64,000 nucleotides of DNA from Streptomyces spiramyceticus. Its GTDB lineage: Bacteria; Actinomycetota; Actinomycetes; Streptomycetales; Streptomycetaceae. This document shows, piece by piece, positions 1 to 64,000 of this stretch. The stretch lies in the NCBI RefSeq assembly GCF_028807635.1, contig NZ_JARBAX010000002.1:1116001-1180000 (forward strand), read 5' to 3'. Numbering within the stretch: the first letter of the stretch is position 1; each line of letters starts with the position of its first letter. The notes under the pieces are model-generated. The model saw only the letters and a program-made list of their open reading frames with translations. It was not told the origin of the DNA and ran no database searches. The position numbers and the translations under genes are program-made.

Positions 1-332
1 AACGCGCCGGTCTGGTCCTCGCCCAGCTCGTCGGTGATCATCTGCTCGAAGATGTCGGCCCGGCGGCTGCGCCAGTCGCCGACCGCGGGGGAGTAGGCGG
101 CGCCCCCGGCCTTGCGGTCACGGTCCGGATCGCGCCCCTCCACCAGGCGGTACGTCCGGCCGTCCGCGATGTGCCGGTCGAGGATCTCGTGCCGCAGCCG
201 GATCAGGTCCGACTTCTCCTCGCCCTTGTCGAGGAGGAAGAAGACGTCCACCGTGTTGAGGGCTTTGACGGCCTGGATCGTCAGATGGTCCGGGTCGCCC
301 GCGCCGATGCCTATGACAAGAATCTTTCTCAC
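1..332 (-). CDS. cobF: Precorrin-6A synthase (deacetylating), partial
   Basis: N-terminal 110 codons of a SAM-dependent precorrin methyltransferase of aerobic cobalamin synthesis; the rest lies before base 1. The GTG start at 332 opens with a short hydrophobic strand and an IGAGDP motif, the SAM/substrate loop typical of the tetrapyrrole methylase fold, followed by the region characteristic of CobF. CobF converts precorrin-5 to precorrin-6A with loss of acetate in the cytoplasm. No strong ribosome site precedes the GTG, so the start is set mainly by where family similarity begins. The neighbour at 421 reads the same way but is not a cobalamin gene. Confidence 0.85.
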   Translation of the reverse strand, partial: MRKILVIGIGAGDPDHLTIQAVKALNTVDVFFLLDKGEEKSDLIRLRHEILDRHIADGRTYRLVEGRDPDRDRKAGGAAYSPAVGDWRSRRADIFEQMITDELGEDQTGA

Positions 333-420
333 CGCGCAGAGTCTGCCGCATGGCGTGTGCTGCGTGGCGTCTGCCGTGTGCTGTTTGCCGCGTGGAGTTC
401 GCCGCGTGGCCGCCCGGCGG

Positions 421-927
421 TCAGGGGCGCAGTCGGGGAGCGACCGCGGCGGCGTCGATGGGCTCCGTTTCCCGTTCGACCCGGCCCGCGAGCTCCTCGG
501 CCCAGGCGCCGAGCTCCGCGACGCCGATGCCGTACGGACGCGCCTCGCCGTACTCAGCTCCGTACTCCGCGATCCCCACGGCCCCGCGCCTGAGCAGCCT
601 CGCACCGCCGTCCCGGTTGCCCCGGGCCGCATGGGTGATGCCCACGGCGAGCTGGGCGAGGCCGCGCCACAGGGCACGCTCCGCCTCGGGTCCGGACTTC
701 CAGGCGTCCTCGAAGACCTCGTGCGCGTGGAACGGCATACCGGCGTCGAGCAGCCGCTGCGCCTCGCGGACGGTCTCCTCGCCGGTACGCACCACACCCT
801 CCGGCTGCCGTTCCACGCCCGGCGCTCCGTACGGCAGCGGCCTGCCGAGCCCGTCGCGCGGGCGGGCACTGCGCGCCCGCCCCTCGGGGTCACGGTCCCT
901 GCTGCTCTGCCGCTCCGTCTCGTTCAC
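421..927 (-). CDS. DUF309-family protein
   Basis: 168-residue cytoplasmic protein. The middle holds the family hallmark, a helix with a HEVFEDAWK-like core just after a run starting near FHAHE, followed by a small helical bundle. DUF309 proteins are widespread and of unknown biochemical role. The GTG start at 927 was chosen because residues upstream have no coding character and run into the tRNA. The first 40 residues are Arg-rich and low in complexity. It lies 88 bp upstream of cobF on the same strand, too far to assume co-transcription. Confidence 0.75.
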   Translation of the reverse strand: MNETERQSSRDRDPEGRARSARPRDGLGRPLPYGAPGVERQPEGVVRTGEETVREAQRLLDAGMPFHAHEVFEDAWKSGPEAERALWRGLAQLAVGITHAARGNRDGGARLLRRGAVGIAEYGAEYGEARPYGIGVAELGAWAEELAGRVERETEPIDAAAVAPRLRP

Positions 928-1033
928 CTGCCCATTGTCGCCGCAGCCGGTACGAACCGTCAGGACCGGGCCACGAGTGAGGTATTGTTCTGTTGCGCGC
1001 TGAGCCGGGGGAAACCCCAGGTCAGGCGGGCAT

Positions 1034-1107
<74 letters not shown>

Positions 1108-1128
1108 CTCGAAAGAGTCGCAGGTCAG

Positions 1129-1161
1129 AGGCCGTATCGGAGTGATCCGACACGGCCTTTT
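1129..1161 (+). terminator. Intrinsic terminator downstream of tRNA-Pro
   Basis: A 13-bp stem with one mismatch and a GTGA loop, followed by TTTT. It sits 22 bp after the tRNA and 25 bp before the histidine kinase start, so it probably ends the tRNA transcript. Confidence 0.75.
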
Positions 1162-1185
1162 GACGTTTCCGGGATACTGACGCCC

Positions 1186-2439
1186 GTGAACCATGTGACT
1201 GCCTGGCGTGACGAATGGGTCATAAGGGGACGGCGGATCGCGGGGAGTCCGCGCGTGACCGTCGTGGCCGGAACGTTGCTCGGGCTGCTGGCGGTGGTGG
1301 AGTCGGCCGCCGAATTCGTCCGGAGCCATGGATCGATCCCGCGGATGGCAGCGGACGCGTCCGTGACGGGAGGCGGGGACGACGGCGTCGTAGGGGTGCA
1401 ATTCGCGTTGGTTATCGGGCTTTTGTGCCTGTGTACGGCCCTGCCGTTGGCTTTTTTGCGCCCCGTGACCGCCGGGATCGCCGTCTCGGCGGCGAGCGTA
1501 TGGTCACTCACGGTCTTCCAGACGGTGACGCTGGCGGGTTTTGGCGCGCAGCTGATCGCCCAGTACCGGCTCGGTCGCAACGGCCGCCAACTGCTGGCCG
1601 TGGCTCTCGGTTTGCCCTACCTGTTGCTGGCGCTGGAGGGCCCGGTGGATCCCGATTTCCGGGTACGGGCGGTGCTGCTGGCTGCGCTGGCTCCGGTGGC
1701 GGCCCTGGCCGGGCTCGCGCGACGGGCGCGCAAACAGGCCCTGGAGAACACCGCCACGCGGGAGGCCATCGTCGGCACGCTGCTGGAGAACACCGCGCGC
1801 GGCGAACGCGCGCGCATCGCCCGTGAGCTGCACGATGTCGTCGCCCACCACATCTCCATGGTCGCCGTGCAGGCCGAGACGGCCCGGCTGGCCACCACCG
1901 GCATGCCCGCCGAGGGCGCCAAACGGCTGCTGGGCATCGGCGACACGGCCCGAGCCGCACTGACCGAGATGCGCCGCCTGCTCGGGGTGCTGCGTGACGA
2001 CACCACCCAGTCCGCCACCGGCACCGCCGACCGGCGGCCGCAGCCCGGTCTGCGTCAGCTCAACGAGCTCCTCGACGAGGCCCGGGACGCCTCCAGGACG
2101 CCCGCCCGCCTCATCGTCCGCGGATACCCGAGAGAACTCGACCCCGGTGTCGAACTCGCCGCGTACCGCATCGTCCAGGAATCCCTCACCAACGCCCGTC
2201 GCCACGCGGGCGGCGCCGCCGTCGACGTGGAGCTGAACTACACCGACAGCGCCCTGCGGTTGCGTATCCGGGACAATGGGCCCGGCATGTCCCCCGCAGT
2301 GCCGGCCGGCGGGCAGGGGCTGCTCGGCATGCGCGAACGCGCCGCCGCGGTCGGCGGTGAAGTCCGTACCGGTTCGGCGGTCAGCGGTGGGTTTGTGGTC
2401 GAGGCCCTCTTTCCCGCCACGACAGAAGAGTCTCTATGA
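1186..2439 (+). CDS. NarL-family sensor histidine kinase
   Basis: 417-residue membrane kinase. The first ~185 residues contain several hydrophobic segments. A HisKA_3 dimerisation helix follows with ELHDVVAHH, phospho-acceptor His216. The HATPase at the C-terminus shows the N box (around [10 protein letters not shown]), a DNGPG motif and a GLLGMRERA loop. Its TGA overlaps the regulator start by 4 bp (ATGA), so the pair is translationally coupled. GTG at 1186 is used; GTG at 1195 is the next option. The stimulus is unknown. The ABC exporter downstream is a plausible target, by analogy with antibiotic-sensing pairs, but this is inference. Confidence 0.92.
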
Positions 2440-3176
2440 GCATCCCGTCCCGGACGGTCCGGATTGTCGTCGCCGATGACCATCTGGTCGTCCGCACCGG
2501 CTTCGCCGCACTGCTTGGTACTCAGCCGGAATTCACGGTCGTCGCGACGGCCTCGGACGGAGCCGAGGCATTACGGATCTGCCGCGAGCTGTCTCCGGAC
2601 GTTGTCCTCATGGACATCCGCATGCCCGGCATGGACGGCATCGAAGCCACGAGGCAACTCGTCTCCTCCGGAACCTCCGAGACTTCCGGCAGCGCTCGGT
2701 CCGACGGGCCGCGCGTCCTCATCCTGACGACCTTCGATCTGGACGAGTACGTTTACGACGCGCTACGCGCCGGTGCCAGCGGCTTCCTCCTCAAGGACGT
2801 CACCGCGGAACGGCTCTTCGACGCCGTACGGGTCGTCGCCGCGGGCGACGCGCTGCTCGCTCCCGGTGTCACCCGCCGTCTCATCAGCGAGTTCGCCCTG
2901 ATGCCCGCCAGGGCCGCCGACGCCACGCCCGCATCCGCGCTCAATACACTCAATACGCTCAAGAAACTGACACCGCGGGAGACGCAGGTGCTGCGGCTCG
3001 TCGCCGAAGGCCTGTCGAACCCGGAGATCGCCGCCCGGCTGGTCGTCGCGGAAGAGACGGTGAAGACACATGTCAGCCGCGTTCTGACAAAGCTGGCGCT
3101 GCGCGATCGTACGCAAGCCGTCATCACCGCGTACGAAACAGGACTTGTCGTGCCCCGCTTCCGCCAGTCCGGATAG
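2436..3176 (+). CDS. LuxR/NarL-type response regulator
   Basis: 246 residues: a receiver domain with an acidic DD pair near residue 14, phospho-acceptor Asp60 in [12 protein letters not shown] and a conserved Lys before the end of the domain, then a C-terminal GerE helix-turn-helix ([17 protein letters not shown]... [13 protein letters not shown]). It is the cognate partner of the upstream kinase through a 4-bp overlap. Codon 46 (2571-2573) is TTA, so full translation needs the bldA tRNA and may be tied to development. Likely DNA targets are the two 18-bp inverted repeats just downstream (3222-3239 and 3254-3271). Confidence 0.92.
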
Positions 3177-3212
3177 CAATCCGCACAGTCGGAGGCGTCA
3201 TCCTCGGGGAGG

Positions 3213-3248
3213 AGACTGCCCGTCCCTCACGTGAGGGACGGGCAGTCT
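3213..3248. terminator. Perfect 36-bp palindrome, terminator or operator
   Basis: Two perfectly complementary 18-bp arms with no loop spacing, 37 bp after the response regulator stop. As RNA it would fold into a strong hairpin able to end transcription. Its core GTCCCTCACGTGAGGGAC is repeated imperfectly at 3254-3271, which is more typical of a protein-binding operator. It may serve both roles. Confidence 0.6.
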
Positions 3249-3253
3249 TCGCT

Positions 3254-3323
3254 GTCCCTCACGTCAGGGGCGGTGAACGTCCCTCGCCGCCGTGACGACA
3301 GCTCAAGTCGTCTTTCCTAGCCT
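3254..3323 (+). promoter_or_regulatory. Candidate promoter and operator of the ABC exporter operon
   Basis: An imperfect 18-bp inverted repeat (3254-3271) lies 32 bp centre-to-centre from the core of the perfect palindrome. A possible -10, TAGCCT (3318-3323), lies 6 bp before the ATG at 3330 with no ribosome site between, suggesting a leaderless transcript starting at or next to the start codon. The -35 (near 3293-3298, TGACGA) is weak, consistent with an activated promoter. Confidence 0.4.
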
Positions 3324-3329
3324 TCTGGC

Positions 3330-4283
3330 ATGGAGAAGACGATCGAAGACGGGGAAGCGACGATTGAGGTCACCAACCTTCGTAAACGCTTCGGGCAGAC
3401 CCAGGCGCTGGATGGCATGACGTTCACCGTCGCCCCTCGGCAGATCACTGGTTTCGTCGGCCCGAACGGCGCGGGGAAGTCCACCACCATGCGGGTGATC
3501 ATGGGCTTGGACAAGCCTGATCAGGGCAGCGCGTCGGTCGGCGGACGGCCGTACCGGAGTCTGCGCAGCCCGCTGAACCACATCGGGGCGTTACTGGACG
3601 CGGGGGCGGTGCAGCCGAGCCGTACCGCCCGCAACCACCTGCTGTGGCTGGCCCATTCGCAGGGCCTTAGCGCGAGGCGGGTCGACGAGGTGGTGAGCCA
3701 GGCCGGTCTGCAGGACGTTGCCAAGCGGAAGGCGGGCGGCTTCTCCCTGGGCATGCGGCAGCGGCTGGGGATCGCGGCGGCGCTGCTCGGGGACCCGCCA
3801 GTGCTCATGTTGGACGAGCCGTTCAACGGCCTCGATCCCGAGGGCATCGTGTGGATGCGCGGGTTCCTGTCGTCGCTCGCCCAGCAGGGCCGCGCCGTGC
3901 TGGTGTCCAGTCACCTGATGAGCGAACTCCAGGACACCGCGGACCATCTGGTGGTCGTCGGGCGCGGCAAGGTCATCGCGGACATGAGCGTGCGGGACAT
4001 GCTCGCGTCCGCATCCCAGGGGCGGGTCGCCCTGCGTACCTCGGCGCGCACCCAGGCGATGACGCTGCTGGCGCGGGAGGGGGCCACGGTGAGTGCCACC
4101 GGGCCCGACACGCTCACCGTCTCCGGGCTGCCGGCCGAAAAGATCGTGTCACTCCTCGGGCGGGCCGCGGTGCCGTTCTCGGAGGTGTCGTCGCATCGCG
4201 CGTCACTGGAGGAGGCCTACATGGAGCTCACCCGGGACGCGGTGCAGTATCGCGGCACAGTGCCCGAGGGGGCCGCACGATGA
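3330..4283 (+). CDS. ABC exporter ATP-binding protein
   Basis: 317 residues. Walker A GPNGAGKST (44-52), an SLGMRQR signature loop, Walker B ending LDEP (161-164) and an H-loop (VSSHLMSE) are all present. The C-terminal third resembles the DrrA/BcrA-type extension. It should power the two membrane proteins encoded immediately downstream, to which it is coupled by a 4-bp overlap. The substrate is unknown; drugs or lipids are typical for this class. Codon 88 (3591-3593) is TTA, as in the response regulator upstream. The ATG at 3330 has no Shine-Dalgarno sequence and is probably read from a leaderless mRNA. Confidence 0.93.
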   Translation: MEKTIEDGEATIEVTNLRKRFGQTQALDGMTFTVAPRQITGFVGPNGAGKSTTMRVIMGLDKPDQGSASVGGRPYRSLRSPLNHIGALLDAGAVQPSRTARNHLLWLAHSQGLSARRVDEVVSQAGLQDVAKRKAGGFSLGMRQRLGIAAALLGDPPVLMLDEPFNGLDPEGIVWMRGFLSSLAQQGRAVLVSSHLMSELQDTADHLVVVGRGKVIADMSVRDMLASASQGRVALRTSARTQAMTLLAREGATVSATGPDTLTVSGLPAEKIVSLLGRAAVPFSEVSSHRASLEEAYMELTRDAVQYRGTVPEGAAR

Positions 4284-5812
4284 GTTCCTTGATGAAGGCC
4301 GGGCGGGGCGGCTTCAGGCAGCTGCTGCACTCGGAATGGACCAAGTTCACAACGGTACGGGGCTGGGTGCGCGCCATGATCGGCGCGGTGCTGGTGATCC
4401 TGCTGGTCGGGCTGGTCGGCACAGCGGCCAGCAACCAGTCCGAGCATGACGCCAATCCCTCCCTGCCGGTCGGTCCGGGCGGTGGGGCGGTCAACGACAA
4501 CTTCTACTTCGTACACCAGCCCCTGCGGGGAGACGGCAGCATCAGCGTCTCCGTCACCTCGCTGACCGGCGTGATCGCAACCGAGCCGAAGTCCACCAAG
4601 CCCGGCGTCTCGCCGTGGGCGAAGGCGGGGATCATCGTCAAGGACAACCTCGAACAGGGCTCGGCCTATGCGGCGATGATGGTCACCGGCGCCCACGGGG
4701 TGCGGATGCAGCACAACTACACCGAGGACACGGCCGGAGGGACCGGCAACGTCTCCAAGCAATTCCCTCGATGGCTGCGGCTTAACCGTTCCGGAGACAC
4801 GATCACCGGTTACGAATCCGCCGACGGCACCAAGTGGACCGAGCTCGGTACCGCCCGTCTCCCCGGGCTGTCGTCGACCGCAGAGGTCGGACTGTTCGTC
4901 ACCTCCCCGTCGGCCATGGAAGAGACGAGCACCGGCGCGGGCTTCGGTCCTGCCGTGGCCACCGGCTCCTTCGGCGAGGTCGCGCTGGGTGGTCAGTGGA
5001 ACGAGGGCTCGTGGAAGGACGAGCAAGTAGGAGGCGACGCAGGCACCTCGGGCAGCTACACGCAGACGACCAAGGGCGAGTACACCAAGTCCGGTACCAG
5101 TTACACACTGACCGGGGCCGGCGACATCGCGCCGGTCGTGGGCGGACCGGCCATGGGACCCGGCAACACCATCGAGAACTTCCTGGTGGGCGCGTTCGCA
5201 GGGCTGATCGTGGTGATCGTCGTGGGCACGGGGTTCATCACCGTCGAATACCGGAGGGGTCTGATCGCCGTCACCCTGGCCGCGAGCCCGCGCCGGGGCC
5301 GGGTGCTGGTGGCAAAGGCCATCGTGGTCGGGTCCCTGTCCTTCGTCGTCGGGCTGGCCGCCGCCGCTGTCATGATCCCGCTCGGCGAGAACAGGGCGCA
5401 CGCCAACGGTTTCTACGTGCTCACGGTGCCGACGCAGACCGAACTGCGCGTCATGGTCGGCACGGGCCTGCTGCTCGCCGTGGCCGGCGTGCTCGCCCTC
5501 GCTGTCGGCGCCATCCTGCGACGCAGCGCGGCGGCGATCACGGTTGTCGTCGCCGGGATGGTCCTGCCCTACATCCTCGCGACCGCGTCGGTCCTGCCCA
5601 CGGGCGCGTCGGACTGGCTGCTGCGGGTGACCCCGGCCGCCGGGTTCGCCATCCAGCAGAGCGTCCAGCATTACGAACACGTGCTCACCACCTACACACC
5701 GGCCTCCGGGTACTTTCCCCTGACCCCGTGGGCAGGCTTCGCCGTTCTGTGCGCCTACACCGGGCTCGCCTTCGCCGCGGCCGTAGTCCTGCTTCGCCGG
5801 AGGGACGCATGA
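4280..5812 (+). CDS. ABC permease with an inserted concanavalin-like outer domain
   Basis: 510 residues. One membrane helix near residues 33-52 is followed by a ~230-residue soluble insert (about 60-290), then five or more helices (about 300-510). The insert has the look of a DUF1349/LamG-type beta-sandwich: alternating short strands, a 'SPWAKAGIIV' stretch and 'GLFVTS' near its end. By topology it should face outside the cell. The start ATG overlaps the ATPase stop by 4 bp, and the C-terminal RRRDA resembles that of the next permease. A permease with an extracellular lectin-like domain suggests binding of a glycan or glycosylated ligand, which is inference. Confidence 0.85.
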   Translation: MSSLMKAGRGGFRQLLHSEWTKFTTVRGWVRAMIGAVLVILLVGLVGTAASNQSEHDANPSLPVGPGGGAVNDNFYFVHQPLRGDGSISVSVTSLTGVIATEPKSTKPGVSPWAKAGIIVKDNLEQGSAYAAMMVTGAHGVRMQHNYTEDTAGGTGNVSKQFPRWLRLNRSGDTITGYESADGTKWTELGTARLPGLSSTAEVGLFVTSPSAMEETSTGAGFGPAVATGSFGEVALGGQWNEGSWKDEQVGGDAGTSGSYTQTTKGEYTKSGTSYTLTGAGDIAPVVGGPAMGPGNTIENFLVGAFAGLIVVIVVGTGFITVEYRRGLIAVTLAASPRRGRVLVAKAIVVGSLSFVVGLAAAAVMIPLGENRAHANGFYVLTVPTQTELRVMVGTGLLLAVAGVLALAVGAILRRSAAAITVVVAGMVLPYILATASVLPTGASDWLLRVTPAAGFAIQQSVQHYEHVLTTYTPASGYFPLTPWAGFAVLCAYTGLAFAAAVVLLRRRDA

Positions 5813-6585
5813 AGCGGGCCCTGCATGCGGAGTGGACCAAGCTGCGCACGGAGGGTGGCACCGGTTGGCTCATGCTCGGCGTCATCGCGACGACCGTCGC
5901 GGTCAGCGCCGGAGTGGCGTCGACCTCCAGGTGCCCGGCCCTGGACTGCGGCGGGGACGCGACCAGGCTGAGCCTCACCGGGGTCATGGCCGGCCAGGTG
6001 GTCGTCGCCATCGTGGCCGTGTTGATGATCGGCAACGAGTACAACACCGGCATGATCCGCACCACCCTCACAGCGATGCCGCGCCGGATCACGGTCCTGG
6101 CCGCGAAAGCGGCCGTCCTCACCGCCGTGATGCTGGTGGCAGGGACCGTCTCCGTCCTCGCGTCCCTGCTGTCCGGGCGGATCCTCCTGCCCGACAACGG
6201 CTTCAACCCGGAACACGGCTACGCGGCTCTGTCCCTGACCGACGGCCCGACACTGCGCGCCGCACTGGGTTCGGTCCTCTACCTCGCCCTGATCGCCCTG
6301 CTCAGCCTCGGCGTCGCGACAGCCGTCCGTAACTCCGCGACCGCCATCGGCATCGTCCTCGCCCTGCTCTTCGTCTTCCCGATCCTCACCCGCGTGGTGA
6401 CGAACGAGGACTGGCAGCGGCACCTGGAACAGATCGCCCCGATGCCGGCCGGACTCGCCGTCCAGTCGACCGTCGGTCTCAGCGACCTGCCCATCGGCCC
6501 ATGGCAGGGCCTGGGCGTGCTGACCCTGTGGGCGGCCTTGGTGCTCGTGGGCGGTGGGTTGCTGTTCCGGTCGCGCGACGCTTAG
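5809..6585 (+). CDS. ABC-2 type permease
   Basis: 258 residues with six predicted membrane helices and the pattern of ABC-2 transporters: a short N-terminal amphipathic start (HAEWTKLRT, matching the first permease's HSEWTKFTT), a NEYNTGMIRTTL cytoplasmic loop and an FRSRDA tail. It pairs with the preceding permease and the ATPase to form the exporter. The ATG overlaps the upstream stop by 4 bp. Unlike its neighbour it has no large outer domain. Confidence 0.9.
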   Translation: MKRALHAEWTKLRTEGGTGWLMLGVIATTVAVSAGVASTSRCPALDCGGDATRLSLTGVMAGQVVVAIVAVLMIGNEYNTGMIRTTLTAMPRRITVLAAKAAVLTAVMLVAGTVSVLASLLSGRILLPDNGFNPEHGYAALSLTDGPTLRAALGSVLYLALIALLSLGVATAVRNSATAIGIVLALLFVFPILTRVVTNEDWQRHLEQIAPMPAGLAVQSTVGLSDLPIGPWQGLGVLTLWAALVLVGGGLLFRSRDA

Positions 6586-6628
6586 CTGAGGCCACCAAGT
6601 GGCCAATCTCCGGCGGAGAATGACAGGC

Positions 6629-7594
6629 ATGAGAGCTGATCGTCTGGTGGCCACTCTGCTGTTCCTGCAGGCACGCGGGCGGGTCACCGCGGCCGAGGTG
6701 GCCGCGGAGCTCGAAGTGTCCGAGCGTACGGCGCGACGTGACCTGGAGGCGCTGGCGAGCGCCGGCATTCCTGTCTACTCGCAGCCCGGGCGGGGCGGCG
6801 GCTGGGCGCTCGTCGGTGGGGCCCGTACCGATCTCACGGGGCTGACCGCCGGCGAGATCCGGGCGCTGTTTCTCGTCGCGGGTCCTTCGTCTGCCGGACC
6901 CGAGCTGCGGACGGCCCTGCGCAAGCTGGTGCGGGCGCTGCCCGCGACGTTCCGGGCCGACGCGGAGGCCGCGGCGGGAGCCGGCGTCACCGACTCCACC
7001 GACTGGTCGGGCACAGCAGTCACCGCCGGCGCACACCAGCTCGACGCGCTGCGGGGCGCCGTGGTGGAGGGCGTACAAGTCCGGCTCGGGTACGCGGGAC
7101 CGGGCCGCCCGGCCACCGAGCGTACGGTCCATCCGCTCGGCATCGCGTCCAAGGCGGGCGCCGACTACCTCGTCGCGAACACCGACCGCGGGCTGCGGAC
7201 CTTCCGGCTCAGCCGCGTCACTTCCGTCGAGGCGACCGGCGATCCCGTCGCACGGCCGGACGGCTTCGATCTCGTCACAGCCTGGCGTTCGCTCGCCGCG
7301 CGGATGGAGGACCGGATGCTCTCTGCGACCGTACGGGCCCGGGCGCAGCGGAGTGCCGAGCCGGTCCTGCAGGGGCTGTTCGGCGGGAGGCTGCGGGTCG
7401 GAGCGGCGCTTGTCGACGGGTGGGTGGAGGTCGAGGTCGACGGGCCGTCGCCGGAGATCCTGGCGGTACAGATGGCCGGTCTCGGAGCGCGCGTGGAGAT
7501 ACTCGAACCGCCGGAGGCGCGGGAGCGGCTCGCGTGCCTGGCGGCCGAACTCGCCTGCCTCTACGGGACGCCCAGCGCCCGCCCCGGCCGCTGA
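6629..7594 (+). CDS. WYL-domain transcriptional regulator
   Basis: 321 residues. An N-terminal winged helix (RADRLVATLLFLQARGRVTA..., recognition helix SERTARRDLEAL) is followed by a WYL ligand-sensing domain (degenerate DYLVANTDRGLRTFRLSRV) and a C-terminal extension. These proteins sense ligands or nucleic acids and usually repress. The ATG at 6629 was chosen because GGCGGAGA sits 7-14 bp upstream and the family normally begins at MRADRL; GTG at 6599 is the alternative. A short inverted repeat, GGCCACCAAGTGGCC at 6590-6604, lies just upstream and could be its own operator. Confidence 0.88.
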   Translation: MRADRLVATLLFLQARGRVTAAEVAAELEVSERTARRDLEALASAGIPVYSQPGRGGGWALVGGARTDLTGLTAGEIRALFLVAGPSSAGPELRTALRKLVRALPATFRADAEAAAGAGVTDSTDWSGTAVTAGAHQLDALRGAVVEGVQVRLGYAGPGRPATERTVHPLGIASKAGADYLVANTDRGLRTFRLSRVTSVEATGDPVARPDGFDLVTAWRSLAARMEDRMLSATVRARAQRSAEPVLQGLFGGRLRVGAALVDGWVEVEVDGPSPEILAVQMAGLGARVEILEPPEARERLACLAAELACLYGTPSARPGR

Positions 7595-7656
7595 CCTCGG
7601 GACCGGGAGGGGCTACGTGGGGTGGGGTGTTCTTGGCTGTAGCGTCGGCTACCAGC

Positions 7657-8433
7657 ATGGACACCATCACCCTCTGGGAATTCGTGGCGCTGGCCGCCGC
7701 ATCCGCGCTCGTCGGCTTCTCGAAAACCGCCGTCAGCGGCGCCAATACGATCAGCCTCGCCGTCTTCGCGGCCGTACTGCCGGCCCGCGAGTCGACCGGC
7801 GTGCTGCTGCCCATTCTCATCGCCGGGGACCTGATCGCCGTACTCGTCTACCGGCGGCACGCCCACTGGCCGACGCTGCTGCGACTGTTCCCCGCCGTTG
7901 CCGCGGGTGTGGTGGTGGGCGCGGTGTTCATGCTGTGGGCCGACGACGACGCCGTACGCAGGTCTATCGGGGCGATCTTGCTGCTGATGGCCGGTGTGAC
8001 GTTGTGGCGGCGGCGCGTGCCTGCCGAAGACGAGTTGGTTGAAGAGCTGACCCGGGCGTCGGGTGCCGAGGCGCGCGGTGGCCGGCTGAAGGCCCGTTCG
8101 TACGGGGTACTCGGCGGTTTCACCACCATGGTTGCCAACGCGGGCGGCCCCGTCATGTCGCTCTATCTGCTCTCCGCAGGCTTCCGGAAGCTCGGCTTCC
8201 TGGGAACGTCCGCGTGGTTCTTCCTGATCGTCAACACCTCCAAGGTGCCGTTCAGTGCGGGTCTCGGCCTGATCGACCGGCAGTCGCTGCTGCTGGACGC
8301 CGCCCTGGTGCTCTTTGTCGTCCCGGGCGCGTACCTCGGCCGCAAATGCCTGGGCCGGATCAACCAGCGGCTCTTCGAACAGCTCGTGATCGGCGCGACC
8401 GTACTGGGTGCTCTTCAGCTGCTGCTGCGCTGA
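7657..8433 (+). CDS. TauE/SafE-family membrane exporter
   Basis: 258 residues, about eight hydrophobic helices. Paired repeats begin LVGFSKTAVSGANTIS and GVLGGFTTMVANAGGPVMS, the two-fold repeat typical of the TauE/SafE (DUF81) family, which exports sulfite or sulfonated organic anions. It follows the WYL regulator by 62 bp on the same strand and may be its target. ATG at 7657 is the first start that keeps the first helix and excludes the upstream regulator. Confidence 0.9.
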   Translation: MDTITLWEFVALAAASALVGFSKTAVSGANTISLAVFAAVLPARESTGVLLPILIAGDLIAVLVYRRHAHWPTLLRLFPAVAAGVVVGAVFMLWADDDAVRRSIGAILLLMAGVTLWRRRVPAEDELVEELTRASGAEARGGRLKARSYGVLGGFTTMVANAGGPVMSLYLLSAGFRKLGFLGTSAWFFLIVNTSKVPFSAGLGLIDRQSLLLDAALVLFVVPGAYLGRKCLGRINQRLFEQLVIGATVLGALQLLLR

Positions 8434-8520
8434 CTGCCCCCGTATCGCATCAACAGCCCACAAGCGGCGGGCGTTTGGCTACTCTTTGACGACCATCAGC
8501 GGGACTGAGGGGCTGTCGCT

Positions 8521-8810
8521 GTGATCGATGTCGTTCTCCCGGAGTTACCCCAACGAGAGCTCAGCCTGAAGGCCGACGGACCCGTACGCGGGCCCGGCGA
8601 TCCGGCGCCGCCGCCTCCGCTCGGGGGCCGCATCCTGCTGGGCGGCCCGGTCTCCGTTCCGTTGGATGCCAAGGCTGTTGCCCATGACGCGGAGCTCCAG
8701 GCGTTCGTGGAGGGTGAAGCGGACAGCGCCGTCTATCACTTGCTGCACCTCTCGATCACCTGTGAGAAGGATTCCGAGGGGATATCGACCTTGACAGTCC
8801 TCGCCTCCCC
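8521..8810 (+). pseudogene. 5' remnant of an unknown gene
   Basis: GTG at 8521 follows a good ribosome site (GAGGGG) and opens about 95 codons of plausible coding sequence (MIDVVLPELPQRELSL...). After about 8800 the frame becomes an Ala/Arg/Gly-rich readthrough with several hairpins and runs into the 3' end of the transposase gene. I read it as the N-terminal part of a gene cut by the insertion or by later deletion. I do not recognise the family. The precise break point cannot be fixed by eye. Confidence 0.4.
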
Positions 8811-8842
8811 GACCCGCAGCAGGCTTGCCCGCGGGCAGGGGT

Positions 8843-8935
8843 GCGCGCCGTGGGGCGCGCGGCAGCCCGGGCAGCCCCGCTCCACGAGCGGGGCTGCCCG
8901 GCAAAGCGGCCACGTAGCCGGCGTAGCACGCCGGC
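8843..8935. terminator. Cluster of three strong hairpins at the transposase 3' end
   Basis: There are inverted repeats at 8843-8860 (7-bp stem), 8869-8899 (13-bp perfect stem, loop CCACG) and 8917-8935 (8-bp stem, loop AGC). The middle one is a convincing intrinsic terminator structure without a U-tract, as is usual in Streptomyces. It could serve either strand, ending the leftward transposase transcript or rightward read-in. Confidence 0.6.
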
Positions 8936-9015
8936 CCGCCCGGGCGGGGTGTCGAGGAGCTGTTGGGCGAGCAGGTGCTCAACTACCTCGTCCGAGGCGC
9001 CCCGTGACCTCACCG

Positions 9016-10140
9016 TCAGCGGGACAGGGCCGGGGCCGTGGGGGTGCGGGCGGTGTCGGTGCAGGAAAGGCGTAGGGCGTGGGCTATCGAGGCCAGTGTC
9101 ACGTGACGGTGCCAGCCCTGGAAGGAGCGGCCCTCGAAGTCGCGGATGCCGACGCCCAGGCTGACGCGGGCGAAGTCGGCGTCCACGCGGCAGGTCAGCA
9201 TGGCCAGCCGCAGCAGTGCGCCGCGGTTCCAGGACGTGAGGTCGGTGAGCCACAGGTCCGCGGGTCGCCTGCGGTTGGCGCGCCACACCCCGAACAGCAG
9301 GAGCGTGCGCTGCGGCAGCTGATCGGTCAGCACCACGTTGCACGGGGCGACGAAGCTGATGGAGCCCTGCCACTCCACAGGGCGCCTGAGCCGCTTGAGC
9401 TGTTCCATGAGGTGCTGGGCGGGCCAGACCTGCGCGCGCCTGTCCAGTTGGCCCCGGCTGCCGGCGAGGGCGAGCGGAAGATCGCCGCTCACCCTTAAGA
9501 GAAACGATTGATCAGCCGCGGACAGCGCCCGAACCAGCCGGGGCAGCGTGGCGATCCGCGCGTCCATCACCACCGGACGCGCCAACACCCGGTTCGAGCG
9601 CGTGAGTTCCGCCACCAGGTCGACGAGCTTCTCCTCCTCGCCGTACGCGCTCAGCTGCCGATCGTGACGGTCGCCCGGTCCGCCGCCCAGCGTCAGATGC
9701 CAGTTCACCGGTGCCGACATGGCGTCGGAGGCGAGCCAGAGCCCGTAGCTCTGCTGACAGCTGACCACCCGCCCCAGGTCGGGTACGAAGCGCCGGCCCA
9801 CGCCGACCGACCGTCCCCCTGCCTTGTAGACCACCATGGGGCGGATCACCCACGCGTCCCCGCGTACCGTCTGGTCGGCGTAGCGGGCCAGCGCGGCACG
9901 CACGGAGCGCCAGTCCCAGGTGGATCCGGCCACGAAGTGGTGGAGGTTCTGGTCCGCGGCGCCTTCACCGACGAACGCGGCGAGGTTGCGGGCGGTCTTG
10001 CGTCCCTGAGCGGTGAGCAGACCACGGACGTACTGTTCGCCCCTCTTGCGCTGGTCGGCCCGGCGCAGCGAACTGAACAGCTCCGAGCAGGTCTCGGAGA
10101 TGTGCGTATCGAAGTCGTCATGGACACCGGTGTCCCACAT
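9016..10140 (-). CDS. IS701-family transposase (copy 1)
   Basis: 374 residues from ATG at 10140 (GTG at 10191 would add 17). It is a DDE-type transposase of the IS701 group, recognised by its close likeness to the second copy at 31.9 kb: shared LRRADQRKRGEQYVRGLLTA near the start, LGRVVSCQQS in the middle and RDFEGRSFQGWHRHVT near the end. It appears full length. I could not find matching terminal inverted repeats or target duplications around it, so the limits of the element are unknown. Such genes are common at the edges of Streptomyces antibiotic clusters. Confidence 0.85.
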   Translation of the reverse strand: MWDTGVHDDFDTHISETCSELFSSLRRADQRKRGEQYVRGLLTAQGRKTARNLAAFVGEGAADQNLHHFVAGSTWDWRSVRAALARYADQTVRGDAWVIRPMVVYKAGGRSVGVGRRFVPDLGRVVSCQQSYGLWLASDAMSAPVNWHLTLGGGPGDRHDRQLSAYGEEEKLVDLVAELTRSNRVLARPVVMDARIATLPRLVRALSAADQSFLLRVSGDLPLALAGSRGQLDRRAQVWPAQHLMEQLKRLRRPVEWQGSISFVAPCNVVLTDQLPQRTLLLFGVWRANRRRPADLWLTDLTSWNRGALLRLAMLTCRVDADFARVSLGVGIRDFEGRSFQGWHRHVTLASIAHALRLSCTDTARTPTAPALSR

Positions 10141-10502
10141 GGAGGCCGACGGTTTTGAGCCACACGGAATACTGTGCACTATGACCCTCACAAGCCGCTT
10201 GATCCACTGGAAAAGACCTGCTGGCCAGCCTCAGTTAATTCGTTCCGTAAATCCAGGTGCCGAGGCCACACAATTCTTCCCGCACACCTCGCGTCACACC
10301 GCCGCGAAGAACCGTCGTCCGTGTTTCCGGATGATTAAATCCGCGTCGCCCGGTGACGAAACCACCGTCGCCGGCCGTGCAGCGGTGGGAACACACCACT
10401 GTCGCGCGGCGGCTCACACTCTTTGTCAGATACGCCTTGCCCGGCGGCCGCGCGGTGCCTTAGACATCTGCTCCCACCCACCCGTCCGCCGCGAGGTCAC
10501 CC
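10141..10502. promoter_or_regulatory. Divergent intergenic region with acyltransferase promoter
   Basis: This carries no convincing gene. A likely sigma70-type promoter reads right: -35 TTGCCC (10437-10442), an 18-bp spacer and -10 TAGACA (10461-10466), 36 bp before the acyltransferase ATG. On the other strand TTGTGA and TATTCC hexamers near 10165-10192 could drive the transposase gene. Base composition is less GC-rich than its surroundings. Confidence 0.45.
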
Positions 10503-11669
10503 ATGCCCCTGCCGAAACATCTTCCCGCGCTCGGCGGGATGCGTTTCATCTCCGCTCTACTGGTATTCACCTCCCATATATCGACACAGCCGTTCTTCAA
10601 GAACACCGAGATCAATTCCGCGCTGCAGTTCCCGCTGAACCGGCTGGGCCCGCTGACGGTCTCGTTCTTCTTCATGCTCAGCGGTTTCGTCCTCACCTGG
10701 GCGGGTCTGCCCGACAAGTCCAAGGTGAACTTCTGGCGGCGGCGCACGGTCCGCGCGTACTCGCTGCACCTGCCCGTGCTGCTGGTGACGCTGCTGATCG
10801 TGCTGGCCCTCAACGAGCCCAACATGGGCCGATCGGTGTGGGACGGACTGCTCACGAACCTGCTGCTGATCCAGGCATGGTTCCCCGACCACCACGAGTA
10901 CGGCAGCATGAACCCGGTGGCGTGGTCGCTCTCCTGCGAGCTGTTCTTCTACGCCATGTTCCCGTTCCTCTTCGCCTTCTTCACCAAGGTCCGTACGGAC
11001 CGGCTCTGGCGGTGGGCCGCCGCGGTGTCCGTGGCCGCCGTCTCCATCCCCCTGGTCGCACTGCTGCTGCCGGCCAGCCCGCCCCTGCCGTGGGACCCGG
11101 ACATGCCGCAGCTGCGGTGGTGGTTCATCTACATGTTCCCGCCGGTGCGGCTGCTGGAGTTCGTGCTCGGGATGCTCATGGCCCAGATCGTGATCCGGGG
11201 ACGCTGGAGGGGCCCGCGTCCCCTGGCCTGCGTCGCGCTGTTCTCAGCGGTGTTCGCGGTGACGTTCGCGGTGCCGAACCACTACGACCCCGGCGCGTTG
11301 ACCGTCCCGGTGATCGCGCTGCTGCTCGCCTCGGTGGCCGTCGGTGATGTGCGCGGCGTCCGCTCCTGGCTGGGGACCAGGACGATGGTGCTGCTGGGGG
11401 AACTCACCTTCGCCTTCTACCTCGTGCACTACCTGATCATCCAGTACGGGCACCGCTTCGCCGGCGGGAAGCAGGGCTATTACCGGCAGTGGGACACACC
11501 GGCCGCCGTCGGGCTGACCCTGCTCGCCTTCACGCTGGCGCTGGGGCTGTCGGCGTTCCTGCACTTCTTCGTGGAGAAGCCGGTCATGCGAACCCTGGGA
11601 CGGCCGCGGCGGTCCCCGGACGCCGGCTCGACACCCAGGTCCGAACCCGCCCCGTCCGGCACTCCGTAG
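10503..11669 (+). CDS. Macrolide 3-O-acyltransferase (MdmB/CarE type)
   Basis: 388-residue membrane acyltransferase of the acyltransferase-3 family, with about ten helices. The N-terminus [15 protein letters not shown] and the length match the macrolide 3-O-acyltransferases MdmB (midecamycin) and CarE (carbomycin) as I remember them. His25 in the first helix is the expected catalytic residue. The predicted job is transfer of acetyl or propionyl to the 3-OH of a 16-membered lactone, as in spiramycin II/III. It stands alone, cut off from the main cluster by the ubiquitin-like operon, and is followed by a large terminator. Confidence 0.82.
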
Positions 11670-11682
11670 CCGACGCGGGACG

Positions 11683-11722
11683 ACCGGTGCGGGGCGCGCC
11701 CTCGGGCGCGCCCCGCACCGGT
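11683..11722. terminator. Bidirectional terminator
   Basis: A perfect 18-bp stem with loop CTCG lies between the acyltransferase stop and the convergent Erm remnant, so it can serve both. Confidence 0.85.
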
Positions 11723-11727
11723 GTGCG

Positions 11728-12122
11728 TCAGCGCCCGTGGAGTTCCTCGAAGAGTGTGATCCATTGGCCCGGGGTGACGTAGGCGACGACCACGCCCTGC
11801 TCCAGGCGGGCCCTGCGGAACCCGGCGGCCACCCGCCGGGCCGGGAAGCGCCGGCGCAGCGAGGCGTCCAGCGAACCGCCCTTTCCCGTGAACCCGGTCT
11901 CCACCAGGTCCCGGAAGTCGTGCATCAGACCGGGTGGGATCAGCGGCACCGGTCGCCGTTCCAGTCGCAGTACCGCGGAGTCGACGGCGGGGACGGGCCG
12001 GAACCAGCGGCGGCTGATCCGCTCGCCCATCCGCCACTCCACCTCGGGCCAGGTGGCCACGGTGAGCCGTGACCAGCGCCGATAGCCGCCGGTGCGCTTG
12101 CGGGCGTATTCGAGCTGGGTGG
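11728..12122 (-). pseudogene. 3' remnant of an Erm-type 23S rRNA adenine-N6 methyltransferase
   Basis: About 130 codons of the C-terminal part of an Erm protein (macrolide-lincosamide resistance, A2058 methylation). Similarity begins abruptly at TQLEYARKRTGGYRRW and continues through ISRRWFRPVPAVDSAVLRL, the conserved Erm segment with the PAVDSAV strand, and a C-terminal helical domain. The N-terminal SAM-binding half is missing. Sequence upstream of about 12122 is unrelated and belongs to the neighbouring operon. It cannot encode an active enzyme. It marks a deletion or recombination end point and shows that macrolide self-resistance genes once lay here. Confidence 0.8.
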
Positions 12123-12179
12123 AATTCTGCGGCGGTATCGGGAAGAGATGTCGGACCCGGTCAGCCTGGTGATGAATCT

Positions 12180-14552
12180 GTGAGCGATGCCCTGCGCGAG
12201 TGGGCGGCGGCCCACGCACGATCGGTGGGCAAGGACGGGCGTACGGTCCCTGCCGCCGTCGCGCCGGGAACCCGGACGGCTCCGGGAAGCGGCTCGCTCG
12301 GCGGGGTGAGGGACCGGACTCCGGACACCCTGCGCTCGTACAGCCGACTCTGTCTGGCGGTCATGGACGGACTTCCGGTTGGCGCGGCGAGCGCCGTCGC
12401 CCCCGTCTCGAACGTCGGAGGGCCGCCGCCGAGGGTGTTCGTCCTCACGCAGGGCGGAAGCACCGGTCTTGGCGTGGAGCCGCTGGACCGGTTTTCCCTC
12501 GAACCGCTGGAGTGGCCCATCGGGTGGGCGGACCCGGGCCACGGCAACCCCGTGCTCGCCACGAGCGGCGGCGGCAACAACGTGTACCTGCACGACATCG
12601 GAGCCGGTTACCGGAAGGATTCTTATGAGGCGAACTTCTCCCTCGAATCGGCAAAGCTGACCACGGGGCGGGACGGTGCCCTGCTGCTGACCGCCGGGGG
12701 ACCGGACAACGTCGTCATCTGGGACCTGGCCGAGAGAGAGCCAGGCAGCAGTACCCACGTTCTGTTCGGCCTGCAGGCCACTTCGTCGGTCGAGCTGAGC
12801 GAGGTACAGCCGGACGGTGCCAATCTGGTGGCGACCGGCCACCGGGACGGCCGTGTCCTCGTGTGGGGCTTCAACGATCCCGCCCTGGAACTCGTCCATG
12901 AGATGGACGCCGCCCCCGGCCCGGTCTGGGCGGTGGCCTGGGGCATGCTCCCCAACGGATCGGCGCTGCTCGCAAGCGGTCACGACGACGGAAGGATCTG
13001 TGTCTGGAACGGGCTGACAGGCACCCTCCTGGTGACGTGCCCGCCCTGTCCCGGGCGCGTCGACTCCGTGGCCTGGACGGTCGGTCCGAACGGCCTGAAC
13101 ATCCTCGCCAGTGGCCACAGCGACGGCACGGTGCGCATCTGGAGCTGGCAGACGGGCTCTGTCCTCCACGAGTTCGACGGCCTCACCGCTCACGGAGTAC
13201 CGCCCTTCGACGTGGGCAGCATGGTCGGCTGGCTGCTCCTGCCCCAGGGCAGCATCTGGCTGTACGCCGCAGGGGAGACGGGCTCGCGCATCTGGGAACT
13301 GGAGCTCGACGGCCTTCTGGCCGCCTCCGGGACCTTATCGAGCACCGAGGCCACCGATCAGGAGGCGACCGTACAGCCCCGACCGCTCCCGGCGACCGTG
13401 TGCAGGGGTCTGGTGCGTCTGGCCGCGAGCGGGGTGTGTCCGCCGCTCGGCCTGCTCGACGACCTGGTCACCCTGAGCGGACCGGCCACCGCGCCGCTGC
13501 TGGACGAACGGATCAGAAGCCTCGCCGACCACCCGGGAGTACGGATCCTGCGCGACCTGGAATGGCCCGCGCCGGCCCGGGTAGGGCTCGCCGGTCTGCT
13601 GGCGGCGGGTCTTTCCGAGCCGGACACCGTCCCGCCACCCGGCCACGGCCCCCGCGAACTGTCGGACGCACTGCGCCGCGCCCTCATCGGGGCACCTTCC
13701 CGCGTGCCCGACCGCGAGCCCCCACTGGCCGCGCTCAGGGCAGCGGCGGACGCGGTCACCGGGCGTACGGCCGCCCTGCTCGCCGTCATCGGACCCGAAG
13801 CTGTCGCCGACGACCCGGTACTCCCCCTGCGCATGGCGCAACAGGCCCCGGCCATGCCCTCCGTGGACCTCCGCAGACTCCAGCTCCTCACCGGCGCCGC
13901 ATCGACGGCGGCCCAGCACGCGGGCACGACCGTCCACGCACCCGGCTCGGGCGGCATCTCCCGCACGGGCCGGATCACCCAGATGCTCCCCAGTCAACTG
14001 GCGCTCCCCAACCGCCTGTTGACCCTCCGCTACGCGCGCCACGAACTCCTCTACCGCCTCCACAGCTCCGCCGCCCAATGGGCCCCGGAGCCGGTGACCC
14101 TGGTGCTGGACACCAGCCCGCCGACCTTCGGACCGCCCGAAGTCGTCCTGCGCTCGCTCGCGCATCTCCTCGCCACGACGCTGTGGTGCCACGGGCGTCA
14201 TGCCGCGTTCGTCGGGCTCGACCGGCCCGACCTGCTCCGCCCCGTCTCCCGCCCCGCCGACCTGGCCATGCTGTGGACCTCGCGCACGCTGGAGCCGCCG
14301 GATCTTGACGCCGCGCTGAACACGGCGGCGTCCACCGGGATGCCGACCGTACTGCTGGCCCTCCACCACCTCGTCCGCGACCACACACTCGTGGCGGGCC
14401 CGCGCCTGCGGCTCGCCACCACGCACCTGTACGACGATCTGCCCCGGGCCCGCCCGCCCGAGAGCCACCACGTCCACCTGCCGCCCGACGCCACCGGGCG
14501 CCGGCTCACGGACGCCGTGCGTCTGCTGCTGACGGGAGACGGTCCGTCATGA
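12180..14552 (+). CDS. WD40-repeat protein with C-terminal vWA-like domain (copy 1)
   Basis: 790 residues. WD40-type repeats fill about 80-400 (SGHDDGRICVWNG, SGHSDGTVRIWSW). A helical middle follows, and a C-terminal domain (about 600-790) begins with the strand VTLVLDTSPPTFG, resembling a vWA fold whose MIDAS DxSxS is altered to DTSPP. It is paralogous to the gene at the far end of the operon (28929-31338). The GTG at 12180 overlaps the TGA of a lost upstream gene (GTGA), of which only about ten codons survive. Codon 386 (13335) is TTA. A vWA partner fits the MoxR ATPase in this operon. Expected role: scaffold or sensor. Confidence 0.75.
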   Translation: MSDALREWAAAHARSVGKDGRTVPAAVAPGTRTAPGSGSLGGVRDRTPDTLRSYSRLCLAVMDGLPVGAASAVAPVSNVGGPPPRVFVLTQGGSTGLGVEPLDRFSLEPLEWPIGWADPGHGNPVLATSGGGNNVYLHDIGAGYRKDSYEANFSLESAKLTTGRDGALLLTAGGPDNVVIWDLAEREPGSSTHVLFGLQATSSVELSEVQPDGANLVATGHRDGRVLVWGFNDPALELVHEMDAAPGPVWAVAWGMLPNGSALLASGHDDGRICVWNGLTGTLLVTCPPCPGRVDSVAWTVGPNGLNILASGHSDGTVRIWSWQTGSVLHEFDGLTAHGVPPFDVGSMVGWLLLPQGSIWLYAAGETGSRIWELELDGLLAASGTLSSTEATDQEATVQPRPLPATVCRGLVRLAASGVCPPLGLLDDLVTLSGPATAPLLDERIRSLADHPGVRILRDLEWPAPARVGLAGLLAAGLSEPDTVPPPGHGPRELSDALRRALIGAPSRVPDREPPLAALRAAADAVTGRTAALLAVIGPEAVADDPVLPLRMAQQAPAMPSVDLRRLQLLTGAASTAAQHAGTTVHAPGSGGISRTGRITQMLPSQLALPNRLLTLRYARHELLYRLHSSAAQWAPEPVTLVLDTSPPTFGPPEVVLRSLAHLLATTLWCHGRHAAFVGLDRPDLLRPVSRPADLAMLWTSRTLEPPDLDAALNTAASTGMPTVLLALHHLVRDHTLVAGPRLRLATTHLYDDLPRARPPESHHVHLPPDATGRRLTDAVRLLLTGDGPS

Positions 14553-15595
14553 CCACCGTACGAGCGGCCCGGCCGCACTGGCGCCCCGCGCTCCTCGGTG
14601 AGCCGGCGGCGGGGACCGACGTGCGATGCGAACTGTGCCCGTACCGCTGCCGGATACGGGACGGGCAGCGCGGCTACTGCCAGGTGCGCCGCAACAACGG
14701 CGGCCGGCTGGAAACCGCGACGTTCACCGCCTCCGTGGCCCATCTCGACGCAATCGAGCGCAAGCCCTTCTACCACTTCGGGCCCGGCAGCAAGGTCCTG
14801 ACCGTGGCCGGGCCCGGCTGCAGCTTCAGGTGCGACTACTGCGTCAACCACCGGTTGTCGCAGTACGGCCGCGAGGAAGACGCACCGTGGACCGGGGAGC
14901 CCGCCCGCCCGGACGAGCTGGCGGCCCTGGCGCACGCGCAGGGCGCCGGCCTTGCGCTCTCGTACGCCGAGCCTTCCCTCGCCCCGGAACTCACCCTCGC
15001 GCTCGCGGAGTACGCCCGGCCTCTGGGCGTACCGGTGATGTGGAAGAGCAACGGATTCCTGACGCCCCGGGCCGTCGACCTCGTCGCGCCGGCGATCGAC
15101 GCGGTGAACATCGACGTAAAGGCTGCCGAGGAGGCCCCGCACCAGCGGCTCACGGGTGCGCCGCTCGCACCCGTACTGGCCGCGGTGGAGCGGTTCAGGG
15201 CGGCCGGTGTGTGGGTGGAGGTGAGTACGCCGCTGATCCCCGGTACTTCCGCAGATCCTGGGCAACTGCGGGCGATCGCAGGCTTGTTGGCGGCCATCGA
15301 CCCCGACCTTCCATGGCATCTGCTCCGCTTCACACCGGACTTCCGGATGAGCGCCGAGGACCCCACGGCGCCGTCCGCGCTGGAGGATGCCCGGCGCGCG
15401 GGGGCCGAGGAGGGGCTGCGCTTCGTGTACGTGGAGCGGGCGTTGGGAGCGGAGGGCCGCAACACCCGCTGTCCGCACTGTGCGTTCACCGTCGTGGAGC
15501 GGGGCATCTGGGAGACACTCGACAACAAGCTTGCCGACGGCGGCTGCCCCTCGTGCCGGGCGGCGGTTCCAGGAAGGTGGGAGACACAACAGTGA
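14549..15595 (+). CDS. Radical-SAM enzyme, AmrS-like
   Basis: 348 residues. The radical-SAM cluster motif CxxxCxxC is at Cys91, 95 and 98. An N-terminal cysteine cluster (Cys27, 30, 34, then GYCQVR) and a C-terminal zinc-ribbon pair (CPHC... CPSC) match the AmmeMemoRadiSam radical-SAM group, whose reaction is not firmly known. Neither of that group's usual partners (AMMECR1, Memo) is nearby. Instead the next gene encodes a 73-residue protein, so a small-protein or peptide substrate is an attractive guess. The ATG overlaps the WD40 gene by 4 bp. Confidence 0.8.
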   Translation: MTTVRAARPHWRPALLGEPAAGTDVRCELCPYRCRIRDGQRGYCQVRRNNGGRLETATFTASVAHLDAIERKPFYHFGPGSKVLTVAGPGCSFRCDYCVNHRLSQYGREEDAPWTGEPARPDELAALAHAQGAGLALSYAEPSLAPELTLALAEYARPLGVPVMWKSNGFLTPRAVDLVAPAIDAVNIDVKAAEEAPHQRLTGAPLAPVLAAVERFRAAGVWVEVSTPLIPGTSADPGQLRAIAGLLAAIDPDLPWHLLRFTPDFRMSAEDPTAPSALEDARRAGAEEGLRFVYVERALGAEGRNTRCPHCAFTVVERGIWETLDNKLADGGCPSCRAAVPGRWETQQ

Positions 15596-15813
15596 CCACG
15601 GGCCATGTCTTCACCGTATTCACCGAGGCGATCCCCGATCTCATAGGGCCGGAAGAATACGCGGACCACCCGCACGGAAATCTCGTCCGCGTCCGCATCC
15701 GCGTCACCGAATCCGGGATCGAGGTGATCGGCGACGCGCTGCGGCCCCGCGCCGTGGAAGACGTACTCGACGCGCTCGGTGAAGGCCCGATGGAGCAGAT
15801 GCTGTGCGGGTAG
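15592..15813 (+). CDS. Small protein ending in Cys-Gly, possible modifier or radical-SAM substrate
   Basis: 73 residues, no recognised family. It starts at GTG 15592, overlapping the radical-SAM stop by 4 bp. The body alternates a strand-like run (GNLVRVRIRVTESGIEVIGD) with a helix (RAVEDVLDALG) and finishes MEQMLCG. A free C-terminal Gly preceded by Cys recalls ubiquitin-like or sulfur-carrier tails activated by E1 enzymes, and an E1-like gene lies one gene away. It is too short for me to claim a beta-grasp fold. Alternatively it is a cofactor-carrying chaperone for the radical-SAM protein. Confidence 0.6.
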   Translation: MTTGHVFTVFTEAIPDLIGPEEYADHPHGNLVRVRIRVTESGIEVIGDALRPRAVEDVLDALGEGPMEQMLCG

Positions 15814-16454
15814 CCGACGACGATGACGACGCCCTGGCGGACCGCGCCTTCGAAGCGGGCATGGCAGCGGGCCTCGACCCGCAGGAGGAAACCGGCCGGA
15901 CCGGTGAAACGGCCGTCACGCACGTCTCCTCCCCGTGGAACCACCGGCTGTGCTCGACGTGCGGCCAGAGCTTTCGGCGCGGCGACCCGGTGCGCGTGGG
16001 CGGCGGGGGAGCGGCGGGCAGTGGCGTGGCCCTGGACGACGTGGCCCACCTCGACCCGGCCCTGGCCTGCGCGGCCGGACCCGGAGAGGAGGGAGAGGAG
16101 TCGAAGGGGCCTGGCGGCCACTCCGCAGACTCCACAGCCTCCACCGAATTCGCGGCGGGAGTGCTGGCCACCTGGCCGCCGGTCGACGGCGTGCCGGTCG
16201 CCCCGCTGACGGCGGACGACTGGCAGGTGGCCCGCCCCGCCGTCCATGGGGCCAGGCCGCCCCGCTGCCTGTACTGCGCACACACCTTCCGCGCCGGAGA
16301 ACACGTGGTGCTCTGTCCCTGCTCCCCGGGCCGCCCCGCATGCGGCGCGGCCGTCCACCGGGATCCTGCCGCCGGGCTGGTCTGCTGGGAGAGCTGGCGG
16401 CCCGAGGGCCGGCTGAAGATCTGCCCCGTCAAGCTCGTCGCCGTACAGGAGTAG
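15804..16454 (+). CDS. Cysteine-rich zinc protein, RING-like C-terminus
   Basis: 216 residues. One CxxC knuckle lies near residue 50 (CSTCGQSF) before an acidic low-complexity linker. The C-terminal 70 residues show CLYC, then CPC, a C..AVH step and two later cysteines (LVCWES, KICPV), spacing that could form a cross-braced RING or other treble-clef domain. In an operon with E1-like and E2-like genes an E3-like adaptor role is plausible, but the assignment rests on cysteine spacing alone. GTG at 15804 lies inside the previous gene's end (10-bp overlap) with GGAG 10 bp upstream. Confidence 0.6.
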   Translation: MRVADDDDDALADRAFEAGMAAGLDPQEETGRTGETAVTHVSSPWNHRLCSTCGQSFRRGDPVRVGGGGAAGSGVALDDVAHLDPALACAAGPGEEGEESKGPGGHSADSTASTEFAAGVLATWPPVDGVPVAPLTADDWQVARPAVHGARPPRCLYCAHTFRAGEHVVLCPCSPGRPACGAAVHRDPAAGLVCWESWRPEGRLKICPVKLVAVQE

Positions 16455-16460
16455 CGGCCG

Positions 16461-17549
16461 ATGACGGGGGAGGACCGGTTCGCACGCGAGCGGCTCGTGC
16501 CGGGATGGGATCCCGATACGTTCGCCGGGGCCACGGCCGTCGTCGTCGGCCTCGGCGCGCTGGGGAACGAGGCGGCCAAGAACCTGGCCCTGGCCGGGAT
16601 CGGCAGGCTGGTCCTCTGCGACCCCGACACCGTGGAGACCACCAACCTGAGCCGTTCCGTCCTCTTCGGCCCCGACGATGTCGGGCGGCCCAAGACGGAA
16701 GCCGCCGCAGAAGCCCTGCGACGCCTGTCCGCCACCGTCGTCGTCGAGCCCCGGGTGCGCGACCTCGCCGCAGGCGTGGGACTGGGCGAACTCGCCGCGG
16801 CCGACGTGGTGCTGGGCTGCCTGGACAGCCTGCGCTCCCGCATGCGCCTGCTGGGCCGGTGCGCACTCGTCGAAGCACCGCTCGTGGACGGCGCGACCGG
16901 CCCCTGGGAAGGGGAGATACGCCTGCGGCTCGACACACAGGAAGCCTGTTACGGCTGCACACTGACCGCGCACCAGCGAAGCAGCGCCGACGTCCCGTGG
17001 AGCTGCCTCGACGACACGACGGCCGGCCCGCTCGGCACATCCATCGGTACGACCGCCCTGGTCGCCGCCTGGATGACACAGGCCGCGCTGCGCAGCGTCC
17101 TCGGCACCCCGCCCCCGTACCGCATGCTGCGCATCGAATCCCTGACGGGCCGCACGGCGCCCGTCGCGATGACCCGCGCACGCGACTGCCCGCACCACCG
17201 TCCGATTCAGGGCGACATCACGCCCTGCGCGCTCAATCACCGTGCCACCGCAGGGGAGTTGACCGCCGTACTGCCCGGTGGCGAGCCACTCACGTGGTCG
17301 CAGTTTCCACTTCCCGTACGCTGCCGGGCCTGCCAGGGCTACGCTGAAACCGTCGGCGACCGGGCAGTGGCCGACACGCCGTTCTCACGATGTGACCAGT
17401 GCGGCCGCCTGCGGCGACCGCGGTTCAGTAATCGCCTCAGGGATGCCGCTCCGGACGCCCGACTGACCGAGCTCGGAGTACCCCCTCAGGAGATCCTGCC
17501 CGTCCGGCAGCCGAGGGGGGAGTACACATGGCATCAGCTGAGTTCCTGA
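16461..17549 (+). CDS. E1-like ThiF-family adenylating enzyme
   Basis: 362 residues. The Rossmann nucleotide loop GLGALG is at 30-35, with DPDTVETTNLSRS after it, the ThiF/MoeB/E1 pattern that binds ATP and the modifier's C-terminus. Cys163/166 (CYGC) may bind zinc. Cys182 in PWSCLDD sits where ThiF-type enzymes have the catalytic cysteine. A further pair of CxxC motifs near 293 and 314 ends in a C-terminal tail. It should adenylate a C-terminal glycine and pass it on as a thioester. ATG at 16461 follows AGGAG. Confidence 0.85.
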   Translation: MTGEDRFARERLVPGWDPDTFAGATAVVVGLGALGNEAAKNLALAGIGRLVLCDPDTVETTNLSRSVLFGPDDVGRPKTEAAAEALRRLSATVVVEPRVRDLAAGVGLGELAAADVVLGCLDSLRSRMRLLGRCALVEAPLVDGATGPWEGEIRLRLDTQEACYGCTLTAHQRSSADVPWSCLDDTTAGPLGTSIGTTALVAAWMTQAALRSVLGTPPPYRMLRIESLTGRTAPVAMTRARDCPHHRPIQGDITPCALNHRATAGELTAVLPGGEPLTWSQFPLPVRCRACQGYAETVGDRAVADTPFSRCDQCGRLRRPRFSNRLRDAAPDARLTELGVPPQEILPVRQPRGEYTWHQLSS

Positions 17550-19105
17550 ACGGCCCGCCTGAGCCCCGGGACGCGGCAGGCCCGGCGCCGCAGCCGGAGA
17601 TCCCCATCAGCAGGGAGGACCGCTACCGGCTGCTGGAGGTACTGGCGAGCATTTACGGAACCGACAAAGAGGCGGCCGGAATCCTCGACCGCATCGGATT
17701 CCCCCGCGGACGGCGCCCCAACTTCGTCGGCGCGAAGCCCGAAGAGACATGGACGGAAATCTTCGTCGACCTCAGCAACGGGGTCGTGGCGTCCCCCTAC
17801 CGGCAGCTGATCACCATCGCGGTCCGCGTGTACAGCGCCAACGAGACCCTGGTGGACCTCGCCCGTACGTACGGCATCCTCCCGCCGGTCGCCGGCGCTC
17901 CGGCTCCCGCTCCAGTGCCCGCTCCACAACCTGTGCCGCAGCCCGCCGTCGCGCCCACCGCCCCAGCCGCGGCGGCGGCCGCGCCCCAGGCCGAGCCCAT
18001 GTGCCACGTGATCGTCCGCGCGGACTCCGAGAACGACCGCCGGCGAGCGGCGACCGCCCTCACCGCGCTGGGCCTGCGTCCCAGAGAGGTCTGGTCGACC
18101 GCCCACGCCGTCTCCTTCCGCGTCGACTCCGACCAGCCCGATGTCGTACGGGAAGGGTTACGGGACACCCTGTTCGGCTGGACCGTCGTCGCACCGGGAC
18201 AGCCCGACTACCTGCTGCACCAGCTCTTCGTCGAAGGCCCGGACGGCCGGCAGTTCCGGCTCATCGACGCACCGGCCCAGCAGGCGAACAGCGACGTCGC
18301 GGCCGAAGTCGTGGACCAGTACGGCCCGGGATTCACCGACGCCACCCGTTCCACCGTCATCGACCATGTGCAGGCTGACGGCCAGGGCCGCCGCCTGGAC
18401 CCCGACGCCACCCTCCACGAGTCGGGCGTCCAGGACGGGGACCGTATGCGGGTCGGCTTCGAGACCACGGCCGGGGCGGTCAACCCCCTCGACCGGCAGG
18501 ACGCCCTCTACCGGGTGCGCAACCAGATCGTCGCCTACGCCGAAAGCCACCCAGGATTCGGCGTCAGCGCGGACTCGGCGCTGCTGCCCACCGAATTCGA
18601 GGTGGAATTCGAGCAGTTGAGCTTCGGCCCGCCCACCTCCCCCGGCGGCGAACCGTCCGAGATCACGCACCATGTCGTACTGATCCAACTCGGCCCGGAA
18701 TTCCCGGAGACGGCCCCCGAGGTCTACTGGCTGACCCCCGTCTTCCACCCCAACGTCTTCCCGAACTACGACTGCGAACAGTCGCGCGCCTACGCGCAGA
18801 GCAAGGGCCTGGTGTGCCTCGGGCTGCTCGCCGAGTCGTACCAGCCGTCACTCAGCTTCGGAACGCTGTGCCAGATGCTCGTCGACATGGCGGGCTTCCG
18901 GAACTACTCGCTGTTCGAGCCGACCGGCGAGCTCGGTCCCGACGGCAATCCCCGGGTCCGCGGAAACTTCTACGACCGCACCGCGGCGCAATGGGTCGAA
19001 GAGCACCAGGACCGGATCAGCGCCATCAACGGCAGCGTCGCCGCTCCCACCCTCCGGGACTCACCCCGCTACCCCAACCTCGTCGAACCCGTCGACGGCC
19101 GATGA
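17528..19105 (+). CDS. Adaptor-ubiquitin-like-E2 fusion protein
   Basis: 525 residues in four parts: an effector-associated (EAD1-like) helical domain (about 26-120), a Pro/Ala linker, a small alpha/beta module (about 160-225), a ubiquitin/YukD-like beta-grasp region (about 228-320), and an E2 conjugating fold (about 325-500). The E2 part has the HPN motif at 407-409 and a GLVCLG loop whose Cys430 matches the E2 catalytic cysteine, followed by the usual SLSFGTLCQMLVDM helix. It looks catalytically intact. The adaptor domain resembles the N-terminus of the CHAT protease at 28.1 kb. Codon 211 (18158) is TTA. ATG at 17528 follows GGGGGGAG and overlaps the E1 gene by 22 bp. Confidence 0.82.
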   Translation: MASAEFLNGPPEPRDAAGPAPQPEIPISREDRYRLLEVLASIYGTDKEAAGILDRIGFPRGRRPNFVGAKPEETWTEIFVDLSNGVVASPYRQLITIAVRVYSANETLVDLARTYGILPPVAGAPAPAPVPAPQPVPQPAVAPTAPAAAAAAPQAEPMCHVIVRADSENDRRRAATALTALGLRPREVWSTAHAVSFRVDSDQPDVVREGLRDTLFGWTVVAPGQPDYLLHQLFVEGPDGRQFRLIDAPAQQANSDVAAEVVDQYGPGFTDATRSTVIDHVQADGQGRRLDPDATLHESGVQDGDRMRVGFETTAGAVNPLDRQDALYRVRNQIVAYAESHPGFGVSADSALLPTEFEVEFEQLSFGPPTSPGGEPSEITHHVVLIQLGPEFPETAPEVYWLTPVFHPNVFPNYDCEQSRAYAQSKGLVCLGLLAESYQPSLSFGTLCQMLVDMAGFRNYSLFEPTGELGPDGNPRVRGNFYDRTAAQWVEEHQDRISAINGSVAAPTLRDSPRYPNLVEPVDGR

Positions 19106-20118
19106 GTACCCCGGCGGGCATCGACGTGGAACTCTTCCGCACTGACGACTACGTAAGGGCCGGGCGGCTGCCGTTGCTGCCCCTTCTGCGCAGCGTCCTG
19201 GAGCCCATGGTCGGCCAGTCGCTGGAGGGAGCCACGATCGAGCTGTCCTTCCTGCCCCTCACCGACCGCGCGCCGGTCCGGGGCACGCCCTCCGTCATCA
19301 ACCTCAGGGGCAGCCACGGTTACGTCCAGGTGCGGATCGTCCGCGGGGACACCGTGCTCTACCAGCACCCGCACGCGTTGCGCGAAATCGTCGGCAGGCC
19401 CCTGCAGGAACTCCTGGGTGAGAGGCTCCCGGAGGAGACGCACTGGGGCTTCGGGATCCGCGGGCCCGGGCTGGAGAAGGTCGCCCTCGTCCGGCCGAAA
19501 CCCATGGCCGCCAACCGGGTCGAGATCGCCGTCGGCGGACCCAGGCGACGCCTCTTCGGCATCGAGGAAGTGCCGGAACCGGAGCCGCCCGTCGCGACCC
19601 TCCAGGAACTCGGCATCGCCGAACCCACCGTGGAGGCAGTGTCCGAACCGGTCGCGGTGGTCCTCCACTCACGCGTGCACGGGGCACTGACCGGCGCGCG
19701 GCCGTTCTCGCGCGAGGTCGAGGAGGGCGGATTCCTCGCGGGGCACGTCCACCGCAACGCCGAACACCCGGACGGCCACCTGGTGGAGGTGACCGTGGCG
19801 ATCCCCGCCGAACGCACCGGCGCCTCCCTCCTGCACTTCACCTTCACCGGCGAGAGCTACCTCAGGATCGGTGAATCGCTCGCCGCACGGGCCAGGGGCG
19901 AGAGCCTCGTCGGCTGGTACCACACGCACCTGTTCCCGGCCACGGACCGCTTCGGGCTCTCGTCGGCCGACGTAGACCTGCACACCACCACCTTCCACCG
20001 CCCGTGGCAGGTGGCGGCCCTCGTCAACATCGACCAGGCGTCGCGCGTACTGCGCCTCTACCGCCGAAACGGGGCCGACACGATGACCACCGCCCCCTAC
20101 TGGGTGAGGGAGCCGTGA
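19102..20118 (+). CDS. JAB/JAMM-type metalloprotease (deconjugase)
   Basis: 338 residues. The C-terminal half is a JAB domain: a Glu in the EEGGFLAG strand, then His274-Thr-His276 and a Ser287-x-x-Asp290 pair, the zinc set E...HxH...SxxD of JAMM proteases that release ubiquitin or process its precursors. The N-terminal ~170 residues are unfamiliar. It overlaps the E2 gene by 4 bp (ATGA), so conjugation and removal are encoded side by side. It probably trims or removes the modifier made by this operon. Confidence 0.88.
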   Translation: MSTPAGIDVELFRTDDYVRAGRLPLLPLLRSVLEPMVGQSLEGATIELSFLPLTDRAPVRGTPSVINLRGSHGYVQVRIVRGDTVLYQHPHALREIVGRPLQELLGERLPEETHWGFGIRGPGLEKVALVRPKPMAANRVEIAVGGPRRRLFGIEEVPEPEPPVATLQELGIAEPTVEAVSEPVAVVLHSRVHGALTGARPFSREVEEGGFLAGHVHRNAEHPDGHLVEVTVAIPAERTGASLLHFTFTGESYLRIGESLAARARGESLVGWYHTHLFPATDRFGLSSADVDLHTTTFHRPWQVAALVNIDQASRVLRLYRRNGADTMTTAPYWVREP

Positions 20119-21056
20119 ACGCCCTGACCACCGCCCTGCGAGTGCTGCGCTGGGCGGTTGAAGGGACGGGCCAGCCGCCCGGCGGTCCCCTCCAGCACAC
20201 CTCCGGCCTCATCGACCCCGGCGCGGACGTACGTACGGCCCTGGCGGAGCTCATCCGCCACTTCGCGGCACGCCACGGCGCGGGCCGGCCACCGCTCGGC
20301 GACCCGGAACCGGCAAGCGCCGGTGGCGTACTGCTCGCGGCGGCGATCGGCGGCCGGATGGAACCGGAGTCCGCGTGCGCGGTCGCCGAGGCGCTGCCGC
20401 CCCGAAGCCTGTCGGAGCGGGGCGGCGGCTGGTCCGACGCTCTCGCCCGCCATGCCGTCGTCGCTCCCTTCCTGAGCGGCGTACCGCGCTTCGAGGGAAA
20501 GCAGGCCGCCCCGCAAGGAGCGGTGGCGATGGGCCGTGCCGAGGCCGAAGAGAACGAATTGCGCATCGGCGAGGTACTGCTGGACGCCTCCCCGCTGTCC
20601 GCAGTGCTGTACCGCCCCGCGGCCGGGCCGCTCTCCCGGGGCGCCACCGGCGCCGTTCGTACGGCTTCCGCACTCGTCACCCGCCCGGCAGGACGCCGCC
20701 TCCTGTGCAACGGACTCGCCGCCTGGCACGGTCACGCGCCGGTGCTGGACTGGCGGTCCCAGCTGCTGGCCCGCCTCTCCGCCGACTACCCGGAGGTCGT
20801 ACTGGACACCTATCTCGCCGCCCGCCTGCGGTACGGAACAGAGTGGGATCACCAGGTACGCGCGGCGCGGCGGCGCCTCGCGGTCCGCGCACTGCCCGAC
20901 GAACTCACGCTCGCCACCGTCCGGTTCTGGGCGCCGCTCGCGGACCTGGCCCGACGGCACCCCGGTCTGCCGGCGACCCGGCCCCTGCTGGCCGGGCACC
21001 AGCCGGCCGTCGAGCTCGTACGCCGCTACCGGCTGAATCTGCCCGCAACCGGCTGA
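20115..21056 (+). CDS. Operon protein of unknown function
   Basis: 313 residues, mostly helical and Ala/Arg/Leu-rich, with no motif I recognise, no signal peptide and no membrane helix. GTG at 20115 overlaps the JAB stop by 4 bp, which together with strong GC third-position bias supports it as a real gene. Position between the deconjugase and the AAA+ ATPase suggests an adaptor role. Confidence 0.65.
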   Translation: MNALTTALRVLRWAVEGTGQPPGGPLQHTSGLIDPGADVRTALAELIRHFAARHGAGRPPLGDPEPASAGGVLLAAAIGGRMEPESACAVAEALPPRSLSERGGGWSDALARHAVVAPFLSGVPRFEGKQAAPQGAVAMGRAEAEENELRIGEVLLDASPLSAVLYRPAAGPLSRGATGAVRTASALVTRPAGRRLLCNGLAAWHGHAPVLDWRSQLLARLSADYPEVVLDTYLAARLRYGTEWDHQVRAARRRLAVRALPDELTLATVRFWAPLADLARRHPGLPATRPLLAGHQPAVELVRRYRLNLPATG

Positions 21057-21070
21057 GAGGAGTGGTTCCC

Positions 21071-23119
21071 ATGTCCAAGCGCCGCCTCGTCTTCGCGTCC
21101 ACCACACCCCAGGCACTGCGGGACCGCTGCCTGATGGCTCCGGTGGACGACCCGGACCTCACCCTCGGCCAACTCCTCGAAGAATTCCCCGCCTTGTCGC
21201 TGACCGAACTCGTCGACGACCACCTGCGGCTCCCCCTGAGCCGCGTGCTCGTCGACGTACTCGACCATCCGCCCGCGCCCGGCACCCCGCTCTATCTGCC
21301 GCCCGGTGTCCGGCTCGGCGCGCTGTCCGGACAGGCGGCCGACGACGAGCCCGCGGGTGACGGGGAGGCGAGTGCTCCCGACCCGGTGCAGAAACCGCAG
21401 GACCGCACGGTCGCAGCGGCGAACGCGCATCCCAAGCGGCTGAGCGAGCGCGAGGCCGTCCTCATCGCCCACGACGTCGAAATCAGCCGCGCCGCCGCCT
21501 ACTTGGAAAGCGGCCTGTCGGTACTCATCCGCTGCGAGAAGCTCCTCGTGGAGCACCTGGCCGCCGAGATAGCCGGACGGTCCGGGCGCCCCCAGCAGAC
21601 CGTACGGCTCGCCGAGAGCGTCGCGGACGCCGCCGCGGCGCCCGGTGGCTTCGGCCCCGGCCGCCGGGCCGAACTGCTCGCCCTGCTGCACACCGCCGTC
21701 ACCGACGCCCCGCCCGAGGACGTCGTGGTCGTACCCCACCTCGACCTGCTGGCGGGCGGCAGCGACGCCGCGCTGACCGCCGAGGCCCGGGAGCTGACCG
21801 ATGTGCTCTACGAGCGCAGCGAACGCGTCCTGCTGGCCTTCACCGACCCGTCCCTGGTCGTGCCCGAGGTGCTCGCGGGCCGTTTCGGTGTCCGGCTCGC
21901 GCTGGACATCCTGCCGCGCGAAGTGGTCACCGCCGACAGCGAGCGTGTGCCGCTCGGGCAGGCGCTGATCACGGAAGCCGAGGCGGAGCTGTTCTCCGGG
22001 TTCGACCCGGCCGGGCTCTACAAGTACGTGGCGGGTATGAACGCCGTCCGGCTCCGGCACGCCGTGCGCTTCGCCTACCACCACCACGCCGGCCCCGACG
22101 GCGATCAGGAGTCGGGGCGCCGGCCGACGTTCGCCGACCTCCTTCAGGAGCTTCGAATCTTCAAGGCCCGTACGTCGAGCGCCTTCGAGGTGCCCGACGT
22201 GCCGCTGTCGGCCATCGGCGGCTACAAGTTGGTCAAGGACGAGCTGCAGCGGGCGCTGGACATCGTCGGCGGCGCGGCCGACCTGCCCGAACACCTGCGC
22301 CACGATCTCGTCCCGCGCGGCTTCATCTTCCACGGCCCGCCCGGCACCGGAAAGACCTTGTTCGCGAAGGCGGTGGCCAGCAAACTCGGCGCGACGATCC
22401 TTGTCGTCTCCGGTCCGGAGATCACGGACATGTACGTGGGGGAGAGCGAGCGCAAGGTACGGGACCTTTTCGCCGAGGCACGGCGCAACGCGCCCGCGGT
22501 CATCGTCTTCGACGAGTTCGACTCCATCGCCGCCCAGCGCACCGGCCGCGACGACGGAGGCAGCCGTGCGGGCAACGCCGTCGTGGCCCAGCTCCTCACC
22601 GAACTCGACGGATTCCGGCCCGAAGTGCCGGTTCTGATCATCGGCACCACCAACAGGATCGACCTGATCGACGACGCGCTCCTGCGCCCCAGCCGGTTCC
22701 GCCCCATCAAGATCGACCTCCCGGACCATTCGGCCCGTACCGCCATCGCCGAGGTCCATGCGAAGCACTTCGGGGTGGCCGTACGGCCGGGGCTGCTGAA
22801 GCGGATCGCCACGGCGACGGACGGGATGAACGGCGACGAGATCCGCTCGGTGTTCCGCGACGCCCGCGCCGAGCAGCTCGTCGGCGGACGAGGCGTCCCC
22901 GGCGCCCGCCGCCTCGGCGAACTCGTCGGCGAACTCCGCAGGGCGCGACAGCAGCGGGACCTCGACCGAGCCCAGCAGCAGACCGGCCGGAGCGCGGCCG
23001 CGAACGCGGCACAGCGCTCCCAGCGCGCCGCCATGATCGTTCTCGCGGGCCGCCAGTCGGCCCGTACAGCCCCCGCCGGGGCAGCACCGCTCGACCGAGG
23101 GGACGGCACGACACCGTGA
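21071..23119 (+). CDS. CDC48/FtsH-like AAA+ ATPase
   Basis: 682 residues. The C-terminal AAA+ module is complete: Walker A GPPGTGKT (422-429), pore-loop area MYVGESERKVRDLF, Walker B VIVFDEFD, sensor-1 IGTTNRIDLID and an arginine-finger region LLRPSRF. The N-terminal half (about 130-300) resembles a second, degenerate ATPase core without Walker A. No FtsH zinc-protease motif (HExxH) is visible, so it is an unfoldase or remodeller rather than a protease. ATG at 21071 lies 14 bp after the previous stop with GAGAGGAG upstream. It may process conjugated targets as Cdc48 does. Confidence 0.85.
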   Translation: MSKRRLVFASTTPQALRDRCLMAPVDDPDLTLGQLLEEFPALSLTELVDDHLRLPLSRVLVDVLDHPPAPGTPLYLPPGVRLGALSGQAADDEPAGDGEASAPDPVQKPQDRTVAAANAHPKRLSEREAVLIAHDVEISRAAAYLESGLSVLIRCEKLLVEHLAAEIAGRSGRPQQTVRLAESVADAAAAPGGFGPGRRAELLALLHTAVTDAPPEDVVVVPHLDLLAGGSDAALTAEARELTDVLYERSERVLLAFTDPSLVVPEVLAGRFGVRLALDILPREVVTADSERVPLGQALITEAEAELFSGFDPAGLYKYVAGMNAVRLRHAVRFAYHHHAGPDGDQESGRRPTFADLLQELRIFKARTSSAFEVPDVPLSAIGGYKLVKDELQRALDIVGGAADLPEHLRHDLVPRGFIFHGPPGTGKTLFAKAVASKLGATILVVSGPEITDMYVGESERKVRDLFAEARRNAPAVIVFDEFDSIAAQRTGRDDGGSRAGNAVVAQLLTELDGFRPEVPVLIIGTTNRIDLIDDALLRPSRFRPIKIDLPDHSARTAIAEVHAKHFGVAVRPGLLKRIATATDGMNGDEIRSVFRDARAEQLVGGRGVPGARRLGELVGELRRARQQRDLDRAQQQTGRSAAANAAQRSQRAAMIVLAGRQSARTAPAGAAPLDRGDGTTP

Positions 23120-24351
23120 GCAACGCGACGCCGACGAGGCACGACAGGACCCGGCTGCTGGCACGCACCTTCGCCACGCGCCTGGAAGAGGTGAAACAGG
23201 GATTCGTCGAGCGCGACGAAGTGGTCGACCTGCTGGCGCTGGCCACGCTGTGCCGCGAACACGCCCTGCTGATCGGGCCACCGGGAACCGCCAAGACCCG
23301 GCTGATCGAGCGGTACTGCCGCATCCTCGACACATCACCCTTCACCTACCTGCTCACCCGGTTCACCGAGCCCGCCGAGCTCTTCGGGCCCATCGACCTG
23401 CGGAAGTTCCAGGACCAGAGCGTGTACGAGGTGAACACCTCCGGCATGCTCCCCGAGGCCCGTATCGCCTTCCTCGACGAGGTCTTCCAGGGCAGCTCGG
23501 CCATCCTCAACACCCTGCTGACCCTGGTCAACGAGCGAAACTTCTTCACCGGCAGCAAGACCATCCACGGCCGGCTGATCACGCTGCTCGGGTCGTCGAA
23601 CGAGATCCCCGACGACCCGGTCCTCGCCGCGTTCAGCGACCGCTTCCTGTTCCGCTGCCGCCTCGACTACGTCGCGGACGACGAGGTCGAAGAGGTGCTG
23701 GGACTGGGCTGGCAGGCGGAACAGCAGCAGATCCGCACCGATCCGGCCCTGGTCGACGGCCAGTTCGGCAAGGCACCCGTCAAGTCCCCCGTCAAGGTCG
23801 CCGGAACAGACCGCTCCCAGGTGGCCTTCCCGCTCGCGGATCTCGCCGTGCTGCAGCAGGCGCTGGCCGACATCGACCTGAGTGCCGTACGCGATCCGTA
23901 CGCCCGTATCGTGCGGGCACTGCGCGCCGAGGGCATCGCCTTCTCCGACCGCCGCGCCGTCAAGGCACAGAAGGCGTTCGCCGCGTCCGCGCTGCTGGCG
24001 GGCCGGCTGCGGGCGGAGATCTCGGACCTGGCCGTCCTGACACGGCTGTGGACGGACCCGAGGGACGAGCAGTCGCTGCGCCGCATCGTCGCCGACCACG
24101 GTGTCCCCGTCGATACGCCCGGCCGGATCCTGCGCGATCCCTACGACTTGCGGATCGACCTGCGCGAATGCCGCAACCGTCTGGCCCTGCTGCGTACTTC
24201 GGACGAAATCCGGGAGATGCTGCGACTCCTCGGACGCCTGGCCGCCGAGGCACGCCGGGACCACCCGGCCGAGCAGCCGCTGCTCAAGGAGATCAGCCAG
24301 GCTCAGCGCGAGACGCTCACCAAACTGCGCGAGGACTTCCCGGAGGAGTGA
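23116..24351 (+). CDS. MoxR-family AAA+ ATPase
   Basis: 411 residues. Walker A GPPGTAKT at 54-61, Walker B ARIAFLDEVFQGSSAILNTL and the NERNFF element are diagnostic for the MoxR/RavA group, which acts with vWA-domain partners to remodel proteins. Two vWA-like partners are encoded in this operon. GTG at 23116 overlaps the preceding ATPase gene by 4 bp. With the CDC48/FtsH-like ATPase and a vWA protein this recalls the FtsH-vWA-MoxR ternary conflict systems known from comparative genomics. Confidence 0.88.
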   Translation: MSNATPTRHDRTRLLARTFATRLEEVKQGFVERDEVVDLLALATLCREHALLIGPPGTAKTRLIERYCRILDTSPFTYLLTRFTEPAELFGPIDLRKFQDQSVYEVNTSGMLPEARIAFLDEVFQGSSAILNTLLTLVNERNFFTGSKTIHGRLITLLGSSNEIPDDPVLAAFSDRFLFRCRLDYVADDEVEEVLGLGWQAEQQQIRTDPALVDGQFGKAPVKSPVKVAGTDRSQVAFPLADLAVLQQALADIDLSAVRDPYARIVRALRAEGIAFSDRRAVKAQKAFAASALLAGRLRAEISDLAVLTRLWTDPRDEQSLRRIVADHGVPVDTPGRILRDPYDLRIDLRECRNRLALLRTSDEIREMLRLLGRLAAEARRDHPAEQPLLKEISQAQRETLTKLREDFPEE

Positions 24352-24357
24352 TCGAGG

Positions 24358-25131
24358 GTGTGCAATCCGAGGCGCATCAGGGTGCGGGCCACGCGTGAAC
24401 TGGCCGTCGCCTGGGAGCAGGAGATGCGGCGGCGCGTGGTGCGGTCCGGGGAGGCGACGGGCGAGGCGCGGGTGTGCGAGTCGCTGCGGGGATCCGTCGG
24501 CGCACCGACACTGGCCGCGCTGCCCGGCGTATTTGCCCGTTCGCCGGGGTGGGAGGAGACCGAGGACGCGTTCCGGTTCTCCTTCGACGGCGGTTACGTC
24601 GCCTACCGTCCGGCGGAGGCCGAGCTGGAGATCGTGGCGACCGTATCGGCGGCGATCGAGGCGGTGGGTGAAGCGACGGAGACCGTGCGCGGCGAGGTCA
24701 CCGGGACGATCGAGGCCGAGGGCACGGGCATGTACTACGACGACTCGTGGGGCGGCAGGAACCGCACGTCCGCCCGGCACGACGCACAGGCCGCGGCCGA
24801 GGCGGCCCTGAACAGGGAGGCCGAGGAACGGGTCCGAAGGGCCCGCAGCGAGGCCGGGGCGGGAGCCGGGGGCGAGGCGCAGGAGGCGGCAGCGGCCCGC
24901 GCCGACGCGGCCCTCGCAGCGGCGGCCAGGGCACGCGAGCCGGAACTGCGCGAGCAGGCGGCGGCGCGGCTGGCCGCCGTGGGCGTGATGGGCCGGAACC
25001 TCTTCCACCAGGCCCTGGCGGACGCATACCGGGACGCGGTGCTGGCGTACGCGCGCTCGCGCGGGGCCGAGTTCATCAGGTGTTCGGAGACCGACGGCGT
25101 CTTGGAGATCGACTTCGAGCTTCAGATCTAG
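24358..25131 (+). CDS. Operon protein of unknown function
   Basis: 257 residues. The N-terminal ~100 residues form a mixed fold. A long Ala/Glu/Arg-rich, probably coiled-coil segment (about 135-200) follows, and a C-terminal strand ends IDFELQI. No known motif was recognised. GTG at 24358 is 6 bp after the MoxR stop with GAGGAG 8-13 bp upstream. It may be one of the accessory X domains of MoxR/vWA ternary systems. Confidence 0.6.
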   Translation: MCNPRRIRVRATRELAVAWEQEMRRRVVRSGEATGEARVCESLRGSVGAPTLAALPGVFARSPGWEETEDAFRFSFDGGYVAYRPAEAELEIVATVSAAIEAVGEATETVRGEVTGTIEAEGTGMYYDDSWGGRNRTSARHDAQAAAEAALNREAEERVRRARSEAGAGAGGEAQEAAAARADAALAAAARAREPELREQAAARLAAVGVMGRNLFHQALADAYRDAVLAYARSRGAEFIRCSETDGVLEIDFELQI

Positions 25132-25133
25132 CC

Positions 25134-25192
25134 GGCGCGAGACAGGCGTGAGAAGCAGGCGCGAGAAGCAGGCGTGAGACAGGTGCGAGAGG
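25134..25192 (+). repeat. Five imperfect short tandem repeats between operon genes
   Basis: Units GGCGCGAGACA, GGCGTGAGAAGCA, GGCGCGAGAAGCA, GGCGTGAGACA and GGTGCGAGAGG run head to tail and end in the ribosome site of the next gene. They look like slippage-born repeats in the only sizeable gap of this operon. Confidence 0.85.
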
Positions 25193-25198
25193 GGTGCC

Positions 25199-25462
25199 AT
25201 GCGGGTCCGCGTGAGGTTCCGGTACCGGGCCGACACCGGTGAGGTCGAGCTGTACGAGGTCGAGGACATCGGCCCGGGTCCGCGCGCGGCCGACCACGAC
25301 GCCCGGCACGACAGGGCGGCCGCCGCGCTGGCCAGGATCGTCGAGGACAACGCCCTCATCGAAGAGGTGCACGGCGACACCCGCCGACGGCGGCGCGAGC
25401 CGAACGAATCCGTACCCGAGGAGCGTCCGACGACACGGCGGGAGTTGCGCGACCGTGAGTGA
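25199..25462 (+). CDS. Small basic operon protein
   Basis: 87 residues. The first half reads as two strands and an acidic loop (VRVRFRYRADTGEVELYEVEDIG), then a helix, then an Arg/Glu-rich tail. ATG at 25199 follows GAGAGGGG at a good distance. Family unknown. It could be a small beta-rich partner or nucleic-acid-binding protein. It overlaps the next gene by 8 bp. Confidence 0.6.
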   Translation: MRVRVRFRYRADTGEVELYEVEDIGPGPRAADHDARHDRAAAALARIVEDNALIEEVHGDTRRRRREPNESVPEERPTTRRELRDRE

Positions 25463-26159
25463 CGCCGCACTGCTGGAACGCGCCGCGGGCTGCTACCTGC
25501 GGTCCGGGCTCCCGACCGAGGCCGCGCGCTGCCTGAGGGAGGCGGGCGCATACCGGCGCTCCGCCGAACTGTGCCGCGAACTGGGCGAGTTCCTCGGCGC
25601 GGCCGAGGACTACGTGTGCGCCGACATGATGGACGTGGCTGCCTGGGTTCTCGTCCACGAAGCCGGGGACGCGCCGGCCGCCAGGGCGGTCGCGGTCTGT
25701 GCGCCGCCCCGTGTCCGGACCGGGCTCGGCTCCGGGGAATGGACCGCGGCGGCTGTCCGGGTGACGCAATCCCGGTCGGCGCAACGGAGGTCGGCCGCCG
25801 AGCAGGAGGCCCGGGAAAGCTCGCTGCGCATGCGGCTGGCACTGGCACGCTGCGACGTTGCCGAAGGCCGCTCCGACCGGGAGCCCCTCGCCGCGCTCGC
25901 TGCGGCGGCGGTCTTCCTCGGCTCCCACTCCCTCGTGTACGACCGGCTGGTGGAGCAATGGGCGGTCGCGACAGCCGAGTCGATGCGGCGCTACGACCAG
26001 GTCGCCCTCCTCTTCGCAGCGGCCGTACGCGGACGGCGCAGTGGCGCGGCGCGGCGCTGGACCGAGTGGGCGGCGCGGGTGCTGCAGTCCGAGATCACGA
26101 TCCCCGATCTTCCTTCGGACGACCGTCGGCAGGCCGTCCGTGCACTACGACAGGGATGA
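25455..26159 (+). CDS. Helical-repeat (TPR-like) operon protein
   Basis: 234 residues, almost all helix. The first 80 residues show repeat pairs of the form LERAAGCYLRSGLPTEAARCL, typical of alpha-solenoid or TPR-like scaffolds. The same style recurs at the C-terminus of the next protein (AAEIHEHNGDALRAANLYERAA). GTG at 25455 has GGGAG 9 bp upstream and lies inside the end of the previous gene. Expected role: protein-protein interaction within the complex. Confidence 0.65.
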   Translation: MSDAALLERAAGCYLRSGLPTEAARCLREAGAYRRSAELCRELGEFLGAAEDYVCADMMDVAAWVLVHEAGDAPAARAVAVCAPPRVRTGLGSGEWTAAAVRVTQSRSAQRRSAAEQEARESSLRMRLALARCDVAEGRSDREPLAALAAAAVFLGSHSLVYDRLVEQWAVATAESMRRYDQVALLFAAAVRGRRSGAARRWTEWAARVLQSEITIPDLPSDDRRQAVRALRQG

Positions 26160-26162
26160 ACC

Positions 26163-28067
26163 ATGAAGTGGCCACGACGACGCAGAAACGACGACCAGGA
26201 CCAGCAGCCCGGACTACCGCCGCCCGCCACGCCGTCGGCACCGCCGCCCGTCCCGCCTGGTCCGCCCCGGCCGCCCTCCGGGGCACTGGAGGAGGTGCTG
26301 CGGTCGCGCGGCCGTGGCAGCAGGCCGCCGGCCGGGTCCGCACCGCGCGATGCCGAACCGCGCCCCAGGGCCCTGGGGCAACGTCCCGCCCCGGAACCGG
26401 ATGGGCGTACGGCCTCGGGACCGGCCCGCCGTCCGGCACCTGTACCGAAGGCGGCACCTGCACGTGCCGCCCTGGCCGACGTAAACAGTGGTGCCGGTGA
26501 TTCCGGCGAGACCGCCATCGCCGTGCGGTTCGCCACCGCCACCTCCGCACTTGTCTTCACCGGGCGGCTCGCCGCCCTGGGCCGCCCGCAGGCCGGTGAC
26601 CACCGCCGGAGCGTCGACGGATCGTCCTGGTGGGTGTTCACGCACGTCGCGCTGGACCTCGGGCGGCAGTTGGCGACGGCTGCCGACGGCACGGTGTTCC
26701 TGGTCAGGAGCACGCAATTGGTACGGGACCAGGGCTGGGGCGACCCGGAGCGCGTCGCGGGACGCCGGTCGGCGCAGCGCCTGCCCCTTGCCTCGTTGCG
26801 CCCCGCCACGCTCTTCGACCTGGTGCGCAGGGCCGGCCTGTACAGCGTGCCGGGGAGGGCCCTGGACGACGCGGTGGTGCTGCTGCGGGCAGAGTTCGCC
26901 GGCGGTGTCATCAGGCGGGCACTCGACCTGGGCCTGGAGGTGACGTACCGCCCCACCCGCCTCACCCCGCTCTTCGACGACGAGCCGTCGGACCCCGCCC
27001 AGCACGGCGTCGTACTCGAACTCGCCCTGCGGGCACCGCACGGAGACCTCCCCGCCGGTTTCCTCGACGCGCTCCACCGTGACCCCTTCACGCTGCTCTG
27101 CCGCCGCGTCGGGGGAGAGGACACCGTACTGATGCAGTACCGCCAGGGATCCGCGCTGAGCGACGGCCCTCTCCTGGAGCTCGCCGAGCGGGGCGTATGG
27201 CTGCTGTCGGGTTCGGAGTTCGGCTGCGCCCGGCTGGAGCGGCTGGGCGAGCCGCTCGACGGCGGGGCCCTGGTCGAGCTCGCGGCCGACTATCCGCTGC
27301 AGGACGTGGGCGCCTCGCCGGACTGGGCCGACGACGCGCCGACCGCACCCGAAGCTCCCCGCCTCACCGTCGTGCCCGCCCGGACCTCGGGCGCCACGGT
27401 CGACGCCACCCTGCTGGACGGCACACAACTGGACACCGTACGGATGATGCTGGAGGGGCATCCCCTCGCCGACGCCGTCCAGGTCGTCACCGGGCGCGAC
27501 CAGCATCTGCTGCTGGCGGCTGGCGGACTGCTGGAGCGCCTGCCGCTGGGGGAGCCGCTGCACTGCACGGGCCCCGGCCCGCTGTACATCCCCCTCGGAT
27601 TCCGTACGGAGCCGCTGTTGCCGCCGTCGGCCCTGGAGGCGCTCTTCGAGCCCGACGCCGACAGAGCCGTCGTACTGACCGCGCATGCCGCTCTCGTCTT
27701 CGACCTCACGCGGCGCCGCCCCGCCTGGACGCTGTGGGTGGGCCCGCTTCCCGAGCCGGACCTCCAACTCCCCGACGAGGCAGAGGCCGTACTGCGCGTG
27801 GTCGACGAAAGGCTGACCCCCAAGCCCAAGCCGCGCCCGGCGGAACCGCCGCGCCTGCGGCAGGCGCAGCCGCCCGGCAGCCGGCCGAGGCATGCCGGGA
27901 CCGGCAGCTCCCGCCGTCCCCGGCACTGGCGGGACACCGCGCTCGACGCGGAGTTCGCCGGTGACCTGGTGCGCGCCGCCGAGATCCACGAGCACAACGG
28001 GGATGCACTGCGCGCGGCCAACCTCTATGAACGTGCGGCGCGGCAGGCCGCGGGCCGGAGGTGGTAG
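26163..28067 (+). CDS. Large operon protein with Pro-rich N-terminus
   Basis: 634 residues. A Pro/Arg/Ala-rich disordered region (about 1-115) precedes two related alpha/beta modules (about 118-400 and 405-560), and a short helical-repeat tail (about 590-634) matches the preceding protein. The two modules share strands such as TTLFDLVRRAGLYSVPG and HPLADAVQVVTGRDQ. No catalytic motif was recognised. ATG at 26163 lies 3 bp after the previous stop. It may bridge the helical-repeat protein to the ATPases. Confidence 0.62.
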   Translation: MKWPRRRRNDDQDQQPGLPPPATPSAPPPVPPGPPRPPSGALEEVLRSRGRGSRPPAGSAPRDAEPRPRALGQRPAPEPDGRTASGPARRPAPVPKAAPARAALADVNSGAGDSGETAIAVRFATATSALVFTGRLAALGRPQAGDHRRSVDGSSWWVFTHVALDLGRQLATAADGTVFLVRSTQLVRDQGWGDPERVAGRRSAQRLPLASLRPATLFDLVRRAGLYSVPGRALDDAVVLLRAEFAGGVIRRALDLGLEVTYRPTRLTPLFDDEPSDPAQHGVVLELALRAPHGDLPAGFLDALHRDPFTLLCRRVGGEDTVLMQYRQGSALSDGPLLELAERGVWLLSGSEFGCARLERLGEPLDGGALVELAADYPLQDVGASPDWADDAPTAPEAPRLTVVPARTSGATVDATLLDGTQLDTVRMMLEGHPLADAVQVVTGRDQHLLLAAGGLLERLPLGEPLHCTGPGPLYIPLGFRTEPLLPPSALEALFEPDADRAVVLTAHAALVFDLTRRRPAWTLWVGPLPEPDLQLPDEAEAVLRVVDERLTPKPKPRPAEPPRLRQAQPPGSRPRHAGTGSSRRPRHWRDTALDAEFAGDLVRAAEIHEHNGDALRAANLYERAARQAAGRRW

Positions 28068-28071
28068 GCGC

Positions 28072-28932
28072 GTGCCCAGGACCGAAGCGATGAACCTGAC
28101 GGACGACGAGATCCACGAACTCGCCCGCGTCTTCCCGCCGGGACCGAGCGCCAGGACCCTGCTCCACAGGGCCGGATTCCCCGGCGAGCATGTGCCGAGT
28201 CAGCTCGGAGTCACGCCGCTCGAATTCTGGTACACGGTGGCGGCCGCGATCTCGGCAGGGATGGTGGAGGACGGCCGGCGTCAGTTGCTGGTGACAGCGG
28301 GCCGCGACTTCCCGCACAACGCGGTGTTCCTTGCCGTGACGCGGGCGCGGTCGCCCGTCGGGCACGTCCTGGTCGTGGGGGCGGGCCCCCATGGGTCCGA
28401 ACGGGTGCGTGCAGACCGGGAGTTACGGGCCATCCAGCAGGCCACGGCGGGCGGCGCGATTGCCGTGGACTACTGTCCGGCCGCCGACGTCACCGACCTG
28501 GGACGCGTTCTGGACGTACGCCCCGACCTTCTGCACCTCGTCTGTCACGGGGAGGGCGAGCAGCTGGTCTTCGAGGACCCGTACGGCGACGCCCACCGGG
28601 TGCCCGCACGTGACGTCGCCGGGCTGTTGCGGGTATACGCGCGCCATGCCGGTGCGGAGCTGCGCGGCCTGGTTCTGGCGTCCTGCGACAGCGAGGCGGT
28701 GGCCGAGCTGTTCACGGGCGTGGCCGAGACCGTGGTCGCCCACCGGGGACCGCTCGACGACGAGACGGCGGTGCTCTACGCGCGGGAGCTCTACGGCCTC
28801 CTTGAACAGGTGCCCGCACTTGACGACGCGGCACGGATCGCCGCCGAGCACGTCGCGGTGGCACTGGGCGACGAGTACGGCGAGCAGTTGAAGGCGAACC
28901 TCGTGGTGCTGGGGCCGGGCGGGGAGCGGTGA
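28072..28932 (+). CDS. EAD-CHAT protease (candidate effector)
   Basis: 286 residues. The N-terminal effector-associated domain (about 8-80: ELARVFPPGPSARTLLHRAGFP, then RQLLVTA) resembles residues 30-120 of the E2 fusion. A caspase-like CHAT domain follows, with His159 in HLVCHGEGE and Cys205 in LASCDSEA as the likely catalytic pair. CHAT proteases act as effectors in several bacterial immune systems. GTG at 28072 has GGAGGTGG ending 7 bp upstream; ATG at 28090 is the alternative. Codon 118 (28423) is TTA. Its adaptor would let the conjugation machinery recruit it. Confidence 0.8.
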   Translation: MPRTEAMNLTDDEIHELARVFPPGPSARTLLHRAGFPGEHVPSQLGVTPLEFWYTVAAAISAGMVEDGRRQLLVTAGRDFPHNAVFLAVTRARSPVGHVLVVGAGPHGSERVRADRELRAIQQATAGGAIAVDYCPAADVTDLGRVLDVRPDLLHLVCHGEGEQLVFEDPYGDAHRVPARDVAGLLRVYARHAGAELRGLVLASCDSEAVAELFTGVAETVVAHRGPLDDETAVLYARELYGLLEQVPALDDAARIAAEHVAVALGDEYGEQLKANLVVLGPGGER

Positions 28933-31338
28933 CAGTGACGTCGACGATCCCGGCAGAGGACCGGGCGCTGCGCGCCTGGGCACTGGCTCAGGCGCGCTCG
29001 GTGGGACGCGGCGGCGCGGGGCCGGAGCCGCTGGCTGCCGTGGGTGGGCCGTCGCAGGAGCTGACGGCCGGCATCACGAGGCTGGAGGGGCAGGGGGCGG
29101 AGCATACGACGTGCATGGACATCGGTGCGATGCCGGGGGGACCGCTGCTGGTGGCTACGGGCAGCCCGATGGGCAGGGTCCGGGTTTGGGACGGGCAGAC
29201 GGGCAAACTGCTGCGCTCGATGCAGGACGGAAACGAGCAGGTGTTGTCCGTAACCTGGAACATGGCCGGCGGACAGGGCCCTGTTGGCAGTGCAGGGCCA
29301 CTCGGGGAGCGCCATATGGGACGGGATGACGGCGGCACTGCTGGTCCGTGTGCCCGGCTCTTCGTCCCATGCCCCGGTGCGGGTCCACGGCGCGGAGCGC
29401 TTCCTCTTCCGCTTCCGCCGCCACTACTCGGATGTTGAATATGTCATCGATATCTATGGACCGGGCGGCTACTACGGTGACTTGGGGTCGTCGGCCGACT
29501 TGGGCAGACCGGTGCTGTGCGGACTGGCCGATTCATCGGGAGCGACGACAATCGTGAGCTCGGAGGGCGGCCGCTTCGAGACGAAGAGAGCGACGGAAAC
29601 ACCCCCCTTGGGCCGGACAACCATGGCCGCTCGCCTGTCGATTGATGCAGATCGCCCGACGCTCATGGCCGCAACGGGGTTGTCCCGGGATAACTTCCTG
29701 CTGGCAGAGGGGTTCGAAAGCGGGTTCTCCGTCTGGGAAGTTGTCGCCAACTCCGGGGTGAGGCTGGCCAGTCGCCTGCTTCGGGGCGTGAAGACGCTGG
29801 ACTGGCTGGACCTGCCCGATCACCGGAAGCTCCTGGCGATCGGCTGCGACGACGGCTCGCTCACGCTCATGGGCCTGGAGCCCGCCAGTGATGCGCCGGT
29901 AGGAGCACCCGGCAGGTGGCGGACCGAAAATTTCGACTCGCCCTACGACCACCCCGGCATCATCAGCGTGACCTGGTGTCTGCCGTCCTCCCGGCTGCCG
30001 ATGACCGCCGTGCTCTGCGAGGACCTCACCGTACGGCGCGAGCCGGGACCTTTCGCGGCCGTTCCGCACGAGGCGAGCGGCAACAAGCTGTCCTCAGGAC
30101 CGGATACGCCACCACCGCCCGACGTAACTCCACCCTCCGACGCACCCCCACCCCCCGACGCGCCACCGCGCCCCACCGCCCTCCACGTCGACCCGGCCGG
30201 CCTCGTCGCTCTCGGCAAGGCCGACCTGTGGCCGCCGCTCTCCCTCGTCGAAGACCTCGTCGCACTCACCGGCAGGACCGCCCCCGGCGCACTCCACGAC
30301 CCCCGCTTCCGTGCGCTCGCCGACCACCCCGGCATCGTCCGCCTCAAGGAACTGGCCTGGCCGGGCCGCTCCCGGATCGGATTCGCGGGGCTCCTCGCGG
30401 CCGAGACCGCCCAAGTCGCCGAGTGCGCCCCTCCGCCGGGGAGCGGCGACGCGGACCGCGTGGCAGCCCTTCGCGACGCGCTGGCCTCCGGGCTGTGCGA
30501 GAGCGATGTACCGGCCGTACCGCTGACGCCCGTCGCCGACGTCGCCAACAGGGTGAGCGACCGGATGATCTCCCTTCTCACCGTTCTCGGTCCGGAGACG
30601 GTCCAGGCCGACCCCAGCCTGCCGCTCCTGCTCGCGCGCTCGGCCGCCGACATGCCGCACCTCGATCGCCGCCAACTCCGGCTGCTCGCCCCGCAGGCGA
30701 GCGACGGCTCCGCCCGTACGAAGACCACCGTCCACGCGCCGGGCACCAGCGGCACCAGCAACCGTGGCGCCCTGACCCATCTGCTGCCCACCCAACTCGC
30801 CCTGCCAAGAACGCTCCTGCTCCTGAAGCACTCCCGCCACGAACTGCTCTACCGGCTCCATGTCACGGAGGCCGAGCCGTTCCCGGGAGAGGTCACCCTG
30901 GTCCTCGACACCAGCCCGCCGACGTTCGGGCCGGTCGAAGCGCTGCTGCGCGCGGCGGCGCATCTCATCACCGCCGAGTTCTGGCGGTACGGCCGCCATC
31001 CGCAGCTCGTGACCTTCGACCGGCCGTCCCAGGCCGTGCCCGTCGCCCGGCCCACCGACCTCCTCGCCCTATGGACCACCCGCACACTCGACGTCCCCGA
31101 CGTGGCCCGCGCACTGGCAACCGCCGCCACCAGCGGCGCCCCCGCTCTCCTCCTCACACATCACCGTCTCCCACGCGAACTGGGCCTGACACCAGGCCCG
31201 CAGTTGCGCCTGTTCACCACTCATTCGGCGGACGACGCCCCCGCAGGCCGCTGGGCCCTGCCGTTTCAGCGGCATGTCCCGCCGTCCCCGCAACCCGCCC
31301 AGTTACGCAACGCCATCTCGGCGCTCCTGATGGGATGA
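28929..31338 (+). pseudogene. WD40/vWA-like protein (copy 2), frameshifted
   Basis: This is a paralogue of the gene at 12180. GTG at 28929 overlaps the CHAT gene by 4 bp and encodes the shared N-terminus (RALRAWALAQARSVG) and the first WD40 repeat. The reading frame then breaks: a single extra G in GGG at 29276-29278 moves the rest (WD40 remainder, Pro-rich linker near residue 390, then the helical and VTLVLDTSPPTFG domains) into the +1 frame. Without that base the product would be about 802 residues. Either a real mutation, an assembly error or programmed slippage. TTA at 31303. It closes the operon. Confidence 0.75.
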
Positions 31339-31881
31339 CCGAGGGGAGCTGGGCAGTGCCGTAGAAGCCCTGGAAAGGTCAGGGGGAGTTTTCGCGTGGT
31401 GCCGTATACCCGCCGCGGTGTCCGGCAGGCGGCAGGTCCCTCGGATGCGCCCGCCGACCGCAAACTCTCCCTTGGCAGGTAGGCCATTTGGGTTCGTGTC
31501 CGTCAAGGGGGCGTCGGCCCACACAGCCGTGGCGATGGTGCGTCCCGCGGGGTGTTCCGGGGGCTGTGCGGACGCGGCCGGCGCGACGTGTTTCTGATGG
31601 CATGTCACCTTCTGGGGGTGATCGGCGGTGAGGTGATCACGTCGCGTTGTGGAGCGATCTCGTGGAGTGGTCGGTCGTGGTGCCCCGGCACCACTCGTGG
31701 GGCGCTCGTGGTGGGTTTCCCCTCACGTTTCGGAGCGGTGGGAGCGGTCCGCGCCGAGGGTGCGTCGGTGGGGGAGCGAAGCGGAATGAGTGTGCCCGGT
31801 GTACCTGGGGCGGTCGGGGTGAATTCGCGATGCTGGTCCGAGTCCACTCGCAGGAATGACGAGGCCCCCACGAGGACTCCC
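31339..31881. other. Intergenic region between the operon and transposase copy 2
   Basis: No convincing gene was found on either strand; the leftward frame at 31303-31608 lacks a recognisable protein. The last ~90 bp (from about 31789, GTGTGCCCGGTGT then GAATTC 19 bp on) recur upstream of the transposase relic at 55.06 kb and so belong to the mobile element. Confidence 0.6.
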
Positions 31882-33054
31882 ATGAAATTTCGTACGCTTG
31901 AACCCGCCGGTACGGCGCCCCTGACGGGCCCCGCCGCGGGCCACGACTTCGACTCGCTCGTCTCCGAGGGATGTGCGGAGTTACTCGGCTCGCTCCGCCG
32001 GGCGGACCAGCGCAGAAGGGGTGAGCAGTACATACGCGGGCTGCTCACCGCCCAGGGGCGCAAGACCGCCCGGAACCTCGCCGCCTTCGTCGGAGAAGGC
32101 GCGGCGGAGCAGAGCCTGCACCATTTCGTCGCCGGGTCGACCTGGGACTGGGGCGCGGTGCGGGCCGCGCTGGCCCGCTACGTGGACGACAGGCTGAACC
32201 CCGAGGCCTGGGTGATCTGGCCGATGGTGGTCTCCAAGGCGGGGGTGCGCTCGGTCGGGGTGAGCCGGCGGTTCGTGCCCGATCTGGGGCGGGTGGTGAG
32301 CTGCCAGCAGAGCCACGGACTGTGGCTGGCCTCGGGCGCGACGGCGGCCCCGGTCAGCTGGCACCTGACGCTGGGCGGCGGCCGGGGCGGCGACGGCGGT
32401 TCCCGGCAACTCGGCGCGCCCGGTGCGCTCGGTGAGGAGGAGAACGTCGTTCGCCTGGTGGCCGAGGCCGCCCAGGCCAGCCGGACCTCGGCGCGACCCG
32501 TGGTGATGGACGCGCGCGCCGCCGTTCTGCCGCGCTTGGTGCGTGGGCTCAGTCTCGTGGGTCTGCCCTTCATGGTGCGTGTGGGCGGGAACCTCCAATT
32601 GGCGTCGGCAGGTGGGCGCGGCCTGGTGGACCACCACACCGCGACCACCTCGGCCCAGCAACTAATGGAGCAGATGAAGCGGTTGAGTCGCCCCGTGGAG
32701 TGGCAGGGCTCCCTCAGTCTCGTCGCCCCGCACGCCGTGGTGCTGCCGGGCGTGGTCCCGAGGCGGACCCTGGTGCTGATGGGGGTGTGGCGGGGCAACC
32801 GCCGGCGCCCGGCCGACCTGTGGCTGACCGACCTCACGTCCTGGGACCGCGGCGCGTTGTTGCGGCTGGCCATGCTCACCGAGCAGGTGGACGCCGACTT
32901 CGAACGGGTGAGTGTGGGCGTGGGCATGCGCGACTTCGAAGGACGGTCGTTCCAGGGCTGGCACCGGCACGTGACGCTGGCGTCCATCGCCCACACGCTG
33001 CGGCTGGCGCAGCCCTCCGCGCGGGTCGACTTCCGTGGGGTCGCGGCGGTGTGA
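31882..33054 (+). CDS. IS701-family transposase (copy 2)
   Basis: 390 residues, closely similar along its length to copy 1 (shared LRRADQRRRGEQYIRGLLTA, LGRVVSCQQS, VMDAR, LWLTDLTSW, RDFEGRSFQGWHRHVT). ATG at 31882 is preceded by GAGGA at 6 bp. It differs enough from copy 1 to exclude recent duplication. It appears intact. It stands between the ubiquitin-like operon and the sugar genes of the macrolide cluster. Confidence 0.88.
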   Translation: MKFRTLEPAGTAPLTGPAAGHDFDSLVSEGCAELLGSLRRADQRRRGEQYIRGLLTAQGRKTARNLAAFVGEGAAEQSLHHFVAGSTWDWGAVRAALARYVDDRLNPEAWVIWPMVVSKAGVRSVGVSRRFVPDLGRVVSCQQSHGLWLASGATAAPVSWHLTLGGGRGGDGGSRQLGAPGALGEEENVVRLVAEAAQASRTSARPVVMDARAAVLPRLVRGLSLVGLPFMVRVGGNLQLASAGGRGLVDHHTATTSAQQLMEQMKRLSRPVEWQGSLSLVAPHAVVLPGVVPRRTLVLMGVWRGNRRRPADLWLTDLTSWDRGALLRLAMLTEQVDADFERVSVGVGMRDFEGRSFQGWHRHVTLASIAHTLRLAQPSARVDFRGVAAV

Positions 33055-33494
33055 CGTTCCGGCAGGTGCGACCGGCCCGGTACGCGTGCCGGTCGCACGG
33101 GGCCGAGCTCGTGTGTCGTTCGCACGGGGCCGAGTCGCCCGGTGCACTCGTGGAGGGCGGAGACCGTCCTCCACGAGTGCTGCTGCCGCCCGAAGTGCGC
33201 CCGCCGCGCAACTGGTGCAGCCGCAGGGGGAGTCGGACGAGTGGCGCGCGGTCGGCGGGGAATGCCGGGCGGCGTCCTCGCGCGCGGTCTGCGCGAAGAA
33301 CTCGGCCGTTCTCGTCCAGCGGGGCGGCGGCTGTCAGTTCCGGAATTGCATGAGCGGTTGCGGGCCGACTTCGCAACCGTTCCTTTTCCTTGGCGCCCTG
33401 TTTTCATGGCGCCGCAGGTCTTTTACGCGTTTGTCCCTGCCGGCGTCGGCGTCGGCGTCGACCCCGACCCCGGCAAGGCTTTTTGGGAACGCAT
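33055..33494. other. Intergenic region with repeats and terminator
   Basis: No gene was seen. A direct repeat CGCACGGGGCCGAG occurs twice (33096 and 33121), and a 17-bp hairpin with one mismatch and a 3-nt loop at 33144-33180 probably terminates the transposase transcript. The rest up to the epimerase stop shows no structure I can name. Confidence 0.6.
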
Positions 33495-34103
33495 TCAGTC
33501 AAGAGCGGCGGGTAGGGGCTCACGGACCCGCAGGCACTCCTCGTACGTCGGCAGGATCCCCGCGGAGACGGCCGCCCGCAGGGACGGCGCCGCGGCGTCC
33601 CTGGCGGACCGGATCGGAGTGTCGGCCAGGTCCCAGGGCAGGTCGAGTTCGGGGTCCAGCGCATCGACGTCGATGACCATGCCCGGGACGTATTCGTGTG
33701 TGCACAGATAGTTCATACAGGTGTCGTCCACGAGTGCCACATAGCCCAGGCCGATGCCGTCCGGCAGGTAGAGGGCGGTGCCCGACCGCGGATCCTGCCG
33801 GACGGCCTCGTACCGTCCGAAGCTCGGCGACCCCACCCTCATGTCGACCACCATGGTCAGTACCGAACCCCGCACGCAGGTGAGGATCTTGCCCTGGCCC
33901 GGCGGCAGTGTGGTGGCGTGGAGACCGCGCAGCACATTGCGCCCGGAGACGGTGAAGTTGACCTGCCGGACCGCGATCGAGTGACCGACGGCAGCCTCCA
34001 GCGGCCTCTGGCGCACGGCTTCGTAGAACCGGCCCCGATGGTCGGGAATGGGCTCCGGATCAATGCGGAAGACGTCGGGCACGGTCGTTTCGGTGATGAG
34101 CAT
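33495..34103 (-). CDS. NDP-4-keto-6-deoxyhexose 5-epimerase (RmlC family)
   Basis: 202-residue cupin. The catalytic set of RmlC enzymes is visible at family positions: His62 (RGLHAT), Tyr132 (MNYLC) and Asp169 (SARDA). It epimerises the 4-keto sugar nucleotide to the L-series, as TylK/EryBVII do for L-mycarose. ATG at 34103. It lies 51 bp downstream of the glycosyltransferase gene on the same strand, so the two are probably co-transcribed. Together with the C-methyltransferase, enoyl reductase and 4-ketoreductase it completes a mycarose-type pathway. Confidence 0.88.
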   Translation of the reverse strand: MLITETTVPDVFRIDPEPIPDHRGRFYEAVRQRPLEAAVGHSIAVRQVNFTVSGRNVLRGLHATTLPPGQGKILTCVRGSVLTMVVDMRVGSPSFGRYEAVRQDPRSGTALYLPDGIGLGYVALVDDTCMNYLCTHEYVPGMVIDVDALDPELDLPWDLADTPIRSARDAAAPSLRAAVSAGILPTYEECLRVREPLPAALD

Positions 34104-34154
34104 GGAGCGATCCCGCCGGTCGGAAGGTGAACGCGTTTCGGATGCGAGGACGCC

Positions 34155-35372
34155 TCAGCTCCCCTGGGGCAGCAGTCCCTCGACCGCGTCGGCCGCCGCA
34201 TTCGCCCCGCCGGCCGCCGTGATCTGCTCACGGATCTTCCGCATGTTCGCCGGGATCCGGGAGTCCTCCAGCACCCGCCGCACGGTGGCACGCAGGGACT
34301 CGGCCGTCAGCTCCGAGTTCAGGAGCTGGTCACCGAGACCCAGTTCGACGATCCGCCGCGCGGTGGCCCGAGGCTCCGGCATCACCGGGATCGCCACCAC
34401 CGGCACCTCGTGCGAGAACACCTCCATGGCGGTGCTCATCCCGCCGTGGTTCACCACCACGGCGGTGTGCGGGAGCACATCGCGCAGCGACACGAAGTCG
34501 TGCACCCGGACGTTGTCGGGAAGCGGGCCCAGGTCGGCGGCGGGCACCCCGCCGCCCAGCACCAGAAGGACGTTCCAGGGCTCGTCGCGGAACGCCTCCA
34601 GGCAGGTGCGGAAGAAGTCCGGCCGGTCGTTGTAGAGGGTTCCCAGGCTCACCAGCACCAAGGGCCGGCCGTCGTCGTCCGTCGGCGTCCACTCGCCGTG
34701 GAACGCGGTCCGGGGCGGGCAGGGGCCGACGAAGTGGTGCTGTTCGTCGAAGGTCTCGCCCGCGTACTGGAACGAGCGCGGCATGTACAGCAGGGCCGGG
34801 CCGCCGTGCAGGACCCCGGTGAAGGCGGCCAGGTCGTGCTCGACGCCCTGCTCCTCCAGCAGCCGCTCGATCCGCGCGAGCAGCTTGTGCAGCTCGGGAT
34901 CGTCCGGCGGCTCGGCCGAGTCGACGGGCGGATGCAGCGACCAGTGCTCGTTGGCGGCGTAGGTCGGAGTGCTGCGGATGACCGGGATGTCCCACCGGTC
35001 CGCCAGCAGCCGCCCCGTCCACAGCGACGACGGGTCGTTGACGACGACATCGGGACGGTTCTCGGCGAAGTGCCGCTCCAGCGGTTCCAGGGTCTGCGCC
35101 GTCATGTCCAGCAGCCACTCCAGGACCCGTACGAACTCGCCCTCGTCCGTGTACTCGTCCGCGTCCTGCCGAGGCACCATCTGGTCCAGGAACCGTTGCT
35201 TGTCCACGGGATAGGTGACCACCTCGGCGCCGATCAGCCGGGCCCGCTCGGCGAGCTCCCCGGACAGCGCGTACGTCACCCGGTGGCCGCGCGCCACCAG
35301 CTCCTCGGCGACTCCCAGCGTCGGATTCACATGCCCGGCAACCGGAAGGATGAAGAATGCGATATGAGCCAT
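34155..35372 (-). CDS. MGT-type glycosyltransferase, likely macrolide-inactivating
   Basis: 405-residue GT1 enzyme. The N-terminus AHIAFFILPVAGHVNPTL and the C-terminal NHGGMSTAMEV segment match the OleD/OleI/GimA macrolide glycosyltransferases, which add glucose to the 2'-OH of the amino sugar for self-protection, rather than biosynthetic enzymes that use TDP-deoxysugars. It has no auxiliary partner beside it. The matching secreted glycosidase is not in the window. ATG at 35372 has GAAGG 8 bp upstream. It is read divergently from the extender-unit operon. Confidence 0.78.
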   Translation of the reverse strand: MAHIAFFILPVAGHVNPTLGVAEELVARGHRVTYALSGELAERARLIGAEVVTYPVDKQRFLDQMVPRQDADEYTDEGEFVRVLEWLLDMTAQTLEPLERHFAENRPDVVVNDPSSLWTGRLLADRWDIPVIRSTPTYAANEHWSLHPPVDSAEPPDDPELHKLLARIERLLEEQGVEHDLAAFTGVLHGGPALLYMPRSFQYAGETFDEQHHFVGPCPPRTAFHGEWTPTDDDGRPLVLVSLGTLYNDRPDFFRTCLEAFRDEPWNVLLVLGGGVPAADLGPLPDNVRVHDFVSLRDVLPHTAVVVNHGGMSTAMEVFSHEVPVVAIPVMPEPRATARRIVELGLGDQLLNSELTAESLRATVRRVLEDSRIPANMRKIREQITAAGGANAAADAVEGLLPQGS

Positions 35373-35620
35373 GTGAAACCCTTCATACGTCGAGGTCGTT
35401 CAAACCACGGGCCCTTGGCAGGAAACGGCGGTAATTCCGCCGCGCGTTCGCCGGGCGCACTTTAGGTACGGAACTCCGGGGTGGACAAGCCGGAGATGAC
35501 ATAGCCTCCGCCAGGCCCGCACCGCTTCCTAGGTGACAAAGTCACGGCCAAGTGATGGAGCACAGAAGCGATTCGGGACAGCATTTCGCACAGCCGTCGT
35601 CCCGGGATTCTGGAGGCTCT

Positions 35621-36487
35621 GTGCCCAATTCCAATGAAAATTCTCCGCTCGTCGTGCTCGGAGCGGGTGTCATGGGCACGGCCATCGCCGCACTCGCCGT
35701 CGGACACGGACACCCGGTCACCCTGATCGACACGTCCGTCGAGGCGCGCGCCGCCGCCCCCGACACGGTCGCACTCCATCTGCGGACGGCCCGGCTGATG
35801 GGCGCGCTGCCCCACGACCGCCCGCCCGGCGAACTGACCGTCGAGGACGCCCTGAACGCCATCGCCGCCGTGACCGCCGTGATCGAGGCCGTCACCGAGG
35901 ACCCCAAGAGGAAGGCGGAGGTCCTGGCGGACCTGGCGTCCGCGGCACGCCCCGGAACGCTGCTCATCAGCAACACCTCGGGCGTTCCCATCGACGAACT
36001 GGCCGATGCCGTCCCCCGCCCCGAGGACCTGGTCGGCGTGCACTTCATGAACCCCGCGTACGTGATCCGCACGGTCGAGGTGGTCCTGGGACCACGCAGC
36101 GGAGAGGCGGCCGCGGAGTCGACCCGGGAACTGCTGTCCGGACTGGGCCGCCGGGGCATCGTCGTCGGCGACGGCGCCGGGTTCGTGACCAGCCGCCTCC
36201 TGCACCGGATGCTCAACGACGCCATCGCGGTGGTGCACGAGGGCAGGGCCACCCCGGAAACCGTGGACGCGCTGATGCGCGACTGCATCGGCCACCGCAC
36301 CGGACCACTGGCCACGGCCGATCTGATCGGGCTGGACAACCTGGCCGACTCGCTGCGGGTGATGCACGAACGGACCGGAGATCCGGCTCTCCGCCCGAGT
36401 GAACTGCTGCTGGACAAGGTCCGGCAGGGCCTGCTCGGCCGCAAGAGCGGCCGGGGATTCTACGACTACCAGGAGACCATGCAATGA
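35621..36487 (+). CDS. 3-hydroxyacyl-CoA dehydrogenase family, alkoxymalonyl-ACP synthesis
   Basis: 288 residues. NAD-binding GAGVMG at 14-19 and the C-terminal KSGRGFYDY element are typical. In the FkbG-K type pathway this enzyme oxidises glyceryl-ACP on the route to hydroxymalonyl-ACP. GTG at 35621 was chosen because TGGAGG lies 5 bp upstream; an ATG at 35552 lacks a ribosome site. First gene of a tightly packed set with the ACP, acyl-CoA dehydrogenase and FkbH homologue. Confidence 0.87.
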   Translation: MPNSNENSPLVVLGAGVMGTAIAALAVGHGHPVTLIDTSVEARAAAPDTVALHLRTARLMGALPHDRPPGELTVEDALNAIAAVTAVIEAVTEDPKRKAEVLADLASAARPGTLLISNTSGVPIDELADAVPRPEDLVGVHFMNPAYVIRTVEVVLGPRSGEAAAESTRELLSGLGRRGIVVGDGAGFVTSRLLHRMLNDAIAVVHEGRATPETVDALMRDCIGHRTGPLATADLIGLDNLADSLRVMHERTGDPALRPSELLLDKVRQGLLGRKSGRGFYDYQETMQ

Positions 36488-36804
36488 CCACGACTTCCGG
36501 CCGGCCGGATTCGACCGGCACGACGCCCGCCGACGACGAGGTGGCCGAGGAACTGCTCGGTTTCCTCGCGGCCAACACCAAGACCACCTGGGAGCGCGAC
36601 CAGGACCTGTTCGCCGTCGGTGGCATGTCCTCGCTGTTCGCCATGCAGCTCGTCGTGCACCTGGAGAAGACCCACGGAATCGTCATCAGCGGCGCCGACC
36701 TGATGCTCGACAACTTCCGCACCGTCGACGCGATGGTCCGGCTGGTCGGACGGCTGGCCGCGCCCGGTCCGACCGGCGAGGCGACCGGGCCCGCCGGTGG
36801 CTGA
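36484..36804 (+). CDS. Discrete acyl carrier protein, alkoxymalonyl-ACP synthesis
   Basis: 106 residues. The phosphopantetheine motif is DLFAVGGMSSLFAMQL with Ser50 (the Ser before Leu) as likely attachment site. Such FkbJ-type ACPs carry the glyceryl unit while it is oxidised to the extender. ATG overlaps the dehydrogenase stop by 4 bp. The tail is Gly/Pro-rich. Confidence 0.88.
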   Translation: MTTTSGRPDSTGTTPADDEVAEELLGFLAANTKTTWERDQDLFAVGGMSSLFAMQLVVHLEKTHGIVISGADLMLDNFRTVDAMVRLVGRLAAPGPTGEATGPAGG

Positions 36805-37918
36805 CGCGCCGCATGCCGCCGCATCCGAGGCCGAGGAACTGTTCACCGAGCTGGTCGGCGACCGGGCGGCCGAGTGGGACCGTACGGGCGAGCTGCCCCT
36901 CTCCCTGCTGCGCGATCTCGGCTCCCGGGGCCTGCTGTGCGCGCAGGCGCCCGCGGCCCACGGCGGCCTCGGCTGGTCCAGTCGGCGCAACGGCGAACTC
37001 ACCGCGCACGTGGGCGCCCTGTGCAGCTCCCTGCGGAGCGTCATGACCTCGCAGGGCATGGCGGCCTGGACGCTGCGCCGACTCGCCGGAGCGGACCAAC
37101 AGGCCCCGCTGACTTCCCGGTTGACCAGTGGCGAACTGGCCGCCGTGGCCTTCACCGAAGCCGGCGCCGGCAGTGACCTGTCCGCCTTGCGGACCCGTAT
37201 CGCCTTCGACGGGGACGAGATCGTCGTCGACGGGGTCAAGGTGTGGGCGACCAACGCCGCCTACGCGGACCTGCTGGTGGTCTTCGGGCGCACGGAGGAG
37301 GGCGCGGGGGCCGTCGTGGTGCCCGCCTCGGCCCCCGGCGTACGGATCGAGCGCATCGCCGACGCGCACGGCTGCCGCGCGGCCGGTCATGCGAACATCC
37401 ACCTGGACGGGGTCCGGCTGCCGGCCGACGCCCTCCTGCAGGGCCACGACCGCACCCCCGCCCTGCTGGTCACCACCGCGCTGAGCTACGGCCGGATGTC
37501 CGTGGCATGGGGCTCCCTGGGCATCCTGCGCGGCTGTCTGGCCGCCGCCGTGCGGCACACCAGCGGACGGGAGCAGTTCGGCACGCGGCTTTCGGAACAC
37601 CAACTCGTCGCCCGGCACCTCGCCGAACTGTTCATCGCCGAACAGCACGCCGCCAGGGCGTGCGAGTACGCCAGCGCCCAGTGGGACGAGGGCAGCCCCG
37701 ACATGGTGATCGCCGCCGTCCTGGCCAAGCACGTCGCGGCCACCGGCGCCGCACGCGGCGCCGAGCGGGCCGTGCAGGTGCTGGCGTCGGCCGGGGCCCG
37801 CGACGGGCATGTCGTCGCCCGGGCGCACCGCGACGCCAAGCTCATGGAAATCATCGAGGGCAGCAACGAGATCTGCGAGCTGATCCTGGCCCGGCATGCG
37901 GTGTCCGCCGCGGGATGA
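36797..37918 (+). CDS. Acyl-CoA dehydrogenase family, alkoxymalonyl-ACP synthesis
   Basis: 373-residue flavoprotein. FAFTEAGAGSD-like and IEGSNEI-like elements (here VAFTEAGAGSDLS and MEIIEGSNEICE) mark the FAD and substrate sites of the family. FkbI homologues oxidise the ACP-bound glycerate derivative. GTG at 36797 overlaps the ACP gene by 8 bp, so expression is coupled. Confidence 0.87.
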   Translation: MADAPHAAASEAEELFTELVGDRAAEWDRTGELPLSLLRDLGSRGLLCAQAPAAHGGLGWSSRRNGELTAHVGALCSSLRSVMTSQGMAAWTLRRLAGADQQAPLTSRLTSGELAAVAFTEAGAGSDLSALRTRIAFDGDEIVVDGVKVWATNAAYADLLVVFGRTEEGAGAVVVPASAPGVRIERIADAHGCRAAGHANIHLDGVRLPADALLQGHDRTPALLVTTALSYGRMSVAWGSLGILRGCLAAAVRHTSGREQFGTRLSEHQLVARHLAELFIAEQHAARACEYASAQWDEGSPDMVIAAVLAKHVAATGAARGAERAVQVLASAGARDGHVVARAHRDAKLMEIIEGSNEICELILARHAVSAAG

Positions 37919-37964
37919 ACGGGCCGTAATCCTTCTGGTCCCGGCGGTGTCCGCCTGTCGAAGA

Positions 37965-38020
37965 GTCGCGGCCGCATCCGCCGTATCGAGACAGTCGCGG
38001 TCGCATCCGCCGTATCGAGA
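37965..38020 (+). repeat. Two near-identical 27-bp direct repeats
   Basis: Copies at 37965-37991 and 37994-38020 differ at one base and contain the core CGCATCCGCCGTATCGAGA. They occupy the short gap before the FkbH-type gene and end next to its ribosome site. Confidence 0.9.
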
Positions 38021-38032
38021 GAAAGGAACGAC

Positions 38033-39145
38033 GTGCACCGGGACAACGCCGCCGAGCCCCTGGTCAAATGCCTGGTCTGGGATCTGGACAACACCCTCTG
38101 GCAGGGCACACTCCTGGAGGAGGACGAGGTCCGGCTCACCCCGGACGTCCTGCGGACCATCGCCGAGCTGGACGCGCGCGGCATCCTCCAGGCCGTGGCC
38201 AGCAAGAACGACCACGACCACGCCTGGGCGAAACTGGAACAGCTCGGCGTCGCCGAATACTTCGTGCTCCCGCAGATCGGCTGGGGGCCGAAGTCGAAGT
38301 CGGTCCGCGAGATCGCCGACCGGCTCAACTTCGCGCTCGGCACCCTCGCCTTCATCGACGACCAGCCCTTCGAACGCGCCGAGGTGACACACGAGTTGCC
38401 GGAGGTCCGCACCTACACCGCCGGACAGGCGACCGGGTTGACCGACCTGCCGGAGTTCAGCCCGGACACCGTCACCGTCGACTCGCGGCGCCGCCGCTCG
38501 ATGTACCAGGCGTCCTTCCGGCGAGACGCCGAACGGTCCGACTTCACCGGGCCCGACGCGGACTTCCTGCGCTCGCTGGACATCAGGATGCGGATCAGCC
38601 GCGCCACCCCCCACGAGCTGTCCCGGGTCGAGGAACTCACCCTGCGCACCAGCCAGATGAACGCCACCGGAGTGCACTACTCCGAGGACGATCTGCGCGC
38701 CCTCATCGACGACCCCGACCACGAGGTGCTGGTCACCACGGTCACCGATCGCTTCGGCCCCTACGGAGCGGTCGGCGTCGTGCTGCTGCGGCGCAGCCCC
38801 GACGCCTGGCGGATCAAGCTGCTGGCCACCTCGTGCCGGGTGGTGTCCCTCGGCGCCGGCACGGCGATCCTGCGCTGGCTGACCGACCAGGCACACCGGG
38901 CCGGGGTGCACCTCGGCGCGGACTTCCGCGCCACCGAACGCAACCGAATGATGGAAGTGGCCTACCGCTTCGCCGGATTCACCGATGACCCCTGCCCGTG
39001 CCAGGACGCGTCCGCCCCCACCGGTGCGATCGGCCGCCTGCACCTGATGCCGTCCCCCCAGCCCACCCCCGACACCCTCCGTCTCGAAGCCCCCGACCTG
39101 GCCCCGGGCCGGCGCCCCGGCCCGGATTCCGAAAGGACCCCATGA
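38033..39145 (+). CDS. fkbH: FkbH-like glyceryl transferase/phosphatase (HAD superfamily)
   Basis: 370 residues. The HAD motif DLDNTLW with Asp17 and Asp19 lies at the N-terminus. A C-terminal GNAT-like half (GPYGAVGVVLL... ATERNRMMEVAY) is typical of FkbH. It takes glyceryl phosphate from 1,3-bisphosphoglycerate, removes phosphate and loads the glyceryl group on the discrete ACP. GTG at 38033 follows AAAGGA. It is separated from the other three extender genes by ~110 bp containing a direct repeat, and overlaps the methyltransferase downstream by 4 bp. Confidence 0.92.
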   Translation: MHRDNAAEPLVKCLVWDLDNTLWQGTLLEEDEVRLTPDVLRTIAELDARGILQAVASKNDHDHAWAKLEQLGVAEYFVLPQIGWGPKSKSVREIADRLNFALGTLAFIDDQPFERAEVTHELPEVRTYTAGQATGLTDLPEFSPDTVTVDSRRRRSMYQASFRRDAERSDFTGPDADFLRSLDIRMRISRATPHELSRVEELTLRTSQMNATGVHYSEDDLRALIDDPDHEVLVTTVTDRFGPYGAVGVVLLRRSPDAWRIKLLATSCRVVSLGAGTAILRWLTDQAHRAGVHLGADFRATERNRMMEVAYRFAGFTDDPCPCQDASAPTGAIGRLHLMPSPQPTPDTLRLEAPDLAPGRRPGPDSERTP

Positions 39146-40374
39146 TTGCCACCGCGTGCCGCGTCTGCGGCAACAAGGAGCTGCTCTCCGTACTCGACCT
39201 GGGCGAACAAGCGCTCACCGGAGTGTTCCCGACGAGCCGCGAACAGGTTGTGCCGTCGGTCCCGCTCGAACTCGTCGTCTGTTCCCCGGCCGGATGCGGC
39301 CTCGTGCAACTGCGCCACACCCCCGATCCGGACCTCATGTACGGAGAGGGCTACGGCTACCGCTCGGGCATCCGGCCGTTCATGGTCGACCACCTCCACG
39401 GCAAGGTCGCCGCCATCCGCGAGCTGGTGGACCTCGGCCCGGACGACCTGGTCGTCGACATCGGCAGCAACGACGCGACACTGCTGAGCGGCTACCCTGC
39501 CGACGGCCCCCAACTGGTCGGCATCGACCCGACCGGCGGGAAGTTCCGCGAACTGTACCCGCGGAACGCCGAGTTGATCGTCGACTACTTCACCCGCGAG
39601 ACCTTCGAGAGCCGGTTCGGCGCGCGGCGGGCGAAGGTCGTCACCTCGATAGCCATGTTCTACGACCTGCCGGACCCGCTGCGCTTCATGAGCGACGTCC
39701 GCGACGTCCTCACCGAGGACGGCATCTGGATGATGGAGCAGAGCTACCTGCCCGCCATGCTCGAAGCCGACGCGTACGACATCGTCTGCCACGAGCACCT
39801 GGAGTACTACGCCCTCCGGCAGATCGAGTGGATGGCAGAGCGGGTCGGCCTGACTGTCATCAGGGCCGAGCTCACCGAGGTGTACGGCGGCAGCCTGTGC
39901 GTCACGCTGGCCAGGAGCGGCTCCCAGCACCGGAAGGACGATGCGGGCCTGGCCCGCATCCGTGCCCGGGAGGCCGCGGCGGGACTGGACGGCATGGCGC
40001 CGTTCGAGGGCTTCGCCCGCCGGGTCGTGAACCAGCGGGGCGCCCTGCGCGACTTCCTCGACCGCTCCCGCGAAGAGGGCAGGCTGACCCTGGGGTACGG
40101 CGCCTCCACCAAGGGCAACGTCATCCTGCAGTACTGCGGGATCACCGAGCGGGACCTGCCCTGCATCGGTGAGGTGAGCGAGGAGAAGGCGGGCCGCTTC
40201 ACCCCGGGAACGGCCATCCCCATCGTGTCCGAACAGGACGCGAAGGCACAGAAGCCGGACCAATTGCTGGTCCTGCCCTGGATCTACCGGGACGGATTCG
40301 TCGAGCGGGAACGGGACTTCCTCGACGGCGGCGGCCGACTGATCTTCCCGCTGCCCGCGCTCGACGTCGTATGA
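39142..40374 (+). CDS. NDP-hexose C-3 methyltransferase (TylC3/EryBIII type)
   Basis: 410 residues. An N-terminal zinc site (CRVCGN... then CSPAGC), a SAM-binding VVDIGSNDATLL loop near 112-123 and a C-terminal Rossmann-like domain give the layout of sugar C-methyltransferases. It should add the branching methyl at C-3 of the 4-keto sugar during L-mycarose synthesis. ATG overlaps the FkbH stop by 4 bp. Confidence 0.88.
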   Translation: MIATACRVCGNKELLSVLDLGEQALTGVFPTSREQVVPSVPLELVVCSPAGCGLVQLRHTPDPDLMYGEGYGYRSGIRPFMVDHLHGKVAAIRELVDLGPDDLVVDIGSNDATLLSGYPADGPQLVGIDPTGGKFRELYPRNAELIVDYFTRETFESRFGARRAKVVTSIAMFYDLPDPLRFMSDVRDVLTEDGIWMMEQSYLPAMLEADAYDIVCHEHLEYYALRQIEWMAERVGLTVIRAELTEVYGGSLCVTLARSGSQHRKDDAGLARIRAREAAAGLDGMAPFEGFARRVVNQRGALRDFLDRSREEGRLTLGYGASTKGNVILQYCGITERDLPCIGEVSEEKAGRFTPGTAIPIVSEQDAKAQKPDQLLVLPWIYRDGFVERERDFLDGGGRLIFPLPALDVV

Positions 40375-40380
40375 CCGGCG

Positions 40381-40409
40381 GCATCGGCCGGCGTGACGTC
40401 GGCCGATGC
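40381..40409. terminator. Bidirectional terminator
   Basis: A 10-bp perfect stem (GCATCGGCCG/CGGCCGATGC) with 9-nt loop in the 43-bp gap between the convergent methyltransferase and reductase genes. Confidence 0.65.
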
Positions 40410-40417
40410 ACCGCCCT

Positions 40418-41425
40418 TCAGCTGATCCACGCATCCGGCGCCCGGCCGCCGTTGCCCAGGGCCGGGAAGATGGCGTCCAGTTCGGCCAGTTCGGCCTCCC
40501 CGAGGACCAGGTCCAGGGCCCGCAGCGCCGAGTCCAGCTGCTCCACCGTGCGCGGCCCGATCACCGCACCGCTGATCCCCGGCCGGGACAGCACCCAGGC
40601 CAGGCCGACCTCGGCCGGGTCCGCCCCGATCCGGTCGCAGAACCCCTCGTACGCCTCGATCGTGGCGTGCAGCTCGGGCAACAGCAGTTGGGCCCGCCCC
40701 TGCGCCGACTTCACCGCAGTGCCCGCCGCCAGCTTGCGCAACACCCCGCTGAGCAGCCCGCCGTGCAGCGGCGACCAGGCGAACACTCCCAGCCCGTACG
40801 CCTGCGCCGCCGGCAACAACTCCAACTCGGCGTGCCGTACCGCCAGGTTGTACAGGCACTGCTCGGACACCAGCCCGAGGGACCGCCGCCGCCGCGCGGC
40901 GTCCTGTGCGGCGGCGACGTTCCAGCCCGCGAAGTTCGACGACCCCACGTAGGTCACCTTGCCGCTCGCCACCAGACGGTCCATCGCCTGCCAGATCTCG
41001 TCCCAGGGAGCGGCGTGGTCGATGCGGTGCATCTGGTACAGGTCGATGTGGTCCACCCTCAGACGCCGCAGCGACTGCTCGCAGGCCGTGATGATGTGCC
41101 GGGCCGACAGGCCGCCGTCGTTGAGCCGTTCGCTCATGTCCCCGCCGACCTTGGTGGCCAGCAGGACGTCCTCCCGCCGCGCGGCGCTCTTGGCCAGCCA
41201 ACGGCCCACCAACTCCTCGGTGTGCCCCTTGTGGACCCGCCAACCGTAGATGTCCGCCGTGTCGATGCAGTTGATGCCGCGGTCGACCGCCGTCTCCATC
41301 AGGTGCATCGCGTCCGCGTCCTCGACCCGGCCGCTGAAGTTCACGGTGCCCAGCCAGAGCCGGCTCACCAGCGTCGCGCTGCGGCCGAGCCGCGTGTGCG
41401 CGGCCTGATTCCGGTCCGTGCTCAA
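40418..41425 (-). CDS. Aldo/keto reductase, NDP-hexose 2,3-enoyl reductase (TylC2/EryBII type)
   Basis: 335 residues. The AKR tetrad can be placed: Asp and Tyr in DTADIYG, Lys in LATKVGG, His in YQMHRID. The C-terminal VIGPRTVEQLD element binds NADPH. In mycarose synthesis it acts after 2,3-dehydration to give the 2-deoxy sugar. The only start that gives a full N-terminus is TTG at 41425, which overlaps the TGA of the 4-ketoreductase gene (TTGA), pointing to coupled translation. Confidence 0.83.
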   Translation of the reverse strand: MSTDRNQAAHTRLGRSATLVSRLWLGTVNFSGRVEDADAMHLMETAVDRGINCIDTADIYGWRVHKGHTEELVGRWLAKSAARREDVLLATKVGGDMSERLNDGGLSARHIITACEQSLRRLRVDHIDLYQMHRIDHAAPWDEIWQAMDRLVASGKVTYVGSSNFAGWNVAAAQDAARRRRSLGLVSEQCLYNLAVRHAELELLPAAQAYGLGVFAWSPLHGGLLSGVLRKLAAGTAVKSAQGRAQLLLPELHATIEAYEGFCDRIGADPAEVGLAWVLSRPGISGAVIGPRTVEQLDSALRALDLVLGEAELAELDAIFPALGNGGRAPDAWIS

Positions 41426-42414
41426 CCTCGGATCCCACCCCTCGATTCCGCGGCCACCATCGTCTCCACCACGGCGCTGAGCCCCGCCTGCAACGGAACG
41501 CGGGGAGACCATCCGGTCACCGCGCGAAACGCGGAGGGGTCGGAGACCGGGCTGTCGAAGTCGCCCGCCTCGGCATGGTCGGGCGGCTCCGTGGAGACCA
41601 CCGGGACGGGGGGCCTCCCCGTCCGCTCGGACACCAGCCCGGCGATGGTCGAGAACACCTCTCCCAAGGGCTCCAGCCGGCCGGTGCCGACGGACCACGT
41701 GCCGCCGTCGAGCCGCGCCGCGTGGTCGAGCGCCGCCACGAAGGCGCGGGCCGCGTCCTCCACGTGGAGCAGATCGCGCCCGACCGTGCCGTCGTGCCAC
41801 ATCGTGACCGGCCCGTCCTCGACGGCCCGCCGCGCCACCGACGCGACCACCCCGCGACCGGTCCACCCGGTCAGCGGGCTGCGGCCGTACACGGTCGGCA
41901 GCCGCAGCACGACGCCCCGGACCACCCCCTCGGACGCGGCCCGCAGCAGGACCTCTTCGGCGGCCGACTTCTGCCGGGCGTACGCGCCCTGCCGGGCGAC
42001 GTCGGCGCCGGCCTGCAGGGTACTGGCGAAGACCACGGCCGGGAGGGTGCCCGAGCGGCCCCGGAACGCGTCGACCAGGTCGTGCAGCAGGCCGACGTTC
42101 ACCCGCGCCGACCGCTCGTCGGCCGCGCGCCACGACTGCGCGCCGCCGATGTGGGCGGCGAGGTGCACGACCGCGTCCGCCCCCTCGACGGCGTCCCGGA
42201 CCTCGCCCGGCCGGGCGAGGTCCGCCCGGCGGACCTCGACGGCGGCCGGCGTCCCCGCGGGGACGGGGGCCTCGCGTCGGGACACCGCCCGCAGCCGCAC
42301 CGGCGTGCGCGCCAACTCGGCGACCAGGGCGGATCCGATGAAGCCGGACGCGCCGACCACCGTGATCAACGGCCCGCGCGGATCGTTCGAACGGTTGAGT
42401 ACTTCGGAAATCAC
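41422..42414 (-). CDS. NDP-hexose 4-ketoreductase (SDR; TylC4/EryBIV type)
   Basis: 330 residues. The NAD(P) loop is VGASGFIG near residue 18, and a YxxxK-type site (GAYARQKSAAEE) replaces the usual tyrosine-lysine spacing. It reduces the 4-keto group in the last step of an L-mycarose-type sugar. GTG at 42414, one base after the glycosyltransferase stop, with GAGGA 11 bp upstream; an in-frame ATG 15 bp earlier has its ribosome site too close. Middle gene of a leftward trio. Confidence 0.83.
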   Translation of the reverse strand: MISEVLNRSNDPRGPLITVVGASGFIGSALVAELARTPVRLRAVSRREAPVPAGTPAAVEVRRADLARPGEVRDAVEGADAVVHLAAHIGGAQSWRAADERSARVNVGLLHDLVDAFRGRSGTLPAVVFASTLQAGADVARQGAYARQKSAAEEVLLRAASEGVVRGVVLRLPTVYGRSPLTGWTGRGVVASVARRAVEDGPVTMWHDGTVGRDLLHVEDAARAFVAALDHAARLDGGTWSVGTGRLEPLGEVFSTIAGLVSERTGRPPVPVVSTEPPDHAEAGDFDSPVSDPSAFRAVTGWSPRVPLQAGLSAVVETMVAAESRGGIRG

Positions 42415-42415
42415 G

Positions 42416-43591
42416 TCACACCGCATCCTCGTTCGCGTGGCTCCGCAGCATGCCCGGTGCAGGCCCCAGGTGCTCCAGGGGTCCGACCGCCGCCGACGGC
42501 GACGGCAGCAGCGCCATCGTCTCGGCGAGCCCGGCTGCCGCCTTGGCATACAGGGCGTTCTCCAGCAGTTCGGCGCACCCCGCGGCCACGGCCGCGGGAG
42601 TGGCCAGGGACGGTGGCACGAGCAGGGCCGCATCCGCCGCCGCCAGTGCCTGCGCGTTGTCGAACTGGTCGTCGAGCCGCGGCATGACGACCTGTGGCCG
42701 GCCCGCGGCCAGGGCGGTCAGGGACGTGCCCTGACCGCCGTGGTGCACCACCACGTCGCAGGCGGGCAGCACCTCGGCCAACGGCAGCCGGCCGGCGTGC
42801 CGCACCGCGGCGGGCAGCGGCGGCCACCGCGCGACGATGTCGTCGTCGACCGCGATCAGCAGCTCGCAGTCCGATCCGCGCGTCTCCTCCACCAGCTCCG
42901 CCAGGAAGTCGCGCACCCCGAACGCGCCGTACCGGGGCAGCATGGTGCCGAGCGTCACGCAGATCCGGGGCCTGCGGCCGCGCGTGAACGCCCACTCCGG
43001 CACGGGGGCGTCCCCGTGGGCCGGTACGTGCCGGATGCCGTCGTGGGCGACCGCGTCCGGCCGGCGCAGGGACACCGGCCACGGATCGAGCACGCGCGCG
43101 GGATCCGGGAACCGGTCGAGGCCGAGCGCGGTCAGCTCCGGCGCGAACTCCTCCTCGGCCGCGCGCCGGTACTCCTCCAGACAGGAGACCGACCAGTGGT
43201 AGCGGACCCACGGGATGCCGAGGGCCGCCGCGACCAGCGGTCCGGCGAACTCGGCCCGTTCGCTGACGATCAAGTCCGGCCGCCAGACGTCCGCCAGCCG
43301 CCGCACCCCGGCCAGGCTGCCCCGGGCGACGCGCGCCAACGCCCCGCCCAGGACGCCCCGCTGCCCCGCCTCGTCCCGAGACGGCGCGAGCGGTCCGTCG
43401 GCGACCGTGCCCGTGAAATCGACGGCGGGCCCGCACGAGGAGGACGGCAGCCCCGACCGCAGCGCGACCGGGACGAAGTTCTCCCGGGTCGTCACCAGGA
43501 CGTCGTGACCGGCCGCCCGCAGGGCCCATGCCGTCGGCACGAGCGGAAGCAGGTGACCGGCGAGCGGCGCGGTCGTGAAAAGGGCCCGCAT
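42416..43591 (-). CDS. Macrolide glycosyltransferase (GT1)
   Basis: 391 residues. The N-terminus MRALFTTAPLAGHLLPLVP and the C-terminal HHGGQGTSLTALAAGRPQVV segment are typical of actinobacterial deoxysugar transferases. It is transcribed with two mycarose-pathway genes, so mycarosyl transfer is the best guess, though forosaminyl transfer cannot be excluded. No auxiliary gene adjoins it. ATG at 43591 follows GGAG. Confidence 0.85.
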   Translation of the reverse strand: MRALFTTAPLAGHLLPLVPTAWALRAAGHDVLVTTRENFVPVALRSGLPSSSCGPAVDFTGTVADGPLAPSRDEAGQRGVLGGALARVARGSLAGVRRLADVWRPDLIVSERAEFAGPLVAAALGIPWVRYHWSVSCLEEYRRAAEEEFAPELTALGLDRFPDPARVLDPWPVSLRRPDAVAHDGIRHVPAHGDAPVPEWAFTRGRRPRICVTLGTMLPRYGAFGVRDFLAELVEETRGSDCELLIAVDDDIVARWPPLPAAVRHAGRLPLAEVLPACDVVVHHGGQGTSLTALAAGRPQVVMPRLDDQFDNAQALAAADAALLVPPSLATPAAVAAGCAELLENALYAKAAAGLAETMALLPSPSAAVGPLEHLGPAPGMLRSHANEDAV

Positions 43592-43710
43592 GAACACTCC
43601 AGTGTCCGGCGCGGACAGGCGAACCGGTCCACGGCTGAGTCGACGAGATCGATTACGCGCAGGAGTCGTGTCACGCGATAGCCTTGCTGCATCACACACT
43701 TGACGGCCCC

Positions 43711-44979
43711 TCAGGCACGGCGGTGCCGGGCCGTGAGGCTCTCCAGGGTCGGGACGATCCCGGCCGGACTGGGCATGGCCCGCATCCGCTCCTTCAACCG
43801 CTGCGCACCGTCGCGGAACTTCGGTTCCCCGAGCAGTCGCACCAGCGCGCTCCTCAGCGACTCGCCGGTCACCTCCTCCGGGGCGAAGGTGAGGGCGGCG
43901 GACGACTGCGCGAACATGTGCTGCCGCACGGCGGCGTCCAGGATGTTGCCGAGGATGATCTGCGGCACCCCGTGCAGCGCCGCGGTGTTGCACGTGCCCG
44001 AGCCGCTGTGGTTGATGATCGCCGAGCACGTCGGCAGCAACGCGTCCATGGGGACGAAGTCGACGATCCGGGTGTTGTCCGGGATCCGCGGCAGCAGGTC
44101 CCGCTGGGCGTCGTCCAGGGTCGCCACCAACTCGATGTCCAGGTCGGCCAGCGCTTCGATGAACTTCTGCACCGGCACCTCGTCCTCGCCGTACTCCCGC
44201 GAGGACACCCCCAGGGTCAGGCAGACGCGCGGGCGCTTCGGCTCCTCGGTCAGCCAGTCGGGAATCACCGCCGAGCCGTTGTACGGGGTGTAGCGCATCG
44301 GGACGGTCGGCAGGTCCAGGCCGAGGCTGACGCCCTCCGCCATGGGATCCACGCTCCACTGGCCGAGCACGTCCTCCTCCCGGAAGTCGCACCCGTAGCG
44401 CTCCAGCGCCCAGGTCAGCCACTCCGCGATCGGGTCGTCCCGGTGCTCCTCGGGCTGCTGCGCCTGGGCCTGGAGGAACTTCGTCCGCATCAGCCCGATC
44501 GTGTCCGGACCCCACAGGACGCGAGCATGCGCCGCCCCGCACGCACGGGCCGCCACCGGCCCCGCATAGGTGAACGGCTCCCAGAGCACCAGGTCGGGCT
44601 TCCACGACCTGGCGAAGTCGACGATGCTGTCGAGGGTCGTGGCGCCGTTGAGCGGTTCGAGCCACAGACCGGAGAGGATCACCTGCTGGGCGAGCAACTT
44701 CTCCCAGTCCAGGGCGTCCTGCAGGGTACCGAGGAAGTCGAACTCGTCGATCCCGTGCTGATACGGCTGAAGATCGCCCTCGACCTCCTCGAAGATCTGG
44801 GCCAGCGACTCCTCCTCGGCGAGCGGGAACCCCGGGATGCCGCTGGAGGTGATGGCGTCGATCAGCGACGGCTGGCCGGCCGCCACCACCTCGTGCCCCG
44901 AGGCACGCAGCGCCCAGATCAGAGGCACCAGGTGGTAGTAGTGCGTGTGGTGCGGAATGGAAGTCACGAGGACGCGCAC
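43711..44979 (-). CDS. Amino-sugar glycosyltransferase (DesVII/TylM2/EryCIII type)
   Basis: 422 residues. The start MRVLVTSIPHHTHYYHLVPL and the region ALWEPFTYAGPVAARACGAAHARVLWG, in shorter pieces FTYAGPVAA and RVLWGPDT, are diagnostic of the partner-dependent transferases for desosamine, mycaminose or forosamine. C-terminal SGSGTCNTAALHGVPQ forms the nucleotide site. GTG at 44979 sits 5 bp after AAAGGAG. The gene directly upstream encodes the P450-like activator these enzymes need. Confidence 0.88.
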   Translation of the reverse strand: MRVLVTSIPHHTHYYHLVPLIWALRASGHEVVAAGQPSLIDAITSSGIPGFPLAEEESLAQIFEEVEGDLQPYQHGIDEFDFLGTLQDALDWEKLLAQQVILSGLWLEPLNGATTLDSIVDFARSWKPDLVLWEPFTYAGPVAARACGAAHARVLWGPDTIGLMRTKFLQAQAQQPEEHRDDPIAEWLTWALERYGCDFREEDVLGQWSVDPMAEGVSLGLDLPTVPMRYTPYNGSAVIPDWLTEEPKRPRVCLTLGVSSREYGEDEVPVQKFIEALADLDIELVATLDDAQRDLLPRIPDNTRIVDFVPMDALLPTCSAIINHSGSGTCNTAALHGVPQIILGNILDAAVRQHMFAQSSAALTFAPEEVTGESLRSALVRLLGEPKFRDGAQRLKERMRAMPSPAGIVPTLESLTARHRRA

Positions 44980-45036
44980 GGGACTCCTTTCATCGGACTT
45001 CGAGGGGTTCTGAGGGGGATACCGGCCGGGGGCCTG

Positions 45037-46284
45037 TCAGGAGTACGCGACGGGGAACCGCGCATACCTGCCGAGGACGGGGGAGCGGCGCCGCCGGACG
45101 ATGTCGCCCTCCCGCCGCAGCCGGGGGGCTACCTCGGCCAGCACGCCCAACGCGGTCTCGGCGGTTCGCCCGACGAACTCCCCGGAAAGTGCGAAGTACA
45201 GGTCGTCCGGCAGGCCCGCCCCGGCCGCCGTGGGCACGTTCGTCAGGTCCGCCGGTCCGGCGTCCGGGGCGGCCCCGCGCCGCGCGGCGCTCACGAGCAC
45301 CACCACATGGCTCCCGGCGGGCAATGGGTGCCCCGTCGGCGCCACGTCCTCGTGGGCCACCCGGCTCTCCAGCCGCACCGGGGGCACGTACCGCAGGGTG
45401 TGCCGGACTGCGGCCGGCGCCAGAGCGGGGGAGTCGCACAGCGCCCGCCACCATCGCGGGCGGTCGAGCAGCAGGCGGACCGCATCGCACACCAGGGTCG
45501 TGGTCGTCTCGGCGGCCGAGAGCACCAGGCACATGGCGGCGGCCACCGCGTCGTCCGGGGCGGCCCCGGCGGCGACCATGCGGCCCAGCGCGCCGTCGCC
45601 GGCCCCGTCGGAGCGCGCGACGGCCACCTTGCCCAGCAGCGTGCGCAGCCCCTCGGCGGCCGAGTCCGCCGCGCGGGTGGCCGCCAGCGTCTGCGGACAC
45701 AGCAGGCTGTCGAGCAGTGGCCCCGCCTCCCGCAGCAACTCCTCCCACTCCTCCCGCCGTTCGTCCGGCACCCCGAGCCACGCGGCCAGGACCAGCGCGG
45801 GCAGTCGGCGGGCGAAGTCCGCCGTCAGGTCGAAGCCGGAACCACGGCCGTCGAGCAGCCGACGACCGAGGTCCTCGGCGAGCCGGCGCCACTCGTCGGC
45901 GGCGCCCGCCCCCAACACCGGTTCGGCCACCCGCCGCAGACGCAGGTACGCGGCACGGTCCAGCCCGAGGCACGAGGCGGGCGACGGCTGCAGGTACTCC
46001 TCGGGGCGCCGCCCGGCGCGATCCAGCGCGCCGAACCGGGGATCGCCCAGCACGGCCGCGCCCACCTCCGGGTCCGCGGTCACCCAGGTCCCGATGTGGC
46101 TGCGGAACAGCGGTCCGCCGTCCCGTACCCGCTCCTCGTACGCCGACGGGTCGTCCGCCTGGCCGCGCAGGATGAGCGCATACGGATCGCCGTGGTTGCC
46201 GAAGTACCAGTGGGCGCCCCGTATCCGGTGCAGTCTGCGGCCCAGTTCGCGGTCCGCCAGCTCGGTCGTGATCGCGTCTGCCAC
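45037..46284 (-). CDS. P450-like glycosyltransferase activator (DesVIII/TylM3/EryCII type)
   Basis: 415 residues with overall P450 character (I-helix LSAAETTTTLV, ExxR-like region) but no haem-ligand cysteine: where P450s have FGxGxHxCxG this protein reads LYFALSGEFVGR. Together with the start motif LGRRLHRIRGAHWYFGNHGDPY and end RRRRSPVL this identifies the auxiliary proteins that stabilise partner transferases. GTG at 46284 was chosen for its AGAGGAG ribosome site and family N-terminus; GTG at 46362 is longer but unsupported. Confidence 0.88.
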   Translation of the reverse strand: MADAITTELADRELGRRLHRIRGAHWYFGNHGDPYALILRGQADDPSAYEERVRDGGPLFRSHIGTWVTADPEVGAAVLGDPRFGALDRAGRRPEEYLQPSPASCLGLDRAAYLRLRRVAEPVLGAGAADEWRRLAEDLGRRLLDGRGSGFDLTADFARRLPALVLAAWLGVPDERREEWEELLREAGPLLDSLLCPQTLAATRAADSAAEGLRTLLGKVAVARSDGAGDGALGRMVAAGAAPDDAVAAAMCLVLSAAETTTTLVCDAVRLLLDRPRWWRALCDSPALAPAAVRHTLRYVPPVRLESRVAHEDVAPTGHPLPAGSHVVVLVSAARRGAAPDAGPADLTNVPTAAGAGLPDDLYFALSGEFVGRTAETALGVLAEVAPRLRREGDIVRRRRSPVLGRYARFPVAYS

Positions 46285-46595
46285 CCGCGTCTCCTCTCTC
46301 AAATGGCGTGCCCCGAGGGCCGCTTCGGACAGGCGTCGCGTGGCCGCGGGCGCCGCGCTCACCTAACCCGGACCGCGACCGTCCCGTCCACAGATTGGGT
46401 GGCGAAGTGTCAGGTCAACGGGTCCGCAGGGCGGCGGCGGCCCCTTGGCGCGGCACTGTGTCAGATCGGCCTTGTCGTCGCGCCCCACGGCCGGGTAGCT
46501 TCAGGGCCGCCCATTGTCGGAAGCGACTCGTGGGTGCGCGCCGGCCGTTCACCACGCTGTGCCGTGACCATCCGGACCGATTGACGGAACCATCC
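46285..46595. promoter_or_regulatory. Divergent promoter region
   Basis: This lies between the leftward activator/transferase operon and the rightward ketoreductase. A good rightward promoter is -35 TTGTCG (46472-46477), 18-bp spacer, -10 TAGCTT (46496-46501). I saw no clear leftward promoter or operator. Confidence 0.5.
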
Positions 46596-47636
46596 ATGAC
46601 CGCCCTGGGTACTCCAGCCGAACCGTCCGCCGCACCCGGCCCGCCGTGGCCCGAAGCGTCCCCGGTGCTGCGCTTCGGAGCGATAGGTTGCGGCGACATC
46701 GCAGGCCGCCGCACCCTGCCCGCCCTGCTCTCCACCCCCGGCACCGTGCTGACCTGCGTCGGCAGCCGTGAACCGGAACGGGCCAAGGCCCTGGGGGAGC
46801 ACTTCGGCTGCGAGGCGGTCGCGCCCTACGAGGCACTGCTGGAACGCCCCGACGTGGACGCCGTCTACATCGCCGTGCCCAGCATGCTGCACGCCAAATG
46901 GGCCGCCGCCGCGCTGCGGGCGGGCAAACACGTACTGGTGGAGAAGCCCGCCGCCGCCAACCACGCCGACGCGGCACGGCTTTTCGCCATGGCGCGGGAG
47001 CGCGGACTGGTGCTGATGGAGAACTTCATGTTCCTCCACCACTCGCAACACGCCACCGTCAAAGTGCTGTTGGAGACCGGGGCCATCGGAGACCTGCGCA
47101 CCTTCTCCGCCGCCTTCACCATCCCGCCGCGCCCCGACGACGACATGCGCTACCGCCCCGACATCGGCGGCGGCGCACTCCTCGACAACGGCGTCTACCC
47201 GCTGCGCGCCGCGATCCACTTCCTCGGGCCCGAGCTGCGCCTGATGGGAGCGGTGCTGCGCCGCGAGCGGCGCCGGGGCGTGGTGGTCTCCGGCAGCGTC
47301 CTGCTGGCCGCGCCGACGGGGGTGGCCGCCCACCTCGCCTTCGGCATGGAACACGGCTACCGCTCGGCGTACGAACTGCACGGCAGCACCGGCTCGCTCG
47401 CCCTGAACCACGTCTTCACGACTCCGGACAGCCACCACCCCGTACTGCGGCTGTCCCGCCAGGACCACCGCGAAGAGCGAGTGCTGCCCGTGGACCGGCA
47501 CTTCGTGAACATCCTGTCGGTCTTCCGCCGCGCGGTGACCCGGGCCGAGAACATCTCCGCCGAGTCGTATGCCGCCCTGCGTCAGGCGGCGTTGGTCGAC
47601 GAGATCGTCGCCCGCGCCGAGACCGTCACGGTGTAG
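46596..47636 (+). CDS. NDP-hexose 3-ketoreductase (Gfo/Idh/MocA; SpnN/KijD10 type)
   Basis: 346 residues. The N-terminal Rossmann loop is GAIGCGDIAGRR (near 28-39), with the family EKPAAAN step and FMFLHHSQHATVK in the substrate domain. It reduces the 3-keto group left by the 2,3-dehydratase, a step of forosamine and related 2,6-dideoxysugars. ATG at 46596 with GGA 9 bp upstream. The first 25 residues are Pro/Ala-rich and probably disordered. Confidence 0.85.
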   Translation: MTALGTPAEPSAAPGPPWPEASPVLRFGAIGCGDIAGRRTLPALLSTPGTVLTCVGSREPERAKALGEHFGCEAVAPYEALLERPDVDAVYIAVPSMLHAKWAAAALRAGKHVLVEKPAAANHADAARLFAMARERGLVLMENFMFLHHSQHATVKVLLETGAIGDLRTFSAAFTIPPRPDDDMRYRPDIGGGALLDNGVYPLRAAIHFLGPELRLMGAVLRRERRRGVVVSGSVLLAAPTGVAAHLAFGMEHGYRSAYELHGSTGSLALNHVFTTPDSHHPVLRLSRQDHREERVLPVDRHFVNILSVFRRAVTRAENISAESYAALRQAALVDEIVARAETVTV

Positions 47637-47734
47637 CTCCGCGCGAAGAGCCGGAAAGCGCCGCCCCATGGGTCGGAAACGGAAGACGCCGCTCCCCGCG
47701 AACGGGAAACGGCGCCGCACTCCCCGGGGCCGCG

Positions 47735-48775
47735 TCAGCCGGCCGCACCGCCGCGCGCGTCCCAGGCGGCGAGCAACTCCCTTTCCCGGGCCAGGGAAAG
47801 GCCGCAGCCGGCAGCGAGCGGAAGCTCAGGGACGGGCTGGTCCCGGATGACCTCCCAGGCGTCACGCACCGTCTCGGAGATCGGGCGGCAGGCCAGTCCC
47901 GCGGCCCGTGCGCGCGGCGCCCCGGCCGCCCAGACCAGGGTGTCCTGCGCGGTGTCGGGAACCCACAGCGGCAGGTCCGTCCACGGGCTCACGCCGTGGT
48001 CGGCGAAAAACCGGTCGTCGACCCATACCGGCTCGGCGGCGGACCCGGTGGCCTTGACGCACTCCGTGAGCAGATTCCCGAACGTGGTGTTCTTCTCCGG
48101 CGGGTTGACGATGTACGCGCCGGTGCGGCCCTCGGCGAGGCAGTCGAGGCCGAAGGCGGCGACATCGCGCACGTCGATCAGGCGCATGCCGACCTCGGGG
48201 CCGCCCGGGGCCAGAACCCGGCGGTGCTCCCCCTCGGCGGCGCGCATGCGCCACAGCCAGGCGTCGAGCATGCGCATGTTGTCGTGCGGCCCGAGGATGA
48301 CGCCGGCCCGCAGGTGCAGGGTGCGGCCCACGAAGTGCTGGTCCACGGCGCGCTCGCAGCCGGCCTTCAGGGTGCCGTAGTCGCCGTCGGCGTGGTCCGG
48401 GCCTGCGTCCGGCGGGCAGTCGTAGGCCGGTGAGTCGTCGTCGACCGGGCGGACCGCCTGCGTCCAGTCGGGCAGGCAGGCGATGCTGGAGACGTAGAGG
48501 TAGGCGTCCGCGTGCCCGGACAGCGCCGCGGCCGAGGCGCCCACCGTACGGGGCACGTAGCCGCAGGTGTCCACGACCGCGTCCCAGCGCCTTCCGGACA
48601 CCAGCCGCTCCAGGTCGCCGGCCGCCTCGCGATCACCCCTGACCGCCTCGACGCCGGGCAGGTCCGTGCCGCTGACGCCCCGGTTGAACGTGGTGACCTC
48701 GTGCCCGGCGGCCAGCGCCTCGGCGGCGTAGGCCCGGCCCACGAACTGTGAACCTCCGATAATGAGTACTCGCAT
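47735..48775 (-). CDS. SDR-family NAD(P)-dependent epimerase/reductase, role uncertain
   Basis: 346 residues. NAD loop IGGSQFVG at the start and a YxxxK site in GDYGTLKAGCE. It resembles the atypical SDRs related to chloroplast CSP41-type proteins rather than known deoxysugar enzymes. ATG at 48775; a longer reading to 48868 lacks coding character. It is divergent from hflX. It may be a general chromosomal gene caught in the cluster or an extra sugar reductase. Confidence 0.7.
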   Translation of the reverse strand: MRVLIIGGSQFVGRAYAAEALAAGHEVTTFNRGVSGTDLPGVEAVRGDREAAGDLERLVSGRRWDAVVDTCGYVPRTVGASAAALSGHADAYLYVSSIACLPDWTQAVRPVDDDSPAYDCPPDAGPDHADGDYGTLKAGCERAVDQHFVGRTLHLRAGVILGPHDNMRMLDAWLWRMRAAEGEHRRVLAPGGPEVGMRLIDVRDVAAFGLDCLAEGRTGAYIVNPPEKNTTFGNLLTECVKATGSAAEPVWVDDRFFADHGVSPWTDLPLWVPDTAQDTLVWAAGAPRARAAGLACRPISETVRDAWEVIRDQPVPELPLAAGCGLSLARERELLAAWDARGGAAG

Positions 48776-48860
48776 GACATCACACTTGCCCGCTCCACGC
48801 CCGCGTGCGCAGTACCCGGTGCAGACTCTGTCAGCTGGAGACGTGATCACCGATACTTGT

Positions 48861-48888
48861 TTGCGCACCTCGGCGGGATGGCTAGGGT
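48861..48888 (+). promoter_or_regulatory. hflX promoter candidate
   Basis: -35 TTGCGC (48861-48866), 16-bp spacer, -10 TAGGGT (48883-48888), about 150 bp ahead of the likely TTG start, leaving a long leader. Confidence 0.4.
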
Positions 48889-49040
48889 GGTCAACACGTG
48901 AGTTCCGGCAGCGACTTCAGCGGCACCGGCCTGTGGGGCGCGGTGCGGGCACGTCGGCCCATTTCCCGACCCGTGCGCATCCCGCCGAGCCGACCGCACA
49001 CCACCCCGGAACGCTCCTGAGCCCCCAGAAGGGACGTACT

Positions 49041-50489
49041 TTGACACATCCCGAAGACTCCGCCGGCACCTCCCAGCGAGCCGACGCACTGATGAACGAC
49101 ACATTGGCCGCGGCCGACGCCGAAGGGTGGGACGGCGAGCAGTTCGACCGCGAGGACCGGGCCTCCCTCCGCCGCGTCGCGGGGCTGTCCACCGAATTGA
49201 CCGACGTCTCCGAGGTCGAGTACCGCAAGCTGCGACTGGAGCGGGTGGTGCTCGTCGGCATCTGGACCTCGGGAACGGCCGCCGAGGCCGAGAGCTCGCT
49301 CGCCGAGCTGGCGGCGCTGGCCGAGACCGCGGGCGCCCTCGTGCTGGACGGGGTCGTGCAGCGCCGGCAGAAGCCCGACCCGGCGACGTACATCGGCTCG
49401 GGCAAGGCGTCGCAGCTGCGCGACATCGTCGAGGAGACCGGCGCCGACACCGTGGTGTGCGACGGAGAGCTGAGCCCCAGCCAGCTGATGCACCTCGAGG
49501 AGGTCGTGGGCGTCAAGGTCGTGGACCGCACGGCGCTGATCCTGGACATCTTCGCGCAGCACGCCCAGTCCCGGGAGGGCAAGGCGCAAGTGGCGCTGGC
49601 GCAGATGCAGTACATGCTGCCGCGGCTGCGCGGCTGGGGCCAGTCGCTGTCCCGGCAGATGGGCGGCGGCGGTGGCGGCGGCATGGCCACGCGCGGCCCC
49701 GGTGAGACGAAGATCGAGACGGACCGGCGGCGGATCAACGACAAGATGGCCCGACTGCGCCGGGAACTGGAGCAGTTAAAGACGGGCCGGGACGTGAAGC
49801 GGGAGGAACGACGGCGCAACAAGGTGCTGTCGGTCGCTCTCGCCGGCTACACCAACGCCGGGAAGTCCTCACTGCTCAACCGCCTCACCGGCGCCGGTGT
49901 CCTGGTGGAGAACGCCTTGTTCGCCACCCTGGACACGACCGTGCGGCGGGCGACCACGCCCAGCGGGCGCACGTACACCATCGCCGACACCGTGGGCTTC
50001 GTACGGCATCTCCCGCATCACCTGGTGGAGGCGTTCCGCTCCACGATCGAAGAGGTCGCGGACGCGCACCTGGTGCTGCACGTGGTCGACGGGTCGCACC
50101 CGGACCCCGGCGCGCAGCTGGCCTCCGTACGCGAGGTGCTGCGGGACGTGGGCGCCGCCGAGTCCACCGAGATCGTGGTCGTCAACAAGGCCGACGTCGC
50201 GGACCCGGACGTACTCGCCCGCCTGCTGGAGCAGGAGCCGGACGCGATCGTTGTCTCCGCCAGGTCGGGGCAGGGCATCGACGAGTTGCAGGAGCTGATC
50301 GACCGCCTGCTGCCGCACCCCGCCGTGGAGGTCGAGGTCGTGATCCCCTACGACGAGGGGGGCCTGGTGGCGCGGGCGCACGACGAGGGCGAGGTGCTCA
50401 GTGCCGAGCACACGCCGGAGGGCACCCTGCTCACGGCGCTGGTCCACCCCGACCTCGCCTCGGAGTTGCAGGCGCACCCGCGGCCGTGA
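49041..50489 (+). CDS. hflX: Ribosome-associated GTPase HflX
   Basis: 482 residues. The HflX N-domain has a GTETSGALVLD-like strand region, the DPATYIGSGKA loop and the GGGGGGMATRGPGETKIE linker. The Trme-Era GTPase core has the P-loop AGYTNAGKSS, the switch DTVGFVRHLPHHLVEAF and NKAD. HflX splits stalled ribosomes and in some bacteria confers macrolide-lincosamide tolerance. TTG at 49041 follows AAGGGA at 7 bp; ATG at 49092 is the alternative. TTA codon at 49776-49778. It lies inside the macrolide sugar cluster, which is unusual for this housekeeping gene. Confidence 0.88.
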   Translation: MTHPEDSAGTSQRADALMNDTLAAADAEGWDGEQFDREDRASLRRVAGLSTELTDVSEVEYRKLRLERVVLVGIWTSGTAAEAESSLAELAALAETAGALVLDGVVQRRQKPDPATYIGSGKASQLRDIVEETGADTVVCDGELSPSQLMHLEEVVGVKVVDRTALILDIFAQHAQSREGKAQVALAQMQYMLPRLRGWGQSLSRQMGGGGGGGMATRGPGETKIETDRRRINDKMARLRRELEQLKTGRDVKREERRRNKVLSVALAGYTNAGKSSLLNRLTGAGVLVENALFATLDTTVRRATTPSGRTYTIADTVGFVRHLPHHLVEAFRSTIEEVADAHLVLHVVDGSHPDPGAQLASVREVLRDVGAAESTEIVVVNKADVADPDVLARLLEQEPDAIVVSARSGQGIDELQELIDRLLPHPAVEVEVVIPYDEGGLVARAHDEGEVLSAEHTPEGTLLTALVHPDLASELQAHPRP

Positions 50490-50534
50490 ACGTCGGGGTG
50501 GGGAGGGCCGACAGGGCCCTCCCCACCCCGACGT
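50490..50534. terminator. Bidirectional terminator
   Basis: A perfect 20-bp stem with a 5-nt loop starting 1 bp after the hflX stop and 13 bp from the convergent 3-dehydrase stop. Confidence 0.92.
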
Positions 50535-50546
50535 TCCGCGGACGTG

Positions 50547-51848
50547 TCAGGAGTGCTTGAGCACGAACTCCCGGACGGTGTCGGTGACGTAGTCGACCAT
50601 CTCCGTGGTGATGCCGGGGAAGACCCCGATCCAGAAGGTCTGATCGGTGATCAGGTCGCTGTTCTCCAGGGCGCCCGACACCCGGTACTGACGGCCGGTG
50701 TAGGCGGGGTGGCGGACGAGATTGCCGCCGAACAGGCGGCGGGTGCTGATCCGGCGTGACTCCAGGTGGTCGACCAGGGCCGCCCGGCTGTACGTGGCGT
50801 CCGGGTCCACGGTGATGAGGAACCCGAACCAGCTCGGGTCGCTGCCCGGTGTCGCCTCCGGCAGCAGCAGGCCGGGCAACCCGTCCAACGTCTCCCGCAT
50901 CCGGCGCCAGTTGGCGCGCCGGGCGTCGGTGAACTCCTCGATCCGCGTCAGCTGGGACAGCCCGAGTGCCGCCTGCAGATCGGTGGACTTCAGGTTGTAA
51001 CCGACATGCGAGAAGATGTACTTGTGGTCGTAGCCGGGCGGCAGGTCCCCCATTTTCTGGTCGAACCGCTTGAGGCAACGGTTGTCCTCGCCGGGTTCGC
51101 ACCAGCAGTCGCGCCCCCAGTCGCGCAGTGACTCCACGATCCGCGCGAGGGCCAGGTTGTCGGTGAGCACGCAGCCTCCCTCGCCCATCGCGATGTGGTG
51201 CGCGGGGTAGAAGCTGACGGTCGACAGGTCGCCGAAGGAGCCCGTGAGTCTGCCCCGGTAGCGGGAGCCCACCGCGTCGCAGTTGTCCTCGACGAGGAAC
51301 AGGCCGCGCTCGTCGGCGAGTCGGGCCACCTCTTCGGCCTCGAAGGGGTTGCCGAGGGCGTGCGCGATCATGATCGCCCTGGTCCGGGGGCCGATGGCCC
51401 GCTCGATGCGCTCGGGCGTGGTGTTGTACGTGCCGAGTTCGACGTCCACGAAGACCGGCACCAGCTCGTTGTGGAAGATCGGGTTGACCGTCGTCGGGAA
51501 CCCGGCGGCGACCGTGACGACCTCGTCACCCGGTTTCAGCCGCCTGTCCTCCAGCTGCGGTGAGGTGAGCGCGCTGAGGGCGAGGAGGTTGGCGGAGGAG
51601 CCGGAGTTGGTCAGATGCGCCTTCCGTAGCCCGAGGTACCGGGCGAACTGCCGCTCGAAGCTCCGGGAGGCCGGGCCGGCCGCGATCCGCATCTCCAGTG
51701 CCGTCTCCACCAGCGCCAACCGGTCGTCCTCGCTCAGTACCGCGCCCGAGACCGGTACGTGCGTCGTCCCGGGAACGAAATTCCCGGTCGCCTGTTCCCG
51801 GTGGTACGCGCGGACCAGTTCGGTGATCCGGTTCTTGGTCTCGCCCAT
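50547..51848 (-). CDS. NDP-hexose 3-dehydrase (PMP/iron-sulfur type; SpnQ/RfbH family)
   Basis: 433 residues, aspartate-aminotransferase fold. The residue that is Lys in aminotransferases is His here (FYPAHHIAMGEGG), the signature of the E1-type 3-dehydrases, and Cys residues for the iron-sulfur cluster occur around DCWCEPGEDNRCL. It removes the 3-OH on the way to 2,3,6-trideoxysugars such as forosamine. ATG at 51848 follows CAGGAGGG. It is transcribed away from the ABC-F gene. Its reductase partner is not in the window and may be a general flavodoxin or ferredoxin system. Confidence 0.9.
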   Translation of the reverse strand: MGETKNRITELVRAYHREQATGNFVPGTTHVPVSGAVLSEDDRLALVETALEMRIAAGPASRSFERQFARYLGLRKAHLTNSGSSANLLALSALTSPQLEDRRLKPGDEVVTVAAGFPTTVNPIFHNELVPVFVDVELGTYNTTPERIERAIGPRTRAIMIAHALGNPFEAEEVARLADERGLFLVEDNCDAVGSRYRGRLTGSFGDLSTVSFYPAHHIAMGEGGCVLTDNLALARIVESLRDWGRDCWCEPGEDNRCLKRFDQKMGDLPPGYDHKYIFSHVGYNLKSTDLQAALGLSQLTRIEEFTDARRANWRRMRETLDGLPGLLLPEATPGSDPSWFGFLITVDPDATYSRAALVDHLESRRISTRRLFGGNLVRHPAYTGRQYRVSGALENSDLITDQTFWIGVFPGITTEMVDYVTDTVREFVLKHS

Positions 51849-51963
51849 GGCCAGCCCTCCTGAAAGACCGCTGTGGTTGTTCCCGAGGCTAGGCACCCGA
51901 CCGCCGGACGGGCGATCATCCCGTTCCGACTGCATCACGTCGGGCCGGGGAACCCGAATCCCC

Positions 51964-52192
51964 TTGCCCGGCATCGGGTGGCCCGTTTATAGTTCATCGC
52001 ATGGGATCTCTGTGATAGATGAGGATGCGCGGCGTTGAGCTGGACTCCGTTGCCGCATCCAGCAGCGTGCTGCTGACACACCACTGCATCGGTCAGTCCG
52101 CTGTGGTGGCGTTTGTGTCGCTTTCTTCCGGCCGTTTCGCCGAGCGCGCTCACGCATTCACTCATCCTCATCGTGAAACAGGAGACACACAC
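51964..52192 (+). promoter_or_regulatory. Promoter and attenuator-like leader of the ABC-F gene
   Basis: Strong promoter: -35 TTGCCC (51964-51969), 18-bp spacer, -10 TATAGT (51988-51993), start near 52000. The ~193-nt leader begins at or next to ATG 52001 (a four-codon ORF, MGSL) and contains an eight-codon GTG ORF at 52012-52038 ending in Arg-Arg. GATGAGGATG (52018-52027) can pair perfectly with CATCCTCATC (52163-52172), just ahead of the ribosome site at 52180. This layout suits drug-sensitive attenuation. Confidence 0.5.
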
Positions 52193-53845
52193 GTGTCGAT
52201 TGCGCAATTCGCCCTGCATGACGTCATCAAGCGCTACCACGACTGTGTCGTACTCGACCGGGTCGGCTTCAGCATCAAGCCGGGCGAGAAGGTCGGCGTG
52301 ATCGGCGACAACGGTTCCGGCAAGTCCACACTGCTCAAGGTCCTCGCCGGGCGCGAGCAGCCCGACAACGGCATGCTCACCGTGGTCGCCCCCGGCGGCA
52401 TCGGCTATCTGGCACAGACGTTGGAACTGCCGCTCGACGCCACCGTCCAAGACGCCGTCGATCTGGCCCTGTCCGACCTGCGCGAGCTCGAAGCGTCGAT
52501 GCACGAGGTCGAGGCGGAACTGACCGAGCGCGACGAGGACGGTTCCGAACGGGAGCTGTCCGCCCTCCTCCAGCGCTACGCCGGTCTGGTCGAGCAGTAC
52601 CAGGCCCGTGGCGGTTACGAGGCCGACGTACGCGTGGAGGTCGCGCTGCACGGCCTCGGACTGCCGAGCCTGGACCGCGACCGGAAGCTCGGAACCCTCT
52701 CCGGCGGCGAGCGCTCCCGCCTCGCCCTCGCGGCGACCCTGGCCTCGGCGCCCGAACTGTTGCTGCTGGACGAGCCGACCAACGACCTCGACGACCGGGC
52801 GATGGAATGGCTGGAGAACCACCTGCAGGGCCACCGCGGCACGGTGATCGCGGTCACCCACGACCGGGTGTTCCTGGACCGGCTCACCACCACGATCCTG
52901 GAGGTCGACTCCGGCCGCGTCACCCGCTACGGCAACGGTTACGAGGGTTATCTGACGGCCAAGGCCGTGGAACGCGAGCGGCGGCTGCGGGAGTACGAGG
53001 AATGGCGTGCCGAACTTGAGCGCAACCAGGGGCTGATCACCTCCAACGTGGCGCGGATGGACAACATCCCGCGCAAGATGTCCCTCTCCGTGTTCGGCCA
53101 CGGCGCCTACCGCAGGCGCGGACGCGACCACGGCGCGATGGTGCGGATCCGCAACGCCAAGCAACGCGTGGCGCAGCTGACCGAGAACCCGGCCCTGGCC
53201 CCCGCGGACCCGCTGTCCTTCGCCGCCCGCATCGACACCGCGGGCCCGGAGGCGGAGGAGGCGGTGGCCGAACTCACCGACGTGCGGGTCGCGGACCGGC
53301 TCGACGTCGACTCCCTGAAGATCCGGCCCGGCGAGCGGCTGCTGATCACCGGACCCAACGGTGCGGGCAAGTCCACCTTGCTGCGGGTGCTCTCCGGGGA
53401 ACTGGCGCCGGACAGCGGCTCGGTGCGCGTCGGCTGCCGAGTCGGGCACCTGCGGCAGGACGAGACGCCCTGGTCGCCCGAGCTCACGGTGCTGCGGGCC
53501 TTCGCCCACGGCCGGGAGGGCTACCTGGAGGACCACGCGGAGAAACTGCTCTCGTTGGGCCTGTTCAGCCCGTCCGACCTGCGGCGACGGGTGAAGGACC
53601 TGTCGTACGGGCAGCGCCGCCGGATCGAGATCGCCCGGCTGGTGAGCGACCCGATGGACCTGCTGCTACTGGACGAACCCACCAACCACCTCACCCCGGT
53701 GCTGGTCGAGGAACTGGAGCAGGCACTCGTGGACTACCGGGGCGCCGTGGTCGTCGTCACCCACGACCGCCGGATGCGGTCCCGGTTCACCGGGGCCCGG
53801 CTTGCCATGGACCACGGGTGCATCGCCGAGTTCAGCGCAGGCTGA
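52193..53845 (+). CDS. srmB: ABC-F ribosome-protection protein, SrmB-like macrolide resistance
   Basis: 550 residues, two ATPase cassettes, no membrane segments. Walker A GDNGSGKST (38-46) and GPNGAGKST (387-395), LSGGERSRLALAATLA and LSYGQRRRIEIARL signatures, and a charged linker between domains. Length and sequence match the spiramycin resistance protein SrmB of S. ambofaciens as I recall it. ABC-F proteins dislodge macrolides from the ribosome. GTG at 52193 has AGGAG 8 bp upstream; the same frame stays open upstream through the leader. Confidence 0.92.
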   Translation: MSIAQFALHDVIKRYHDCVVLDRVGFSIKPGEKVGVIGDNGSGKSTLLKVLAGREQPDNGMLTVVAPGGIGYLAQTLELPLDATVQDAVDLALSDLRELEASMHEVEAELTERDEDGSERELSALLQRYAGLVEQYQARGGYEADVRVEVALHGLGLPSLDRDRKLGTLSGGERSRLALAATLASAPELLLLDEPTNDLDDRAMEWLENHLQGHRGTVIAVTHDRVFLDRLTTTILEVDSGRVTRYGNGYEGYLTAKAVERERRLREYEEWRAELERNQGLITSNVARMDNIPRKMSLSVFGHGAYRRRGRDHGAMVRIRNAKQRVAQLTENPALAPADPLSFAARIDTAGPEAEEAVAELTDVRVADRLDVDSLKIRPGERLLITGPNGAGKSTLLRVLSGELAPDSGSVRVGCRVGHLRQDETPWSPELTVLRAFAHGREGYLEDHAEKLLSLGLFSPSDLRRRVKDLSYGQRRRIEIARLVSDPMDLLLLDEPTNHLTPVLVEELEQALVDYRGAVVVVTHDRRMRSRFTGARLAMDHGCIAEFSAG

Positions 53846-54426
53846 GCCACGCCCTCACGCGGGCCCGGGACCTCGTTCCGAAGGGGCCGCGGTCAAGGCT
53901 CAAAACCCGCCCGCCCGACGGCGATCCGCGCCGACGGGCGGGGGCCGGTGCTCTGGCTGCACCGCTGTTCCCTGAGCCCGGGCGCCTGCGGAAGCGGCAG
54001 GACTTGCCGATGAACGGATGTCAGGTCGCGGTCGGCGCTGTCGTCCGGCCAAGGAACTTCGCGCGCCTTCGCGCGCCTTCGTGCGGAAAAGGCGAGGCGT
54101 CCGTCAACTTCCGCCGACGGTACGGAAATTCGTGTCCACCGGTGCGGTGCGCCGGGTCCGGGCGCCGCTTCCGACAGAGGCGCCCACTGTGTCACGTCCG
54201 TCTTGCCGACTGCCTCGGTGCTTCGTATGTTCCGCTGACGTCGACGGGCTCGGATGCCGGAAGCCGAACGCCGGATCGAGTTCACCGTTCTACGAGGGCG
54301 ACCAGCTCACTCCGAAGTACCTGCCCGTCCGCGTCGACTGGAACTGAACCCGAGGGTTCCGTCCCCGGGCCAGGGCCGTCCCGAGCCGGCCGTGGACCTC
54401 ACGACCGCCCGATAAGGAGCGCCGCC
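53846..54426. other. Intergenic region with ABC-F terminator and possible gene relic
   Basis: A 13-bp stem with one mismatch at 53910-53942 probably ends the ABC-F transcript. At 54058-54083 there are three tandem copies of TTCGCGCGCC (the third degenerate). At 54285-54347 a short stretch with strong GC third-position bias reads PFYEGDQLTPKYLPVRVDWN then TGA and may be the last codons of a lost gene. Confidence 0.5.
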
Positions 54427-54882
54427 ATCGCCGAGAACACAGCCGAGCCTCCCGCCCGGCGGGTCGGCAGGATCAAGCCGTGCCGGCTGATCAGGCTCGA
54501 GCAGCACATCGACCCGCGCGGCAGCCTGTCCGTGGTCGAGTCCGGCGTGACCGTGGACTTCCCCGTCCAACGCGTCTACTACATGCACGGCCAGACCCAG
54601 TCCTCACCCCCACGCGGCCTGCACGCACACCGCACCCTGGAACAACTCGTCATCGCCGTCCACGGCGCCTTCTCCATCACCCTCGACGACGGCTTCCAGC
54701 ACGCCACCTACCGCCTCGACGAACCCGGAGCCGGACTCTGCATCGGCCCCATGGTCTGGCGCGTCCTCAAAGACTTCGCCCCCGACACCGTCGCCCTCGT
54801 CCTCGCCTCACAGCACTACGAAGAATCCGACTACTACCGCGACTACGACACCTTCCTGCACGACGCACGGAGCCTCACATGA
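54427..54882 (+). CDS. NDP-hexose 3,4-ketoisomerase (FdtA/Tyl1a type)
   Basis: 151-residue cupin. CRLIRLEQHIDPRGSLSVVE, YYMHGQ and RGLHAHRTLEQ mark the family of sugar 3,4-ketoisomerases. Tyl1a makes the 3-keto substrate for the mycaminose 3-aminotransferase. No NTG start exists at the expected place: an ideal AAGGAG (54414-54419) is followed 7 bp later by ATC GCC GAG. The gene therefore starts at ATC or has lost its ATG by mutation or sequencing error. The stop overlaps a downstream ATG that opens only a short truncated ORF. Confidence 0.82.
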   Translation: MAENTAEPPARRVGRIKPCRLIRLEQHIDPRGSLSVVESGVTVDFPVQRVYYMHGQTQSSPPRGLHAHRTLEQLVIAVHGAFSITLDDGFQHATYRLDEPGAGLCIGPMVWRVLKDFAPDTVALVLASQHYEESDYYRDYDTFLHDARSLT

Positions 54883-54992
54883 CCAAAGCGACGGAAAAGG
54901 GAATGCCGCAGCACGGGTGCAGTGGCGTCGTTTCTCGGTGCCATTCGGTGGAATGTCCCGCCACCGTCGAGAGGGTCGCCACGGTGAGTTGA
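54879..54992 (+). pseudogene. Truncated ORF after the ketoisomerase
   Basis: ATG at 54879 overlaps the ketoisomerase TGA by 4 bp, the usual sign of the next gene in an operon, but only 37 codons remain (MTKATEKGMPQHG...) before TGA. The transposase relic follows. The original gene, perhaps the mycaminose 3-aminotransferase, was probably cut here. Function is unreadable from what is left. Confidence 0.45.
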
Positions 54993-55062
54993 CCACCGGT
55001 TTTCAGGGCGAGACGGGCCGTGGGCCCGGAGTGAATCGCGGGAGCCGGGGCGGCGCTGAAAG

Positions 55063-55491
55063 GGTGTGCCCGGTGTGTCTGCGAGGGCCCGGAGAATTCC
55101 GTAAGGCTGTGGCGCACGCAGTCACCGGAATTCGAGCGCCCTGCGAAGGGCGTGATGATCACTACTCCGCTTGACCCGAAGCCGAATCCCCACCGGGACC
55201 CGAAACGGACGCCGAAGCCGAAACCCGATCGGGGCCCGAAGCCGGACCCGAAGCCTGTGGCTGACCGACCTCGGCCCGTTGGGGCACCGGGCGCTGCTGC
55301 CGCTGGCGGCGCTGACCGACCGGGTGGACGCCGACTTCGCCCGGGTCGGCGTGGACGTCGGCATCCGTGACTTCGAGGGGCGCTCGTTCCAGGGCCGGCA
55401 CCGGCACGTGACGCCGGCCTCGATCGCCCATGCGCTGCGGCTGTCGCAGGACGGGCGGTGGCGCGGCCACCAGGAGTCCGTCACCGGGTGA
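55063..55491 (+). mobile_element. IS701-family transposase relic (copy 3)
   Basis: The C-terminal ~79 codons of an IS701 transposase (55255-55491: LWLTDL, VDADFARVGVDVGIRDFEGRSFQG, IAHALRLS) survive, preceded by an upstream segment (from 55063, GTGTGCCCGGTGT then GAATTC) like that before copy 2. The internal ~300 codons are missing and replaced by a Pro/Lys-coding low-complexity stretch (55172-55254). Not functional. Confidence 0.82.
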
Positions 55492-55551
55492 CCACGGCGG
55501 TGGCGCGGCCACCGGGCGCCGTCCGGCCGCGCATCGCCTGGCCGCCCGCGC

Positions 55552-57564
55552 TCACTCGCGCTGCGATCCGAGCACGGTCCGGGAGGCGGGCGCCGGGCGC
55601 GGGGGGAGCGAGGCGGACGCGGAGCGCGAGGAGAGCGCCGAACGCACCTGGTACAGCCGCAGGGCCAGTTGGATGTCCAGCACCCGCTCCGGCCCCTGCC
55701 AGTCCTCTCCCAGCAGTTGGCCGATGCGCTCCAGCCGCCGCGAGACGGTGTTGGGGTGCACGCGCAGCGTCTCCGCGGCGCGGGTGGGGCTCCTGCCCGA
55801 CTCCAGATACACCCTCAGCGTGGGGATGAGATCCGTGAAGCGGTGGGTGTCGTAGTCGATCACGGGGCCGATGGTCGTCTTGATGTAGCCGGGGACATCG
55901 TTTTCCTCGGCCAGGAGCATTCCGAGAAACCCCAGGTCGGAGGCGCAGGCGGTGCCACCGTCACCGCCGAGCGCGCGAAGGGTCTCCAGGCACTGCGCGG
56001 CCTCGCGGTGGGCGTCGCTGATGCCGTCGACGGTCGAGGCGGGGCCCGCGGCCCCCACGGTGACCGGGTGCCCCACCCGATCGGTGAGTTCCGGGGCGGC
56101 GGTCTGCGCCACGGCCACGGGGTCGTCGCCGGGCAGCAGCAGGACGACGGCGCCGTCCCGTACGCTGCACAGCCCGCCGAGTTCCTTCGCGTAGTCGGCG
56201 CCGGAGGACTCCAGCCGCGCCGAGGCTCCGTGGGGTCCGCTCGCCACCAGCACGACATGCGGGCGGCGGAAGCTGAGGGAGAACAGCAGGGCGCGCTCCC
56301 TGAGGAGGGCGGGCGAGCGCGGCGCCCCGACCAGATCGTCGAAGAAGTCCTGGTGGCTCTGGGCCTTGGTGGAGTCGTTGCGCTGGATGCGCAGATGCAG
56401 CGCGAGCGTACGGGCGACCATGGGAAGCAGCGGTACGACCGTGTGGTCCGCCTCGGGTCCGACGTCGGTCAGCAGGAAGCCGGCGTTGTACTCCCCGGGG
56501 TACAGGGGGACCGTCCAGTACCCCGGTGCGACGGGGGTGGGTCGGCCGGTTTCGGCGGCCCTGCGGCAGGCGGCGCGCAGGTCGGCGGGGGCGACGGGGC
56601 GCAGGTTCCCGTACTCGGCGAGCGGCCGGCCGAGCGGGCTGCAGAGGCTGGTGCCGCCGCCCAGGGATTCGGCGGCGGCGGCGAGTAAGGCGTCGGCCCC
56701 GCGCCTTTCGAGGACCTGAGTGATCAGGTGCGACTGGAGGTCGGCGGACCTGCGGGTGCCCGCGAGGGCGGCGCGGGCCTCACCGACGTCCTCGCGCAGC
56801 CGCCCGATGGTGTCGCGGAGCTCCTCGACCAGCCGGATACGCTCGATCGCGACGGCGGCCAGATCGGCGAGCGAACACAGCAGGGTGACCTCGTTGGGGG
56901 TCAGGTGCCGGACCTGGCGATCGGCGACGTAGAGCACCCCCACCGAGTCGTCGCCGACGCACAGCGGAACGGCCAGGACCGCGCGCAGCCCTTCCGCGCG
57001 GACGATGTCGTCGACGGTCTCGACGTGCACGAAGCTGCTGTCCCCGAGGTAGTCGGGGGTCCAGAAGGGAGCGTGGCAGGTGCGCACCATGCCGCCCAGC
57101 CCGCCGTCGGCCGGCAGCCGGTAGCTGTCGGCGACCTTGACCGCGTTGCCGTCGGCGCTCAGCACCACCGTGCCGGGCCGGTCCTCGTGGTGCAGGTCCT
57201 CCTGGTGCAGACTGACGTAGGCGACATCCAGCTTGAGCAGCAGCCGTGCTCTGCGGGCGACGGATTCGAGCAGGTCCTTGTACTGCTGGGCGGCGACGAA
57301 CTCGTGCGCGGCGTCGACCAGCGCCGCGAGCTCCGCCTCCCGGTCGCGGCGGTACTCGATCATCGACTGCGCGGTGAGGGCGAGCCGGTTGAAGCGCTCC
57401 AGCCGACGCATCCGTTCCTCGTCGGCGCCCGCGCGTTCCGCGCGCGCCATGAGCCGGTCGTATTCGCTCCGCGGGGCCGACCGGGCAACAAATTCGAGGA
57501 AGGTGAGTGCGTCGTCCGACTCGTCTTCTTCAGACGCTTCTTCACCATAATCCAGGTAACTCAT
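55552..57564 (-). CDS. GAF and PucR-type transcriptional regulator (SrmR/AcyB2-like)
   Basis: 670 residues. An acidic start, a coiled coil (about 40-85), a GAF domain (about 90-245), a second coiled coil, a GGDEF/CdaR-like middle (about 370-540) and a C-terminal PucR helix-turn-helix (AAETLRVHPNTVSRRLERIG near 625). The size and fold fit the pathway activators SrmR and AcyB2 of 16-membered macrolide clusters. Codon 293 (56686-56688) is TTA, placing it under bldA control. ATG at 57564. It probably switches on the PKS and sugar genes. Confidence 0.82.
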   Translation of the reverse strand: MSYLDYGEEASEEDESDDALTFLEFVARSAPRSEYDRLMARAERAGADEERMRRLERFNRLALTAQSMIEYRRDREAELAALVDAAHEFVAAQQYKDLLESVARRARLLLKLDVAYVSLHQEDLHHEDRPGTVVLSADGNAVKVADSYRLPADGGLGGMVRTCHAPFWTPDYLGDSSFVHVETVDDIVRAEGLRAVLAVPLCVGDDSVGVLYVADRQVRHLTPNEVTLLCSLADLAAVAIERIRLVEELRDTIGRLREDVGEARAALAGTRRSADLQSHLITQVLERRGADALLAAAAESLGGGTSLCSPLGRPLAEYGNLRPVAPADLRAACRRAAETGRPTPVAPGYWTVPLYPGEYNAGFLLTDVGPEADHTVVPLLPMVARTLALHLRIQRNDSTKAQSHQDFFDDLVGAPRSPALLRERALLFSLSFRRPHVVLVASGPHGASARLESSGADYAKELGGLCSVRDGAVVLLLPGDDPVAVAQTAAPELTDRVGHPVTVGAAGPASTVDGISDAHREAAQCLETLRALGGDGGTACASDLGFLGMLLAEENDVPGYIKTTIGPVIDYDTHRFTDLIPTLRVYLESGRSPTRAAETLRVHPNTVSRRLERIGQLLGEDWQGPERVLDIQLALRLYQVRSALSSRSASASLPPRPAPASRTVLGSQRE

Positions 57565-58400
57565 GCCGCAGGCGCCCCCATCCCTGTGCTTTACGAATAC
57601 AATGACAGGTTATTACGCTATCAGGGTACCCGATCTAGATCGCCGAGGGTCCTGGAACGGGCTGCGGTAAATCCTCCGCACCCGCTTCCTTTCGCTCCCT
57701 CGCCATAACATTTCATCCCGTTCGTCCGATTCTGATGGACGGCCGGACCGCCGTCCGTACCCCGCAGGACGTTACCGGACGGGTGCCGGCCACGGCATTC
57801 GGCGTCCGGGCGGATCGCCGCGCACTCCCGGCCGGGATCGACTTCCGGACATGAGGCCCGACTCATCAAGCCAGCGGGCAGATATGAATTCCATAAAGAC
57901 CGGATCGCGGTTGAACGCTGCCACTTGAACCGCCTCGGCGAACGGTGGATAAGCTACCGGCGACTCGGGGCGCACCACGCGTTTTCCGGTGAAACAAGCC
58001 GTCGGCTGTCCGATTCTGCATCCCTTCTGCGGGAGGACGGGAATGGGGCTCCGCGGGACGGCCCGACCGGCGCCCGCCCCGGGGCCCGGGGCGCGTCGGC
58101 GCCCACTGCCCCAAGTGCGGACCGCCGGACTTGACTGACCAGGCTGCCGTTCCTTGACCTCGACTCGGCGTGAACTGTTGGGTGTCCGTACGGAGATCAC
58201 CGCGAAGGACCGGTGCGGGTCGGATACCCGCACGGCTTCGGTCGATGGAACTCCCGTACGCGCATAGCGGGTTCGGCGTGCGCACGACGCGTCCGAACGA
58301 CGGCCTCCGCAGCGGAATGCCGCCCGTGCCCCCGACCGCACGGCGCACTCCTCTTCGACACACCAACGGTTCCCCCCCCAACACGGCCCGGAGGATTCCC
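57565..58400. other. Long divergent intergenic region
   Basis: 836 bp without a convincing gene. The first 150 bp next to the regulator are unusually AT-rich and include the palindrome GATCTAGATC (57632-57641), a likely regulator-promoter zone. TTGAAC occurs twice 14 bp apart near 57913-57932, and TTGACC at 58154-58159 could be a -35 for the methyltransferase. GGAGG at 58390 is the methyltransferase ribosome site. Confidence 0.45.
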
Positions 58401-59120
58401 ATGTACGAGAACGACAGTGCGGCCGAGGTCTACGACCTGCTGTACCAGGACCGCAAGGACTACGCCGGCGAGGCCGCCCGGGTCACCGGCCTGATCCGGG
58501 AACGCACGCCGAACGCCTCCAGCCTGCTCGACATCGCCTGCGGCACCGGCACGCACCTGGAGGCCTTCGCCAAGCTCTACGACCGTGTGAGCGGCCTGGA
58601 GCTCTCCGAATGGATGGCGGCCCGCGCCGAGGAGCGGCTCTCCGATGTGACCCTCCACCGCGGCGACATGCGCTCGTTCAACCTCGGCGAGACGTTCGAC
58701 GCCGTGGTCTGCATGTTCAGTTCGATCGGGTATCTGGAGACCGCGGCCGACCTGGAGGACGCGATCGCCGCCATGTCCCGGCACCTCTCCGCGGACGGCG
58801 TCCTGGCCGTCGAACCGTGGTACTTCCCCGACACCTTCCTGGACGGCTACGTCTCCACCCACGCCCTCAGGACGGAGTCGGGAGACCAGGGCGTCGCCCG
58901 CGTCGCCCACTCGACCAGGGAGGGCAAGAAGACCCGGATGGAAATCCACTACCTGATCGCGCACACCACCGACGGCATCCGGCACCGCAGCGAGGTGGAC
59001 TACCTCACGCTGTTCTCCCGTGCGGAGTACGAGACCGCGTACCGCAAGGCCGGCCTGCACGTCGAGTACGTCGAGACGGGCAACGGCTCCCCCGGCTTTT
59101 TCCTCGGCACGCGCGCCTAG
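58401..59120 (+). CDS. Amino-sugar N,N-dimethyltransferase (DesVI/TylM1/SpnS type)
   Basis: 239 residues. SAM loop LDIACGTGTHLE around 43-54, and the family markers MYENDSAAEVYDLLY, CMFSSIGYL and VEPWYFPDTF. It dimethylates the amino group of the TDP-amino sugar. In this cluster it could serve forosamine, mycaminose or both. ATG at 58401 follows GGAGG. It is convergent with the 4-aminotransferase across a strong terminator. Confidence 0.9.
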   Translation: MYENDSAAEVYDLLYQDRKDYAGEAARVTGLIRERTPNASSLLDIACGTGTHLEAFAKLYDRVSGLELSEWMAARAEERLSDVTLHRGDMRSFNLGETFDAVVCMFSSIGYLETAADLEDAIAAMSRHLSADGVLAVEPWYFPDTFLDGYVSTHALRTESGDQGVARVAHSTREGKKTRMEIHYLIAHTTDGIRHRSEVDYLTLFSRAEYETAYRKAGLHVEYVETGNGSPGFFLGTRA

Positions 59121-59158
59121 CGAGCCGACGGGACGACGGAGACCGTCCCGGACGCGAA

Positions 59159-59198
59159 ACGGCCCCTGCCCGGCGGAGAACCGCCGGGCAGGGGCCGT
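59159..59198. terminator. Bidirectional terminator
   Basis: A perfect 18-bp stem with loop AGAA between convergent methyltransferase and aminotransferase genes. Confidence 0.92.
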
Positions 59199-59212
59199 AC
59201 CGTATGCGCCTG

Positions 59213-60361
59213 TTATGCGGGAGCCTGCGCCCCGGCGTTCAGAGCTTTGCGCAAGGAGGACACGACGGTGAGGACGTCGGCGTCCGACAGGCCCGGGTGC
59301 AGGGGCAGGCACAGGGTCCGCTCGGACGCCCACTCCACGCCGGGCAGTTCGCGTCCGGCGTGACCGTAGGCGGGCACCTTGTGCAGGGGGGCGTAGCGGA
59401 AGGTGGTGTAGATGCCGTCGGTGAGCAGGTCGCGCGCCACCCGGTCCCGGACGCCGGGGGGCAGCTGGATCCAGTAGAAGTAGTGCGTGGACTCGTGTCC
59501 TTCCGGGAGCGCGGGCGGCGTCGACACGCCCTCCATTGTGCGCAGTTCGCTTTCGTAGAGGGCGACGATCTCCTTGCGGCGGGCCACGAAATCGGGGAGC
59601 CGCCGCAACTGCACCGCGCCGATGGCCGCGGTGAGGTCGTTTCCGATGACGCGTCGGCCCGGCTCGGGGACGTCCATCTCCCACCAGCGCGCCGAGACCC
59701 TGGCGTATCCCAGGCCGCTGGACTGGGTGAGGCCGTGATAGGCGAGGCGCCGGATGCGGGCGGCCGCCCCGGGATCCTTGACGTAGATCATCCCGCCGTC
59801 GCCGGTGACGAGGACCTTCATCGCGTCGAAGCTCCACATGGCGAGGTCCCCGAAGGTGCCGACCACTCGGCCGTCGATGCGGGAGGCCACCGAACACGCG
59901 GCGTCCTCGATCAGGGTGATGCCCTGGTTCCGGCAGTGCTCGGCGATGCGGACGATGTCGCCGGGGTATCCGCCGTAGTGGAGTGCGATGACGGCCCTGG
60001 TGCGCGCGGTGACGGCCTGCTCGATGTGCTCCAGGGCCGGGTTCAGCGTCCGGGGGTCGACGTCGCAGAAGACCGGGCGCGCTCCCGTCAGCTGAACGGC
60101 GTTCGCTGCGGCGAGGAAGCTGGGCGAAGGGAGCACGACCTCGTCGTCGGGCTGCAGTCCGAGCGATTCCAGGGCCAGGAAGAGGCCCGCCGTACCCGAG
60201 TTGAGGAAGACGACGTGCTCGGGGCCGACCCCGAGGTGGTCGGCGAACGCGGACTCGAATGCTTTGGTCCGTGGTCCGTGACCGAGCCATTGGTCGTCGA
60301 AGACCCCGGCGATCGCCGCCAGTTCCTCGGCACCCATCTGGGGTTGAAAGAGATTGATCAT
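59213..60361 (-). CDS. NDP-hexose 4-aminotransferase (SpnR type)
   Basis: 382-residue DegT/DnrJ/EryC1 enzyme. The PLP lysine is in WSFDAMKVLVTGDGG. The N-terminus MINLFQPQMGAEEL and ARPVFCDVDPRTLNP closely match SpnR, which aminates C-4 in forosamine synthesis. ATG at 60361 has GAGAGGTG upstream. With the 3-dehydrase, 3-ketoreductase, 2,3-dehydratase and N-methyltransferase it completes a forosamine pathway within the window. Confidence 0.88.
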   Translation of the reverse strand: MINLFQPQMGAEELAAIAGVFDDQWLGHGPRTKAFESAFADHLGVGPEHVVFLNSGTAGLFLALESLGLQPDDEVVLPSPSFLAAANAVQLTGARPVFCDVDPRTLNPALEHIEQAVTARTRAVIALHYGGYPGDIVRIAEHCRNQGITLIEDAACSVASRIDGRVVGTFGDLAMWSFDAMKVLVTGDGGMIYVKDPGAAARIRRLAYHGLTQSSGLGYARVSARWWEMDVPEPGRRVIGNDLTAAIGAVQLRRLPDFVARRKEIVALYESELRTMEGVSTPPALPEGHESTHYFYWIQLPPGVRDRVARDLLTDGIYTTFRYAPLHKVPAYGHAGRELPGVEWASERTLCLPLHPGLSDADVLTVVSSLRKALNAGAQAPA

Positions 60362-61022
60362 GGTCACCTCTCGCGTCGCGCTGTCTCGTCCGGGCTTGGG
60401 CAGGTTCGCTCGACGCCGGGCCGCGGTCGCTTCCCGTCCCGTGCGGTGTCCCGGGCGGCGGCGGGGCGAGCGGCCGGAAAGCGGTGGCGCGGCGATGCCC
60501 GGCGGGCCGCCATTCCGGTGAAGTCGCTGTCGGTCACCTCGTGGAAATCGCGCATCCGCCGGGTGTGGCCGGTGGTGGAAGTCGCGCATCCACCGGCATG
60601 TGCCCGGTCTCGGAAGCCGCGTGTCCACCGGCGCGGGACCTACGGCACCGAGCGCGCCGCAGGAGTGGGAATGCGGGACCGATGGCAGGAATTGGCTGGA
60701 ATCGAGCAGGGCGATGTACGTGCCCGTGCACGATATTCGCACGCTCGCCCACGGGATCTCCATATCCGGGGAGGATCGAAAGGAATGTCGTCGGCCATCG
60801 GGATTTCTTGCACGGTCCTTCGGGGGGTGAGGAAGGCTTGGGAGGAAGCGGTTATCCGCGGATACCCGGAGGTTCTCTCCCGTAATTGTGCGCGGTCCGT
60901 GCCGGGCGTTCCGTCGCTTCCCGCACGTCGCTGATGTGCGAGAACGGTCCTCTGCCTTCTTTGCCGATGGTTGACCGGCGGGCGTGGTGCCGATTCCCCC
61001 GCGGTGTAGTTTTCGTAGGCAT
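60362..61022. other. Intergenic region with 34-bp repeats
   Basis: No convincing gene was seen. Tandem repeats occupy 60515-60640. Beyond them is ~380 bp of ordinary non-coding sequence upstream of the aminotransferase and downstream of the fused thioesterase/dehydratase gene. Confidence 0.5.
60541..60640. repeat. Three imperfect 34-bp tandem repeats, operator-like
   Basis: Copies begin at 60541, 60575 and 60609; a weaker partial copy precedes at about 60517. Each contains GTGGA, about nine bases, then TCCAC or a variant (GTGGAARTCGCGCATCCRC), a small dyad. The 34-bp period is close to three or more DNA turns, as in regulator arrays ahead of a promoter. The aminotransferase gene starts 180 bp away. 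Confidence 0.6.
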
Positions 61023-63233
61023 TCAGTAGGAGGCGTGTGCGCACGCGACGAGGGTGCGGAGTTCGACGTTGAGGTAGTTGCCGTGCGCGAGCAGTTCGGT
61101 GAGCTGGCCGAAGGTCGCCCAGCAGAAGCCGGGCGGGCAGCCCGTGTCGAGCTCCGGCCCCGCCTCGACCACCATGTAGCGATTGCGCGCGTGGTAGAAG
61201 CGCCCGCCCTCCTCGGACTGCACCACGTCGTAGCGGATGCGGTCGGCTCCGGCCGTCAGGACCTGGTCCAGGTACGGGGGCGACATGCCGTCCGATTCGG
61301 CTGGCCGGCACTGGACGGTCGGCCCGAACTCGGCGACGTTCAGGGTGCCTACGTCCGACCGCGCCTCCACCAGGGCGTGCAGCACCCCGTTGATCCGCCG
61401 GGTGATCAGAGCCACGAGCCCCTGGGAGCACGGGCGGAGCAGCGGCTGGGTCCACGACGCCACCTCGCGCCGCTCCGCCGTCACCTCCACCGCCATGATC
61501 TCGAAGTGCTTACCGCTGCGGTGCCGGATCGTGCTCTCGGTCCGCTCCCAGCCGTCCCGACGGGCGTCGTCGAGCGGCACGCTCTGCTGGCGCAGCACCC
61601 GCAGTGCCCGGACGTCGGTGAGGCAGCTGGTGATGGCGTGCAGGTCGTGCAGCGGTGCGGCCTCCCCGTAGAAGGAGCGCCGGAGCGCCGCCGGGAAGTC
61701 CTCGTCGTCGTCGGGCGCGCCGTGCGCGGTCGGCAGACAGGCCAGCACGCTGCGGGTGTCCATGTTGACGAGGTCGTCCTGGAGCATCAGCCTGCGGATC
61801 TGACCCAGGGTCAGCCAGCGGAAGGTGGCATCGGCCTCGATGTCCGTGTCGATCTCGACGACCATGTTGCGGTTGCGCTTGTGCAGGAACCAGTCGCCCT
61901 GTTCGGACTGGATGGTGTCGATCAGGACCCGTCGGCCGGGACGGTGGATGAAGTGGTCGAGGAACGGGGTGGACCGGCCGTGGTGCACCTCGTCGAAGTT
62001 GCTGCGGGTGGCCTGCACCGTGGGGGAGAGCTGCAGCCCGTTGACGTTGCCGGGCTCCGGTTTGGCCTGCATCAGAAAGTGCAGGACCCCGTCGAACTCC
62101 CGCGCCAGGATGCCGAGCAGCCCCACCTCGGGCTGCACGATGATCGGCTGGACGCGGGCGACCGGGTCGGCGTCCGAGCTGGTGCGCAGCCCTTCCACGG
62201 AGAAGAAGCGACCCGTCTCGTGCCGCAGGTCGCCGGTGCCCGGCTCGAAGGACCACCGCCGGAGCCGGTCGAACGGGATCGGCTCGACGTGGAAGCGGTG
62301 CGCCCGGCGGTACGCCTCCAGCCAGCGGGGCACGTCCGCCAGCGAGGTGACCGGACTGTCGAGCGTGTCGGCGGAGAGCAGCACCCGTTCCGCGGTGCGC
62401 CGGTGGCCGGCGTATTCGACCGTGCCGACGTCCCCGGGGCGGACCCGCCGGACGCCGCGCGTCCCGGTCGAGAGCAGCGGCGCGAGCGTGTCCACCAGGG
62501 CTCCGCACACCTCCGCGGTCCGCTGGTACGGGAAGAAGTGGCCGCCGGGGAAGGTCCGCATCTCGGCGCCGGCCGCCGCCACCTCGTGCCAGGCCGCCGC
62601 CTCGGCCGCGGTCACAGTGGGGTCGTCGGCACCGGTGAACACGGTGAGGGGGCAGTCCAGGGGCGCCCCCGGACGGTGGGTGTAGGTCCCCACGGCCCGG
62701 TAGTCGTTGCGGATCGCGGGCAGCACCAGCTGGAGCAGCTCCGGATCGGCGAACACTTGGCTGTCGGTGCCGTCGAGCGTGCGGAGTTCCTCGACCAGCC
62801 GGTCGTCGTCGTAGAGGTGCACGGTCATCGGTCGGTCCGAGGCGGGGGCCCGGCGTCCGGAGACCACCAGGCGCACCGGGGCCGCTCCCCGCTGCTGGAG
62901 CACGCGGGCGACCTCGTACGCGACCAGCGCGCCCATGCTGTGCCCGAACAGCACCACAGGGGGCCCGGCCCGTGTCTCCAGCATGTCGGCCAGGGGCTTG
63001 GCCAGGCCCTCGATGGTGTCGATCAGAGGCTCGCTCCTGCGGTCCTGGCGTCCGGGGTACTGGACGGCAGACACCTCGATTCTGTCGGGCAGTTGCCGGG
63101 TGAACGGCAGGAAGGAACTCGCCGAGCCGCCCGCGTGTGGGAAGCACACCAGCCGCACGGCGGGCGACGCGGAAGGCTGGTACCGGCGGAGCCAAAGGTC
63201 ACGCGGGTCCACGGATGCGGACATCAACGTCAT
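61023..63233 (-). CDS. Fused type II thioesterase and NDP-hexose 2,3-dehydratase
   Basis: 736 residues in one frame. Residues 1-255 are an editing thioesterase: GHSMG with Ser99, Asp203 and His232 as the triad, after a VRLVCFPHAGGSAS start. Residues about 295-736 are a complete two-repeat 2,3-dehydratase (IPFDRLRRW... HETGRFFSVEG, then the second half with HRSGKHFEIMAVEV). The first removes stalled units from the PKS; the second starts 2-deoxygenation for mycarose and forosamine. In known clusters these are usually separate genes (TylO and TylX3/SpnO). ATG at 63233 overlaps the rmlB stop by 4 bp. Confidence 0.88.
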   Translation of the reverse strand: MTLMSASVDPRDLWLRRYQPSASPAVRLVCFPHAGGSASSFLPFTRQLPDRIEVSAVQYPGRQDRRSEPLIDTIEGLAKPLADMLETRAGPPVVLFGHSMGALVAYEVARVLQQRGAAPVRLVVSGRRAPASDRPMTVHLYDDDRLVEELRTLDGTDSQVFADPELLQLVLPAIRNDYRAVGTYTHRPGAPLDCPLTVFTGADDPTVTAAEAAAWHEVAAAGAEMRTFPGGHFFPYQRTAEVCGALVDTLAPLLSTGTRGVRRVRPGDVGTVEYAGHRRTAERVLLSADTLDSPVTSLADVPRWLEAYRRAHRFHVEPIPFDRLRRWSFEPGTGDLRHETGRFFSVEGLRTSSDADPVARVQPIIVQPEVGLLGILAREFDGVLHFLMQAKPEPGNVNGLQLSPTVQATRSNFDEVHHGRSTPFLDHFIHRPGRRVLIDTIQSEQGDWFLHKRNRNMVVEIDTDIEADATFRWLTLGQIRRLMLQDDLVNMDTRSVLACLPTAHGAPDDDEDFPAALRRSFYGEAAPLHDLHAITSCLTDVRALRVLRQQSVPLDDARRDGWERTESTIRHRSGKHFEIMAVEVTAERREVASWTQPLLRPCSQGLVALITRRINGVLHALVEARSDVGTLNVAEFGPTVQCRPAESDGMSPPYLDQVLTAGADRIRYDVVQSEEGGRFYHARNRYMVVEAGPELDTGCPPGFCWATFGQLTELLAHGNYLNVELRTLVACAHASY

Positions 63234-64000
63234 CGTCCCCTCTTCACAGGCGTCCACCACGCGTGGTTCTCCCGGTACCAGCGCACGGTCTGCTCCAGTC
63301 CCTCGTCGATGGTGATCCGCGGCGCGTATCCCAACTCGGTGGCGATCTTGGTGTAGTCGACGGAGTAGCGCTGGTCGTGGCCCTTGCGGTCCGGCACCTG
63401 CCGCACCGCCGACCAGTCGGCTCCGCACAGCTTCAGCAGACGTTCGGTGAGCTCGACGTTGGTCAGCTCGGCGCCGCCGCCGATGTTGTAGACCTCGCCG
63501 GGGCGACCGCCCCGGGCCACCAGGGCGATGCCCCGGCAGTGGTCGTTCACGTGCAGCCAGTCGCGCCGGTTGCCGCCGTCCCCGTACAGCGGGACGGTCC
63601 TGCCGTCGAGCAGGTTGCTGGTGAACAGCGGGATGATCTTTTCCGGGTACTGGTACGGCCCGTAGTTGTTGGAACAACGGGTGACGCACACCGGCAGCCC
63701 GTGCGTGCGGTGGTAGGCCAGTGCCAGCAGGTCGGAGGACGCCTTGGAGGCCGCATAGGGGGAGTTGGGGCTCAGCGGGTGGTCCTCGGGCCACGACCCC
63801 ACCGGGATCGAGCCGTAGACCTCGTCCGTGGAAACGTGCACGAACAGGCCGGGGCGTATGGCCAGCGCCTCCTGGAGGAGGACCTGGGTGCCCAGCACAT
63901 TGGTGCGCACGAAGGCGTCGGCGTCGTCGATCGACCGGTCCACGTGCGACTCGGCCGCGAAGTGCACCACCAGATCGACCCCCGCCATGGCCTGGGCGAC
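63230..64000 (-). CDS. rmlB: dTDP-glucose 4,6-dehydratase, partial
   Basis: C-terminal 256 codons; the N-terminus with the NAD loop lies beyond base 64000. Visible motifs are HFAAESHVDRS, the STDEVYGS active-site strand, the YAASK catalytic Tyr-Lys, CSNNYGPYQ and DHCRGI, all diagnostic of RmlB. It makes the dTDP-4-keto-6-deoxyglucose from which all the sugars of this cluster derive. It overlaps the fused thioesterase/dehydratase gene by 4 bp. Confidence 0.95.
   Translation of the reverse strand, partial: VAQAMAGVDLVVHFAAESHVDRSIDDADAFVRTNVLGTQVLLQEALAIRPGLFVHVSTDEVYGSIPVGSWPEDHPLSPNSPYAASKASSDLLALAYHRTHGLPVCVTRCSNNYGPYQYPEKIIPLFTSNLLDGRTVPLYGDGGNRRDWLHVNDHCRGIALVARGGRPGEVYNIGGGAELTNVELTERLLKLCGADWSAVRQVPDRKGHDQRYSVDYTKIATELGYAPRITIDEGLEQTVRWYRENHAWWTPVKRGR

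Follow-up and report, generated by a model that had tools for sequence, protein, structure and literature searches.

What kind of system would place ubiquitin-like conjugation genes, ATPase motors, a radical SAM enzyme, and a CHAT protease in one run of genes? Such a run lies in the window, the 64,000-nucleotide stretch of Streptomyces spiramyceticus DNA analyzed here, and consists of sixteen co-directional genes on the plus strand (positions 12180-31338), as the initial annotation had called them. Judged by its gene set, the locus is probably a copy of the FtsH-type MoxR-vWA ternary system in its Ubl-bearing (complex) variant. This "FtsH ternary system, complex variant" was predicted by Kaur et al. 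(2020, eLife, PMC7159879), and in the passages of that paper on which we draw, tri-ligase Ubl genes, an EAD1-coupled caspase-like effector, a radical SAM enzyme, and a peptide belong to one system. The initial annotation was therefore right to see an operon for ubiquitin-like tagging and protein unfolding that is linked to a protease effector and akin to FtsH-vWA-MoxR systems, and wrong to see two systems newly joined, since the same gene set was described as one in 2020. It would have yielded to an already described system with the same genes and function; the gene set has been described, and the functions given in those passages are predictions. No experimental study of this class was found among the literature matches listed, most of which were unrelated. 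Relative to the same passages, the new elements are a Thr-Ala-Gly (TAG) border, a Met-Leu-Cys-Gly (MLCG) tail, a separable tagging cassette, the replacement of the effector by TIR, and the damage of the local copy.

Several of the encoded proteins match Pfam families that were named after the FtsH ternary system (fvmX1, fvmX2, fvmX3, fvmX7, fvmJAB_N, and fvmRadSAM-pep), so that of the proteins previously listed as five unknowns only gp13 is left without a family over the cut-off. The E1, radical SAM, AAA, MoxR, WD40, CHAT, and EAD1 activities that had been named are also Pfam matches over the cut-off. The E2, Ubl, JAB, and RING assignments hold through conserved residues, gene context, and matches below the cut-off (UQ_con, YukD, JAB, and Prok-RING_1, respectively), and the vWA assignment through alignment, position, and the published description, with no Pfam hit. 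The description of the junctions as mostly 4-bp overlaps was a little generous, as 7 of 15 overlap in this way when the TTG start is taken for the AAA gene.

Features of the locus and its left flank (window coordinates).
Feature	Position	Strand	Evidence
g0 5' piece (extra first gene, no assigned family), interrupted	8521..8781	+	95% DNA match to ISL-98 (L018) up to 8781
Segment absent from ISL-98	8782..12127	.	DDE_5 transposase, acyltransferase, C-terminal part of rRNA adenine dimethylase-family gene
g0 3' remnant	12128..12183	+	match to L018 resumes at 12128
WD40 beta-propeller + degenerate vWA protein, copy 1	12180..14552	+	Pfam WD40 over cut-off
Radical SAM enzyme, AmmeMemoRadiSam type	14549..15595	+	Pfam Radical_SAM; TIGR04337 224.4 bits, cut-off 220
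fvmRadSAM-pep, 73 aa; MLCG tail codons 15799-15810	15592..15813	+	PF20007 E 2.9e-26; tail conserved
RING-like zinc protein	15804..16454	+	Prok-RING_1 E 0.0019, below cut-off; 12 invariant Cys/His in 23 rows
E1-like enzyme, invariant C182	16461..17549	+	ThiF E 2.8e-40; C182 in 34/34 rows
EAD1-Ubl-E2 fusion; TAG border codons 18467-18475; E2 Cys430 codon 18815-18817	17528..19105	+	EAD1 over cut-off; YukD, UQ_con below
JAB/JAMM isopeptidase with fvmJAB_N domain	19102..20118	+	PF20011 E 9.1e-42; JAB domain below cut-off; E, HxH, S, D present
fvmX1	20115..21056	+	PF19998 E 1.8e-63
Tandem AAA ATPase, CDC48/PAN/FtsH-like; first domain without P-loop, second active by motifs	21053..23119	+	PF00004 E 6.5e-41
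bpMoxR ATPase, P-loop GPPGTAKT	23116..24351	+	PF20030 E 1.8e-73, 246.4 bits
fvmX2	24358..25131	+	PF20000 E 1.2e-83
fvmX3	25199..25462	+	PF19999 E 7.2e-24
gp13	25455..26159	+	no Pfam family over cut-off; kept between X3 and X7
fvmX7	26163..28067	+	PF20005 E 8.8e-49
EAD1-CHAT protease effector; His159, Cys205	28072..28932	+	EAD1, CHAT over cut-off; His + Cys in 23/23 rows
Second WD40-vWA gene, split: frames 28929-29438 and 29284-31338	28929..31338	+	second piece 48% identical to copy 1 over 380 aa; dN/dS 1.04

Related loci were collected by two JAB peptide patterns, which returned 30 loci, six of them (L042-L047) not of the kind described here; the 27 loci compared below are the other 24, L005/L012 (G236), L015/L016 (G888), and the window. 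Outside the 27 stand L079 (G1057), L072/L073, and L013/L014, the last being the same record as L036 (shared sequence) with its rows kept in the alignments (23 rows for CHAT, 34 for E1, 41 for Ubl-E2, 27 each for AAA and MoxR; L005 and L012 double one vWA row).

The locus shares with the published passages on the complex variant (PMC7159879) an AAA protein with a dead first and a live second domain, MoxR, a propeller-vWA protein, JAB, E1, RING, EAD1-Ubl-E2, an EAD1-fused caspase-like effector (here EAD1-CHAT), a Memo/AMMECR1-type radical SAM enzyme with its small peptide, and several system-unique proteins. The MoxR P-loop, which is "often" GXXXTAKS in that account, has the TAK form in 22 of 27 rows and TGK in five, and the vWA metal site DxSxS is found in none of the 13 rows that reach the region. 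The window locus differs from the described variant in having two WD40-vWA genes and an extra upstream gene (g0), and in lacking a zincin metallopeptidase (none of the 17 window proteins contains HExxH); the zincin for the peptide is ascribed there to most, not all, systems and is not required. The HExxH string does occur in nine unlabelled open frames of at least 150 aa in five of the scanned loci (L018-L041), of which we judge one, on the minus strand of L019, to be credible and the others to look like non-coding frames. Two departures are seen in relatives, namely TIR effectors in place of CHAT (three loci) and a propeller-type locus without Ubl genes. TIR domains are common in conflict systems (PMC7159879). 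gp13 has a repeat-like similarity to fvmX7.

The tagging genes keep their catalytic residues, and the E2 region gives weak sequence matches to ubiquitin-conjugating enzymes in the PDB (best E 0.0037); the RING protein and the peptide gave nothing convincing in the same search. In the fusion protein, Thr-Ala-Gly closes the Ubl domain at its border with the E2, where Ala-Gly is present in 38 of 41 aligned rows (L022 has Ala-Ala). Five Chloroflexi loci (L042-L046) carry relatives of E1, Ubl-E2, and JAB together with a free Ubl; the remaining eight core genes are absent from the 4.3-20.3 kb read per locus. All five free Ubls stop exactly after TAG, which makes the border a likely processing site; these loci look like close kin, so the free Ubls amount to about one observation.

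The simple FtsH ternary systems have AAA, MoxR, vWA, radical SAM, and peptide in common with the window locus; in their published description, the vWA protein carries a helical domain and the Ubl genes are absent (PMC7159879). A search of 10 of the 17 proteins against PADLOC matched the proteins of no named anti-phage system over most of their length; partial matches were limited to the E1-E2, BilD, IetA, TRIP13, and pVip profiles, with the window E1 matching those of BilD and E1-E2 in part only. The Bil and CBASS type II systems perform Ubl-like conjugation with the same E1, E2, and JAB chemistry; neither is known to contain an EAD1-Ubl-E2 fusion, an AAA/MoxR core, or a protease effector.

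From these sequence features, we propose a step-wise tag-and-recruit mechanism, to which we assign a probability of roughly 60%. By family membership, the putative tagging set consists of E1, EAD1-Ubl-E2, and JAB, and the putative remodelling core of the AAA tandem (one dead and one live domain), MoxR, WD40-vWA, X1, X2, X3, gp13, X7, RING, and the radical SAM enzyme with its peptide. JAB or another peptidase would cut EAD1-Ubl-E2 after Thr-Ala-Gly, freeing the E2 and leaving EAD1-Ubl with glycine as its last residue, whereupon E1 (Cys182) and E2 (Cys430) would attach EAD1-Ubl to some target. The EAD1 on the tag would then recruit the EAD1-CHAT protease, or EAD1-TIR in some relatives, as Kaur et al. 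suggest, which would put the executioner at the tagged protein. MoxR/vWA and the AAA motor would determine the threshold and act on the complex by assembling, stripping, or unfolding it, JAB could reverse the tagging, and the radical SAM enzyme would modify the conserved Cys-Gly end of the peptide as a signal or switch of the core rather than of the tagging set. The system is most likely a putative anti-invader or cell-death system.

The local copy is damaged. In Streptomyces sp. ISL-98, g0 is a 240-aa gene (2374-3096 of its locus) that overlaps the WD40-vWA gene by 4 bp; relatives occur in L012 and L023, and a Pfam search that allowed E values up to 1 assigned it no family. Where ISL-98 has 0.4 kb of g0, the window has the 3.35-kb transposase-bearing segment, so the set began further upstream than position 12180, from which the initial annotation had counted, and the interruption may have cut the operon off from an original promoter. 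The sixteenth gene is split into two overlapping frames; the matching stretch in ISL-98 is one open frame up to the contig end. Over 223 codons of this gene, dN/dS against ISL-98 is 1.04, whereas 14 of the remaining 15 genes give 0.05-0.26, in a pairwise comparison whose signal could come from either lineage. No promoter- or terminator-like sites were found in the scanned 11600-12400 and 31000-32000, and no Rfam family over its gathering score in 8000-34000. Related DDE_5 transposase genes (70% identical, inverted) flank the operon; a composite transposon carrying it was considered but is not supported, because the left transposase lies in the segment missing from ISL-98, which nevertheless has the operon (the comparison covered the left flank, and the ISL-98 contig ends on the right side). 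The broken g0, the split and unconstrained last gene, and the two transposases would fit a decaying, non-functional relic, which we consider unlikely, as the first 15 frames are open with their catalytic residues present and the 14 low ratios argue against decay. The local copy may nonetheless be impaired.

The wider distribution bears on the tag-and-recruit mechanism and on a second alternative. The co-occurrence in conserved order and patchy distribution that the initial annotation expected were both found. The 11-gene order RING-E1-UblE2-JAB-X1-AAA-MoxR-X2-X3-gp13-X7 is unbroken in 20 of 27 loci, although others, e.g., CHAT, may intervene, and four of the remaining seven are truncated. This order is not due to chance; the presence of JAB and its neighbours partly reflects selection, since the loci were gathered by JAB patterns. 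Between loci, E1, UblE2, JAB, and RING diverge in step with AAA (pairwise distances, r 0.95-0.98, 23-25 loci), which suggests that these genes travelled together. X1 was not found in plasmids, nor X1 or the peptide in viral contigs. Sub-cut-off hits to X2, which might have been distant relatives, look like chance or frame artefacts; a profile of X2 built for this analysis gave 17-18 bits for two of four and nothing for the other two. A sub-cut-off X1 hit in G697 was also set aside, its surroundings showing just a 15-bit RING signal. Housekeeping protein quality control, in which the Ubl marks damaged proteins and the AAA protein unfolds them for the proteasome or CHAT, could account for the purifying selection on most operon genes and for the active AAA domain scoring highest against proteasome-activating nucleotidase (PAN, 190.9 bits) and CDC48 (188.1 bits), ahead of FtsH (167.4 bits), although none of the three scores reaches the cut-off of its family. 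It is improbable: counting its own genome each time, the complex variant turned up in 2 of 295 genomes sampled from the genus and in 1 of 396 from the phylum, which is not the pattern of a housekeeping system, the proteasome-docking HbYX end is present in 0 of 27 AAA rows (one, L026, being a broken frame), and TIR effectors lie near the same core in relatives.

Met-Leu-Cys-Gly forms the C-terminus of the peptide in all 27 genes, those of Acidobacteriota and Thiohalocapsa among them (QMLCG in 26, RMLCG in L079); these come from 24 loci, L005, L016, and L079, and 24 of the frames were picked by a pattern that includes the tail, with one frame returned per locus. In a family search, all 23 matches reach the last profile position; the search did not pick up the peptide in 6 of the 28 genomes (L019, L027, and each of the four Chloroflexi that it covered). 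The least probable alternative, that E1 activates this peptide rather than the fused Ubl and its invariant glycine is the conjugated end, would suit the constant tail, its low confidence in the structure model, and peptide distances that follow E1 (r 0.89, 9 loci), yet relatives have a free TAG-ending Ubl, the model shows no beta-grasp, though it is uncertain (pLDDT 63, pTM 0.46), and the idea of a second ubiquitin was set aside on account of an Acidobacteriota locus (L072/L073) that keeps the radical SAM enzyme and same-tailed peptide, whereas none of E1, E2, and JAB was seen in the 25.7 kb that were read out of its 39.7-kb contig.

That locus also contains the core, WD40-vWA, and RING, the latter two setting it apart from the simple FtsH ternary systems, and the single JAB_N gene of its genome is located in its other system. 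The E1/E2/JAB genes therefore look like a separable cassette in a system built from two modules. The distances do not favor the peptide as part of the core, as the distances of the peptide (r 0.71) and of the radical SAM enzyme (r 0.78; 8 loci each) track AAA less well than those of the peptide track E1. A tentative extension of the two-module reading is that two once-separate machines fused, a Chloroflexi-type Ubl cassette (E1, E2, JAB) and a self-sufficient AAA/MoxR core with RING and the MLCG peptide. The RING might then first have served the core and not the E2, the Cys-Gly tail, modified by a glycyl-radical-activase-like enzyme, might be the trigger of the core, and the released EAD1-Ubl might deliver interchangeable CHAT or TIR executioners to tagged proteins.

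With the TAG cut site, the two catalytic cysteines, the MLCG tail, and the locus without tagging genes, what was a general prediction can be tested at specific points. If the tag-and-recruit mechanism is true, this would be a bacterial tag that carries its own executioner, a ubiquitin-like protein whose recruiting domain directs a caspase-like protease or TIR enzyme at anything bearing the tag.

The window operon is a real and rare system of a kind that was previously predicted. As the initial annotation had described, it consists of sixteen genes in one direction (window 12180-31338). Families were assigned mainly by Pfam matches, and the genes encode, in order, a WD40-vWA protein, a radical SAM protein, a 73-aa peptide (family fvmRadSAM-pep), a RING-like zinc protein, E1, EAD1-Ubl-E2, JAB, and fvmX1, followed by a tandem AAA protein, MoxR, fvmX2, fvmX3, gp13, fvmX7, EAD1-CHAT, and a second WD40-vWA protein. 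The 4-bp overlaps said to join most of the genes are real, but are found at 7 of the 15 junctions. By NCBIfam, the radical SAM protein is of the AmmeMemoRadiSam type, with pyruvate formate-lyase activases ranking next, and for the active AAA domain the proteasome-activating nucleotidase and CDC48 profiles outscore FtsH, each below its own family cut-off.

From Kaur et al. (eLife 2020, PMC7159879), this kind of system is already known, as a prediction. The complex variant of their FtsH ternary systems carries a propeller-vWA protein, E1, JAB, a RING-type protein, an EAD1-Ubl-E2 fusion, an EAD1-caspase-like effector, helical proteins unique to such systems and, contributed by a peptide-processing unit, a radical SAM protein of the Memo type with a peptide. 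The window operon has all of these features; the exception is a zincin metallopeptidase, ascribed there to most such systems but not all, of which the 17 window proteins examined show no sign. The initial annotation had named, as a finding that would refute it, an already described system with the same gene set and function. The gene set has indeed been described, as this complex variant, and no experimental work on it was found among the literature matches listed.

To collect related loci, genome contigs were scanned with two JAB peptide patterns, to which JAB-less loci are invisible. The scan yielded 30 loci, 24 of which belong to this system; their hosts are Streptomyces, Frankia, Sphaerisporangium, another Streptosporangiaceae, Actinoplanes, Dactylosporangium, two Acidobacteriota, and Thiohalocapsa. 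Together with the window and another two loci from its genus, the set comprised 27 loci from three phyla. Twenty of the 27, from two phyla, keep the gene order RING-E1-UblE2-JAB-X1-AAA-MoxR-X2-X3-gp13-X7 intact when broken frames are collapsed and intervening genes such as CHAT are permitted, which bears out the expectation that the order would be kept in distant strains. Among the exceptions, L019, L020, and L025 (L-numbers denote fetched loci) meet contig ends, and the fetched stretch of L038 ends early, with X2, X3, gp13, and X7 present in the neighboring stretch. In L026 the sequence contains gaps of N, and the frames of X3 and gp13 overlap; E1-UblE2 occurs twice in L030, and X7 lies on the opposite strand in L021. 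Around this 11-gene core, CHAT, WD40-vWA, and the radical SAM-peptide pair vary in position or strand. The predicted patchy distribution was likewise found: with the window's own genome included in every count, fvmJAB_N occurs in 2/295 sampled genomes of the genus and 1/296 of the phylum, fvmX1 in 4/394 of the family (three over the cut-off), and the peptide in 1/396 of the phylum. With seed genomes counted, fvmX2 exceeds its cut-off in 2/149 Acidobacteriota genomes, 1/219 from the phylum of Thiohalocapsa, and 0/171 from the phylum to which the Chloroflexi locus belongs.

An alignment of 41 Ubl-E2 rows suggests where the tag is released. The columns at residues 314-316 of the window protein read TAG in 32 rows, RAG in four, IAG and VAG in one each, and VAA (L022), VAE (the L024 Ubl without E2), or a gap in the other three. 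Among non-Chloroflexi rows, Ala315 is conserved in 30/30 and Gly316 in 28/30, the columns immediately after being less conserved, and the additional free Ubl gene of the Chloroflexi loci ends precisely at TAG in 5/5. Because the Ala-Gly columns are conserved and the free Ubls stop there, we infer that TAG is the mature Ubl end, which would be released from the EAD1-Ubl-E2 fusion by cutting. Release of the Ubl by JAB was already proposed by Kaur et al. (PMC7159879); the TAG position as the putative cut site is added here. Cys182 of E1 is present in 34/34 aligned rows and Cys430 of E2 in 33/34 rows with an E2 domain, the exception being the second copy in L030.

The core and the tagging cassette seem to be separable, since each occurs without the other in some of the loci read. 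L072/L073, from an Acidobacteriota MAG, contain radical SAM, peptide, RING, X1, AAA, MoxR, X2, X3, gp13, X7, and WD40-vWA genes, with RING directly adjoining X1, whereas no gene for E1, Ubl-E2, or JAB was seen in the part of the 39.7-kb contig that was read (25.7 kb); the single JAB_N gene of this genome lies in its other system (L025). Conversely, E1, Ubl-E2, Ubl, and JAB genes occur in the Chloroflexi loci L042-L046, where the stretches read contain none of the eight remaining core genes. The core-only type is known from one MAG locus, and its state may be due to loss or rearrangement. Pairwise distances of the peptide correlate with those of E1 (r 0.89, 9 loci) more closely than with those of AAA (r 0.71, 8 loci), which counts against a clean two-module split, and RING distances track both AAA (r 0.98) and E1 (r 0.95). 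That RING stays with a separable core in L072/L073 argues for a role beyond that of E3 for this E2.

The RING-like protein comprises a CxxC-H-C module and an eight-ligand module with ligands invariant over 23 rows, and is matched weakly by Prok-RING_1. Of the 24 genomes from which the system's loci came, 22 were found to contain the peptide; the four Chloroflexi genomes searched gave no match. All 27 peptide genes encode a C-terminal MLCG, 26 of them QMLCG. Its uncertain structure model (pLDDT 63.4, pTM 0.46) has three strands, one helix, and a low-confidence end. A divergent Acidobacteriota form (L079:1-19482, genome G1057) has the tail RMLCG, with the peptide between JAB and a gene of no assigned family; fvmJAB_N has no match in L079.

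CHAT genes lie near 21 of the 27 loci and, with His and Cys present in 23/23 aligned rows, the protease is probably active. Three of the six CHAT-less loci (L019, L020, and L031) run off short contigs. The remaining three encode TIR proteins, with EAD1 in L024, a partial EAD1 adjoining gaps in L026, and only a weak EAD1 signal, by a profile built here, in L038; L026 also encodes an NB-ARC protein, with EAD1 detected by the profile built here only. The exchange of CHAT and TIR, together with the EAD1 fusions, supports interchangeable executioners brought in through EAD1. One protein (L024:5141-7744) combines EAD1, a Ubl (profile built here), a GGDEF-like match, and TIR, with no E2; judged by these domain matches, it is a Ubl joined directly to an effector. 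A Frankia locus encodes an EAD1-EAD2 protein (L020:7187-8044), possibly bridging two partner-protein families.

Between the window and Streptomyces sp. ISL-98, dN/dS is 0.05-0.26 in 14 genes and 1.04 in the second WD40-vWA gene (223 codons). EAD1-Ubl-E2 reads 0.35 over 389/525 codons because its frame is broken in the ISL-98 draft, where the EAD1 and Ubl-E2 parts are in separate frames (L018:8330-10004), through either an error in the draft or a split of the gene. ISL-98 has an additional gene, g0, with a 4-bp overlap with the first WD40-vWA gene. In L012 a relative of g0 lies beside CHAT, and in L023 one lies between X7 and WD40-vWA; tblastn of the fetched loci gave no others. Downstream of the window operon are dTDP-sugar epimerase and EryCIII-like glycosyltransferase genes (window 33495-35372, minus).

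Transposase genes and the g0-interrupting segment flanking the window operon
Feature	Window position	Strand	Remarks
Inserted segment	8782-12127		3.35 kb; absent from the ISL-98 locus, which has 0.4 kb in its place; interrupts g0
DDE_5 transposase	9016-10191		Within inserted segment
Acyltransferase	10503-11669		Within inserted segment
rRNA adenine dimethylase-family gene, C-terminal part only	11728-12219 (open frame)	minus	Inserted segment
Second DDE_5 transposase	31552-33054	inverted vs 9016-10191	70% protein identity to 9016-10191 copy

To the previously predicted kind of system, our analysis adds a concrete candidate cut site and the invariant tail of the peptide, as well as evidence for a two-module build, one extra component, and the exchange of effectors.
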